DNA of 64,000 nucleotides. It comes from Chionoecetes opilio (lineage: Eukaryota > Arthropoda > Malacostraca > Decapoda > Majidae). A program made the translations under genes and the position numbers. The notes below the pieces were generated by a model, which had not been told where the DNA came from, did no database searches, and saw only the letters and a list, made by a program, of their open reading frames with translations. Below, piece by piece: positions 1 to 64,000 of the stretch (its first letter is position 1; each line of letters opens with the position of its first letter). The stretch covers positions 65,001 through 129,000 of the forward strand of contig JACEEZ010017899.1 in the NCBI GenBank assembly GCA_016584305.1, read 5' to 3'.

Positions 1-890
1 CTCATGGAAGAAAATAGGATGAGAAAAATATCTGACTGAATGTAGCACTTGAAGAGAGATAGAGAGGATGAGAGATGAGAGGTAGAAGAGAGAGAGGATA
101 GAAGAGAGAGAGAGTAGAATAAACAATAACCTTAAAAAAAATTGTACCGTACAATAAACAACTATTAAATTTTGTTTTTTGGTTTCTTTTATAATTAATT
201 CGTATTATTTTTGTTTGTTTACGTTTTCTAGATTTCGTTCATATTTTCAGGTTTCCTTTCCCTTCCTAGACACTCCTCCTCCTGCACTCCTCCTCCTCCT
301 CCTCCTCCTCCTCTCCTCCTCTCTCCATCCTCCTCATCCTCTCCTCCTACCTCCCTCCCTCCTATTCCTCTTCCTCCTCCTTAATCTTCTCCTCCCTTCT
401 TCCTCCTCCTTCTTTTGTCTCATCTTCTTCCTTCTTTCCTTCCTTTCTTTCATCACTCCTCTTCCTTCCCTTCCTTCTTTTCGTCCTCCTCTTCTTAATC
501 TCTTTTCCTTCTTTCTTCTGTCCCTATTTTCTCCTTTTCTTCCTTCTCTTTCTCTTTTTATACGCATCTCTCTCTCTCTCACTCTCCTCTCTCTCTCACG
601 TCTTCTCTCTCTCTCTTTCTCCTCTCGTCTCTCTTTCTCTCTCTTCATCCTCTCTCTCTCTCTATCATCTTCTCGTCTCGCTCTCTCACTCTCTCTCTTA
701 TCTCTCTCAATTATCTCTCTCTCTCTCTCTCTCTCTCTCAATCTCTCTCTTATCTCTTCTCTACAGTCTCTTCTCTCTCTCTCATCTCTCTCGCTCCTCT
801 TCTCTCTCTCTCATCTCTCTCCTTCTCCTTCTCTCTCTCTCTCTCTCATTTTCTTTCTTAGTACTAAGTGTAGGAGGTAGTTAGATAAGT

Positions 891-932
<42 letters not shown>

Positions 933-1020
933 CTCTTTCTCTCTCGTCTCTCCCTCTCTCGCTCTCTCTCTCATCTCTGTGGTCTCTCTTTTCATCCTCT
1001 ATCCCCCCACCCCCCTCTCT
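1..1020. repeat. Pyrimidine-rich low-complexity tract
   Basis: From about 274 the plus strand is nearly pure C/T, first CTCCTC-type then (CT)n broken by single A or G bases; purine runs near 50-120 are of the (GA)n type. Long open frames on both strands are composition effects. Confidence 0.9.
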
Positions 1021-1059
1021 CCCCCTTCCCTCTCCTCTCTCAATGTAATCGTGTTAGTG

Positions 1060-1975
1060 TGTGTAGGGATAAAATAATGTCCTTTTCACCTGCCACAATC
1101 CCACCATCATCTCATCCTCATCTCAATAATTTGGGAAAATGTCACCCCCTCCTACCCACAACCCCCCCCATTAGTGGTCACCATCAGACCCCCACCCAAC
1201 CACCCCGGACTTGTACTCCACTATCACCCCCACTTTATCCCCCCCACTCTTCCTCTACTCCTCCATCCCCTACTCTGGTACCCCCACATCTGGTTCCTCC
1301 ATACTACTACCACTACAACACCCCCTACAACCCCCCCTCCCCTCCGTCCTCCTATTCCGTGTGTTCATATCCTCCCCACCACACACCCCCCCCGCACATT
1401 GCCCCCCTCCCAACCCACCTCTAACCTTTCCCCTCCCCAACTATTACCCCCCCTTCACCCCTACTATCCCCGCTCATCACCCCCTCCCCTCCCGCCAACC
1501 CCTATCCCCACCTTCATACACCCCCCTCCCCCTCCCTACCCACCATGGATAGCGGGGGCCTTACCTATCCCCGACCAAAGCTTCCTACTCCCCTTCCTTC
1601 TACCCTCTACCTCACAACCTCACCCACAACCTACCCCCAACCCAGTACAACCCCTCCATAACTCCCCATCCGCACCCATGATCTTGAAACACTCCCATAC
1701 CATCCCCACCACAACCCACGCCCCCCAAACTCCCACAAGGGCCGCCCACATACCCAAGACTCCATAGACTCCGTGGATGAGGAGGGGGAGGCCGCCCATT
1801 CCCGCCCCCCTTGCTTAACCACTCCCATGGTGGCAAGAAGAGGCGGGCGTCCCCGGCTCATCCGTGGGGGCAATGCCTCGACGCCGCCCCATCTCTGGCC
1901 TCGCTCCTCAGCCTCACGCCCTCGATCCACGCCCGTCGATTCTCCTTCAACATAGGCGCACAAAGCAGGGTAGGC
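1060..1975 (+). other. C-rich coding-like segment with frame breaks, unidentified
   Basis: Pro/His/Tyr-rich frames stay open piecewise. Around 1680-1800 a frame reads DLETLPYHPHHNPRPPN and HTQDSIDSVDEEGEAAHS, then after the C6 run near 1805-1810 another frame reads HGGKKRRASPAHPWGQCLDA and LLSLTPSIHARRFSFNIG to a possible donor CAGG|GTAGGC at 1973. It could be the exon of an upstream or unrelated gene with homopolymer errors, or a degraded copy. I do not recognise the protein. Confidence 0.3.
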
Positions 1976-1984
1976 CTATGCTGC

Positions 1985-2606
1985 CCCCAACGAACCCCCA
2001 ACCACAAACCCCCAATAATAAAAATAACCCCTTCCATATGGCTAATAAATCTCAGCTCGTCTCCACTTATCTAACACGGTTTTTGATCACCCCCTTCACC
2101 CCCTCTCCACTACCTCCACCTCACCCCACCACGGCACCACACCGCCTCTCCCGCCCGCCCGCCCGTACCCGCTGCCGCCCTTCAGCCCTACGCCCCGACT
2201 CCACGGCCGTCGATTTCTTAACATAGGGGCCATGTCACGAGCACCTATGTGCAATGGACCCCCCAACCTACACAAACACAATAAAAAAAGGTAACCCACC
2301 TTTAAAGGCAAATATAATCTAAGGTGCGTTCCACCTGATCTAACACGGTATGTGAATCACCCTTTCACCACCCGTCATCCCCCATTAAAGTGCCAACACT
2401 ACACAGCATTTCACCAAGGCCCCACACCGACGGACCTTTTGCACCAAGGTCAAATAGTCCGAGCCCTTACACGGTGCACAGTGACGACGTGACTCTTTGC
2501 CCTTAGGGAAATATGCGAAGGTTTTACCTATTAGGGTGCAATGTGGCACCTAGTACGTGAAAAGTTTGCACCACTAAAGTAAAATAGTCACAGACCCCTA
2601 AGGGTG
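1985..2606. repeat. Diverged duplicate of the preceding segment end
   Basis: 2188-2260 resembles 1918-1985 (CACGCCCTCGATCCACG against TACGCCCCGACTCCACG, then GCCGTCGATT and AACATAGG), and TCTAACACGG followed by ATCACCC occurs at both 2069-2095 and 2339-2362. This is about a 270-bp tandem duplication without open frame in the second copy. Nothing else recognised to 2606. Confidence 0.55.
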
Positions 2607-2971
2607 ACAGTGTGCAACTTTTGCACCTTTAAAGGTGCAAAATGATGTCACAGGTTTTGCACCTTTAAGGGTGCACAGTTGCACCTGACGTGACATCATT
2701 TTGCACCATTAAAGGTGCAAAATGATGTCACAGATTTTGCACCTTTAAGGGTGCACAGTTGCACCTGACGTGACATAATTTTGCACCATTAAAGGTGCAA
2801 AAGGATATCACATTTTGCACCTTTAAGGGTGCACAGTTGCACCTGACGTGACATAATTTTGCACCATTAAAGGTGCAAAATGATATCACAGATTTTGCAC
2901 CTTTAAGGGTGCACAGTTGCACCTGACGTGACATAATTTTGCACCTTTAATGGTGCAAAGTTGCACCTTTT
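2607..2971. repeat. Hairpin minisatellite, about 79-bp unit
   Basis: About four and a half units built on TTTTGCACC and GGTGCAAAA arms with 4-6 nt between them, alternating with CCTTTAAGGGTGCACAGTTG and CTGACGTGACAT. Each unit holds two palindromes, so each strand can form a row of hairpins. Confidence 0.85.
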
Positions 2972-4649
<1,678 letters not shown>

Positions 4650-4658
4650 TCCGATCAG

Positions 4659-4868
4659 ATGGTCTCGCTCAGCTTCCGAACTCTCGAATCGTACATCAAC
4701 GAAGACAACTTGGTGGGCCTCCAGACCTTCCTGGCGACGCGCTCTGTGGTGATTGATGACAAGGACGAGAATGGCGCGACGGCCCTCCACCTGGCGGCCA
4801 CTAAGGGGAAACTCGAACTGTGCAACGAGCTTATCATACAGGGCGCCGATGTCAATACGGAGGATAAT
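4659..4868 (+). CDS. Kidins220: Kidins220 coding exon 1: N-terminus and first ankyrin repeat
   Basis: 70 codons, phase 0, GTAAGT donor. The ATG at 4659 is chosen because MVSLSFRTLESYINEDNL matches the N-terminus of vertebrate KIDINS220, which begins in the same place with a short helix before the first repeat. An ankyrin repeat follows (GATALHLAATKGKLEL), with the start of the next (GADVNTEDN). TTTACACAG ends at 4649, nine bases before the ATG, so a non-coding 5' exon is probably spliced on here. The intron begins with a (TTG)n microsatellite directly after the donor. Confidence 0.93.
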
Positions 4869-4873
4869 GTAAG

Positions 4874-4909
<36 letters not shown>

Positions 4910-5035
4910 AGTAGTAGTAATCCGCAAATAAACAAGCGGTGGAGGTATCTTAAAAAAAAAAAAAAAAAAATAGTTGTAGTTGTAGTAGTAGTTGTAGTTG
5001 TAGTAGTAGTAGTAGTAGTAGTTGTAGTTGTTATG

Positions 5036-5556
5036 GTAAATTTCCAGATGAACACCTAGGTAACTTCCTTTGGGGTCGAAATAATTTTTTTCTGGTGAGT
5101 TTTGATGTGCTTTTAATTAATCTGCTAGTAATCTTTTCTGTCGCAAATCAAATTTTTTTTATTGCAAAAATGACCACCAAAAAAAAAAAAAAAAAAATTT
5201 ACGTAACCGAACCCATACCTAACCTAACCTAACCTTTACCTAACTAAAAAAAAAAAAAGAAAAAAAATGAACGTAATCGAACCCATACCTAACCTAACCT
5301 TTACCTAACTATAAAAAAAAAAAAAATAAATAAAAAAAAAAAATCCGTAACCGAACCCATACCCAACCTAACCTTTACCTGACTAAAAAAACAAAACAAA
5401 AAAAACTATAACCTGTATCTAACAAAAAAAAACAAAAAAAAAGGAGATTTGCGACAGAAACGGTTAACATATTAATTCCAAACACATCAAAACTCACCAG
5501 AAAAAAATAGTTTCGTCCACCAAAGGAAATTCGGTGTTCATCTGGAATATTACCGT
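5036..5556. mobile_element. Fold-back (long inverted-repeat) element in intron 1
   Basis: Arms of about 115 bp: 5040-5155 reads forward (TTCCAGATGAACACC ... TCTGTCGCAAATC) and 5443-5555 carries the reverse complement. The loop has three to four diverged copies of a unit with ACCTAACCTAACCTTTACC separated by poly-A. (TTG/TAG)n flanks it on the left and (TAG)n on the right (5562-5645). No protein coding seen. Confidence 0.75.
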
Positions 5557-5948
<392 letters not shown>

Positions 5949-7029
5949 TTATTGACTGAGACAACGATCAATTCCCTGCACCCTCGCTTCCCTATTGGTA
6001 ATTATAACACACGGTCACTTAACACTTCTAAAACGTTCTATATATCCCAATTAGATTCACTATTATCCATATCCTTTTTATCTTACTAATGTCACTGGTA
6101 TAAACTCGCACATCGATTTTTTATGAGAGAAAAAAGGGGAGTATTTCAGTCGTCTTGCCCGCGCTATAACCCGACCTTTCCATCAAAAAAGTAAAAAAAG
6201 TAGAAGGAACTAAAAAAAAAAAAAAACCACCATTCCCTTACCATACATCAATTACGTCTTTATTATGAACTAGAGGACACAGGTAAACCCCCCATCCCCC
6301 CTTCCCTTTAACCCCCACTCCCTTTAACCTTTCCATTAAAAAACAAAAAAGGAAAAAAAACCCAGCATTCCTTTCTCATATTATGTATCATTATATATTT
6401 CATTATGTATCATCTTTTACCTCTTAATTACTAACTAGTGCGCACAGGTAAACCCCTTCCTCCCCCCCCCCTTCCCTTTAACCTATCCATTAAAAAACGA
6501 TAAAAAGAAGAACAAAAAAAACCCAGCATTCCTTGTCATACCAACCAGCATTTATCTCCATTAATAAAAAAAAAAAAAAAAAAAAAAAATAATCTACGCG
6601 ACAGACAGACACACACACACACAAGAGTATTTCCACCCCTTACCCACGCTCTATACTTAACCTTTCCATCAAAAAGAGAATAAAAAACAACAGCATTCCT
6701 TTGTCATGCCAACCATCATTTATCTCATCATTAATAACTAGTACACAGGTAACCCCCCCTCCCCCCCCCTCCCCCCCTTACCCACGCAGCATACTTAATC
6801 TCTCTATCAAAACTGATAAAAAAGAAGAAAAAATCCCCGCATTCTTTGATCATACTATAACTATCCCTTATCTCTTAATTATCAACTAGAGTACACAGAT
6901 AACCCCCTTCTTCCTCCCATCTTTAACTAGACTTAACTTTTAACTTCCTCCCATCATTAACTAGAGTAGCTACACACGTAAACTAGGGGGGGGGGGGCAC
7001 GTAAACTGGGGGGGGGGCACTCAGACGCA

Positions 7030-7329
7030 TACCTCCGCCCGAATATTTCATCAATTGGTAGCCATGGCAACAGTTGTGATTCGATTTCATCCAAAATTAA
7101 ATCAGTTCTTCCTTATACCAAATAAACTTGGTATACCGAGTTTGGTCCAAATCTATACGTAACTTTTTGAGAAATCCTGTACACAAACAAACAGACAAAC
7201 AGACAGACAAACAAACAAACAAACAAACAAACAAACAAACAAACAAGCAAACAAACAAACAAACAAACAAACAAACAAACAAACAGACAGACAGACAGAT
7301 CGGGGTGAAAATTACCTTGGCGGGAGGTA
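7030..7329. mobile_element. MITE-like element with internal (CAAA)n
   Basis: Ends TACCTCCGCC and GGCGGGAGGTA are imperfect inverted repeats. Inside are ATTTCATCCAAAATTAAATC, TTTGGTCCAAATC, AACTTTTTGAGAAATC, then a (CAAA)n run with CAGA variants at 7186-7297. No coding sequence. Confidence 0.7.
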
Positions 7330-7802
7330 ATAAGAAAATAGGGACGCTACAAGAGTGACAGTGACTAGAGCACTCGGGTGACCTTTCCTTCCATCAAAAC
7401 GATAACAAGGAAGACAAAACTAAAAATACCATCATTCCTTAGCCATCCTGTATCTCCTAATTGACATGAATGCACAGGTAAACCCCCCCCCCCATTCCTT
7501 AACCCCCAATCATTAATTAGAGTGCACAGGTAAACCCACCTCCCTGCAACCTTTCCACCAAAAAGATAGAAAAAAAACCAAAACATCATTCCTTACTAGC
7601 CATCTAGCTTTATACCCTTGAATTATTGAGTCGAGTGCGCAGGTAATCCCCCCTCCCCCTCCACCCCCAATGATTAACTCGAGTACTCAGGTAACCCCCC
7701 CCTCTCCTTATCTCTTAATCATTGCTAATTCCTCTTTTTGCGCTCCTTTCCTATCGTCTTCTTTTATAACAGAGTACACAAATATATCCCTTCTCAGAGC
7801 AT

Positions 7803-8002
7803 TTTTTAAGCAAATCTTACTGGGCGACACAAGATAGAGGCAATAATAGAAGAAAGAAATATAAATGGAGATCAAAGTTGTTATGCAGTAATAAGAATGT
7901 ACTTCTGGATCTTACACACACAGACACACAGACATGATGAACCATTGCATACCAGAAGGATCTTATGAATGAATATCTTGTCGCCCAGTAGCTTAAAAAT
8001 GT
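7803..8002. mobile_element. Short hairpin MITE-like element
   Basis: TTTTTAAGCAAATCTTACTG with GGCGACA at 7803-7830 is mirrored by TGTCGCCCAGTAGCTTAAAA at 7978-7997. CTGGGCGAC is repeated again in both orientations up to 8060, so the right end may be compound. Confidence 0.6.
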
Positions 8003-8496
8003 CCTTACTGGGCGACAGTTTTCCATCACTGGGAGACATTTTGGTCGCCCAGTTGTGATGTTAAAATATGCACTGGCCCTTCCCCGCCATCTTTTATCTC
8101 CTAATGATTAACTAGAGTACACAGATAACCCCTCTTATCCCCCTACTCTCCCCCTAAACACTTCACCCCCCCTACCCTTCCTCTGCCCCCTCTTAAAAAT
8201 TATAAAAATGAAAAAATAAAATGAAGTACCGTAAAAAAAAAAAAAATCCTTTCTCATACCAATCATTAATTATTTATCTCCTAATTATTAACTAGAGTAC
8301 ACATGTAACCTCCCCTCTAACCCTCCCCCCTTCCTTACGCCCCCCTTTTTTTACGCCCCCCTTTTTTTTTGTTTCAACTATCCTTTACCTCCTAATTATT
8401 AACGAGAGAAAATAGGTTACCTCCCTCTTCCCCCCCTTTACGCCCCCCCTACCCCCCTTCTGCGCCCCCCTAACCCCCCTCTCCCCCTCGTTTCAG

Positions 8497-8584
8497 GACC
8501 AGTGGACGGCGGTCATCGTGGCATCCCGGGCGGGCCACTTGGACACTGTGACCAAACTGGTGCATGGCCCATCCCCAGGACATG
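8497..8584 (+). CDS. Kidins220: Kidins220 coding exon 2: ankyrin repeat, frame broken
   Basis: After TTTCAG the frame reads DQWTAVIVASRAGHLDTVTKLV, matching the second ankyrin repeat of the family. The exon should end ...RDM in phase 0, because exon 3 opens with GGWTALMW; PQDM followed by GTGGAC is present at 8573-8590, but in another frame. The exon is 88 nt, whereas the vertebrate counterpart is 99 nt by my alignment, so about 11 nt are missing or a base is misread around 8562-8575. The donor GTGGAC is weak and runs into poly-C, a likely place for consensus error. The only other nearby donor (GTGCAT after CTG, 8560) would delete the end of the repeat. Confidence 0.8.
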
Positions 8585-8603
8585 GTGGACCCCCCCCCCC
8601 CCC

Positions 8604-9112
8604 CCAACTGTCATGTCATACCACCTGTCATCCACCTGTCATGTCATACCACCTCACCCACCTGTCTGTCATCCACCTGTCATGTTCCCACTGTCATTCC
8701 ACCTGTCATACCACTTGTCATGTCATACCACCTGTCATGCCGCATGTCATGTCATACCACCTGTCATTCCACCTGTCATACCACTTGTCCTGTCATACCA
8801 CCTGTCATGCCATACCACCTGTCATTCCACCTGTCATTCCACCTGTCATGTCATACCACCTGTCATACCACCTGTCATGTTGTTTTGTCTGCTATTCCAC
8901 TTATTCTACATTCTCTCATTCTATATTCTTTCATTTTTTCTTTTATAATTCCACTTGTCATGCCCTTTATCATGTGGTTTTGTCCTGCCATTCCTCTTTT
9001 TGCGCTTCTTTGTTATTCTATTATTTTTCTATCTTTTATCTTATTTATCATTCCACCTGTCATACCACCTGTCATACCACTTGTCATACCACTTGTCATA
9101 CCACCTGTCACC
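8604..9112. repeat. 12-bp minisatellite (CCTGTCATACCA) in intron 2
   Basis: Degenerate 12-mer array with CTTGTC, CATTCC and TGTCATG variants, interrupted by a T-rich stretch at about 8890-9045. The same 12-mer forms a cleaner array in intron 5. Confidence 0.9.
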
Positions 9113-9262
9113 TATTTACTTTTTTTTTTAATTTTTTTAATTTTTTTTAATACCTATATGACCTCTATACAACCCACTTTGACCTCTCATGTGCCTTTCT
9201 CTTCTTATATCTTTAAAACTTTGCTATATCTCATTTACTTTAATTCTAATATTGACTATCTG

Positions 9263-9605
9263 ACCTTAAACGACTAATCTGACCTCTAAACGACATAATC
9301 TGACCTCAAAGCGACCTAATCTGACCTCTAAACGACATAATCTGACCTCAAAGCGACCTAATCTGACCTCAAAACGACCTAATCTGACCTCAAAACGACC
9401 TAATCTGACCTCAAAACGACCTAATCTGACCTCAAAACGACCTAATCTGACCTCAAAACGACCTAATCTGACCTCAAAACGACCTAATCTGACCTCAAAA
9501 CGACCTAATCTGACCTCTAAATTACCTAATCTGACCTCAAAACTACCTAATCTGTCCTCAAAACGACCTAATCTAACCTCAAAACGACCTAATCTGACCT
9601 AACTT
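9263..9605. repeat. 18-bp minisatellite (AAACGACCTAATCTGACCTC type) in intron 2
   Basis: About 18 copies of a unit with GACCTAATCTGACCTC followed by AAAAC or TAAAC, ending next to the exon 3 acceptor. The same unit recurs just upstream of exon 5. Confidence 0.92.
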
Positions 9606-9614
9606 ATTTTTCAG

Positions 9615-9911
9615 GGCGGCTGGACAGCATTAATGTGGGCATGCTACAAGGGACACAGCGACCTGGCCCGCTACCTACTGGCCCGAGGCGCTGACCCAGG
9701 CACACAAGGTCAGCACTACATGACCTCCCTGGTGTGGGCGGCGGGAAGAGGTCACACCGAGATCGTCCACTACCTGCTTGACCACGGGGCGAAGGCAAAC
9801 GTCGGCGACAAATTTGGGACGACGCCGCTCATCTGGGCGTGTCGGAAGGGTTATTATGCCATCGCCGAGGACCTGTTGCGGCATGGAGCCAGTGTGGACG
9901 CAGCCGGCATG
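9615..9911 (+). CDS. Kidins220: Kidins220 coding exon 3: three ankyrin repeats
   Basis: 99 codons, phase 0 to 0, exactly three 33-residue ankyrin repeats. Landmarks are GGWTALMWACYKGHSDLA, SLVWAAGRGHTEIVHYLL and GTTPLIWACRKGYYAIAEDLL; each has the TPL/TAL helix start and the GH turn. ACYKG, AAGRGH and KFGTTPL are nearly invariant in KIDINS220. The acceptor TTTTTCAG follows directly on an 18-bp minisatellite; the donor GTGAGG opens into a G/T-rich run. Confidence 0.97.
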
Positions 9912-10254
9912 GTGAGGGGTGTGTGGGTGTGTGTGGGTGTGTTTGTGCGGTGGTGGGCGTGTGTGTGTGTGGTGTGGTTTGGTGTGTGTGGTGTGGTTGT
10001 GTGCGGTGTTGGGTGGGTGTGGAAGGGTCATATTTTTAATTTAATGACGTGATTTTTTTTGTGTTTTATTTTTTTTTTTTTATATAACATTTCTTGCTTT
10101 TTTTTACTTTAAGAATAATCGAGTAATCAATCAGGAAAATATGTGGTTAGGAAAAGGTAATAAAATGTCACGAAGAAGTAAGTGCACAATGTTGAATTAT
10201 GAAATTATGAAAGAAAAACGGTGATGGAAAATGGTGATACTAAAAATGACAATA

Positions 10255-10306
<52 letters not shown>

Positions 10307-11417
10307 AGAGAGTGGTTATGAAAAACTCACACTACTGTATAATTTTTTTTGAGTTTGTTCTTTTTCTCATTAACTAATTTACTAAGTCATTATTTTGTCC
10401 TATTTCTGTGCATTCTCTATCATGTAACCTCTTCTTTCTTGTACCTCCGATCTATCATGCACTCTTAGTTTCATTTTCCCTCTTTTAACCCTCTCACGCA
10501 CGAAAAGTTTAATAAGTTTTTCCGTCCACTGCGACATCCGTCTTATGCTCCCTCAGGGGCCCCGCGGAATGGCCAGACTGTGCGGCGAATTATTTTTTTA
10601 ATGTTATCAATTTCACCAACGTGTATTCTTTTTTCCTGGCATTATTATATATCATTGGTTTTGCAAGAGATTATTCTGCCTTATGAAAGAAAAAAATAAC
10701 AAGAAATGCAAATAAATAGCGGAATTTACCGACTCCGAAAAAATATTGAGTAAAGAGAAATAAGAAATACTTACGTTCACCACTTCGTAGCTCAAAACTT
10801 CCTGAGTCAACTTTTTATGGTTTATATGCCAATAAAAGCGGATTTTTATGAGGATTCCAACGCTACCATTATAATTTTCATATGGCCAGCTCGGGACACG
10901 TTTTAAAGGGACGACAATTCGCGCGCACAGGCTGCCTGCTGAGTGGAAATTGACACACAAACCCTTATCATTTCACATCCACTCACACGAGAGAGTTGAC
11001 AATTAGTTTATTTTATAGGTCTAGCATGGATCTTTGACGCAGAAAATTGTGACGCCATTCTGATAAATACTTTATTTTTGGCGAATTTTTAACAGTTTTT
11101 TGACGCAATTCGCGTCAAAAGCTCAGATTGCAGACGGGCCCGTTTTGACGCCATCGCGTCACCGTGCGTGAAAGGGTTAATTTGTACCGTATTTTTATGT
11201 AACTGCATCTTTCCACTCATTCCTTTACCTGTCAATCAACTTTACATTACTACACCAATAAATACATACCTTCTGCTATCACTTTCTTTCCATTCTTTTT
11301 CTTCTATCTACTTTCTTATACATTACTACATCAATATAGACGTACTTTCTGCTATCACTTTCTTTTTACTCTTTTCTATCTGTTTTCTTTCTAACACTCA
11401 CACACTCCCTTCCTCAG
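9912..11417. other. Intron 3 content
   Basis: Starts as a G/T-rich run (9912-10022), then AT-rich sequence, a (GA)n run at 10261-10313, an inverted-repeat element (separate entry), and T/C-rich sequence with a duplicated phrase (ACATTACTACACCAATAAAT near 11245 and a close copy near 11318) before the exon 4 acceptor. No coding sequence seen. Confidence 0.7.
10485..11180. mobile_element. TTAACCC-type inverted-repeat element
   Basis: Ends TTAACCCTCTCACGCACG (10485-10502) and CGTGCGTGAAAGGGTTAA (11163-11180) match at 17 of 18 positions as inverted repeats. The 696-bp interior shows no transposase-like frame. A non-autonomous DNA element is inferred. Confidence 0.75.
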
Positions 11418-11609
11418 TACTCATGGACCCCTCTACTGGTGTCCACGCGGGGGAATTACGTAGACCTAGTGAACCTTCTGCTAGAGCATAGGCCCAACCT
11501 GAACGCCCAGGACAAGGACGGCGGCACGGCCCTCACCATCGCCTGCAAGGAAGGCTACACAGGCATCGCCACCGCACTGCTCAACGCTGCGGCCTATGTC
11601 AACATGCAG
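11418..11609 (+). CDS. Kidins220: Kidins220 coding exon 4: two ankyrin repeats
   Basis: 64 codons, phase 0. Reads YSWTPLLVSTRGNYVDLVNL and then DKDGGTALTIACKEGYTGIA, ending AAYVNMQ, which corresponds to the DKDGNTALMIASKEGH and TYVNI segment of vertebrate KIDINS220. The donor is CAG followed directly by (GT)14, so the 5' splice site lies inside a dinucleotide repeat and several GT registers are available. Confidence 0.95.
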
Positions 11610-11749
11610 GTGTGTGTGTGTGTGTGTGTGTGTGTGTAGTTTATGTATGTAAGTATGTATATTGAACTTAGTGATGAGGACATGAATAACAAAAGAAAAC
11701 CAGCTTATAGGTTGAATATGTTACCTTCGAGTGACGAAAAATAAAAATC

Positions 11750-12112
11750 CAGTAAAACCTCTTGTATTCGGACCCTCATTATTCGGACTTTGACATTGTT
11801 CGGACCTCCTTTTTTATTTTTTATTTTTTTTATTTATTTATTTATTATTATTTTTTTTATATAAATTGGTCGAAATTTCCTAACTACAGTATATATAAAT
11901 ACCTAGATTTTTTTTTTTTTTTTTTTTTTTTTATTATTTTTTTTTTTTTAGGGGTCGAAATTTCCTAGCTATATATATATACAACTAGATATTTTTATTT
12001 TTTTTATTTTTTTATACATATCCCCCCATATATAATCCCCCCATTATTCGGATCCTTGCATTACTCGGACCACTCCTTGGCCCAATTAGTCCCAATATGA
12101 GAGGTTTTACTG
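11750..12112 (+). mobile_element. MITE family A, copy 1 (pogo/Tigger-like ends)
   Basis: Begins CAGTAAAACCTCTTGTATTC and ends TGAGAGGTTTTACTG, with TA after the end. The interior holds ATTCGGAC motifs, GGGGTCGAAATTTCC twice, T-runs and CCCCCATTATTCGGATCC. CAGT/ACTG ends with TA target sites suit pogo/Tigger-type elements; this is inference. Confidence 0.8.
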
Positions 12113-12451
12113 TATGCCATAAATTTGCTGGAAATACGGAGAAACGAATACCCAACTCTTACAAAATATACTTGACTGTTGTATGTATGTATGTGTGTAT
12201 AGGTGGTAATATTAGTCAAGTCCTTCACCTGCACCTTTACCTACCTGTACTGCCTGTTGTACCCACCGCTTACTTACCTGCTTCAAATAACCTATACTAC
12301 TGCACCACCTCTACAGAATAGCACTATGCCATAAAGTTTGTCCAAAATTGATGAGTTCTTGCAAAATTAACTTAAATGATATATATGTCTATGTAGTTAA
12401 ATTCATCAAGTCCCTCCTTCACTGATTGCCTTATTGAATCACCCTGACACA

Positions 12452-12678
12452 AACGACCTAATCTGACCTCTAAACGACCTAATCTGACCTCTAAACGACC
12501 TAATCTGACCTCTAAACGACCTAATCTGACCTCTAAACGACCTAATCTGACCTCAAAACGACCTAATCTGTCTTCTAAACGACCTAATCTGACCTCAAAA
12601 CGACCTAATCTGACCTCAAAACGACCTAATCTGTCCTCTAAACGACCTAATCTGACCTCAAAACGACCTAATTTGACC
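12452..12678. repeat. 18-bp minisatellite, second array (intron 4)
   Basis: About 12 copies of ACGACCTAATCTGACCTC with TA or AA linkers, the unit also found in intron 2 and again lying 50 bp upstream of an acceptor (exon 5). Confidence 0.92.
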
Positions 12679-12730
12679 TAACTTAACACATAACCCTCAT
12701 CCCTAAAAACCCCTTCCCCCGCTCCCTCAG

Positions 12731-12892
12731 GACCGCAACGGCGACACCAACCTGATCTACGCGGCGCGGGGTGGTCACCGCGCGGTGGTGGAGGCACTCT
12801 TAAAGAAGTACGCCGACATAGATATTGTGGGCAAGGAACGGAAGACTGCACTGTACTGGGCCGTGGAGAAAGGCCATACCTCTGTTGTCAAG
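12731..12892 (+). CDS. Kidins220: Kidins220 coding exon 5: ankyrin repeats
   Basis: 54 codons, phase 0 to 0. [20 protein letters not shown], then [19 protein letters not shown] and [17 protein letters not shown] and ALYWAVEKG are family signatures. The donor is AAG|GTGGGT. The last 15 exonic bases and this donor are the seed of the tandem array that fills the next 1.5 kb. Confidence 0.97.
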
Positions 12893-14420
12893 GTGGGTTT
12901 TCATCTAGTTGTATTCATCTAGTTGTATTCATCTAGTTGTATATACTACCTCTGTTGTCAAGGTGTGTTTTCATCTAGTTGTATTCATCTAGTTGTATAT
13001 ACCTCTGTTGTCAAGGTGGGTTTTCATCTAGTTGTATTCATCTAGTTGTATATACCTCTGTTGTCAAGGTGTGTTTTCATCTAGTTGTATTCATCTAGTT
13101 GTATATACCTCTGTTGTCAAGGTGTGTTTTCATCTAGTTGTATTCATCTAGTTGTATATACCTCTGTTGTCAAGGTGGGTTTCATCTAGTTGTATTCATC
13201 TAGTTGTATATACCTCTGTTGTCAAGGTGGGTTTTCATCGAGTTGTATTCATCTAGTTGTATATACCTCTGTTGTCAAGGTGGGTTTTCATCTAGTTGTA
13301 TATACCTCTGTTGTCAAGGTGTGTTTTCATCTAGTTGTATTCATCTAGTTGTATATACCTCTGTTGTCAAGGTGTGTTTTCATCTAGTTGTATTCATCTA
13401 GTTGTATATACCTCTGTTGTCAAGGTGGGTTTTCATCGAGTTGTATTCATCTAGTTGTATATACCTCTGTTGTCAAGGTGGGTTTTCATCTAGTTGTATT
13501 CATCTAGTTGTATATACCTCTGTTGTCAAGGTGGGTTTTCATCGAGTTGTATTCATCTAGTTGTATATACCTCTGTTGTCAAGGTGGGTTTTCATCTAGT
13601 TGTATTCATCTAGTTGTATACTCCTCTTTGTCAAGGTGGGTTTTTCATCGAGTTGTATTCATCTAGTTGTATATACCTCTGTTGTCAAGGTGTGTTTTCA
13701 TCTAGTTGTATTCATCTAGTTGTATATACCTCTGTTGTCAAGGTGTGTTTTCATCTAGTTGTATTCATCTAGTTGTATATACCTCTGTTGTCAAGGTGTG
13801 TTTTCATCTAGTTGTATTCATCTAGTTGTATATACCTCTGTTTCAAGGTGGGTTTTCATCGAGTTGTATTCATCTAGTTGTATATACCTCTGTTGTCAAG
13901 GTGTGTTTTACAATCGAGTTGTATTCATCTAGTTGTATTCATCTAGTTGTATATACCTCTGTTGTAAAGTGGGTTTTCATCGAGTTGTATTCATCTAGTT
14001 GTATATACCTCTGTTGTCAAGGTGGTTTTCATCTAGTTGATGATTCCTTAGTTTTGTATATACCTCTTGTTCAGGTGGGTTTCATCTAGTTGTATTCATC
14101 TAGTTGTATTCATCTAGTGTACTCATTAGTTGTATATACCTCTGTTGTCCAAGGTGGTTTCAATCTAGTTGTATTCATCTAGTTGTATATACCTCTGTTG
14201 TCAAGGTGGGTTTTCATCTAGTTGTATTCATCTAGTTGTATATACCTCGTTGTCAAGGTGGTTTTCATCTATTGTACTCATTAGTTGTATATACCTCTGT
14301 TGTCAAGGTGGTTTTCATCTAGTTGTACTCATCTAGTTGTATATACCTCTGTTGTCAAGGTGGTTTTCATCTAGTTGTATTCATCTAGTGTATATACCTC
14401 ATGTGCAGGTGTTTTTCATC
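12878..14420 (+). repeat. Minisatellite made from the exon 5 / intron 5 junction
   Basis: Unit about 53 bp: ACCTCTGTTGTCAAG (exon 5 end) + GTGGGT or GTGTGT (donor) + TTTCATCTAGTTGTATTCAT + CTAGTTGTATAT. After the real junction I count about 28 further copies, perfect to slightly altered; from about 13620 small indels multiply. Each copy brings a potential 5' splice site. Confidence 0.96.
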
Positions 14421-15599
14421 GATTTGATATCTTTCTGTATTTATTTGTTGAATTGTATTTGTTTTTCCTAACGTTCGTCTCCATATATACATTTTATTTG
14501 TCTATTTTCCTTCGGCTTGTTCTCCGAAGCCACCACCCCGGGAGGCGGGTCACAAACCTTCCCCTAACACCCGGTTAATACACAGTGTGTGTGTGTGTGT
14601 GTGTGTGTGTTCTATCTTGTCCTAGATACTTGTCATACCACCTGTCATACCACTTGTCATACCACTTGTCATACCACCTGTCATACCACCTGTCATACCA
14701 CTTGTCAAACCACCTGTCATACCACCTGTCATACCACCTGTCATACCACTTGTCATACCACCTGTCATACCACTTGTCATACCACCTGTCATACCACTTG
14801 TCATACCACCTGTCATACCATTTGTCATACCACTTGTCATACCACCTGTCATACCACCTGTCATACCACTTGTCATACCACTTGTCATACCACTTGTCAT
14901 ACCACTTGTCATACCACCTGTCATACCACCTGTCATACCACTTGTCATACCACTTGTCATACCACCTGTCATACCACTTACTCCTGTGGTTCTGTCTCTG
15001 TATCTATAGTCATCGAGTTCTTCTTTCAATTGACGTAGATTTCCTGCTATTTACTATCACCTCTTTCTAGTCCATGCCAAATGCCTTACTAACTACTCAC
15101 TCTCTAGTTCAGTCAGTCAGTCAGTCATTCAGTCATCTCAACACTCACCCACTCACTCCCCCACTCTTTAAGTCAGACAGTCAGTCAGTCACTCACTCCA
15201 TAGGTCACTCAAACACTCTTTTGATCAGTCACTCAACCACTCACTCCCCCCCCCCCCCCCAAGTGCTACTGCTCTTTTGGTTAGCCAGTCAGTCAGTCAC
15301 TCATTTCTTAGATCAGTCAGTCAGTCAGTCACTCATTTCTTAGATCAGTCAGTCAGTCAGTCAGTCATTTCTTTGATCAGTCAGTCAGTCAGTCAATCAG
15401 TCAGTCATTTCTTAGATCAGTCAGTCAATCAGTCAGTCATTTCTTAGATCAGTCAGTCAGTCCAGTCAGTCACTCATTTCTTAGATCAGTCAGTTAATCA
15501 GTCACTCACCCACCTCAACACCCACTCACTCACCCCTTAGAACAGTCAGTTATTCACCCATACTCATCCACTAATTCCCTCCCTCCCCCCCCGCCCCAG
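14421..15599. repeat. Intron 5 second half: three arrays
   Basis: (GT)n at 14585-14611; about 29 copies of a 12-mer TGTCATACCACC/TTGTCATACCAC at 14627-14985; then from about 15108 to 15530 a CAGT-based minisatellite (AGTCAGTCACTCATTTCTTA with GATC) up to the exon 6 acceptor region. 14421-14584 is unique-looking sequence. Confidence 0.9.
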
Positions 15600-15785
15600 G
15601 TGCTGCTGGGCGCCAACCCTGGTCTGGAGCACAGCACCAAGGAGGGGGACACCTGCCTGCTGCGTGCTGTGCGGAACAAGAACGCCGAGGTGGTGCAGCT
15701 GCTCATCGAGAAGAAGGTCAAGGTGAACGTAGTGGACCGCAAGGGTGACACCGCACTCCACATAGCCATGCGGGGGCGGACCAAG
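15600..15785 (+). CDS. Kidins220: Kidins220 coding exon 6: ankyrin repeats
   Basis: 62 codons, phase 0 to 0. VLLGANPGLEHSTKEGDTCL, LLRAVRNKNAEVVQLLIEKK and DRKGDTALHIAMRGRTK correspond to the repeat ending KKGDTPLHIAIRGR in vertebrates. The acceptor is GCCCCAG after a C-run and the donor AAG|GTGGGT. The final 54 bases are copied once in the following intron (15878-15931). Confidence 0.96.
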
Positions 15786-15877
15786 GTGGGTGTGTGGGTG
15801 TGTGGGTGTGTGTGTGTTTGTGTGTGTGGGTGGGTGTTTGTGTGTGTGTGTGGGTGTTTGTGGGGGTGGGGGTGTGT

Positions 15878-15931
15878 GTGGACCGCAAGGGTGACACCGC
15901 ACTCCACATAGCCATGCGCGGGCGGATCAAG
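15878..15931 (+). repeat. Copy of exon 6 3' edge with donor
   Basis: 54 bases matching 15732-15785 at 52 positions, followed by GTGGGG. It translates to VDRKGDTALHIAMRGRIK. Use of this donor would add 146 nt (frame-shifting), so it is a decoy or a minor site. Confidence 0.95.
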
Positions 15932-15959
15932 GTGGGGGTGTGGGTGTGGGGTGGGTGGG

Positions 15960-16047
<88 letters not shown>

Positions 16048-16381
16048 ATGGGACAGAGAAAGTAAGGTTGTGTCCCTCGTTGAAGAAATTCGCTCTATGA
16101 AAATATCAGAGATACGCGTTAAATGTAATAAATTGTACCAAAATCCACTTACTACTGTGTCAAAAATCGCAGTCACACACTAATTTCTTCTTAAATTTAA
16201 AACAATCAGTCAGAAAATCAATGAGAAAATAGGATTCATTCAATATTTGTTGTGGCAAGATTTTCTAGGAACGAAAAAAAAAAAAAAAAAAAAAAATTGT
16301 GGGTTACGAGAAATGAGTGTACCAGCATATTTGTCCTCCACTTGTATCCCTCCACCTCATCCACTTGCCTCCACCCCCCAG
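15932..16381. repeat. (GA)n and intron 6 remainder
   Basis: (GA)n at 15964-16044, AT-rich sequence, a poly-A at 16275-16296, then a C-rich acceptor region. Confidence 0.85.
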
Positions 16382-16514
16382 AGGATAGTGGAGATCCTGC
16401 TGCGTAACCCCAAGAACAGTCAGCTTCTCTACCGCCCCAACCGCGACCTCGAGACCCCCTACAACATCGACCTCTCCCACCAGAAGACCATCCTGGGACA
16501 GATATTTGGTGCTC
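16382..16514 (+). CDS. Kidins220: Kidins220 coding exon 7: end of ankyrin domain
   Basis: 133 nt, phase 0 in, phase 1 out (GCT C|GTAAGT). [20 protein letters not shown] and [20 protein letters not shown] match the [24 protein letters not shown] region that joins the ankyrin domain to the KAP domain in vertebrates. Confidence 0.96.
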
Positions 16515-17416
16515 GTAAGTACTCTTGTGTTTTCTGATAGTAGATATAAGTACTTTTTTGCATATTCAGATAGACATAACTACTGACATATCAGAGTATG
16601 TAAGATAGTAGTACGTATTTGATCAGATAGAGTACTATGTACATTTAGATAAAAAGTAATAGATTAGTACGTATTTTTGCACATTCAGATAGACGTAACT
16701 ACTGTACATATTCAGATAATAGATAGTAGATAGATAGTAGTACTGTATTTTTGCACATTCAGATAGACGTTAAGTACTGTACATATTCATAATAGATGTA
16801 ATTACCCATAGTCACGTAGATGTAAGTACTGTATTCACATTAATTTATCTCGGCATAAATATTTTGTCTCACTTTTGACCTTGCATTTACGTATATTTAC
16901 GATTTCTCTGCGCATTCAGGCTCATCTACTTTTGTATTCGTATTACGTAATTTATCTTCGCGTTGATGTTCGGCGCTTATTGACCTAGTCGTTCTGTATA
17001 TTTGATTTATTCTTCACTATCTAACTAAATTATTCTATTAAACCATTCCACTAAAAATTAAAAAAAAAAAAAAAAAAAAAAATCTAATATCATCTATTTT
17101 TATATTCACATTAAATTCTCTTTGCATTCATATAGTGTCACTTTATTTACCTTGCTTTTCCTTGTAGTTATAATATCCCCCTTCACTTTCTTGTATCATC
17201 TATTTTATAGTCACATCATTTGACCTCACCGACCTCTCATCCTCGCCCCAGGTCGCCTCAACAATATTTTTTTCCATTTACTTCCCCACATCCATGCATA
17301 AAAAACCTATTTCACACACTCACATAGTCTAACAAAGCCTCAAACTCACTCCTTTATCACCACCACCTAGTTTGACCTCACCTGACCTCACCTGACCTCT
17401 CTCCCCATCACCCCAG
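16515..17416. other. Intron 7: degenerate array and a false exon 8 acceptor
   Basis: 16545-16830 holds four to five diverged units with GCACATTCAGATAGACGTAA and ACTGTACATATTCA. At 17243-17263 CCTCGCCCCAG plus GTCGCCTCAACA repeats the true exon 8 junction 165 bp early; the frame closes at ATATTTTTT. Confidence 0.8.
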
Positions 17417-17581
17417 GTCGCCTCAACACCAACGAGGACAATGAGAACATGCTTGGCTATGACCTCTACTCCTCCTCGCTGGCGGACATCCTCAGCGAGC
17501 CCTCCCTCTCCATGCCTATCTCAGTGGGTCTCTACGCCAAGTGGGGCTCCGGCAAGTCCTTCCTCATACGCAAACTCAAGG
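17417..17581 (+). CDS. Kidins220: Kidins220 coding exon 8: KAP NTPase Walker A
   Basis: 165 nt, phase 1 to 1. Carries [19 protein letters not shown] and the P-loop [12 protein letters not shown] (Walker A, GxxGxGKS type), the nucleotide-binding start of the KAP P-loop NTPase. The acceptor is CACCCCAG. The same acceptor with 12 exonic bases is repeated upstream at 17243-17263. Donor GTGAGA. Confidence 0.97.
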
Positions 17582-17629
17582 GTGAGAAAAGGATGTTGTT
17601 GATAATACATAATGTGTTTTTGAACCCTT

Positions 17630-18716
17630 AAATAACCCTTATAATTAATAACCTTTACCATAAATACCCTTAAAATAAAAAAAAAAAAATAACCTTATAA
17701 CCTTATAACCCTTATATACCCTTGACCTTAAATAACCCTTGATAACCCTTAAATAACCCTTATAACCTTAAAATCCTTATAACCACTTGAAACCTTAACT
17801 CACCCTTGATAACCCTTAAATAACCCTTTATCCTTGATAACCCTTAAATAACCCTTGACACCTAATAACCCTGATAACCTTAAATCACCCTTGTAACCCT
17901 TCAATATCCTTAACCTTGATAACCTTAATAACCTCGACTAACCTTGATAACCCCTATAATACCTTGCATACCCTAATAACCTTGATAACCCTTAAATACC
18001 CTGATCCCCTAATAACCCTAATAACCAACTTAAAAATGAAACGCCTTGTAACCCTTAATACCCTGATAACCCTTAAATAACCTTGATAACCCTTAAATAC
18101 CCTTGATACCCTTAAATACCCTTGTAACCCTTAATAACCCTGATAACCCTTAAATACCCTTGATAACCCTTGATAACCTTAAACTAACCCGTGATAACCC
18201 TTAAATACCTTGATAACCTGATAATTAATAACTTGATTCCTTAATACGCTTAAATAACCCTTATAACCTTAAATAACCCTTGATAACCCTTAAATAACCC
18301 TTGATAACCCTTAAAACCTTAAAACCCTTGATAACCCTTGATAACCCTTAAATAACCCTTGATAACCCTTGATAACCCTTGATAACCCTTAAATAACCCT
18401 TAAATAACCCTTGGTAACCCTTAAATAACCCTTAAATAACCCTTGATAACCCTTAAATAACCCTTAAATAACCCTTGATAACCCTTAAATAACCCTTGAT
18501 AACCATGGATAACCCTTGATAACCTTAAATAACCCTTGATAACCCTTAAATAACCCTTGATAACCCTTAAATAACCATGGATAACCCTTGATAACCCTTA
18601 AATAACCCTTGATAAACCCTTAAATAACCCTTGATAACTCTTAAATAACCCTTGATAACCCTTGATAACCCTTGATAACCCTTAAATAACCCTTGATAAC
18701 CCTTAAATAACCCTTG
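17630..18716. repeat. AACCCTTAAATAACCCTTGAT minisatellite (intron 8)
   Basis: Alternating AACCCTTAAAT and AACCCTTGAT units over 1.1 kb, indel-rich at 17860-18250 and regular after 18260. The same units form a second array in intron 9. Confidence 0.93.
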
Positions 18717-19213
<497 letters not shown>

Positions 19214-19421
19214 AGGAGATGGGGAGCTTCGCCAAGCAGTGGGTGGAGCCGCACTTCCAGATCTCCTTCTTGGCCATACTGTTGGTGCTGCATCTGGCCC
19301 TGCTGGGGGGGCTAATCGCCGCAGTGCCCTCATTTAGTCTCATTGTGGGCCTGGCGGTGGGCGGGGGCGTCTTCATACTACTCACATTCCTACTCTTCAT
19401 TATTAGTCACGGATCTAGAAG
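19214..19421 (+). CDS. Kidins220: Kidins220 coding exon 9: membrane segments 1 and 2
   Basis: 208 nt, phase 1 in, phase 2 out. After EEMGSFAKQWVEPHFQ come two hydrophobic spans, one starting ISFLAILLVLHLALL and one starting LIVGLAVGGGVFILL, separated by about five residues: the first transmembrane hairpin inserted in KAP NTPases. It ends SHGSRR. The pyrimidine tract upstream is (CT)n plus poly-C. The donor is AAG|GTGTGTG, inside a GT run. Confidence 0.95.
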
Positions 19422-20421
19422 GTGTGTGTGTGTTTATTTACCTAGTTGTGATATACGGGGCGTGAGTTACACGGGTGGGGTCCCGTCTCCATGTCTGAAT
19501 GGGTCAATCTTAGCTTTAACCCCTTGACCTCACTCGACCTCTTGATAACCCTTAAATAACCCTTGATAACCCTTGATAACCATTGATAACTCTTGATAAC
19601 CCTTGATAACCCTTGATAACCCTTAAATAACCCTTAAATAACCCTTGATAAACCTTAAATAACCCTTGATAACCCTTAAATAACCCTTAAATAACCCTTG
19701 ATAAACCTTAAATAACCCTTGATAACCCTTAAATAACCCTTAAATAACCCTTGATAAACCTTAAATAACCCTTGATAACCCTTAAATAACCCTTAAATAA
19801 CCCTTGATAAACCTTAAATAACCCTTGATAACCCTTAAATAACCCTTGACGTAATTCTAACCAGAACGTAATTTCCATTGTAATTTGTGTACCATTAGAC
19901 GATTTTAGTGACTATAAGCAATGTTTTATAGCTATGACCTGTTTAGTATCCTTTACCCACTAACTACTGTGGTATATTCAGTGACTTTTCGTTATTTTAT
20001 GGCTAACAACAGACAATTTCATATAGCCAAGGAAAGATCTGGGCGTGAAGGGGTTAAAAACATGAATCTTTTGGCCTCTATAATATCACTGTCCAAGCTA
20101 GTCCACCTATCAATGCAACTATAAGAAAAACTGTACTTCTTGATGTCCTTTAAGCACCTTGTCTTCTTAAGCTTCTTCGTATGACCTCTTGTGGCTCCTA
20201 TGTCCCGTACAGACATGTCCTCTTTGTCATCTCTCTTCATTCCTGACATAGCTCTATGCCTTGCTATCAAGTACGTTTACATTTACAAATTACATTTTTA
20301 CAGATTCAGAAAAATATTATGTCGTGTTTTTTACTACCAAGTTATGGTTTTTTTTCGATTTCCGTTTATTACTTCCACTCATCTATTCCACTTTTACCAC
20401 CTCCACCTTTCCTCCACACAG
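19422..20421. other. Intron 9: LINE-tail-like piece, array and MITE
   Basis: 19428-19515 is a CTAGTTGTGATATACGGGGC / GGTCCCGTCTCC fragment also seen at 54836-54900 and, inverted, at 47826-47875. 19540-19853 is the AACCCTTGAT/AACCCTTAAAT array again. A MITE follows (separate entry). 20058-20410 shows nothing recognised. Confidence 0.75.
19859..20057 (+). mobile_element. MITE family C, copy 1
   Basis: AGAACGTAATTTCCATTGTA ... GATCTGGGCGTGAAGGGGTT; nearly collinear with 35505-35706. The left end (TAACCCCTTGAGGCC in copy 2) is altered here, where it merges with the AACCCTTGA array. Confidence 0.75.
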
Positions 20422-20568
20422 GTATGAGTGGAACGTGTGGCACCGGTGGAGTGTGGCGTTGGAGAAGCAGATGTCGGCCTTCAAGCTGGTCATGCAGGTG
20501 GTCTTCTGCTCCCCACCCGGCGCCCAGAGGAAGGACTGGAAGGACGGCGTGCAGGCAAGGCCCCTCAA
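20422..20568 (+). CDS. Kidins220: Kidins220 coding exon 10: KAP domain between hairpins
   Basis: 147 nt, phase 2 to 2. YEWNVWHRWSVALEKQMSAF and KLVMQVVFCSPPGAQRKDWK align with the [31 protein letters not shown] stretch of vertebrates. Acceptor CCACACAG, donor CTCAA|GTGAGT. Its 3' edge has a diverged copy at 21986-22020 whose differences are almost all synonymous. Confidence 0.94.
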
Positions 20569-20589
20569 GTGAGTGGCTCTATTTTGTAG

Positions 20590-21925
20590 TGTTCAGTGTT
20601 AGTCTAGGTTTTTTCTGGGTATTTTCTGGGTATTTTTCTGGGTATTTTGTAGTGTTGAGTAAAATTTTTGTCTGTTTTTTTTTGTAGGTATTTTCTGGGT
20701 ATTTTTCTGGGTATTTTTCTGGGTATTTTGTAGTGTTGAGTAAAATTTTAGTCTAGTTTTTTTGTAGGTATTTTCTGGGTATTTTTCTGGGTATTTTTCT
20801 GGGTATTTTGTAGTGTTGAGTGTTAGTCTAGTTATTTTGTAGGTATTTTCTGGGTATTTTGTAGTTTTGAGTATTAGTCTAGTTTTTTTGTAGGTATTTT
20901 CTGGGTATTTTTCTGGGTATTTTGTAGTGTTGAGTGTTAGTCTAGTTTTTTTGTAGGTATTTTCTGGGTATTTGTAGTTTTGAGTATTATCTAGTTTTTT
21001 TGTAGGTATTTTCTGGTATTTTTTGGGTATTTTGTAGTGAGTGTTAGTCTAGTTCTTTTGTAGGTATTTTCTGGGTTTTTTTCTGGTATTTTGTAGTGTT
21101 GAGTGTTAGTCTAGTTCTTTTGTAGGTATTTTCTGGGTATTTTTCTGGGTATTTTGTAGTGTTGAGTGTTAGTCTAGTTCTTTTGTAGGTATTTTCTGGT
21201 ATTTTGTAGTTTTGAGTATTAATCTAGTTTTTTTGTAGGTATTTTCTGGTATTTTTCTGGGTATTTTGTATGTTGATGTTAGTCTATTTTTTGTAGGTAT
21301 TTTCTGGTGTTTGTAGGGTTGAGTGTTAGTTAGTTTTTTTTAGGTTTTTCTGGTTTTTTGGTATTTTGTAGTGTTGAGTGTTAGTCTAGTTCTTTTGTAG
21401 GTATTTTCTGGTATTTTCTGGGTATTTGTAGTGTTGAGTGTTAGTCTAGTTCTTTTGTAGATTTTCTGGTATTTTCTGGTATTATGTAGTGTGAGTGTTA
21501 GTCCCAGTTCTTTTGTAGGTATTTCTGGGTATTTTCTGGTATTTTTAGTGTGAGTTTAGTCTAGTTCTTTTGTAGGTATTTTCTGGGTATTTTTCTGGGT
21601 ATTTTGTAGTGTTGAGTGTTAGTCTAGTTCTTTTGTAGGTATTTTCTGGGTATTTTTCTGGGTATTTTGTAGTGTTGAGTGTTAGTCTAGTTCTTTTGTA
21701 GGTATTTTCTGGGTATTTTTCTGGGTATTTTGTAGTGTTGAGTGTAGTCTAGTTCTTATGTAGGTATTTCTCGGTATTTTCTGGTATTTTGTATGTTGAG
21801 TGTAGTCTAGTTCTTTTGTAGGTATTTTCTGGGTATTTTTCTGGGTATTTTGTAGTGTTGAGTGTTAGTCTAGTTCTTTTGTAGGTATTTTCTGGGTATT
21901 TTTCTGGGTATTTCTTCTAGTGTTC
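20590..21925. repeat. Minisatellite derived from the start of intron 10
   Basis: Unit about 75 bp: GTATTTTGTAGTGTTGAGTG, TTAGTCTAGTTCTTTTGTAG, GTATTTTCTGGGTATTTTTC. The first unit starts 20 bp after the exon 10 donor. Indels concentrate at 20990-21560. Confidence 0.93.
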
Positions 21926-21985
21926 TTGTATTTTTTTTTTAACATTTTTTAACAACTTTTATTTTTTTATTTTATTTTATTATTT

Positions 21986-22020
21986 TGACGGGAAAGACGG
22001 TGTTCAAGCGCGACCCCTCA
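21986..22020 (+). repeat. Diverged copy of exon 10 3' edge with GTGAGT donor
   Basis: 35 bases, 27 identical to 20534-20568, then GTGAGT. In frame it reads D-G-K-D-G-V-Q-A-R-P-L against D-W-K-D-G-V-Q-A-R-P-L: six changed codons are synonymous and one is not. The following 90 bp also resemble the start of intron 10. No convincing acceptor precedes it. Confidence 0.9.
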
Positions 22021-22290
22021 AGTGAGTTATTTTTTTTTTTTTTTACTGTAGTGTTAAGTAGCATTCTAGGTGTTTTCAAGGTATTTTCTAGGTATATATA
22101 GGTTATAGGTATTTTTATTGTACACTGGAAACTCTCTATAACGGAATAATACAGGTAACCCACTTTCTGATACGGACTATACAACTTTTTTTCAATAATT
22201 TTGCTCTTCTTTCTATTTTCGGTTCCAATTTTGATATAGTGAGTAGGTAAGTTTAACCAGCCCATAGCCCCCCCCTTCTCCCCCCCCCCC

Positions 22291-22987
22291 GAAGGTTCAT
22301 TTTCGCGGAGGGGGCCTCTCATCTAACCTAACCTAACCTAACCTAACCTAGCCTAGCCTAGCCTAGCCTAGCCTAGCCTAACCTAACCTAACCTAGCCTA
22401 GCCTAGCCTAGCCTAGCCTAGCCTAGCCTAGCCTAGCCTAGCCTAGCCTAGCCTAACCCTAACCTAAACAAACCATCAATACCTCCTCCTTCCCTTATAG
22501 CCTCCTTTGTATTCCTTTGTATTTATATAACATCCCGTAACCTTTATCCCCCCCCCCCAAAGGTTTATTTTCGCGGAGGGGGCCTCTCATCTAACCTAAC
22601 CTAACCTAACCTAACCTAACCTAACCTAACCTAACCTAACCTAACCTAACCTAACCTAACCTAACCAAAACAAACCACCAATACCTCCTCCTTTCCTTAT
22701 AACCTCCTTTGTATTCCTTTGTATTTATGTAACACACTCGTAACCTTTGTCCCCCCCCCCCCCCCCCAAGGTTCATTTTCGCGGAGGGAGCTTCTCATCT
22801 AACCTAACCTAACCTAACCTAACCAAACCACCAATACCTCCTCCTTCCCTAATAACCTCCTTTGTATTCCTTTGTAACACCCCGTAATCTTTGTCCCCCC
22901 CCCCCCCCCAAAGGTTAATTTTCGCGGAGGGGGCCTCTCATCTAACCTAACCTAACCTAACCTAACCTAACCTAACCTAACCTAACC
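22291..22987. repeat. (CCTAA)n telomere-type tracts with exon 11 edge copies
   Basis: Four units of 140-270 bp. Each has poly-C, AAG, then GTTCATTTTCGCGGAGGG (exon 11 start; copies from 22295, 22563, 22771, 22914), CCTCTCATCTAACC, a run of CCTAA pentamers (with CCTAG variants at 22351-22450), and ACCAATACCTCCTCCTTCC. The true exon at 23086 is the fifth. Confidence 0.93.
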
Positions 22988-23085
22988 AAAACAAACCACC
23001 AATACCTCCTCCTTCCCTTATAACCTCCTTTGTATTCCTTTGTATTTATATAACACCCCGTAACCTTTATCCCCCCCACCCCAAG

Positions 23086-23234
23086 GTTCATCTTCGCGGA
23101 GGGGGCCAAGCCAAGCAGCACGTCGGCGGGGGAGAACTCGGTGGTGCAGATGCTGGGCTCGCTCTTCGACATGGTGGAGCGCGAGTACGGCATGTTCTCC
23201 ACAAGGTTCTACCGCGCGTTTAGACCCAAAGCAC
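23086..23234 (+). CDS. Kidins220: Kidins220 coding exon 11: KAP domain
   Basis: 149 nt, phase 2 in, phase 1 out. FIFAEGAKPSSTSAGENSVV, MLGSLFDMVEREYGMFSTRF and YRAFRPKA match the RFLFTDYNRLSS...CEREFGFLATRLFRVFK segment. The acceptor is the unusual CCCCAAG. Four upstream copies of this acceptor plus exon start lie at 22291-22934; only this copy continues into open coding sequence. Donor GTGAGT. Confidence 0.93.
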
Positions 23235-23559
23235 GTGAGTATCTGTTCTTCATTGACGCTGTATGTTCTCTTCTTCATTGACGCTGTATGTTGAAAGTCC
23301 TGTAAAACTGTCCCTACCTATTTTCAATTTTTTCTCTCATTTTTTATCTCGTTCTCTCACAATCCTCATTTTTATTTATGAATTTCTACTTAAAAAAATA
23401 TTTATTATGAATTTCTTTCTTTTCCCTGTACTTAAATCTTTGTCACTCTCTCTTCACTTTTTTAATCAAATTTTTAATCAAGAGTATTTGTTCTTAATTG
23501 TCTCCGAATGTTGAAAGTCCTGTAAAAATGTCCCTGTCTTACCTATCACCCATCATGTC

Positions 23560-24290
23560 ATTGTGAATTGGCTGAAACAGGGACTTTTAATCATTGTAAC
23601 TGAAAACTGACTCCAGGTTCGTGTTCAGCATGCCCGATAACTGCTAAGAACAAATTTTCAAGCAAATCAATTTTCAAAAAATATTGCAAATTTTGCAAGG
23701 GGTATGCCTTGATTTTTTTTTTAAATCACGGTTTTTTCAATAACTAAAAAACTAGGACAGATACAGAAACTATGGAGATAGGTAAATATGAAGTAGATCA
23801 AGAGCTATCATTTGGTGTAAAGCAAAATAATATTGATTTGTAAATAACCGAGAAAATAGCATATTCGTACATTTATGCAAAGTTTCTATTTTCTCGACAA
23901 CCATGAGGTGTTTTGACAAGCCGATTACTGAATCATGTAGAACACCTCAAGATGAACCTTTGTTACTTCAATAAGTTTTCTTACGACTCACAGTTTTGCG
24001 GCAAAATAACAAAAACCTGATTTTCAACAATTTTGGAATATTTTTGAGCAGCCAAAAATACGAAAATATTTTTTCCGCTAGATAATTGGAAATGCCGGGG
24101 ATAAAATTGTAGATCCATCCATTTACAATAACTTTTGATGGTAAGTGTTGCTGTGTGAGAAACAATTTGTGAGCTGAACGTGTTATAGTAAATATATAAG
24201 TTTATAATTCAGAAACCGTTCATGATAGGTCAGTGTAGACGCTGAGACCAGTGTTGCCACCTCAGTGTAGGGGAAGGGACTAACTCTATA
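23560..24290 (+). mobile_element. Interspersed element family B, copy 1
   Basis: Begins TGTCATTGTGAATTGGCTGA, then ACTGACTCCAGGTTCGTGTT, TTTTGCAAGGGGTATGCC and GAAGTAGATCAAGAGCTATC; ends GTGTTGCCACCTCAGTGTAG. Collinear with 44985-45720. No coding frame; non-autonomous, class unresolved. Confidence 0.8.
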
Positions 24291-24389
24291 TGATTTTCAC
24301 GCATAGTATATATCATACTTCTAGTTTAAAGCAGTTTAACCATTGGATAATTCAGACTTTCGGCTAATTCGACCCAGGTCTCTAACAAC

Positions 24390-24598
24390 ACACCACTAAC
24401 ACCTCTAACACACCCTAACACACCTCTAACACACCCTAACACACCTCTAACACACCCTAACACACCCTAACACACCTCTAACACACCTCTAACACCCCTA
24501 ACACACCTCTAACACACCTAACACACCCTTAACACACCTCTAACACACCTCTAACACACCCTAACACACCTCTAACACACCCTAACACACCCTTTATC
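24390..24598. repeat. AACACACC(C/TCT)TAACAC minisatellite
   Basis: About 20 copies of a 10-13-bp unit ending 10 bp before the exon 12 acceptor. Confidence 0.9.
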
Positions 24599-24607
24599 CA
24601 CCTTCAG

Positions 24608-24848
24608 AGGGTTCTTCGTCGCCTTGGAAGTATCGTCGCTCTGTGGCATTCCCTACGTGGTGATATTCTTTGTGACCTTGACCTGCCTGTTGGTGGTGGG
24701 GGTCATCGGGGGGCTCTACGGCTTCCACCCAGAGACGCCCCTGGAGGAATTGGAGAGGGGCGCCACGGAGACCCTGCTGGAGGGCGATGATGACGATGAT
24801 GAGGCGGCCAGTATGGAGTCCTAGCGAGGAGAGCGAGTATTACGACAA
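24608..24848 (+). CDS. Kidins220: Kidins220 coding exon 12: membrane segment 3, two frame changes
   Basis: 241 nt, phase 1 in and phase 2 out by its ends. From CAG|AG the frame gives GSSSPWKYRR, like vertebrate KKWKKTCC. The third membrane span (CGIPYVVIFFVTLTCLLVV) is in the next frame, and the acidic tail DDDDDEAASMES meets TAG at 24822 while SEESEYYDK continues in the first frame. Two opposite one-base changes (near 24641 and 24815-24821) restore one frame. Alternatively, use of AG at 24608-24609 as acceptor enters the middle frame directly and removes the first conflict, but not the stop. Donor AA|GTGAGT. Confidence 0.82.
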
Positions 24849-25244
24849 GTGAGTGCGTGAGAGAAATAAAACAAAAAACAATGCTGTTAAAAACACACAC
24901 ACACAATATATTAGAGAAAGAAAATCTCTCGTCTAAGGTTTATGGAAGTGTCGGCGATGGGAATTCTCGCGCAACAACAAACTAGAACTCTCGTCGACGT
25001 GGAAATTTTAACCTAACCTGGACAATGGCACCTAATTTGACGTAACTGATCAAGCTAACGATAGTATTTCATCCCTGAATGCACAAACGCGGGTAACACT
25101 TGATTAAATGTATATATTGGCTCCTGTAATATCAAGAATTGGAACACTCGACGATAGGGATAGGCGAGAGTTTTGATCGGCCACAGTTCCAGGTGCCTCC
25201 TCTGACCCTCCGTCCTCAAACTACGTACAATATACTCACATAAA

Positions 25245-25800
25245 CAGGGACTTCTAATCCTTCTAACTGAAAACTGACTCCAGATTCGTGTTCAGCATGC
25301 CCGATAACTGCTAGGAACTCATTTTCATTTCAAGCAAATCTATTTTTCAAAAGAAATTTCAAATTTTGCAAAGGGGTATGCCGTGATTTTTTTTTAATCA
25401 CGTTTTTTTCAATAACTAAAAAACTATGGCAGATACGTGCAAGCATTATAGAGAAGTAAATATGAAGTAGATCAAGGGCTTTCATTTGGCGTTTTTTCAA
25501 TAACTAAAAAAACTATGGCAGATACGTGCAAGATTCTAGAGAATAATATGAAGTAGATCAAGGGCTGTCATTTGGCATTTTTCAATAACTAAAAAACTAT
25601 GGCAGATACGTGCAAGAATTATAGAGAAGTAAATATGAAGTAGATCAAGGGCTATCATTTGGCATTTTTTCAATAACTAAAAAACTATGGCAGATACGTG
25701 CAAGAATTATAGAGAAGTAAATATGAAGTAGATCAAGGGCTGTCATTTGGCGTTTTTTCAATAACTAAAAAATCTATGGCACTTAGGTTTTGGTGAGTAC
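25245..25800 (+). mobile_element. Interspersed element family B, copy 2, internally amplified
   Basis: Starts CAGGGACTTCTAATCCTTCT; the segment TTTTTCAATAACTAAAAAAC ... GATCAAGGGCTATCATTTGG is repeated in tandem about four times (25405-25770). A fragment TAACCATTGGATAATTCAGA follows at 25866 and also occurs at 24337. Confidence 0.75.
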
Positions 25801-25949
25801 AAGTAATACAATCTGTGCTGTTTTGGCATGTTGAGTGACTTGTTATTGTGTGGAGGGGCTGGAGGTAACCATTGGATAATTCAGACTTTCGGCTAATTCG
25901 ACCCAGGTCTCTCCCAGTTAGTTCGAATTAGAGAGAGTTTACTACTGTA

Positions 25950-26230
25950 CAGCCCTTACACAACCCCCTCAACCCCAGCCCCTAACCCCTTCCCCATCCC
26001 CCTCAACCCCAGCCCCTAACCCCCTCCCCATCTCCCTCAACCCCAGCCTCTAACCCCCTCCCCACCTCCCTCAACCCCAGCCTCTAACCCCCTCCCCATC
26101 TCCCTCCCCCCCACAGCCTCTAACCCCTTACACAACCCCCTCCCCCCCACACCTCTAACACCCCTCCCCACCTCCCTCAACCCCCTCCCCATCTCCCTCA
26201 ACCCCCACCTCTAACCCCCTCCCCCTCCCT
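25950..26230. repeat. C-rich minisatellite before exon 13
   Basis: Units of about 38 bp: CCCTCAACCCCAGCCTCTAA plus CCCCCTCCCCATCTC. Some contain CCCCCACAGCC like the true exon 13 junction. A continuous polypyrimidine stretch leads into the acceptor. Confidence 0.88.
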
Positions 26231-26241
26231 CCCCCCCACAG

Positions 26242-26464
26242 CCGGCCTACCACGGTCACCTTGATGAACCCCTTACTCATCACTTTGGGGGTGTTGGTGG
26301 CGGTGGTGGTGGTGGCCAACCTTCACACCCTGGTCAGGATGGTGGGCGCCCTCGTGTTCTCCCATCGCCGCCACCTGCTGCGGGGCGTGGCCAGGCTGGA
26401 CACCATCAAGGCCGAGGGGTACCTGCAGACCCTGAAGAATGAGGTCAACTTGGTCGTGGAAATG
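26242..26464 (+). CDS. Kidins220: Kidins220 coding exon 13: membrane segment 4
   Basis: 223 nt, phase 2 in, phase 0 out. RPTTVTLMNPLLITLGVLVA begins the fourth hydrophobic span, followed by VVVVANLHTL, then RLDTIKAEGYLQTLKNEVNL and VVEM, matching KLHKLKSEGFMKVLKCEVEL in human. The acceptor CCCCCACAG follows a C-rich minisatellite; donor GTACGT. Confidence 0.94.
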
Positions 26465-26748
26465 GTACGTGTGTGAAAATCTAGTGTTTTTTTTTTTGTT
26501 TTTTTTGGGGGGGGGGTCTGTGTGTGTGGGGAAGGATATGGGTGTGGTGTGTGTGTGTGTGTGTGTTGTGAAGATAAAAAACATACTATTAATGCATTAT
26601 ATCTCTCCCACTTCCTCCTCCTCCTCCTCCTCCTCCTGTTCCTCCTCCTCCTCCTGTTCCTCCTCCTCCTCCTGCTCCTCCTGCTGTCCTCCTTACTCCT
26701 CCTGCTGTTCCTCCTCCTCCTCCTGCTCCTGCTGTTGCTGCTGTGCAG
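26465..26748. repeat. Intron 13: GT run and (TCC)n
   Basis: G-run and (GT)n at 26507-26570, then (TCC)n with TGC/TGT variants at 26608-26738, immediately before the exon 14 acceptor. Confidence 0.9.
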
Positions 26749-26925
26749 GTGAAGTGTCTGGACGCCTTCACGGTGCAGCAGACCGCCTGGTGGTGGTGGT
26801 GGATGGCCTGGACAGCTGTGAGCAGGAGAAGTGTTGTCAGTGCTCGATGCTGTGCACACACTCTTCACGACTCCTCCGCCCCCTTCATCATACTGCTGGC
26901 TATTGACCCCCACATCATTACCAGG
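26749..26925 (+). CDS. Kidins220: Kidins220 coding exon 14: Walker B, three frame breaks
   Basis: 177 nt. The family sequence is recoverable only by changing frame three times: VKCLDAFTVQQT (frame from 26749), RLVVVVDGLDSCEQEK (from 26784), VLSVLDAVHTLFTTPP (from 26831), PFIILLAIDPHIITR (from 26881). Each switch equals one lost base, next to C- or G-runs at about 26783, 26831 and 26879; three losses return to the starting frame, so both splice phases are 0. The hhhhDGLD motif is the KAP Walker B. Donor AGG|GTGAGT. Two further copies of the 3' edge follow in the intron. Confidence 0.88.
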
Positions 26926-27560
26926 GTGAGTGTGGGTGTGTGTGGGGGGGTGTGGGTGTGTGTGGGGGTGTGGGGGTGTGGGGGGTGTAAGGGGTGTTTG
27001 AGGGGATGTATGTGTGTGTGTGGGGAGTTACTTCATCATACTGCTGGCTATTGACCCCCACATCATTACCAGGGTGAGTGTGGGGGTGTGTGGGGGAGGG
27101 CAGATTATGTAGGGGTGTGTGTGTGTAGGTGTGTGGGTGGGGAGGTTTGTAGGGTGGGTGTGTGTGGTGTTTGTGTGGTAGGGTGTGTGTGGTGTTTGTG
27201 TGGTGTTTGTGTGGTAGGGTGTGTGTGGGTGGTTTGTTTGGGTGTGTGGGGATGTGTGTAGGGGTGTTATTTCATCATACTGCTGGCTATTGACCCCCAC
27301 ATCATTACTAGGGTGAGTGTGGGTGTGTGTGTGTGTGGGTGTGTGGGTGTGTGTGTGTGGGTTAGATTGTGTGAGGGTGTGTTGCGGAAAAATAAAAAAA
27401 AAAAAAGTGCGTTGAGGGTGTGTGGGGGTGGTAGGGTGTGTGTGGGTGTGTGGTAAGGTGTGTGTGGGATGTATGTGTGTGGTAGGGTGTGTTAGCCATA
27501 AAAAATTAGCTCTGCAAAAAGTAAGATTGATATGGATTTTAATGTTTTTGTAATATTTTC
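26926..27560 (+). repeat. GT-rich run with two copies of exon 14 3' edge
   Basis: Exon-end copies at 27031-27073 and 27271-27312 each read FIILLAIDPHIITR and end with AGG|GTGAGTG. Between them lies (GGTGTGTG)n-like sequence. The second copy differs by one synonymous base (ACC to ACT). Confidence 0.95.
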
Positions 27561-27599
27561 TGCACATAATTACTTACTAACACAAATTTTAACAATACG

Positions 27600-28290
27600 T
27601 AAAGTGGATATATAACCACGCTCACCTAATTTGCTAGTCATGTGGATGTGATGGAAGCAAACACTTAAATAATCCACCTAACCCTAATATTATCCACTCC
27701 ATAATCACACCTAACCCTAATATTATCCACTCATAATCACACCTAACCATAATATTATCCACCTCCACTTATATCCACTTACCCTACTATACTCAATCCC
27801 TCCCCACCACTGCTATAAATTTGCTTCTCCCCCTCTGTGGATATGTAACTTCATAAAAAGTGGATATGTACCTTCACGCTTTCTTATATATGGATATGTA
27901 ACCCCACGCTAATTGGCTGCTCATGTGGATGTGATGGAAAAAACCACTTTAAATAATCCACCTAACCCTAATATAAACCACTCCACTTACCTACACTTCA
28001 TCCACCCATCCACCCATCCACCACCTTATCCAAACCACCTCCACTTACCTCCACTTAATACTTCATCCACCCATCCATCACCCACTACAATATCACATCT
28101 CCAATCCACCCTACCATAATATAAACCCCCTCCACTTACATCCACTTGCTCTATCCATCACCCACCACTTTATATCACCACTTTATATCATCACGACCCA
28201 ATAAGTCTAGTCTGCTTCTCCCCCCCCCACTGCTGGCCAGGCCCTCTCCCTCCACCGCCACCACAGGGACCCCAGGGCCATGGTAGCACG
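27600..28290. repeat. Diverged tandem segments, intron 14
   Basis: Units with GGATATGTAACC, CATGTGGATGTGATGGAA, AATAATCCACCTAACCCTAA and CCTCCACTTACATCCACTT occur two to three times. No coding sequence. Confidence 0.6.
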
Positions 28291-28299
28291 ATAACACTC

Positions 28300-29420
28300 A
28301 CTCTAGTACCCTTAAATGAACCCTTAGAACCCTTAGAACCCTTAGAAGAACCTATATTAACCCTTAGAATCCTTATAGTACCTTAAATGAACCCTTAGAA
28401 CCCTTGAAAACCTAAATTACCCTTAGAATCCTTATAGTACCTTAAATGAACCCTTAGAACCCTTAGAAGAACCTAAATTAACCCTTAGAATCCTTATAGT
28501 ACCTTAAATGAACCCTTAGAACCCTTAGAAGAACCTAAATTAACCCTTAGAATCCTTATAGTACCTTAAATGAACCCTTAGAACCCTTAGAAGAACCTAA
28601 ATTAACCCTTAGAATCCTTATAGTACCTTAAATGAACCCTTAGAACCCTTAGAACCCTTAGAAGAACCTAAATTAACCCTTAGAATCCTTATAGTACCTT
28701 AAATGAACCCTTAGAACCCTTAGAACCCTTAGAAGAACCTAAGTTAACCCCTTAGAATCCTTATAGTACCTTAAATGAACCCTTAGAACCCTTAGAAGAA
28801 CCTAAGTTAACCCCTTAGAATCCTTATAGTACCTTAAATGAACCCTTAGAACCCATATAGTACCTTAAATTATCCCTTAGAATTCTTTATAACCCTTAAA
28901 AGAACTCTTAGAACCCTTAGAACCCTTAAAAGAACTCTTAGAACCCTTGCCTCTAGAACCCTTACATGAACCTATCTGAACCCTTAGAACCCTTAAAAGA
29001 ACTCTTAGAACCCTTGCCTCTAGAACCCTTACATGAACCTATCTGAACCCTTAGAACCCTTAAATGAACCCTTAGACTATCAAATTTCTCTATCTACCTC
29101 TCAAATCCTGTCTTTTAGTATTAGCTGTATATCTTCGGCATATTATTTTGCTTTGCTCTTGCTTTTAGAACCCTTAGAACCCTTAAAAGAACCTAACAAC
29201 CCTTCTAGTACCTATAAAATCCGCTATGAACCTTTCAAATCTTAAAACTTTTATTCGCTTTATAGAGAGTTAGAACCTATCCCCTTGCATGAACCCTGAA
29301 AAACTATCAATGAACCTTTCGATCCTAAGCCCTTAGAACCCCTATCCCTTTGCATGAACCCTTATGACTGTGCCCTGAACCCTGTGAGAACCCTGAACCC
29401 TGATATTGTATGCCCTTAAT
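28300..29420. repeat. AACCCTTAGAACCC minisatellite, intron 14
   Basis: Higher-order unit about 60-75 bp: TACCTTAAATGAACCC, TTAGAACCCTTAGAAGAACC, TAAATTAACCCTTAGAATCC. Degenerate after 28900. Confidence 0.92.
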
Positions 29421-29611
29421 CCCTGTAGCATTACTAAAAGACATAAAGTGAACACCAAAGCTTTTAGTTCTGTGATTTCTTATTATTGTTTTGTTTTTGC
29501 TCTACTATATCTGTCAGTTGTCTTTTCAATCATCGCTGTTGCACGTTAAGCTTAGAGAGATGATGCGATTATAGTTATTGTTATGTGTGTTTTATGTATG
29601 AATATTAATTA

Positions 29612-30180
29612 AATCCTTCCTCTCTCTCCTTCTCTCCCTTCTTCTCTCCCTTCCCTCCTTCCTTCCCTCCTTCCTTCCCTCCTTCCTTCTCTCCTTCCCT
29701 CCTTCCCTCTCTCCCTCCTTCCTTCCACCTTCTCTCCCTTCTTCTCTCCCTTCCCTCCTTCCTTCCCTCCTTCCTTCTCTCCTTCCCTCCTTCCTTCTCT
29801 CCTTCCCTCCTTCCCTCTCTCCCTCCTTCCTTCCACCTTCTCTCCCTTCTTCTCTCCCTTCCCTCCTTCCTTCCCTCCTTCCTTCCCTCCTTCCTTCTCC
29901 TTCCCTCCTTCCCTCTCTCCCTCCTTCCTTCCACCTTCTCTCCCTTCTTCTTCCCTTCCCTCCTTCCTTCCCTCCTTCCTTCTCTCCTTCCCTCCTTCCC
30001 TCTCTCCCTCCTTCCCTCCTTCCTTCTCTCCTTCCTTCCTTCCTTCCTTCCTCCTCTGCTTCCATCTCTATCCTCCCTCACTCGCTCCATCACTTCCATC
30101 TTTCCTTACGCTTCTTACCTTTCTCCCTCCTTCCTTCCCTCCTTCCCTCCTTCCTTCCCTTCCTCTCTCTCCCCTCTCCT
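29612..30180. repeat. (CCTT/CCCT)n array, intron 14
   Basis: CTTCCTTCCCTC repeats in about 150-bp higher-order units marked by TTCCACCTTCTCTCCCTTCT. Pure pyrimidine on the plus strand up to the exon 15 acceptor. Long minus-strand Lys/Glu/Arg/Gly frames are artefacts. Confidence 0.93.
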
Positions 30181-30203
30181 CACTCCCCCCTCCCCCCCCC
30201 CAG

Positions 30204-30335
30204 GCCATAGAGCAACACGTACACCGGGTCTTCACCGAGTCATCCATCAGCGGCCACGACTACCTCAGAAACATTGTCCACCTGCCCTTCTACCTCCAGA
30301 ACTCCGGCCTCAGGAAGGTGAAACAGGCGCAACAG
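30204..30335 (+). CDS. Kidins220: Kidins220 coding exon 15: KAP domain
   Basis: 44 codons, phase 0 to 0. AIEQHVHRVFTESSISGHDY and LRNIVHLPFYLQNSGLRKVK match [36 protein letters not shown]. Ends QAQQ. Acceptor CCCCCCCCAG, donor CAG|GTGGGT. Confidence 0.96.
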
Positions 30336-30681
30336 GTGGGTGGCCAAGGGGCGTGTGTGTGTATTCATCTAGTTGTGAGATTTAGATTTATAGCCAAAGA
30401 GCAGTGGTGCCCCCAGGGAAGAGGTCAATGGGGTAATGCGTCCCCTGCCCATGTACACCGACCTTGCTTTGGTGGCACTTATGCTTCACGTAATGCCTTG
30501 AACCTAACCTTGGGAACTTATACTTCTTGATATCTGTCTTGTATGTGGTATGTCTAGTCATCAACCTCTTCCCATGACCTCTTATTCCTTCCCTCTCCCT
30601 CACTCTCTCCCTCATCCTCACATCCTTCCTACCCTCACACTCCCTCACACTCACACACCCTCTCCCTCTCTCCCCTCCCAG
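30336..30681. other. Intron 15 with interspersed-repeat-like sequence
   Basis: TATTCATCTAGTTGTGAG at 30361 resembles the intron 5 unit and the CTAGTTGT tail pieces elsewhere; 30380-30590 looks like a dispersed repeat (GAACTTATACTTCTTGATAT) but I cannot name it. Confidence 0.45.
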
Positions 30682-30783
30682 GCTGCAGACCGCATGAGGG
30701 GCCGGTCGCAGAGCACGTGGCTGGAGGTGGAGACAGATTCCGTGAGCCTGGCCACCACCTCGGCCATCGGGGGAATCAGCCAT
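30682..30783 (+). CDS. Kidins220: Kidins220 coding exon 16: variable KAP insert
   Basis: 34 codons, phase 0 to 0: AADRMRGRSQSTWLEVETDS then VSLATTSAIGGISH. It lies at the position of the poorly conserved Ser-rich insert between [11 protein letters not shown] and DLTKLL in vertebrates, so it is supported by context, phase and good splice sites (CTCCCAG, GTAAGT) rather than by homology. Confidence 0.8.
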
Positions 30784-31644
30784 GTAAGTTACCTAAGGAT
30801 ACGCCACACCCGCCTTAAGATATGCACTGGGTATACATTAATAGGGGTCTTGCTTATGTGTATTGTTATGGTAAGTATGTATGTATGATTAAGTATGTAT
30901 GGTTGATTTTATTCTGATGTTGGAAAGTCATAGGAAGAAAAAAAGTTGGTATTTGTAATTAGAAGTAAAAGAAGTATACATTATTTGTGTGTGTGTGTGT
31001 GTGTGTGTGTGTTGTGTGGGTGTGTGTGGGTGTGTGTGCGTGTGTGGGTGTGTTTTATCATTGTATTTCCTCTTCTAGTACCTGTCACACATATTTTTTC
31101 CTTTGTAATCACGAGAATGTTAATATTAATACTTTGCATGATTTATATTCCGTTGTGAAAGACTGATTTTGTTGTAAGAATGTCCAGCTATTTATGAGGC
31201 TATGATATTTTTTTTTAATGGTTGCTGTTTAATGAATGGAATGAGTGATAGATGATTTGTTTTTTAATAGTATGCTCTTTTCCCCCTGGCATTACAGTAG
31301 TTTGTGCATTGCTAATTAATATTTCCCTTTGCTATCATGAGCTGACTTGCTGTAAGCTGGTTTGTTGTGGCTGGTTTAATGTTTGCTGGAAATGTGTTAA
31401 CTAAAAATAATTATCCTTTTTTCTGCCTTGAAAACATTGTGTATATGTGAATGATTATTTTCTCCAGACGTCTGCTTGAGGGTAAGATCAAAATTGCATA
31501 TGTTTTCTACCGTCAACAGCACTATAGAATAAGGATAAGGATTTAATTTAGAATAAGGATTTAAGAATTTGTATATAACACTGAACACAGGTACATAATA
31601 TATATATATATTTTTTTATATTTTTTTTTATACATTTGTGTGGC

Positions 31645-31957
31645 TATAGCACCTGTAGGCAGTGGTGACCCAGGGGTGGGATGGCAGGCCCTGGAGGTTC
31701 ACTTGAGGGCTGTGATGGTTGGCCCTCGCCCGTGGTGGCGCAGGCAGGATTGTTATAGTGACGCCTGTGATTAGAGGCTCATGCCGCCCCCCTGTGTCCT
31801 CCGATGCACTCGCAATCCGAGGTAGAGTTAATGGGCAGGGCATGTGGGTGTTCTTAGGCCACTCACGGTGCACAAAGATTTTGGTTTTCGTCGGGATCGA
31901 ACTCGGGTCACCGAGAACGCCACTCGGAGACGCAAACCACTCCGCTGCCGCCTCCCC
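31645..31957 (-). mobile_element. tRNA-derived SINE (minus strand)
   Basis: Read on the minus strand from 31957 it starts GGCGGCAGCGGAGTGGTTTG (A-box-like CAGCGGAGTGG) and about 45 bp on has GACCCGAGTTCGATCCCGAC (B-box GTTCGATCC). Spacing fits an RNA polymerase III tRNA-type promoter. The body runs to about 31645. Flanking sequence 31958-32073 belongs to another element. Confidence 0.75.
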
Positions 31958-32073
31958 TAATATAAACTACTGTGCATGCGTCTTCAAAGGCACAGTCTGT
32001 AGTGATGCTAAAATTTTAATATATGGCTCCTGGCGACATTAGTGCAGTGGCGACTCTAGTGTTGTTGACGGTA
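31958..32073 (+). mobile_element. MITE family E, right-half fragment
   Basis: TATAAACTACTGTGCATGCG ... GACATTAGTGCAGTGGCGAC ... GTTGTTGACGGTA; matches the right half of 57554-57790. Confidence 0.75.
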
Positions 32074-32296
32074 TGGAGTATGTTTTGATTTATGCTTTTT
32101 TGTCAACACATTTTGAATTCCTTGGCAATCTACTCCGTCTTGTTTTATTTATATTTAGATTTAGTTTTTTCATTGTTTTTGCTTTATGATTGTGGCCATT
32201 CTATTATTTTGCCTTGTGTTTCTATTGTTGTTGTTGTTGTTGTTGTTGTTGTGGGCATGTTTTCACGTTGGCCGCCCCTCTCGGTCCTCCCTTCAG

Positions 32297-32344
32297 ATGC
32301 CCTTAGAGCGCTGTCTGTCCTCTGACTCCGGATTCAGTATTCGT
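32297..32344 (+). CDS. Kidins220: Kidins220 candidate microexon 17 (48 nt)
   Basis: 16 codons, phase 0 to 0, between CCCTTCAG and CGT|GTAAGT: MPLERCLSSDSGFSIR. It can be included or skipped without changing frame. It shares 8 of 16 residues with the start of exon 18 (IPANRRLSSESGLSAS), also right after its acceptor. I infer a duplicated or alternative exon; only splice-site quality and this similarity support it. Confidence 0.62.
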
Positions 32345-32602
32345 GTAAGTATGTCCCTCTGTCCCTCCGTCCATCCGTCTGTCTGTCCGTTTGTCCTTTT
32401 GTCCTTGTCCATTTGTCCGCCTGTCTTTCTGTCTGTCTGTTAGTCTGTCCATCCATCTGTCTATCTGTCTGTCTGTCTGTCAGTTTGTCTGTCTGTCCAT
32501 CTGTCTGCCTCTCGTTACTTTTTCTTAATGTTCGTGTTTTAATATTTGTCGTTTATGTTTTTTCCTCCTACTCTTTGTTTTATTTATATTGTATTTGTTT
32601 TT

Positions 32603-33134
<532 letters not shown>

Positions 33135-33469
33135 TTTGTTTACATGCTGCTAATTTATTTTTATATTTTTATATGTATTTTTGTGTGTGTTCTTGTGTTG
33201 TGTTTGCTTTGTAGGTGTTGACATTAGTGCTTGTTTGCTTGTGTTTGCTTGTGTTTGCTTTTGTTTGCCTTGTTATGTACTGTGCATGTTATTGTGTTTG
33301 CTTTATGTGCATCTTGTTCCTGTGTTTGTTTGTATGTATATGTATGTATGTATGTCTGTGTCTGTTTGTGTGTTTGTTTGTGTGAGAGCGTTACATACAT
33401 TCTTGCATCACCTCTGTCTGATTTGTTTTGTGTGAATATTTTATACAGTTTATTTTATATACATAGGTA

Positions 33470-33724
33470 CAATAAAACCTCTCGTATTCGGACCCTCATT
33501 ATTCGGACTTTATTCGGACCTCCCCGGTTTTTTTTTTTTTTTTTTTATAAGGGGTCGAAATTTCCCAACTATTCACCTATAATTTTTTTATATATATTTT
33601 TTTATTTTTTTATTTTTTTATTTTTATACGTATCCCCCCATATATAACCCCCCCATTATTCGGATCCTTGCATTACTCGGACCACTCCTTGGCCCAATTA
33701 GTCCGGATATGAGAGGTTTTACTG
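33470..33724 (+). mobile_element. MITE family A, copy 2
   Basis: Begins CAATAAAACCTCTCGTATTC and ends TGAGAGGTTTTACTG followed by TA. Interior as in copy 1, shorter. Confidence 0.8.
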
Positions 33725-33989
33725 TATATTATTTTGATATGACAGAAGAGTGTGAAGAGATTTTGAGATGCATGGAGACGTTGACATGAGCTTAGGATAT
33801 GACTACTGTATGACTGACTATGACTGACTATGACTGACTGACTATTGTATTGACTATTGTATGTACTGACGCTACGACACAATAGCCGAAAAGTGTGATT
33901 AGGGATTTAAGGATAAGGATTTTAGCTATATGTCAATTTAATATTAATACTTTATTTATGATTCACATAGCATTCATATAACATCCTAT

Positions 33990-34650
33990 CATATAGTGTA
34001 ACCTATTTCCCGTCCCCCTTCAGACCCTATAGTAGTATGACCTATTTTTCTCACTATGACCTATTTTACTTGCTATGACGACCTATTTACCCTTCCTTCA
34101 AACCTCAAAATAGTATGACCTATTTTCCTTATGACCTATCTCCCTCGCTATGACCTATTTTCCCTCCCGTCAGATCCCCAAAATAGTATGACCTATCTCC
34201 CTCGCTATGACCTATTTTCCTCCCAGTCAGATCCCCAAAATAGTATGACCTATTTTCTTAGTATGACCGATCTCCCTCGCTATGACCTATTTTCCCTCCC
34301 GTCAGATCCCAAAAGTATACATTTTTCTATACCATCCCCCGCTATGACCTTTTTCCCTCCGCGATCCCAAATAGTATGACTTTCCATTATGACGTCTCCC
34401 TCACTATGACCTATTTACCCTCCCGTCAGATCCCCAAAATAGTATGACCTATTATTCTCATTATGACCTATCTCCCTCGCTATGACCTATTTTTCCTTCC
34501 TTCAGATCCCAAAGTAGTTATGACCCATCTACCTCACTATAACCTATTTTCTACCCCTTCAAACCTCAAAGAAATATAACCTATCTCCCTCCTTATGACC
34601 TATCTTCCTCACTATGACCTATCTCCCTCGCTATGACCTATTCTCCCCCC
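33990..34650. repeat. Minisatellite carrying exon 18 acceptor motif
   Basis: Units contain TCCCTCCCGTCAGATCCCC, AAAATAGTATGACCTAT and CTCCCTCGCTATGACC. Acceptor-like CCCGTCAG|ATCCC or close variants occur near 34168, 34228, 34300, 34427 and 34504 before the true junction at 34656/34657. Indel-rich at 34310-34390. Confidence 0.9.
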
Positions 34651-34656
34651 CGTCAG

Positions 34657-34824
34657 ATCCCCGCCAACCGCCGCCTGTCCTCCGAGAGCGGCCTCAGTGC
34701 CTCACAAAATCTCCGCCGCAACAACAGCAAGACTAGCCGCCGCAACCTCAAGCCTTCGGACTCCATCGCCTCAAGCATAGGCTCTAACCTGAACAGGGTC
34801 GGCGGCGCTCAGGATCTCACCAAG
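34657..34824 (+). CDS. Kidins220: Kidins220 coding exon 18: Ser/Arg-rich linker
   Basis: 56 codons, phase 0 to 0. IPANRRLSSESGLSASQNLR, RNNSKTSRRNLKPSDSIASS, then IGSNLNRVGGAQDLTK. DLTK joins VLLTDDYFSDI of the next exon as in vertebrate [15 protein letters not shown]. Basic and Ser-rich, so a possible kinase target (RRLSS). The acceptor CCCGTCAG with ATCCCC is repeated several times upstream. Confidence 0.92.
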
Positions 34825-34959
34825 GTAAACACACACACACTTGTAATATAGTCATGAAAGAAGGAATAGTGTGAGGCTCCAATAACCTTATATAGAAGAG
34901 GAAGAAGATATTAGAAGAAAGTAAACAAACACACAGCCCTACATTTGTTGCAGTCAATG

Positions 34960-35410
34960 TTTTTACCCTTATTTAATTGTATCAGTTAATTTTTTTGACC
35001 CTTATTCAGTTGTTTCGGTCACTGTTTTTATCCTTATTCAGTTGTTTCGGTCAAAGTTTTTACCCTTATTCAGTTGTTTCGGTCAAAGTTTTTACCCTTA
35101 TTCAGTTGTTTCGGTCAAAGTTTTTACCCTTATTCAGTTGTTTCAGTCACTGTTTTTATCCTTATTCAGTTGTTTCGGTCAAAGTTTTTACCCTTATTCA
35201 GTTGTTTCGGTCAAAGTTTTTACCCTTATTCAGTTGTTTCGGTCAAAGTTTTTACCCTTATTCATTGTTTCGGTCAAAGTTTTTACCCTTATTCAGTTGT
35301 TTCGGTCAAAGTTTTTACCCTTATTCATTGTTTCAGTCAAAGTTTTTACCCTTATTCAGTTGTTTCAGTCAGTTTTTACCCTTATTCAGTTGTTTCAGTC
35401 AAAGTTTTCA
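34960..35410. repeat. 32-bp minisatellite, intron 18
   Basis: About 14 copies of TTTTTACCCTTATTCAGTTG plus TTTCGGTCAAAG, some with CAGTCACTG. Confidence 0.95.
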
Positions 35411-35497
35411 GTCAAAGGCCTTCTTTCTTCTTCTTCTTTCTGTTTAACGTCAGATTTTCCCGTAATGTCTTGTTAGGTTAGACGGCCAGTGAGACGC

Positions 35498-35708
35498 TTA
35501 ACCCCTTGAGGCCCAGAACGTAATTTCCATTGTAATTTGTGTACCATTAGACAATTTTTAGTGACTACAAGCAATGTTTTATAGCTATGACCTGTTTAGT
35601 ATCCTTATCCACTAACTAATTTGGTATATTCAGTGACTTTTTCTAATTTTATGGCTCCACAACAGACATTTTATATAGTGAAGGAAAGATCTGGGCGTGA
35701 AGGGGTTA
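35498..35708 (+). mobile_element. MITE family C, copy 2 (complete)
   Basis: Ends TTAACCCCTTGAGGCCCAG and CTGGGCGTGAAGGGGTTA are inverted repeats. 211 bp. A third, inverted fragment with the same end lies at 38288-38362. Confidence 0.8.
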
Positions 35709-35874
35709 GAGGTAAACACACTGCCACACCCGCATTCACTTGTTGCTGCATGTATTGTTCTAGCGTAGTAATTTCTTTGTGCACTTCCATAGGTTAGGTG
35801 GCTTCCCATATTGTTTCTTCCTGACCAATATTTTTCTAGTTACTTTATCTGCAAGTTGTTGTTTTTTCCTTATA

Positions 35875-36009
35875 CAGTAAAACCTTATATTGGGACTAAT
35901 TGGGCCAAGGAGTGGTGTCCGAGTAATGCAAGGATCCGAATAATGGGGGGATATGTAAAAAAAAAAAAAAAAAAAATCGAGGTGTATAGGATAAGTAGGA
36001 AATTCGACC

Positions 36010-36048
<39 letters not shown>

Positions 36049-36229
36049 CTAGGTGTAGGTATAGATAGCTAGGAAATTTCGACCCCTTAAAAAAAAAAAA
36101 AAAAAAAAAAAAAATTCTAGGTGTATATATAGCTAAGAAATTTCGACACCCCCCCCCCAAAAAAAAAGAGGCGGTTCGAATAATGTCAAAGTCCGAATAA
36201 TGAGGGTCCGAATACGAGAGGTTTTACTG
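35875..36229 (-). mobile_element. MITE family A, copy 3 (inverted)
   Basis: Reverse-complement orientation: starts CAGTAAAACCTTATATTGGG and ends ATACGAGAGGTTTTACTG, flanked by TA on both sides. A-runs replace the T-runs of the other copies. Confidence 0.82.
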
Positions 36230-36369
36230 TATTATTAATTTTGTTTTTGCTATTTTTCCTTTGATCCTTTATGTTTCCGTCCTAGAGTTAGTTTTCTCAT
36301 CCATAACAAATAGTTCGTCATTGCTTTGTGTTGTCATTTTCTAACCGTCTCACCTGTGTTTCCCTTCAG

Positions 36370-36452
36370 GTGTTGTTGACGGACGATTACTTCAGCGACA
36401 TCAACCCTCGGTCCATGCGGAGACTCATGAATGTGGTCTACATCACGGGCAG
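36370..36452 (+). CDS. Kidins220: Kidins220 coding exon 19: KAP domain
   Basis: 83 nt, phase 0 in, phase 2 out. VLLTDDYFSDINPRSMRRLM then NVVYITGR; matches [28 protein letters not shown]. Acceptor CCCTTCAG, donor AG|GTGAGT. Confidence 0.96.
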
Positions 36453-36770
36453 GTGAGTGACGCGCCCCTTACTCACCAACACCTCAACCTTCAACTTTTG
36501 ACTCACCTCTTAATCATCAACAATTTTTGACTCACCACTTCTCAATCATCAACAACTTCACTTATCTCTTCACAATATCATCATTCATATCCCCTTCACA
36601 CATCCACATAGTCATTCCACTTGTCCCTCCACTAATACATGACTTAAATATTCCTCCACACCTCCAGATACTCATGTCCCTCCACTTACACATCATTTAA
36701 ATCTCCTCCACACATCAGCATTCCTCCATCTTCTCCACCTTCCCCTCACATCACCTTCTTATTTCCTCCA

Positions 36771-36965
36771 CTCCCCAGGTTACTCAAGGCCTTCCACTTA
36801 TCCTTCCACTAATACATGAGTTAAATCTTCCTCCACACCTCCACACCCTCACTCCACCTTCCTTCCACTCCCCAGGTTACTCAAGGCATTCCACATCGAC
36901 TTTATTCCTCCACACATCACCACACTCACTCCACCAGGTTACTCAAGACATTCCACATATCCTTC
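36771..36965 (+). repeat. Three copies of exon 20 5' edge with acceptors
   Basis: CCCCAG|GTTACTCAAGGCCTTCCAC (from 36779), CCCCAG|GTTACTCAAGGCATTCCAC then ATCGACTTT (from 36876), and CACCAG|GTTACTCAAGACATTCCAC (from 36938). The true exon starts at 37029 with ATTACTCAAGTTCTTCCAC. Spacers share TCCTCCACACATC and CACTCCACCTTCC. Confidence 0.93.
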
Positions 36966-37028
36966 CACTAATACATAAATTAAATCTCCCTCCACACACA
37001 CTCACTCCACCTTCCCTCCACTCCACAG

Positions 37029-37190
37029 ATTACTCAAGTTCTTCCACATAGACTTCAACTGGTACCACCTTGCGTCGTGGATCAACATTACGGAGCAGTG
37101 GCCTTACCGCGCCTCTTGGCTCATCCTCTACTACGAGGCCCACGAGGAGGTGCTGGAGGAGAAGACCTCACTGAAGGACCTCTACGAAAA
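37029..37190 (+). CDS. Kidins220: Kidins220 coding exon 20: KAP domain
   Basis: 162 nt, phase 2 to 2. LLKFFHIDFNWYHLASWINI, TEQWPYRASWLILYYEAHEE, VLEEKTSLKDLYEK. LASWIN.TEQWPYR.SWLILY is the most conserved string of the family. Acceptor CTCCACAG. Three shorter copies of the exon start, each behind its own AG, lie at 36771-36960. Donor AA|GTGAGT. Confidence 0.97.
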
Positions 37191-37904
37191 GTGAGTGTGG
37201 GGAGAGAGGAAGGAAAGAGGAATGGGTGGCTTTATAGGAGTAGGAGTAGGAGGAGGAATGGGTAATATTAAAGTAAGTAGGAGTAGAAAAAGGAGTGAAG
37301 AGATAGATAGAGAGGGAAGGAGGGAGATAGAGAGGAGATAGGAGAAATACATAGGAGATAAAGAGGAAGGGAGAAGGAGTGGTGGGTATTAAAGGCTAGA
37401 GGATAGATAGAGAGGAAGGAAGGAAGGAGGTGTGGGTGGTCTTAATAGGTGGGAATACATGGGAATGCATAGGAAGAATGGAGGAGGAGGAAGAGGAGGG
37501 GGTTGACTTTAAAGGATGTAGGAGTCTGTCTCTCTGTCTCTCTGTCTCTCTGTCTCTCTGTCTCTCTGTCTCTCTGTCTCTTTGTCTCTGTCTCTCTGTC
37601 TCTCTGTCTCTCTGTCTCTCTGTCTCTCTGTCTCTCTGTATCTCTGTCTCTCTGTCTCTCTGTCTCTCTGTCTCTCTGTCTCTGTCTCTCTGTCTCTCTG
37701 TCTCTTTGTCTCTCTGTCTCTCTGTCTCTCTGTCTCTCTGTCTCTCTGTCTCTCTGTCTCTCTGTCTCTCTGTCTCCTTGTCTCTCTGTCTCTCTGTCTC
37801 TCTGTCTCTTTTTCTCCTCTCTACGACTGTTCAGATTGCTTTTTCTATTGTCTCACTGTGTCTAATCAATGTCTATATCTCTCTCTCTCTCTCCGTCACC
37901 CCAG
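37191..37904. repeat. Intron 20: GA-rich then (TCTCTCTG)n
   Basis: Purine-rich AGGAGATAGAGAGG sequence at 37200-37500, then (CTCTCTGT)n at 37528-37815. Long Ser/Leu/Cys/Val frames here are repeat artefacts. Confidence 0.93.
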
Positions 37905-38073
37905 AATCAAGAACCAGGTGCCCATCTCCAAGGACATGGACCCCCTGCTGGAGATGGACAAGGAGGAGAAGAAGTTTGAGATTTTCCTCTCCATGCACAA
38001 GAACTCCCTCCACATCTCAGACCTCAAAGTGTTCCTGCCCTTCACCATCAACCTCGACCCCTTCATTAGAAAG
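37905..38073 (+). CDS. Kidins220: Kidins220 coding exon 21: end of KAP domain
   Basis: 169 nt, phase 2 in, phase 0 out. IKNQVPISKDMDPLLEMDKE, KKFEIFLSMHKNSLHISDLK, VFLPFTINLDPFIRK; corresponds to [20 protein letters not shown]...KVFLPCTVNLDPKLRE. Acceptor TCACCCCAG, donor AAG|GTGCGC. Confidence 0.96.
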
Positions 38074-38414
38074 GTGCGCCCCGTCATCATCACCATCATC
38101 ATCACCGTCATCATCACCGTCATCATCATCATTTATTATTAATTATTGTCGTTGCTGTCACTATCTTCTATCATTAACAGTGTCGTCATCATCACCATCA
38201 TCATTAATTATCCCGCCCTTCACTATTTTCTGTCATCATTACCATCATCATTAATTATCATCGTTGCTGTCATTATCATCGCCATCATTAACCCCTTCAC
38301 GCCCAGATCTTTCCTTTGCTATATAAAATTGTCTGTTCTTAGTCATAAAATTACGAATAAGTAACTTAATACATCATCATTACCATCATTAAGGTTATCA
38401 TCACGGTCACTATC

Positions 38415-39585
38415 TTCATTTTTATTAGTGTCGTAGTCATTTTTATTAGTGTCGTAGTCATTTTTATTAGTGTCGTAGTCATTTTTATTAGTGTCGTAGT
38501 CATTTTTATTAGTGTCTTAGTCATTTTTATTAGTGTCGTAGTCATTTTTATTAGTGTCGTAGTCATTTTTATTAGTGTCGTAGTCATTTTTATTAGTGTC
38601 GTAGTCATTTTTATTAGTGTCGTAGTCATTTTTATTAGTGTCGTAGTCATTTTTATTAGTGTCGTAGTCATTTTTATTAGTGTCGTAGTCATTTTTATTA
38701 GTGTCGTAGTCATTTTTATTAGTGTCGTAGTCATTTTTATTAGTGTCGTAGTCATTTTTATTAGTGTCGTAGTCATTTTTATTAGTGTCGTAGTCATTTT
38801 TATTAGTGTCGTAGTCATTTTTATTAGTGTCGTAGTCATTTTTATTAGTGTCGTAGTAATTTTTATTAGTGTCGTAGTAATTTTTATTAGTGTCGTAGTC
38901 ATTTTTATTAGTGTAGTCATTTTTATTAGTGTCGTAGTCATTTTTATTAGTGTCGTAGTAATTTTTATTAGTGTCGTAGTACTTTTTATTAGTGTCGTAG
39001 TACTTTTTATTAGTGTCGTAGTCATTTTTATTAGTGTCGTAGTCATTTTTATTAGTGTCGTAGTCATTTTTATTAGTGTCGTAGTCATTTTTATTAGTGT
39101 CGTAGTCATTTTTATTAGTGTCGTAGTCATTTTTATTAGTGTCGTAGTCATTTTTATTAGTGTCGTAGTCATTTTTATTAGTGTCGTAGTCATTTTTATT
39201 AGTGTCGTAGTCATTTTTATTAGTGTCGTAGTCATTTTTATTAGTGTCGTAGTCATTTTTATTAGTGTCGTAGTATTTTATAGTGTCGTAGTATTTTATT
39301 AGTGTCGTAGTCATTTTTATTAGTGTCGTAGTCATTTTTATTAGTGTCTAGTCATTTTTATTAGTGTCGTAGTCATTTTTATTAGTGTCGTAGTATTTTT
39401 ATTAGTGTCGTAGTCTTTTTATTAGTGTCGTACTTTTTATTAGTGTCGTAGTCATTTTTATTAGTGTCGTAGTCATTTTTATTAGTGTCGTACTTTTTAT
39501 TAGTGTCGTAGTCATTTTTATTAGTGTCGTAGTCATTTTTATTAGTGTCGTAGTCATTTTTATTAGTGTCGTAGTCATTTTTATC
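38415..39585. repeat. 21-bp minisatellite, intron 21
   Basis: About 55 copies of TTTTTATTAGTGTCGTAGTCA. Since 21 is a multiple of 3, two minus-strand frames stay open (MTTTLIK and YDTNKND repeats). Indels cluster at 39275-39430. (CATCAT)n-rich sequence precedes it at 38085-38290. Confidence 0.97.
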
Positions 39586-39678
39586 AGAAGGAATGAATTA
39601 ATTGTTGAGTAATTAATGAAGTGTCACTCAAAAGTTGTCTTATTCCTGATCCTCACACTCTCCGCCTCTGCTCTCCAG

Positions 39679-39804
39679 GTCATCAAGGAGGACCAGCCAC
39701 AGTTTGAGGAGGGCCACGCCTTCATCCCCCCCTCGGCGCCCTCCCCATGGAGCTTCCAGCCCTACGACACACAGCAAAAGGGTGTCCCCGCTCCTAGAAG
39801 GCCG
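39679..39804 (+). CDS. Kidins220: Kidins220 coding exon 22: Pro-rich linker
   Basis: 42 codons, phase 0 to 0. VIKEDQPQFEEGHAFIPPSA, PSPWSFQPYDTQQKGVPAPR, RP. Vertebrate KIDINS220 has a Pro-rich stretch at this place. Supported by acceptor CTCTCCAG, donor CCG|GTGAGT, phase and high G+C against its AT-rich surroundings. Confidence 0.88.
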
Positions 39805-39829
39805 GTGAGTGGCTAGACCTACGGCATTC

Positions 39830-40370
39830 CTTGTTTTCTTTATATACGTCATAAACTCCTACGTCATTTATCATTTTATTTATTTATGTCATAACCTCCT
39901 ACGTCATTTTTTGTTTTCTTTATTTACGTCATAAACTCCTACGTCATTTTTTGTTTTCTTTATTTACGTCATAAACTCCTACGTCATTTTTTGTTTTCTT
40001 TATTTACGTCATAAACTCCTGCGTCATTTTTTGTTTTCTTTATTTACGTCATAAACTCCTACGTCATTTTTTGTTTTCTTTATTTACGTCATAAACTCCT
40101 AAGTCATTTTTTGTTTTCTTTATTTACGTCATAAACTCCTACGTCATTTTTGTTTTCTTTATTTACGTCATAAACTCCTACGTCATTTTTTGTTTTCTTT
40201 ATTTACGTCATAAACTCCTACGTCATTTTTTGTTTTCTTTATTTACGTCATAAACTCCTACGTCATTTTTTGTTTTCTTTATTTACGTCATAAACTCCTA
40301 CGTCATTTTTTGTTTTCTTTATTTACGTCATAAACTCCTACGTCATTTTTTATTTTCCTTATTTACGCCA
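39830..40370. repeat. 40-bp minisatellite, intron 22
   Basis: About 13 copies of AAACTCCTACGTCATTTTTT plus GTTTTCTTTATTTACGTCAT, starting some 25 bp after the exon 22 donor. Confidence 0.95.
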
Positions 40371-41207
40371 TAAGGGAGTGACCAGGGGCAAAACAACACT
40401 GCTAAAGGGCATACAAAGTCACTTCATATGTCACTTCATTCGTATTCTCTGCTGAGGGAAAGTGAGACAATATACATGTAGAAAAAATAGTTATAGATTT
40501 AGAGTTGAAAAGAGAAATTAGGTCCCGTAAATAAAAGTATAAGTAGTGTTTGTTAGGTTTAGCTTTAAAATAGATAGTATAAATAAATATAGTCTGCAAA
40601 TCACTCTTATATATACAGCCAAATTCCCAACATCCGACCTCCAAACATCCGACTTGTCCAAACAACCGACTTTTTTCACCACCACATTGTGTCTTGTTTT
40701 GGCCATTTATTTGACTTAGTTTTTTAAAGTTATTAGTAAACATTGATTTGTGGCTTTATTTATGCATGAATTTTACTTTCGCGTCTACCACTGGATCGGC
40801 CTTCAAGAGCTGCATCTTTTATGTTCTATACCATTTTGTCCTTACGTTTATGGTTACTGTGATATCCGAACATCCGACTATTCCAATTATCCGACCTACC
40901 TTCGGTCCCCCTAAGGTCGGATAATTAATACTTACCTGTAGGTTCTTTAGAGTTCTTTTATGTTTTACTATTTAAGTCGTTTATAATTCTTAGAAGCAAA
41001 AATAATCTTCTATCTTATAATATTTCAGGTTCATTTCTTCTCAGATTTATTTCTTCACAGGTTTATTTCTTCTCTCTATAACAAATCAACGACTTCCTTC
41101 AATCTACCAGTACATATTTTGTTCTATCTACAGTTATGATTTAAATGAACATGGTGTATAATCCAGTCCTATGTTTTAAATCAACCTTTATTCCCCCCTC
41201 CCTACAG
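40371..41207. other. Rest of intron 22
   Basis: AT-rich. 40618-40930 has CATCCGAC/ATCCGACC motifs at both ends (AACATCCGACCTCC near 40629, AAGGTCGGATAATT near 40913), suggesting a degraded inverted-repeat element. Nothing coding seen. Confidence 0.4.
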
Positions 41208-41393
41208 CCTATGCGAGCCAACCAGAAGAACTCCACCGCCAGCCTGCCCCCCCTCAACCCCATGATGTGGGGTTACGGCCCCCCCCACACCTACCTCCCA
41301 TCCATACAGTCCGCCCCCTCCGTAGACTACAGCCACGGACCCATCACGGTGAACCCTGTGGCCGGATTCAGCCCTCCCCACCCCAGCCTGCCC
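41208..41393 (+). CDS. Kidins220: Kidins220 coding exon 23: Pro-rich linker
   Basis: 62 codons, phase 0 to 0. PMRANQKNSTASLPPLNPMM, WGYGPPHTYLPSIQSAPSVD, YSHGPITVNPVAGFSPPHPS, LP. Same composition as the PPLPLHEGPP..SGYSQPPS segment of vertebrates, with no close alignment. Acceptor CCCTACAG, donor CCC|GTGAGT, followed within 8 nt by a (TAC)n array. Confidence 0.88.
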
Positions 41394-42442
<1,049 letters not shown>

Positions 42443-42616
42443 CCCGAGGCGGCGGACAAGCGTCTCTCCACCCTGAGTGTGGAGGGGCTGTTTGAGGTGT
42501 TCAGCAAGGTGGAGGGCGTGGTGGCCGCCAAGCTGCCCGCCTACAAGGAACGGCTCCACGAACACAACATTAACGGCAAGGTGCTCCTCCACTGCGACCT
42601 CGACGACTTGAAGAAG
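42443..42616 (+). CDS. Kidins220: Kidins220 coding exon 24: SAM-like region, first part
   Basis: 58 codons, phase 0 to 0. LSTLSVEGLFEVFSKVEGVV, AAKLPAYKERLHEHNINGKV, LLHCDLDDLKK; matches LNVDAVCEKLKQIEGLDQSML...ANINGRVLAQCNIDELKKEM, the helical SAM-like repeat near the KIM. Acceptor CCACCCACAG, donor AAG|GTGGGT. A copy of its last 26 bases lies 1.5 kb downstream. Confidence 0.96.
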
Positions 42617-42624
42617 GTGGGTGT

Positions 42625-44000
42625 GTGTAGTTATAGTTATAGTCAGTTATAGTTATAGTTATAGTCAGTTATAGTTATAGTTATAGTCAGTTATAGTTAT
42701 AGTCAGTTATAGTTATAGTCAGTTATAGTTATAGTTATTGTCAGTTATAGTTATAGTTATAGTCAGTTATAGTTATAGTTATAGTCAGTTATAGTTATAG
42801 TTATAGTCAGTTATAGTTATAGTTATTGTCAGTTATAGTTATAGTTATAGTCAGTTATAGTTATAGTCAGTTATAGTTATAGTTATAGTTATAGTCAGTT
42901 ATAGTTATAGTTATAGTCAGTTATAGTTATAGTTATAGTCAGTTATAGTTATAGTTATTGTCAGTTATAGTTATAGTTATAGTCAGTTATAGTTATAGTT
43001 ATAGTCAGTTATAGTTATAGTTATAGTCAGTTATAGTTATAGTCAGTTATAGTTATAGTTATAGTTATAGTCAGTTATAGTTATAGTTATAGTCAGTTAT
43101 AGTTATAGTTATAGTCAGTTATAGTTATAGTTATAGTCAGTTATAGTTATAGTCAGTTATAGTTATAGTTATTGTCAGTTATAGTTATAGTTATAGTCAG
43201 TTATAGTTATAGTTATAGTCAGTTATAGTTATAGTTATAGTCAGTTATAGTTATAGTTATAGTCAGTTATAGTTATAGTTATAGTCAGTTATAGTTATAG
43301 TCAGTTATAGTTATAGTTATAGTCAGTTATAGTTATAGTTATAGTCAGTTATAGTTATAGTTATAGTCAGTTATAGTTATAGTTATAGTTATAGTCAGTT
43401 ATAGTTATAGTTATAGTCAGTTATAGTTATAGTTATAGTCAGTTATAGTTATAGTTATAGTCAATTATAGTTATAGTTATAGTTATAGTCAGTTATAGTT
43501 ATAGTTATAGTTATAGTTATAGTCAGTTATAGTTATAGTTATAGTCAGTTATAGTTATAGTTATAGTCAGTTATAGTTATAGTTATAGTCAGTTATAGTT
43601 ATAGTTATAGTCAGTTATAGTTATAGTTATAGTCAGTTATAGTTATAGTCAGTTATAGTTATAGTTATAGTCAGTTATAGTTATAGTTATAGTCAGTTAT
43701 AGTTATAGTTATTGTCAGTTATAGTTATAGTTAGTCAGTTATAGTTATAGTTATAGTCAGTTATAGTTATAGTTATAGTCAGTTATAGTTATAGTTATAG
43801 TTATAGTTATAGTTATAGTCAGTTATAGTTATAGTTATAGTTATAGTTATAGTTATAGTTATAGTTATAGTCAGTTATAGTTATAGTTATAGTTAGTTAT
43901 AGTTATAGTTATAGTCAGTTATAGTATAGTTATAGTCAGTTATAGTTATAGTTATAGTCAGTTATAGTTATAGTTATAGTCACTTATAGTTATAATAAAA
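42625..44000. repeat. AGTTATAGTTATAGTC array, intron 24
   Basis: 1.37 kb of (AGTTAT)n punctuated by AGTCAGTT, units of 16, 22 and 28 bp, very homogeneous. It begins about 20 bp after the exon 24 donor. Confidence 0.97.
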
Positions 44001-44123
44001 ATTATGAAAAAAAAAAAATGTGAGTTTTTTTTTTTTTTTTTTTTTTTCATAATTAATTTTTTGGTTTTGTCTTGTCAACCAGCAGATTTTTTTTTTTTTT
44101 TTTTTTTGTCATGATTATTTTTT

Positions 44124-44149
44124 ACTGCGATCTGGACGACTTGAAGAAG
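44124..44149 (+). repeat. Copy of exon 24 3' edge with donor
   Basis: ACTGCGATCTGGACGACTTG then AAGAAG and GTGGGA. It matches ACTGCGACCTCGACGACTTG of the exon; the two differences are synonymous (Asp GAC/GAT, Leu CTC/CTG). Reads C-D-L-D-D-L-K-K. Confidence 0.93.
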
Positions 44150-44328
44150 GTGGGAAGGGAGGGTGTGAGGGCTGGGTTGTTATTAAGTATATATAATTTT
44201 TATATATATATATTTTTTTTTTTTTGTCAACCCAATTATTTTTTTGTGTGAGGGAAGTTCTGGTGTGAGGTTTTTTTTTCCAGCCGTTTTGTCTTTTTTT
44301 GTCATTATTATTTTTTGGTGTGTCTTTT

Positions 44329-44902
44329 GTGTGAAGGAAGGGAGTGTGTGAGGGAAGGGAGTGTGTGTGGGAAGGGAGTGTGTGAGGGAAGGGAGTGTGT
44401 GAGGGAAGGGAGTGTGTGTGGGAAGGGAGTGTGTGAGGGAAGGGAGTGTGTGTGGGAAGGGAGTGTGTGTGGGAAGGGAGTGTGTGTGGGAAGGGAGTGT
44501 GTGTGGGAAGGGAGTGTGTGAGGGAAGGGAGTGTGTGAGGGAAGGGAGTGTGTGAGGGAAGGGAGTGTGTGAGGGAAGGGAGTGTGTGAGGGAAGGGAGT
44601 GTGTGTGGGAAGGGAGTGTGTGTGGGAAGGGAGTGTGTGTGGGAAGGGAGTGTGTGTGGGAAGGGAGTGTGTGTGGGAAGGGAGTGTGTGAGGGAAGGGA
44701 GTGTGTGAGGGAAGGGAGTGTGTGTGGGAAGGGAGTGTGTGTGGGAAGGGAGTGTGTGAAGGAAGGGAGTGTGTGAGGGAAGGGAGTGTGTGAGGGAAGG
44801 GAGTGTGTGTGGGAAGGGAGTGTGTGAGGGAAGGGAGTGTGTGAGGGAAGGGAGTGTGTGAGGGAAGGGAGTGTGTGAGGGAAGGGAGTGTGTGTGGGAA
44901 GG
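44329..44902. repeat. 17-bp GGGAAGGGAGTGTGTG(A/T) array
   Basis: About 33 copies. The unit closely resembles the bases just after the copied donor (GTGGGAAGGGAGGGTGTGAG at 44150), which probably seeded it. Confidence 0.95.
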
Positions 44903-44984
44903 TTACTCTAGCAATGCCTGTCACATTGTTATCTCTTGTAGTAAGCTTTGTCTAATTTGTGATTTTTAAGGAATATCTGGAAGT

Positions 44985-45893
44985 ATCATGTCATTGTGAA
45001 TTGGCTGAAATAGGGACTTCTAATCATTGTAACTGAAAACTGACTCCAGATTCGTGTTCAGCATGCCCGATAACAGATAGGAACAAACTTTCAAGCAAAT
45101 CTATTTTTCAAAAAATATTGCAAATTTTGCAAGGGGTATGCCTTGAATTTTTTTGAAAATCACGATTTTTTCAAATACTAAAAAACTATGACAGATAGAG
45201 GCAATATGAATAGAGTTAAACATGAAGTAGATCAAGGGCTATCATTTGGCGTAAAGCAAAAAAATATTGATTGGTAAATAACTGAGAAAATAGCATATTC
45301 GTACATTTATACAAAATATCAATTTTCTCGACAACCATGAGGTGTTTTGACAAACCGATTACTACCTCATTTAGAACACCTCAAGATGAACCTTTGTTAC
45401 TTCAATAAGTTTTCTTACGACTCATAGTTTTGCGGCAAAATAACAAAAACCTGATTTTCGACAATTTTGAAATATTTTTGAGCAGCCAGAAATCCGAAGA
45501 AAAAAATTTCGCTAGATAATTGGAAATGCCGGGGATACAATTGTAGATCCATCCATTTACAATAACTTTTGATGGGTAAGTGTTGCTGTGTGAGAAACAA
45601 GTTGTGAGGTGAACACTTTATCGTAAATATATAAGTTTATAATTCAGAAACCGTTCACGATAGGTCAGTGTAGACGCGAGACCAGTGTTGCCACCTCAGT
45701 GTAGGGGAAGGGACTCACTCTATAGGATTTTCATGCATAGTAATATATCATTGCAAATTTTGCAAGGGCAAAATTTGCAATATTTTTTGAAAAATAGATT
45801 TGCTTGAAAATTAGTTCCTAGCAGTTATCGGACATGCTGAACACGAATCTGGAGTCAGTTTTCAGTTACAATGATTAGAAGTCCCTATTTCAA
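44985..45893. mobile_element. Interspersed element family B, copy 3, with long inverted ends
   Basis: Left 45006-45155 (AATAGGGACTTCTAATCATT ... TTTTGCAAGG) is mirrored at 45747-45893 (CCTTGCAAAATTTGCAAT-like ... AGAAGTCCCTATTTCAACCC). The middle matches copy 1. This shows the family is a fold-back element with ends of about 145 bp. (CAC)n lies at 45978-46020. Confidence 0.82.
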
Positions 45894-46054
45894 CCCTGAT
45901 TTCTTTTAAAAATCACGTTTTAGAGAGAGTTTACAGTACTTCATAGACTAAGTAACCCTGGCTCCCTGTACCTTAGACCCCCCCACCACCACCACCACCA
46001 CCACCACCACCACCACCACCAGTAACCCCAGACAACCCCTCCTATAACCCCCAG

Positions 46055-46274
46055 GTTCTCTACATGAACTTTGGCGACTGGGAGCTTTTCCGCATCCTGA
46101 TCCTCGGCCTGCGGGAACGCGAGGCCGATGACGACTACCTCACCAAGAACGTGCGCTTTGCCGACCCCTCGCGCCCCCGGCAGGACGACCCGGACACTGG
46201 GGGGGAGGAGTCCATGGGCCCCAGTAGCCTGACCAGCCACCCCAGTAGCATCGACGGCTCGCTGGCTCGGCGCG
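46055..46274 (+). CDS. Kidins220: Kidins220 coding exon 25: SAM-like region, second part
   Basis: 220 nt, phase 0 in, phase 1 out. VLYMNFGDWELFRILILGLR then EREADDDYLTKNVRFADPSR, ending SSIDGSLARR. MNFGDW.LFR is a family signature. The preferred end is CGCG|GTAATG at 46274, which continues in phase into exon 26. Without splicing there, translation runs GNVTKINLG to TGA at 46301-46303, giving a possible short isoform. Confidence 0.92.
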
Positions 46275-46344
46275 GTAATGTCACCAAAATCAATTTAGGA
46301 TGATTCCGGGGTTGTTCCTTTCCATTGCTCTCTCCTATCGGGGT

Positions 46345-46574
46345 GCAGTCAGTTCGTACACAAGTTGTTTCGTACACCAGTGTAGATTCGTACACCAAAA
46401 AGTTGTTTCGTAGTCTATATGAAACCATAGTCGTTTCGTACACTCAGCTCAGAGTTTAACTTACTACTAGAGTTATGAAACGACACCAGGTATGTACGAA
46501 AAAAACTCAGAATCAGTTTACGAAACAACTAACAAAACCTGGGTACGAAATGACTTGTGTACGAAACTCCCTGT
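46345..46574. mobile_element. MITE with TTTCGTACAC ends
   Basis: AGTTCGTACACAAGTTGTTT (46351-46370) against the reverse complement of ATGACTTGTGTACGAAACT (46550-46568). CGTAC motifs fill the interior. Confidence 0.75.
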
Positions 46575-46930
46575 AACTCTCCTATCACCTCACCTCTCAC
46601 CCTTTCTCTCTCTCCTATAGCACTGTCACCTCAACCGACCTGAGACACTCACATGATGACGGTAGTTTTTTTATTGATACCGTACCCTAGCCTGACTTAT
46701 TATTTATTATTATTACTATATTTTACTGTATTTTTTTACTGTAATGCTATATTTTCTAACTGCAATATTAATCTGCATCATCGTATCCATGGTGTAATAT
46801 TCCTTAGGTACCTCAGAAGGGTTTTAATTTTTGCGGTAGGGCGATTATTATTATTATTATTATTTTTTGTACATAGGGCTGGAGTTAGAGTTTGAATGAT
46901 CTGTGCCATTATTAGTTTGCGTGGAGTGAG

Positions 46931-46995
<65 letters not shown>

Positions 46996-47279
46996 AGAGA
47001 GAAGAGGTGTTGTATGTGAGGTATGTGAGGTGTGTCTCATTCCCAAGAACTGTGATAAACCAAAGTGCAATTATGGTGTGTTGCGGTGAGGTATGGAAGG
47101 GTGCGGTGGTGTGTGGTGTGTGGTGTGTGGTGTGGGGTGTGTGGTGTGTGGTGGGGTGTGTGTGGTGGGGTATGTGCCAAGTAAGGTAAGGTCTGTCTGT
47201 GCGTGTGTGAGTGTGTGTGAGAGCGTGAAAGTGATTGAGGGGAAACTGTGTATGTTGTTATAAGCACACACACACACAC

Positions 47280-47343
<64 letters not shown>

Positions 47344-47911
47344 ACTCACACACTTACGTATGCTAAAGTAAATGAAGAAATATGCCTGTGTGATACGTAT
47401 AGTTTCATACATAAAGTCGCAGTCGAGAAATGTTAGGAGGCGAAGTGCAATGTTTTTTTATAACGTTTATACTGATCTTAGAGCATCCTTGTAAGTTAAC
47501 AAAGATGTATGTGTCTAGTGAAGGCCTTGTTAGTGATGGGTTGTTAGAAAATATTAGTCTAGTATGTGTAGATGTGTTAGATTAGTGAATGCATTTTGGG
47601 GCATTGATGAGTGCCATTTGACAAAGATCAAATATTTTTGGCCTCTTATTTATTTAAGGTTTATTCATACGTAGTTTTATCAAGTGCAAAAGTAGTTCTT
47701 GTATATGGTAGTAATAGTGCATAGCTTACTTATATTTGTTTCCAGAGCATTACTACACTATCATATTCCATTGTAAACACACACACACAAACATACACAC
47801 ATTAGATACACTTGAGCAAATGAGATAGGGAGACAGGACCCCACAAGTGTAGCTCAGGCCCTGTAAAACACAACTAGGTAAACACACACACACACACGCA
47901 CACACACACGC
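46575..47911. repeat. Intron 25, first part: GA, GT and CA runs
   Basis: (GA)n 46932-46985, (GT)n-rich 47095-47175, (CA)n 47263-47352, otherwise unique-looking AT-rich sequence to 47770. 47826-47880 is an inverted CTAGTTGT-type tail (ACAGGACCCCACAAGTGTAG). Confidence 0.85.
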
Positions 47912-48061
47912 AAGAGAGATATGAAAACATACAGCTTCCCGTATAGAAGCCTAGAAGCCTGGAACAACCTTGATGCAAAAGTGATTAATGCAAGAAGTAT
48001 TCAGGACTTCAAAGGCAAGCTGGATAATAGTAGATTTGGAGACGGGACAGTACGAGCATAA
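47912..48061 (+). pseudogene. LINE reverse-transcriptase ORF, C-terminal fragment
   Basis: The frame to TAA at 48059 reads KTYSFPYRSLEAWNNLDAKV then INARSIQDFKGKLDNSRFGD. The pattern (F..R..E.WN.L...V..A.S...FK..LD) is typical of the very end of non-LTR retrotransposon ORF2 in invertebrates. No RT catalytic motif is left; a (CA)n run lies on either side. Followed by ACAACTAGGTATACAACTAG, the 3' tail. Confidence 0.72.
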
Positions 48062-48102
48062 CTCTTTTCCTGTATGTTACAACTAGGTATACAACTAGGT
48101 AA

Positions 48103-48201
<99 letters not shown>

Positions 48202-48216
48202 ACACACACACACACA
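48103..48216. repeat. (CA)n microsatellite
   Basis: Near-perfect (CA)n of about 110 nt directly after the LINE tail, as expected for a LINE 3' microsatellite. 48217-48592 is unique-looking. Confidence 0.95.
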
Positions 48217-48592
48217 AAAGGAGAGAGACGCGATTCTCATTTCACTCCCAAAAAGCCTAACAAAAAGTAACAAGCAACTCCCAGTATTATAAAGTTACAG
48301 CCTTGCGTCTCACTGTTAGTCTGAGGCGCTTGTAGAACAGTTACCAGTGGGTTATACTTGTAGTTAACTCCTTTATACTTGTAAGGACATTAGCTTTGAC
48401 TTATTTATTAGTAGCGTGTATATATTTATTTTCTACAATCTTACGGTTTTTCACATTTCATCTTTTTTTCCAATTTTCTGTCGTGTTTATTTTATTGATT
48501 GCCATTTATTTTGTCGTAAGTTTTTCCTCACTCCAATTTTTTTTTCTGATTCTCTCTGTTTATTTTGTTGATTTAAGTAGTACAGTAAAACC

Positions 48593-48716
48593 TCTCGTAT
48601 TCGGACCCTCGTTATTCGGACTTTGACATTATTCGGACCTCCTCTTCTTTTCTTCTTTTTTTTTTTCTTTTTTTTTTTTTAGGGGTCGAAATTTGCTAGC
48701 TAAACAATATACACCT

Positions 48717-48753
<37 letters not shown>

Positions 48754-48897
48754 GGGTCGAAATTTGCTAGCTAAATAATATACACCTAGAATTTTTTATT
48801 TTTTATTTTTTTTATACATATCCCCCCATTATTCGGATCCTTGCATTACTCGGACCACTCCTTGGCCCCATTAGTCCGAATATGAGAGGTTTTACGG
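48593..48897 (+). mobile_element. MITE family A, copy 4
   Basis: CAGTAAAACCTCTCGTATTC ... TATGAGAGGTTTTACGG with TA on both sides. T-runs separate two GGGGTCGAAATTTGCTAGCT motifs. Confidence 0.83.
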
Positions 48898-49059
48898 TAT
48901 ATTCATTCTTTCCACCGCATTATTACCGCTGTTTGAACCTCCTAGCCTATATTTTTCTATTAGCTAAACTCCTGTACTGCTTTGTATTATTTGTATCTCC
49001 TGCCCACTATTTTTCTATGTGCTGAAGTACTGTAGAGCTTTTTATTGTATTTATTGATG

Positions 49060-49240
49060 CCTACGCTATTATTTGCCGTATTTCTAGATTTTTTTTTTCT
49101 TCCGTATTTCTAGATTTTTTTTTTTTCTTCCGTATATCTGGATTTTTTCTCTCTCCGTATATCTGGATCTTCTTTTTTTCCGTATATCTGGATTTTATTT
49201 TTCTCCGTATATCTGGATTATTTTTCCCGTATCTTCTGGT
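49060..49240. repeat. CCGTAT(A/T)TCT(A/G)GATTTTTT array
   Basis: Six to seven units of about 28 bp (TTTTTCTTCCGTATTTCTAG, CTCCGTATATCTGGATT). Confidence 0.85.
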
Positions 49241-49443
49241 GTCGGGAAAAAGCAGCCACATTTTTCCCACACTTTTTTTGCCTTGCTATCCTCAAATATT
49301 CCCGGCTTATCTTTAGTAAACGGTGCAAGTGTTTGTTATTGTACCATTGTTACCTCTTTCAGCCTCAATTTTAAGCCTGTTTTGAACCATAATCTTGTAG
49401 GGGCAAAGTACTACATCCCTCCTATAAAAGCTCTATCGTATTG

Positions 49444-49856
49444 TACAGGTTAAAGTTCCCAAACTCGGCAACCTCGGGACCAGCGCTGAGCCGAGTAATG
49501 GAATTTTCCGACTTTTAGAACGTAGATATATTAAGGGGAAAAAAAGCATGAAAATCACATGAAAAAAATTAAGGTAGTTAGATAATCCCTCCCTACCCCG
49601 AAACTAGGTCACTGAGTCCATTATAATGTGGTGAGGGTGACGAAATTATTCTAAAAAGAGGATTGTATACTTCAATATGTAGGAAGAAAGCTATATTTCA
49701 CCGATAAGAAACCCAGCGGCCTAGTGTGGTGGCACCCAGCGGCAACTACGCCCCGGGTTTTGGGTGTTCTGCCGTGTTTTGGAAAATCCGGAACCATAGC
49801 CGAGTTTTGGGTGTTGCCGAGTCTTGGGATGCCGAGTTTGGGAACTTCAACCTGTA
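49444..49856. mobile_element. MITE family F, copy 1
   Basis: Ends TACAGGTTAAAGTTCCCAAA and TTTGGGAACTTCAACCTGTA are inverted repeats including TA. The interior has CCGAGTTTTGGGTGTTGCCG and CAGCGGCCTAGTGTGGTGGC. The second copy is at 56596. Confidence 0.83.
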
Positions 49857-50640
49857 CCACCACTGTAGCTTTATTTCTTATGCTTTTTTCTATTGTTTGT
49901 AGACTCTCTGTAGATTATTGCACATACAGGATATTTCTCTCAGTTCATATCTTCAGTTCTCTTTGTTATTCTGTCATTCTTCATATATTGTTGTAATGCA
50001 TCCTGTCTTGTTTCCTTTTTGAATTCTGAATATTTATCATGGCAGAGATTTTTTTTAGATGCCTACCTATACCATGGCTGATCAGTATTATGGGGGAAAT
50101 GTCAATCTTTTTATATTAGGTAAGTACTGAAGAGTAATTTTTGTAGGAATAAACCATCTTTTTATTAGCTAATTAATGAAACAAGCCATTTGATGTGGGA
50201 AGAAACTATATTTTTGTTAACTAAGGAATGAAACAGTAATTTTTTGTACAAAGAAACTCTATCTTTCTATCAGCAAGGGAATTAAAGGAGTCATTTTATG
50301 GAGCCAAAAAAAAAAATTCCTTACTTTGTCAATCTATCATTTTTTTTCAGTGAAGGAATTAAGGATTTTTTTTGTGTAACCTAAAAAATATTCCCTGTCA
50401 AAAAAAAAAAAAAAAAAAAAAAAAATATTTCTTTGATCAGTGAAGGTATTAATGACTCAATTTATGTAGCCTGAAAGAACTCCCTCCTGTATCATCAACC
50501 TATTCCTTCCCTCTCAGTAGTGGCGTCTGTGTAGTGGTGATAAATGCTTAGTGGATAAATCATGGCCTCTGTATAATAATAAAGGACCCCAATGCTTCCT
50601 ATCTTTCCCTGTGACCTTGTAAAGCTGTGGGTTTGGGCTC
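49857..50640. other. Intron 25 AT-rich stretch
   Basis: Several diverged TGAAGGAATTAA / AAAGAAACTCT phrases at 50120-50480 hint at an old tandem repeat. Poly-A at 50400-50425. Nothing coding seen. Confidence 0.5.
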
Positions 50641-50644
50641 TGCT

Positions 50645-51665
50645 GTCACTCTATCCACCACCTATCCACCACCTATCCACCTATCCACCACCTATCCACC
50701 TATCCATCACCACCACCTATCCACCACCACCATCTATCCACCACCACCACCTATCCACCACCACCACCTATCCATCACCACCACCTATCCACCACTATCA
50801 CCTATCCACCACCTATCCACCACCACCACCACCTACCATCACCACCACCTATCCACCACCTATCCACCACCACCCTATCACACCACCACCTATCCACTAC
50901 CACCACCTATCCACTACCACCACCTATCACCACCACCTATCCACCACTATCACACACACCACACCTATCCACCACCACCTATCCACCACCTATCCAACCA
51001 CCACCTATCCACCTATCACCACCACCACCACCTAATCCACCACCTATCCACCACCACCACCTATCCACCACCACCACCACCACACACCTATCCATCACCA
51101 CCACCTATCCACCACCACCACCTATCCACACCACCACCTATCCACCACCACACCACCTATCCACCACCACCACCTATCCACCACCCACCACCTATCCACC
51201 ACCACCACCACCTATCCACCTACCACCACCACCACCTATCCACCACCACCACCTATCCACCACCACCACCTATCCACCACCACCACCTATCCACTACCAC
51301 CACCTATCCACTACCACCACCTATCCACCTATCCACCACTATCACCACCACCTATCCACCACCTATCCACCACTATCACCACCACCTATCCACCTATCCA
51401 CCACCACCACCTATCCACCTATCCACCACCACCACCTATCCACCACCACCACCACCACCTATCCATCACCACCACCTATCCACCACCACCACCTATCCAT
51501 CACCACCACCTATCCACCACCACCACCTATCCACCACCACCACCTATCCACCACCACCACCACCTATCCACCTATCCACCACCACCACCTATCCACCACC
51601 ACCACCACCACCTATCCACCACCACCACCTATCCACCACCTATCCGCCACCACCTATCCATCACT
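50645..51665. repeat. CACCTATCCACCACCAC array
   Basis: 1 kb of (CCACCACCACCTATCCA)n of mixed unit length (11, 14, 17, 20 bp), open in Thr/Pro/His frames by composition only. Confidence 0.97.
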
Positions 51666-52635
<970 letters not shown>

Positions 52636-53619
52636 TAGGCCCTTATTCGTAGTCACATACCCATCATTGTACTACGTGGTCATTGTTCACTTTTAGTCTT
52701 GTCCTAATTAAATCAATATGTCATGCCAGCTCTGTTGTGATTGCAATAGGAGTACTGTAGGATTGCTCTAGTACTTGCCATGGCAGCTACAAGATCTCTG
52801 TTGTGATTGCAATAGGAGTACTGTATGATTGCTCTAGTACTTTCCATGGCAGCTACAAGATCTCTGTTGTGATTGCAATAGGAGTACTGTATGATTGCTC
52901 TAGTACTTTCCATGGCAGCTACAAGATCTCTGTTGTGATTGCAATAGGAGTACTGTATGATTGCTCTAGTACTTTCCATGGCAGCTACAAGATCTCTGTT
53001 GTGATTGCAATAGGAGTACTGTAGGATTGCTCTAGTACTTTCCATGGCAGCTACAAGATCTCTGTTGTGATTGCAATAGGAGTACTGTAGGATTGCTCTA
53101 GTACTTTTCATGGCAGCTACAAGATCTCTGTTGTGATTGCAATAGGAGTACTGTAGGATTGCTCTAGTACTTTCCATGGCAGCTACAAGAGCTCTGTTGT
53201 GATTGCAATAGGAGTACTGTAGGATTGCTCTAGTACTTTCCATGGCAGCTACAAGATCTCTGTTGTGATTGCAATAGGAGTACTGTAGGATTGCTCTAGT
53301 ACTTTCCATGGCAGCTACAAGATCTCTGTTGTGATTGCAATAGGAGTACTGTATGATTGCTCTAGTACTTTCCATGGCAGCTACAAGATCTCTGTTGTGA
53401 TTGCAATAGGAGTACTGTATGATTGCTCTAGTACTTTCCATGGCAGCTACAAGATCTCTGTTGTGATTGCAATAGGAGTACTGTAGGATTGCTCTAGTAC
53501 TTTCCATGGCAGCAACAAGATCAAGTGAATCATTTTGACTGAGTAGAAATGGAACAAAATCATAGCAATTACCACGAGCAATCATGGTATGTGACTACGA
53601 ATACGAGCATTAAGGCCTA
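52636..53619. mobile_element. MITE with internal 66-bp tandem array
   Basis: Ends TTATTCGTAGTCACATACCC (left) and ATGGTATGTGACTACGAATA (right) are inverted repeats next to TAGGCC/GGCCTA. Between them are about 12 copies of a 66-bp unit (TCTGTTGTGATTGCAATAGG, AGTACTGTAGGATTGCTCTA, GTACTTTCCATGGCAGCTAC, AAGATC) that differ by substitutions only. As 66 is a multiple of 3, a 290-codon minus-strand frame of 22-residue repeats stays open. Confidence 0.85.
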
Positions 53620-54195
53620 TATATATTTTTTTTGTGTGTGAGTTAATTGGAAGGCCTTGATTTGAGCTGCTTTAAGGTTGATGTTTGTTCACCTTTTAGG
53701 GCTTGACTATATTAACTATTATTGGTTGGCGGGCTTTTCGTGACCTCTTTTATGGTATGCCCTTGGCCAGTCCTTTGTGATGTAAACAAAAAAATATATA
53801 AATCCAATAATTAACGAAACATAATCTCAGGAAGGGTGGTGACATTAATAGAACCCTTAAAAAAACCGCCTATTGAGAATTTATTTATTTATTATTTTTA
53901 CTTTTTATTTATTTTATTGGAGTATTTAACCTATTTCAGTATTATTTTGGGTATAATCTTAAAAAAAACCGGCCTATTGAGTATTTCTTATTAGTATTTT
54001 GTACTTTTTATTTATTTTATTGGAGTATTTAACCTATTTCAGTATTATTTTGGGTATAAGCCTAAAAAAAAACTAGCCTGTCACCCCCTAAAAAAAACTG
54101 ACCTATCATCTTATTAACAAAACATCACCAAAACACAGCCAATTGACCTCTTCCTTGACCCTTCGACTGTCTGACCTAGCATGACCTCTCTATAG
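53620..54195. other. End of intron 25
   Basis: 53850-54060 contains a duplicated segment (GCCTATTGAGTATTT, TTTATTTTATTGGAGTATTT and AACCTATTTCAGTATTATTT occur twice). Then CCTAAAAAAAAC repeats and the exon 26 acceptor. Confidence 0.7.
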
Positions 54196-54302
54196 GGTCA
54201 AGCCGAACCTCCTCGACCCACAGCGGCGGCGGCGGCGGAAAGGAGAGCGACGCACACGCAAGCATCCGTAAGGCGACCAAACAGAACCTCTTAGCGAAAC
54301 AG
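54196..54302 (+). CDS. Kidins220: Kidins220 coding exon 26: Ser/Gly-rich tail
   Basis: 107 nt, phase 1 in. After CTCTATAG: SSRTSSTHSGGGGGKESDAH then ASIRKATKQNLLAKQ, with good donor CAG|GTACGT. Phase agreement with exon 25 across a 7.9-kb intron and the G+C-rich codons support it; I cannot align it to vertebrates. The frame stays open past the donor to TAA at 54540-54542, adding a Ser-rich end (RASSSSSLRSSVRSASSVF), so this may instead be the terminal exon (54196-54542). No further exon was recognised to the right. Confidence 0.72.
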
Positions 54303-54542
54303 GTACGTAGAAAGGAGGTAATGTCTCTTCGTTATAGGAGTGGTGATGTTGCTGGTGCTACTCCCTGCCTGCCCCACCCCCTACACCCCTCTGCTGGTGG
54401 CCTGGGGAGGTGCGAAGGGGGTGAGATGTGTGCTGTCACCTCCATCACCCCAGCCAGGACTCGCGCCTCTTCCTCTTCCAGTCTCAGGTCTTCTGTTCGT
54501 AGCGCAAGCAGTGTCTTCACGGATGATGCCTTTCTTTATTAA

Positions 54543-55490
54543 GTGGCTCGTGTATGTGTGTGTGTCTCTGTGTGTGTGCTTTGTAGTTGTGTGTGTGTGT
54601 TTGTATCTGCATGTGTGTCTGCCTATGTGTGTGTGTGTGTGTTTGTATCTGCATGTGTGTCTGCCTGTGTGTGTGTGTGTGTGTTTGTATCTGCATGTGT
54701 GTCTGCCTGTGTGTGTGTGTGTGTGTTTGTATCTGCATGTGTGTCTGCCTATGTGTGTGTGTGTGTGTTTGTATCTGCATGTGTGTCTGCCTATGTGTGT
54801 GTGTGTGTGCTTTGTAGATTTGTATTTACGTAGTTGTTTTAACTAGTAGTTGTGTTTTACAGGGCCTGAGCTACACTCGTGTGGTCCCGTCTCCGTAGCT
54901 ACATTTATCCAGTCTATCCTTTGTCTCATCTTGTGTATGTATGTGTGTGTGTTTCTGCATGTGTGTCTGCCTGTGTGTGTGTGTGTGCTTTGTAGATATG
55001 TATGTGTATGTGTGTGCTTTGTAGATTTATGTGTGTGTTTGTCTGTATGTGTGTGCTCTGTAGATATTTGTGTGTGTGTGTGTTTTTTGTGCCAGCATGT
55101 GTGTGTGTGTGATCTTGTGTTTTTCTTTACTTCTATTTGTATCAGATATGTACTCTCCTTAATGTAGCCTTTTTCACCTGTTAATTAATGCAGCACCTAC
55201 CTTACCTTACCTGTCAGTTCAAGGTTAGCCATGCACCTTCTAACGCAAGCACTATGTTTCTATCTATGCATGAGAGGGCGACTTACTAGATTGAGTATTG
55301 CTGAGATATTTTGCCTGATTAGAAGTATGGAGATATAGATGTATTATAGATTCCTTTGCTCACTCAAGGCTAAACGCTAAGTCAACGTTACGCTTATGTT
55401 TTCGGTGCTATTAAAGGTTTGCATTGTTACCAAGAATTACGTAGTGGGTGTAAAATGTTATGTATCTGATGTGTGACCCTAATTTTTTTT
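54543..55490. repeat. GT-rich minisatellite and CTAGTTGT-type fragment
   Basis: About 40-bp units (GTTTGTATCTGCATGTGTGT, CTGCCTATGTGTGTGTGTGT) at 54590-54815 and again, irregularly, at 54935-55115. 54836-54910 is the GGGCCTGAGCTACACTCGTG / GGTCCCGTCTCC repeat. Confidence 0.88.
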
Positions 55491-56157
55491 TACCGTAGAT
55501 CACAGTGAAGTCGCCAGTTCTACGTTTCTTTGTTATTTACAGACGTGTGGTGGCGTTAATACTTACATTTGTACATCCATGATTTCAGGACAGTTAGAAG
55601 GGGCTATCTGGAAAGTCTGTGTCATTTTGTGTCTTCATCTGTGTCATAGTAGGGCTATAAATGAACAAATGACAAAAATAAAACCGAGTGGCGACCTTGC
55701 TATACCTACTACAGTAAAGTCGCCAGCTAGTATTTTAACCCAACAGTTGAGTCGCCACTCTGGGGAATTCAGGGAAATTAGAGGTAAAGTAAAACAAGTC
55801 TCTATATATATTAGCTGCGGAAGATGCTTGGATATATAAAAATTCCTCTGCCAACGTGAAAATAAATTCTATTCAAGTTTGAAAGATCTGGCAAGTCTGT
55901 GTCCTGTCGCCCGAAAAGCTACTGTTTACTGTCTGTCATCGCGCGAAGAAAAACGTGAGAAGCAAAATGCGCAACAGTTATATTTGCAGCTACAAAGCAT
56001 AAAACAATGCTGAAACAGGGTAGATTATACAGTCATGATATAAACTACTGTGTAACATCTTCAGTGGCACATAAAAATCAGTAGTGATGCTATAATTCGT
56101 AATATTTGGCACCTGGCGACATCACTGCAGGTGGCGACTTGACTGTTATCTACGGTA
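55491..56157. mobile_element. MITE family E relative with long ends
   Basis: TACCGTAGATCACAGTGAAG with TCGCCA at the left and the inverted TGGCGACTTGACTGTTATC with TACGGTA at the right (24 of 26 matches). The interior repeats AGTCGCCA motifs. The right part resembles 57640-57780. Confidence 0.78.
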
Positions 56158-56236
56158 GCGGTTTGTTTTTTATGTGTTTTTAGTCGTCTCTTTTAAGTGT
56201 TTTATATTTTAGGAGTGTGTGTGTGTGTGTGTGTGT

Positions 56237-56277
<41 letters not shown>

Positions 56278-56595
56278 TTCAAAGTTTATATTAGTCATTC
56301 TCTTATAGTACCTGCATAGTATTTTTTGTATTTGCTTTGTAGTTTTCGTGCTATACTAGTCGTATATATGCCTATCAAGGGTCTTATGGTGCTTTTTACT
56401 CTATTTGTTATTTGAGTTCTGCAATGGATTTATAACTTCCCATCATAATACATATTTTTTACGATTATTTTCATCGTATTTTTTTCTTAGTAATAGATTT
56501 TTTTTTCCTTTTTGTAGAACCAACTAATCTAGTGGTACTTTTTCGCCCTTTTTCATCATTTCTGTAGCAGTATTTTATGTGTGTTGCATTAGTAG

Positions 56596-56941
56596 TACAA
56601 GTTGAAGTTCCTAAACTCGGCAACCTCGGGACCAGCGCCGAGCCAAGTAATGGAATTTTCCGACTTTTAGAACGTAGATATATTAAGGGGAAAAAAAGCA
56701 TGAAAATCACATGAAAAAAATCACAGGACAAAATAACAGTGTACAGAACTCTACAGTCACAACACCACTGAACAATAACAACAAACAAATCGGCGGGAGA
56801 AACCCAGCGGCCTAGTGTGGTGGCACCCAGCGGCCGACCCGGCAACTACGCGCCGGGTTTTGGGTGTTCTGCCGTGTTTTGGAAAATCCGGAACCGTAGC
56901 AGAGTTTTGGGTGTTGCCGAGTTTGGGAACTTCAACCTGTA
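56596..56941. mobile_element. MITE family F, copy 2
   Basis: TACAAGTTGAAGTTCCTAAA ... TTTGGGAACTTCAACCTGTA; collinear with 49444-49856 apart from an interior deletion or insertion. (GT)n lies at 56214-56276. Confidence 0.83.
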
Positions 56942-57553
56942 TATAGTTTATTGTTCTAATACTGACTTTAATATTCTTGTAATGTTAGTATTTTTGTATT
57001 TTTGTACTTTTTTACTTGTAGTCTATTGCTTTACTGTATTTTTTCTTTTAAGTTTCCATTTTATACATACATCCTCAGGGCTTTGTATATTTTTAAACTG
57101 CCAATAAGTACTCATCAAACTGCCACTAAGTACTCATTAAACTGCCACTAAGTACTCATTAAACTGCCAATAAGTACTCATCAAACTACCAATAAGTACT
57201 CATCAACATCTTTTATTTCAGTGCAAGAATGAAGTTTTTGATAATCCACTTCATGCATTTTGCTTTTCAATTTGTCACTAAGTAATTTTTTAATCCCTAA
57301 GTCATGATAAAATTGACCTGTCTTTATTCCTGTGCCAGAATAATTTTTTTGAAGTCTCTAAATGCATTCTAGTTTTCAATATATAAGTCACTAAGTAATT
57401 TTTTAATCCCTATAACACTAAAAAATAAACCTGTACATATATATATACATTTACAAGAACTTTTTACTTTTTACATACAGACAGACGGACAACTTTTTAG
57501 TGATGTAATAAGCTTGTTTGTTTGTCTTACTTTCCACATTCTGTAGTTACCAG

Positions 57554-57790
57554 TACCGTCAATAACACTATACACTGCACTAAAATCGCCAGGTGAATTT
57601 TACAGGTGAATATTACAAGTTTTAGCATCACTACAGCCTTGTATGTGCCACTGAAGACATGTAGTACATAATATAAACTACTGTACATGCCTCTTCAGTG
57701 ACACATACAAGTCTGTAGTGATGCATAAATTCGTAATATATGACACCTGGCGACATTAGTGCAGTGGCGACTATAGTGTTATTGACTCTA
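57554..57790. mobile_element. MITE family E, near-palindromic copy
   Basis: TACCGTCAATAACACTATA at the left and TATAGTGTTATTGAC at the right, with CACTGCACTAAAATCGCCAG mirrored by CTGGCGACATTAGTGCAGTG. The whole 237 bp can fold into one hairpin. Confidence 0.82.
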
Positions 57791-58070
57791 GCCTGTGTTA
57801 CCTTTGTTTGACCTGCATGTGGATTGTGCATGCTTCCCTTGTACTACCTGTGCTTGTATGTACCTGTGTGTGTGTGCTGTAGTTACTGTAGTAGTGCGCC
57901 CTTGTAGTAGTGTGCTGTAGCCTTGCCAGCTCCCTGTAGATATGCCTTTTTATAATATATATTTCCATCACACTCTATTGTAGTTTGTTGTTAGTTTTAA
58001 GTCTGCCATTTTGACATAACTATAAGGTGAGTAATTCCTTCAATATTTACTGTTTTTCTTCTCTCTTATA
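57791..58070. other. Unremarkable sequence before the TCTTATTATT array
   Basis: Short GTAG/TGTG-rich stretch (57840-57920), otherwise unique-looking. No feature can be supported. 56942-57553 likewise shows only an AAACTGCCACTAAGTACTCA repeat (about five copies at 57095-57205). Confidence 0.5.
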
Positions 58071-58074
58071 TCTT

Positions 58075-59340
58075 TTCTTATTATTGTCTTATCTCTCATT
58101 ATCATTTCTATATGTCGATTATCTCTTTATTTTCTATATGTCTTATTATCTCTCTTATCATCTTTTCTTATTATTGTCTCTTATTATCTCTCTTATCATC
58201 TTTTATTATTATTATCTCTTATTATCTCTCATTATCATCTTTTCTTATTATTGTCTCTTATTATCTCTCTTATCATCTTTTCTTATTATTGTCTCTTATT
58301 ATCTCTCATTATCATCTTTTCTTATTATTAGTGTCTCTTATTATCTCTCTTATCATCTTTTATTATTATTGTCTCTTATTATCTCTCTTATCATCTTTTC
58401 TTATTATTGTCTCTTATTATCTCTCTTATCATCTTTTATTATTATTATCTCTTATTATCTCTCTTATCATCTTTTATTATTATTATCTCTTATTATCTCT
58501 CTTATCATCTTTTCTTATTATTGTCTCTTATTATCTCTCTTATCATCTTTTATTATTATTATCTCTTATTATCTCTCATTATTATCTTTTCTTATTATGT
58601 CTTATTATTTTTAATCTTTTCTTATTATGTCTCTATTATCTCTCTTATCATCTTTTATTATTATGTCTCTTATTATCTTCTTATCTCTTTATTATTATGT
58701 CTCTTATTATCTCTCTTATCATCTTTTCTTATATTGTCTTATTATCTCTCTTATCATCTTTTCTTATTATTGTCTCTTATTATCTCTCATTATCATCTTT
58801 TATTATTATTATTGTCTCTTATTATCTCTCTTATCATCTTTTCTTATTATTATCTCTTATTATCTCTCTTATCATCTTTTATTATTATTGTCTCTTATTA
58901 TCTCTCATTATCATCTTTTCTTATTATTGTCTCTTATTATCTCTCTTATCATCTTTTATTATTATTGTCTCTTATTATCTCTCTTATCATCTTTTCTTAT
59001 TATTATCTCTTATTATCTCTCTTATCATCTTTTCTTATTATTGTCTTATTATCTCTCTTATCATCTTTTCTTATTAGTATCTCTTATTATCTCTCTTATC
59101 ATCTTTTATTATTATTGTCTCTTATTATCTCTCATTATCATATTTTATTATTATTATCTCTTATTATCTCTCTTATCATCTTTTCTTATTATTATCTCTT
59201 ATTATCTCTCTTATCATCTTTTCTTATTATTATCTCTTATTATCTCTCATTATTATCTTGTATTATTATTATCTCTTATTATCTCTCTTATCATCTTTTC
59301 TTATTATTATCTCTTATTATCTCTTATTATCATCTTTTTC
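58075..59340. repeat. TCTCTTATTATCTCTC array
   Basis: About 1.25 kb of 38-50-bp units (ATTATTGTCTCTTATTATCT, CTCTTATCATCTTTTCTTAT). All three plus-strand frames stay open as Ile/Ser/Leu/Tyr strings, an artefact. Indels cluster near 58590-58740. Confidence 0.97.
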
Positions 59341-59479
59341 GAATGATCTAAATTTTTTTTTTTTTTTTTATCTCATATTAACATTTATTATTATTATTAT
59401 TATTATTATCTTATTATCATCTTTCTTACTCGAACTATTACCTTAAATGTACACTGTTTCTGCTCTTATATTAAATCCA

Positions 59480-60020
59480 TTTCTATACATGCATTGATTT
59501 GATGATGAACTACTATGATACTATGATATAATGTGTACTTGGGAGGACAAAACTATTATCCTAGCTATGGTATTCTCTCTCTCTAGGAATATTTAGGTTA
59601 CTCCTCTTAAAATATTCTTAGCCATGGTATTCTTACGCTTAAAGAATCTATAAACAGGTGGTGGTTTTTATCTGCTATTATACATATAGGTGTACAGCAG
59701 TATAGCCTATAGGTGACATAGTATTATATTATGTGTTAGGAGACATAACTATGATCCTAGCAATGGTATTCTTAAGCTTTAGGAGTCTAGAAAGTTTTAA
59801 ACAGGTGGTGGTTTTATCTCTCGCATAAAAAAAGCTTTTGGGAAATCGCCCCATTAAATCTATTTCTGTTTCTGCATTGATTATGTGACATACTATTATA
59901 TATGTGCTGGGGAGACAAAAAGTTATCCTAGCAATGGTATTAGCTCTTACTTTAGGTATATATAAAATGGTGATGGTATGATCTCTCTCTCGCATATACA
60001 AGCTTGGGGAAACGCAATGA
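59480..60020. repeat. Three diverged tandem units of about 170 bp
   Basis: Each holds TATCCTAGCAATGGTATT, a TTTAGGA(A/G)T segment, AAACAGGTGGTGGTTTTATC and CTCGCATA. No coding sequence. Confidence 0.7.
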
Positions 60021-60540
60021 CGCAATAAGACGAAACTATTTATTATTTTGGGATGATTTTCGGAATGATCATGAAACTTACGCTTGAACGGAATGTCTTG
60101 CGATTTATCCTCCTACGCAACTACCATGGTCTTCTCCTCCTCCTCAGTGGTGTAATTCTGTGATTAATAACATAATTGCTGGCTTGTAATTTAGTAGATA
60201 TAGTAATTGCCTCCTCTTCCTCTTTTTCTTCCTCCTCTTCCTCTTTTTCTTCCTCCTCTTCATCTACCTCCTCCTCTTCCTCCTCACACTCCATCATGTA
60301 TCTGTGACGGAAATAATTTTGTTGATTTTTTTTGGCCGCTAAAAATTTATCGGAACTGTTGACCAGTTAGTGTTTGACATTTTACTGCTTAACTAGTAGT
60401 CTTAGAGGAGGAATGCATAGAAGCATAGTTGTTGGTCTTGACAAGTTATATCATAAACAGTAATCAGTATTCCATTAAATTGTATACTTTCTGAGAATAT
60501 TTATGTTTTTTGAAAAGTCACAATTTTTTTTTATTCGCGA
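60021..60540. other. Unique-looking stretch with (CCTCTT)n
   Basis: 60130-60300 is (TCCTCCTCTTCC)n-like; the rest has no recognisable feature. Confidence 0.6.
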
Positions 60541-60850
60541 TTACTTTAGTTCCAAATTATTTTTCTACAGCTCAAAAGAAAGGTCTTTACATACTGTATC
60601 TTTATTATTCATGCCAATTTTTACATGCGCCTCATAGTTTTTTAGTTATTTAAAAAAAACTAGTAAAACATGATTTTTTGCTAAAATGCCAAGGGGTTCC
60701 CCTGCTAAATGCCAAGGAGATATTAAAATTTTCAAGAAAATTTTAATATCTCAGATTCTCAGAAAAAATTGTTTATCATAGTTATGGAGAATGCTGAACA
60801 CGAATCTGGAGTCAGTTTTCTGATTGCTACAAATACAAACCCTGTGTTCC
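60540..60850 (-). mobile_element. Interspersed element family B, right-end fragment
   Basis: ATGCTGAACACGAATCTGGA with GTCAGTTTTC near 60791-60820 matches the inverted end of copy 3; the inner part has drifted. Confidence 0.65.
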
Positions 60851-60969
60851 CTACCTAGCCTTGTATCCTCCTCCTCCTCCTCATGTAGTTTAATAGTAGT
60901 AGTAGTAACCTCGTTATAAACCAATGGGTCTCCTGGTAGCCTGTATTCTGTTATTCCTATCTTCTTCCT

Positions 60970-61310
60970 ATGTAGTATTCCTAATTCCTATGTATTCCTA
61001 ATTCCTATGTAGTATTCCTAATTCCTATGTAGTATTCCTAATTCCTATGTAGTATTCCTAATTCCTATGTAGTATTCCTAATTCCTATGTAGTATTCCTA
61101 ATTCCTATGTAGTATTCCTAATTCCTATGTATTCCTAATTCCTATGTAGTATTCCTAATTCCTATGTAGTATTCCTAATTCCTATGTAGTATTCCTAATT
61201 CCTATGTAGTATTCCTAATTCCTATGTATTCCTAATTCCTATGTAGTATTCCTAATTCCTATGTAGTATTCCTAATTCCTATGTAGTATTCCTAATTCCT
61301 ATGTATTTCT
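60970..61310. repeat. 20-bp minisatellite ATTCCTATGTAGTATTCCTA
   Basis: About 18 copies, some shortened to 15 bp by loss of GTAGT. Confidence 0.96.
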
Positions 61311-61649
61311 TCTATTCCTTGTACTATTCCTTGCCGATGTGTTTTCCGGCTATGGAACAACTTGGTGCTGTCCGGTACACTTCTGCAGCTTGCCTAAACC
61401 GTTCCTATGGTAGATTTTTGCATGTGTGCCTTTCCTACTAGGCATCAATGTGGCAAAGACAAACAAACAAAACAAACAAGACAAACAAACAAACAAACAC
61501 AGACCAAGATATTTTATTAATTTCCTTGCTCCGGGAAAAGACAAAAACATAGACCAAGATTTAATTGATTTCCACTCTCCTGAAAAAGACAAAACCAACT
61601 TGCACCACAGATTTACTTTGGAAGATTCCCGTATATGATCTATTTCTTT

Positions 61650-62340
61650 CTTGCGCTAGATGATGGAAGTCACAGTGTACAACCTCACATACAACACAGA
61701 ACATACGTCACACAACACAACACAGACATTATGTACACCCCCAACACACAACACACACACACCACAGACTTACCCTTGGTTTCCTTCCGACCAACCTATT
61801 ATTACCGGACTGGATCCATCAGAGCTCCCTTGTGTAGCTTGTGACGGAAGGTTGGCTACACCCACATACACCACAACACTACTACACACACACACCACAC
61901 ATACCAGTACCCCAACCCCCCAACACACCCCACACACACGGACTGTACAGCCTGCTTCCTTCTCACCAACTATATCTACGGCTGGACCATCAGGCTCCCT
62001 TGGTGGTACACGCTGTACGAGAGGACTACAACCCCCAACACCACCCCCAACACCACTACTACCAGGACCAGGACGTCGAAGCCCCCTCCTTCCCCAACAC
62101 TGTCTCGGGGACTCATCAGTGGCTCTAGGACCTCCAACCACCCCCAACATCACCCCCAACACCACTACTACTACTACCCCAACACCACCCCCACCATCAC
62201 TACTACCAGGACGCCGAAGCCCCTCCTTCCCCAACACTGTCTCGGGGTCTCATCAGTGGCTCTAGGACCTCCAACCACCCCCAACATCACCCCCACCACC
62301 ACTACTACCCCCAACATTTCCGCAAACAATTCCTAGCGTG
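61650..62340 (+). other. Coding-like duplicated segment, unidentified
   Basis: Two levels of duplication: 61780-61870 resembles 61948-62035 (TTCCTTC..ACCAAC, TGGA.CCATCA, GGCTCCCTTG), and CCTCCTTCCCCAACACTGTC with TCATCAGTGGCTCTAGGACC occurs at 62082 and 62222. One frame reads PPSPTLSRGLISGSRTSNH in both late copies; others also stay open. (CA)n and (CTA) composition confuses frame choice. It might be an exon of the same gene's tail or another gene; unproven. Confidence 0.25.
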
Positions 62341-62399
62341 TTATAATGTGTGGACTCTTTCGTCAAGTCTCAAGAAGTTTTACTGTGCCTCAATGACGA

Positions 62400-62570
<171 letters not shown>

Positions 62571-62767
62571 AGTCTTGATCACGTGCTGGACTCGTAATCA
62601 CCTGCCGTTACCCTCCCAGAAAGAACTGAAGAGTTCTTACACAGACTGATTTTTGGGTAAGGCTGGGACCTCACACGCCCCTTACTCGAGGGGGACAGTT
62701 ATCGTCTGATTGTCTGCGGATATCCCTAGAACAGGACTTGAGCAAGATGATATGCTTTTCTTCAGTG

Positions 62768-62841
<74 letters not shown>

Positions 62842-62984
62842 CTGGTATATATAATGACCTGTGAAGAAATATGAACAGGAAGGATACAATGAAATACAAG
62901 AGACGTCATGATACAATTGATACATCTGAAAAAAATAAAATGCAACTATACAATGGCATGAACGAGAAGTGAAAAGAGACATGA

Positions 62985-63420
62985 TGATTTATATGAAAAT
63001 AATGAAGAAAAAAAAAGCTTCTCCAATATATACAATTGAATGAAAGGGAAGAGAAAAATAGACATGATTTATATGAAAAGAAAAGAAAAGAGATGATTTA
63101 TATGAAAAAAGAAGAAAAGATGATTTATATGAGAAAAAAAGACATGATTTATATGAAAAAAAACCAATTTATATGAAAAAAGAAAAAAAAAAAACATGAT
63201 TTATATGAAAAAAAGACAATTCATATATATAAAAAAAAACTTGATTTATATGAAAAAAAAAAAAGAGACATGCTTTATATGAAAAAAAGACAATTTTGTA
63301 TAAAAAAAAGAAAAAAAAAGAAACATGATTTATATGAAAAGAAATGAAAAGAATGATTGCTATGAAAAAAAGTAAGAGATGATTGACATGAAAACAATGA
63401 AAGAAAAAAAACCTTCTCCA
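62985..63420. repeat. CATGATTTATATGAAAAAAA repeats
   Basis: About a dozen irregular units of 25-40 bp (GACATGATTTATATGAAAA) with A-runs. 63421-63780 has no clear feature apart from a TATATATA cluster. Confidence 0.85.
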
Positions 63421-63814
63421 ATCTATATCCTTTAAGTGGAGGAAGACAGTGTTAAGGGAAGGAAGAGGAAGAGGAAGAGGAAGACATGAATGAGGAAGAA
63501 ATACATGATAATATATGACCTCTTGATATGACCTCTTGACCTGACCTCTGTTTGACCCTTGACCTCATCTTCCTCGCCCACAGTTACCATGATACATCTA
63601 TTGTCTTCAGCCAAACTGTGATATAAGCCAAGACACAGAGGACTGAGTATAGTCCTCTGTGGCCAAGAGTATATATATATAGGACCTAACCTATATATAT
63701 ACCAAGGATATATACTATAGCATGAGTATATATAACCTGGACCAAAAGTATACATGAGGCGCTGATTTCAGAAAGTTGATAAGCGCCAAAAAAAAAAACT
63801 CAGAAAATTTTACC

Positions 63815-64000
63815 CCTTGATTTACCCCTTATTTCATTATTTTACCCCTTATTTACCCCTTATTCCCATATTTTACCCCTTATTTACCCCTTGTTCCATT
63901 ATTTTACCCCTTATTTACCCCTTATTCCATTATTTTACCCCTTATTCCATTATTTTACCCCTTATTTACCCCTTATTCCCTTATTTTACCCCTTATTTAC
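63815..64000. repeat. TTTTACCCCTTATTTACCCC array at the window edge
   Basis: Units TTTACCCCTTATTCCATTAT and TTTACCCCTTATTTACC continue to the last base, so the array runs out of the window. Confidence 0.93.

Follow-up and report, generated by a model that had tools for sequence, protein, structure and literature searches.

We have described here a Kidins220/ARMS gene of the snow crab, Chionoecetes opilio, in which nine of 50 exon edges are copied, with their splice sites, into the adjoining intron. The explanation that we favor, with a probability of roughly 0.84, is that ordinary local tandem duplication (minisatellite birth and expansion), in introns saturated with repeats, sometimes runs over an exon edge and so produces the copies. 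It draws on the observed direct orientation of the copies, their restriction to the adjacent intron, the density of repeats, and a gradient of repeat coverage across the junctions. The window, the whole 64-kb stretch of DNA that was analysed, yields 278 overlapping repeat rows in TRF and contains no RNA elements at the Rfam gathering threshold.

The identity of the gene is clear, with 85–96% identity to four crab Kidins220 proteins, and the ankyrin repeats, KAP P-loop and SAM_KIDINS220 domain are recognizable, with Pfam matches in five of the six exon translations submitted. The deposited C. opilio protein matches the window, including its frameshifts; compared with other decapods, exons 2, 12, and 14 are read in a shifted frame, and this shows in the deposited protein. 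The assembly thus seems to have base-level errors.

Exon edges were compared with the adjacent intron by BLASTN, and the search was then repeated on microsatellite-masked introns. The sequence-only reading had named nine copied edges, and all of them were recovered in both searches; they fall in eight introns, where it had proposed at least eight, and the copied exonic segments span the range it gave, exon 18 (6 nt) being the shortest and exon 6 (54 nt) the longest. When 47 edges were searched against all 24 masked introns, nine had copies in the adjoining intron, giving 42 adjacent alignments, all 42 in direct orientation and near their source. No inverted copies and no copies in the far-side intron of the same exon were seen in this masked search, and a single weak match, with six exonic nt, lay outside the adjacent introns, so that reverse-strand or dispersed, transposon-like copying is ruled out within the introns searched. 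The three edges after position 46000 (D25, A26, and D26) have no copies, hence nine of 50 overall; the exon 2 donor was left out of the 47-edge search, yet is within the 48-junction counts given below. Six weak matches in the unmasked search, at A6 (one), A13 (two), and D17 (three), are C-rich or GTCT-rich, disappeared after masking, and were dropped. Among the matches listed, the best E-value per edge lies between about 1e-7, at exon 24, and 1e-27, at exon 14. The comparison with shuffled controls that had been called for was made within this gene, and introns shuffled in 2-base units gave an adjacent direct match in none of 20 sets, which rules out chance similarity as the source of the copies.

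Table 1. The Kidins220 gene and its copied exon edges, in window coordinates.
Feature	Position	Strand	Remarks
Kidins220/ARMS gene	4659..54302	+	hand-modelled with 25 exons; end of exon 2 uncertain
Exon 5 3' edge (last 17 nt, 12876-12892) and array of ~53-bp units	12876..14400	+	
Exon 6 3' edge, 54 nt copied	15732..15785	+	BLASTN
Exon 6 3' edge copy, donor and GT-rich intron start	15878..15961	+	79/85 identical; one copy
Exon 8 5' edge copy (12 exonic nt) and acceptor	17213..17263	+	original start 17417; one copy
Exon 10 3' edge copy, diverged, and donor	21987..22089	+	original end 20568; one copy
Exon 11 5' edge, four copies (21-22 exonic nt) and acceptor	22273..22935	+	original start 23086
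Exon 14 3' edge, first copy (43 exonic nt) and donor	27031..27129	+	original end 26925
Exon 14 3' edge, second copy (42 exonic nt) and donor	27271..27361	+	
Exon 18 5' edge copy array (6 exonic nt, ATCCCC) and acceptor	34117..34435	+	original start 34657
Exon 20 5' edge copy array (up to 37 exonic nt) and acceptor	36624..36974	+	original start 37029
Exon 24 3' edge copy (26 exonic nt) and donor	44124..44154	+	original end 42616
Exon 26	near 54195-54302	+	homologous proteins continue past exon 26

The copy numbers first reported stand for exons 6, 8, 10, 11, 14, and 24 and differ for exons 5, 18, and 20. At exon 5, near-identical units of ~53 bp that contain the 3' edge and its donor are arranged head to tail; we find 26 intronic alignments against the earlier figure of about 28, and 22 sites with an exact GTTGTCAAG^GT, although the number of units in this array is not secure. 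Exon 18 gives three alignments and four motif sites (about five copies were claimed), and exon 20 five alignments, two of them overlapping, and four motif sites (three copies were claimed). A single copy exists for each of exons 6, 8, 10, and 24, which makes these duplications rather than arrays. The exon 10 alignment takes in 35 exonic nt, (CCTAA)n and (CCTAG)n tracts lie between the four exon 11 copies, and the exon 24 copy is separated from the end of its exon by about 1.5 kb and lies beyond a TTATAG/TCAG-type array. Sequence rich in GT or in T lies ahead of the donor-edge copies of exons 6, 10, 14, and 24.

We propose that a tandem duplication whose outer breakpoint lies within an exon, at a depth of between a few and about 50 nt, would leave the exon-attached copy with its reading frame and splice site, so that splicing could still work, and would deposit a spare exon edge with its splice site in the intron. 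The molecular step would be slippage or unequal exchange, and selection would limit the exonic reach by removing repeats that go deeper into the exon or alter the protein. The exon-attached copy would stay under selection as the intronic spares drift; these may have been multiplied in some introns (exons 5, 11, 18, and 20), and array growth may have carried them away in others (exons 10 and 24). Judged from the aligned proteins, the copying looks lineage-local, because the exon 6 copy has the R of the snow crab exon where K stands in all eight other aligned decapods, and the exon 10 copy likewise has the exon's D where seven of the eight have E. At several edges the breakpoints show little or no microhomology, which counts against tandem duplication.

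The copies had been attributed to a recurrent process that duplicates junctions as such, and a preference for exon-intron junctions, for example through breakage or template switching tied to splice-site sequence or to transcription, would account for nine of 50 edges being affected. The same test applied to junctions and to introns gives a different picture: a similar copy crosses 39–46% of 3470 sampled intron positions within the same intron, but only two to five of 48 junctions at four score cut-offs, and six of 1024 tests inside exons when one cut-off was used. At its tight setting this test detects five of the nine edges, exons 6, 11, and 14 probably being missed through masking of the intron side and exon 24 because its copy extends only 5 nt beyond the splice site; even 9/48 is below the intron rate. 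Coverage climbs from exon to intron (0/48 in the exon 50 nt from its edge, 7/48 in the exon 10 nt from its edge, 5/48 at the junction, and 10/48, 17/48, and 21/48 at 20, 60, and 150 nt into the intron), with a small hump at 10 nt inside the exon and no peak at the splice site. When the 47 detected blocks are placed at random, a like-for-like comparison under the stricter rule predicts 5.0 +/- 1.7 overhangs where seven are observed (P 0.18). The laxer rule, which counts any block reaching at least 6 nt into an exon, predicts 5.3 +/- 1.8 where nine are observed, a count reached in 4% of placements (P 0.04), and setting the nine BLASTN edges against the stricter null gives P 0.035 or 0.025, with detectors that are unlike. 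An excess of repeat blocks at exon edges is therefore possible but at most weak; these are uncorrected values from one gene, with a block finder that favors unmasked exon sequence. We also note that exons are less masked than introns, and that pairs with one constrained member stay recognizable for longer, either of which could by itself give an edge excess. On the coverage gradient and the stricter P of 0.18 we reject targeting to junctions, with the caveat of the laxer P of 0.04, and consider a junction-preferring process improbable. The related proposal that minisatellites are seeded at splice sites survives in part, in that some repeat units include a splice site, but not as targeting to junctions. 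False duplication or misjoined repeats in the assembly would be encouraged by its apparent base-level errors (exons 2, 12, and 14) and by the fragility of array copy number, but comparison of the nine edges shows substitutions between copy and exon at six (at exon 10, eight in 36 nt), and the flanking sequences of the copies differ. Because most copies combine substitutions with different surroundings, simple assembly duplication is unlikely, and we regard an artefact of either kind as very improbable.

Decoy splice sites had been foreseen as a consequence of the copying, and many predicted decoys do score like the real sites when the matrix is derived from the splice sites of this gene itself: those of exon 5 mostly 9.8–10.5 against a real 9.8, exon 14 10.9 against 10.9, and exon 10 9.9 against 9.9. 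Such scores would suit decoys kept by selection as backup or regulated alternative splice sites, as would the lean of exon-copy differences towards synonymous change (16 of 22 differing bases at six edges, with the four exon 11 copies pooled by hand, one exon 20 copy, and exons 5, 8, and 18 excluded). However, use of the first exon 5 decoy, or of the exon 6 or exon 24 decoy, would lead to in-frame stops, and C. opilio and seven of the eight other aligned decapod proteins cross the copied junctions without inserts; the exception, Homarus, has 17 residues between exons 14 and 15 that are not built from exon 14 edge sequence. The synonymous excess, at first suggestive of coding constraint on the copies, is not robust, with P between 0.0008 and 0.13 depending on the mutation model (between 0.04 and 0.43 once exon 10 is removed) and fading under GC-biased mutation, and we consider functional decoys extremely unlikely. 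The same 16 of 22 was counted towards a two-way exchange, in which exon edges and their copies in intronic arrays swap sequence and repeats write changes into coding exons. Exon 20 reads RLLKFFHIDF, and its intronic copy at 36876-36902 encodes RLLKAFHID (exon 19 completes the R); the variant position is alanine in all eight other aligned decapods, the change alters all three codon bases, and none of the array units inspected by eye has the exon's TTC at this codon. Snow-crab-specific residues are not enriched at copied edges (4/78, against 44/756 in the rest and 27/367 at uncopied edges), so that no accelerated protein change is found there, and we think such exchange quite improbable.

Tandem duplication reaching over exon edges would make this repeat-saturated crustacean gene a measure of how far that process extends into them. 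It leaves ready-made spare splice sites in introns, which could confuse gene prediction and act as a source of variation in splicing. A reported 37-bp junction duplication in human RHD may be a precedent. Among the matches listed from the open-licence literature, titles and the starts of abstracts describe no gene-wide pattern of this kind. According to a review, tandem genomic duplication of AGGT-containing exon segments leads to intron gain (PMC3443670), and the likeness is that local tandem duplication multiplies splice-site sequence within a gene; there, however, duplication of part of an exon gives rise to a new intron, whereas in the snow crab the copies of the edges lie in an intron that was already present. 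The gene model requires no extra intron, none was found between duplicated AGGT sites, and at the copied edges the aligned proteins of the decapods keep colinearity except for the one insert in Homarus. Decapod genomes are rich in repeats with many satellite families, according to a survey that includes C. opilio (PMC10454600); the abundance of repeats is shared, although the portion of that survey used here does not treat overlap with exon edges. There is also a likeness to minisatellites and intronic VNTRs, which share the head-to-tail units, direct orientation, and local distribution, with the difference that in the snow crab the repeated unit takes in the end of an exon together with its splice site, and does so at several edges of one gene.

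Copies of an exon edge together with its splice site are present at nine edges in eight introns (the 3' edges of exons 5, 6, 10, 14 and 24, and the 5' edges of exons 8, 11, 18 and 20) when each edge is compared with its adjacent intron, and they carry 6 to 54 exonic nt, which bears out the edge copies described in the sequence-only reading. A comparison of 47 edges with all 24 introns, with microsatellites masked, gave 42 adjacent alignments, all direct and all from the same nine edges; it gave no inverted copies, no copies in the intron on the exon's opposite side, and one weak non-adjacent match of 6 exonic nt. Direct-strand searches of 20 shuffled sets of introns found no match, and three further edges downstream have no copies. 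Six weak unmasked matches at the exon 6 and 13 acceptors and the exon 17 donor were dropped because they lie within low-complexity sequence.

The same reading proposed a recurrent process that duplicates exon-intron junctions, and here the comparison with ordinary intron positions is unfavorable. For 39–46% of 3470 intron positions (the range is set by the score cut-off), the surrounding 60-base window has a similar copy in the same intron that extends 6 bases or more to either side of the position, whereas this is true of 5/48 junctions at three cut-offs and 2/48 at the strictest; at one cut-off, six of 1024 exon-interior tests were positive, all in exons with copied edges (6, 14 and 20). This tight test detects five and misses four of the nine copied edges, but even counting all nine (9/48, 19%) leaves junctions under the intron level. 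Coverage among the 48 junctions is 0, 1, 3, 5, 6, 7 and 6 at -50, -40, -30, -20, -15, -10 and -5 nt, 5 at the junction, 5, 8, 10, 15, 17 and 17 at 5, 10, 20, 30, 40 and 60 nt into the intron, and 18, 17 and 21 at 80, 100 and 150 nt, with a small hump at -10 nt and no peak at the splice site across -50 to 150 nt.

Random placement of the 47 detected repeat blocks within their own introns, extended by 60 exonic nt at both ends, leaves room for a weak excess of overhangs at exon edges. Under a like-for-like rule (a block at least 6 nt into the exon and crossing the junction) seven edges are observed and 5.0 ± 1.7 expected (P 0.18); counting non-crossing blocks also, since masking can stop a block from crossing, gives nine against 5.3 ± 1.8 (P 0.04). 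An earlier set of 5000 placements gave 5.06 ± 1.73 and reached nine or more 3.5% of the time, but its observed nine came from BLASTN, and the detector behind the placements sees seven. Such an excess could arise without targeting, either from less-masked exon sequence or from slower divergence of pairs with one constrained member.

The copies were probably produced by local tandem duplication with the outer breakpoint inside the exon, such that the original edge stays on the exon and the spare ends in the intron; slippage or unequal exchange would be the molecular step, and the short exonic reach fits what selection would require. Spare edges are multiplied at exons 5, 11, 18 and 20, and lie 1.4–1.5 kb off, beyond arrays, at exons 10 and 24. 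Copying looks lineage-local because the exon 6 copy has the snow-crab arginine (lysine in 8/8 other aligned decapods) and the exon 10 copy the snow-crab aspartate (glutamate in 7/8, with aspartate also in Petrolisthes). The exon 11 edge copies are separated (22323-22987) by extended tracts of (CCTAA)n and (CCTAG)n; (CCTAA)n is the complement of TTAGG, the arthropod telomere-type motif. A similar stretch of roughly 700 bp (CATTGTGAATTGGCTGAAA ... GTGTAGGGGAAGGGACT), recognized by eye in two introns (23570-24290 and 44990-45720, with a part near 25250-25400), is probably a dispersed repeat.

Scored with a matrix made from this gene's own sites, many predicted decoys, the splice sites carried by copies, score about as high as the real site.

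Predicted decoy splice sites and the additional downstream exon (window positions)
Feature	Position	Decoy score	Real score	Remark
Exon 5 donors		4.5-10.5	9.8	
Exon 6 and exon 24 donors		6.3	9.8	weaker
Exon 8 acceptor		14.0	11.6	
Exon 10 donor		9.9	9.9	
Exon 11 acceptors		12.8-15.3	13.4	
Exon 14 donor	27073	10.9	10.9	
Exon 18 acceptors		7.6-11.4	13.7	weaker
Exon 20 acceptors		7.7-17.2	15.4	
Exon 26	near 54195-54302			conserved exon GSSRTSSTHSGGGGGKESDAHASIRKATKQNLLAKQ

Splicing at the first exon 5 decoy, or at the decoy of exon 6 or exon 24, would lead to in-frame stops, and there are no inserts at copied junctions in the C. opilio protein and 7/8 other aligned decapod proteins. The Homarus protein has a 17-residue insert, AVVASRQQKVQRDHRPM, between exons 14 and 15, of which the exon 14 edge is not the source. 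In intron 14, a 42-nt stretch (28241-28282) with AG ahead and GT behind encodes ALSLHRHHRDPRAM, loosely resembling that insert, and is possibly a small alternative exon. Exon 17 is absent from the aligned Petrolisthes and Macrobrachium isoforms.

Exon 20 (37029-37055) reads RLLKFFHIDF, where all eight other aligned decapods have alanine (seven RLLKAFHIDF, Macrobrachium RLLKAFNIDF), and an intronic copy of its edge (36876-36902) encodes RLLKAFHID; the alanine lost from the exon is still encoded by the copy. Edge-copy differences at six edges are synonymous for 16 of 22 bases (7/8 at exon 10 alone), with P from 0.0008 to 0.13, or 0.04 to 0.43 minus exon 10, because the expected share varies with the assumed mutation bias. 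Copied segments show no enrichment of snow-crab-specific residues (4/78, versus 44/756 in the remaining sequence and 27/367 at uncopied edges). Beyond the ordinary reading, the retained alanine and the synonymous lean are leads only.

Kidins220/ARMS domains (ankyrin repeats, KAP P-loop domain, SAM_KIDINS220) in five of the six exon translations given identify the predicted product as a Kidins220/ARMS protein. Our 25 exons, built by hand from reading frames and splice sites, agree in numbering with the sequence-only reading. The closest relative of the modelled protein is the deposited C. opilio protein (96% identity), whose exon 2 continues into a TGTCATACCACC repeat. Exons 2, 12 and 14 (8497-8640, 24608-24848 and 26749-26925) read partly out of frame relative to other decapods, and the stretches of exons 12 and 14 recur in the deposited protein, where odd runs such as AWWWWWMAW and CHTTCHPPV are a consequence; because of these frame breaks, base errors in the assembly and a partly wrong protein are likely. 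The exon 12 and 14 stretches and the exon 2 read-through that the protein shares with the window make it very probable that the window belongs to the assembly from which it was deposited. The deposited model ends near 46300 and looks truncated (region 46055-54302), since exon 26 lies further on.

Among the open-licence papers listed, no title or abstract opening gave a description of a gene-wide pattern of edge copies. Repeats are abundant in decapods (PMC10454600). The closest named process that we found is intron gain by tandem genomic duplication, in which exon segments containing AGGT are duplicated (PMC3443670).
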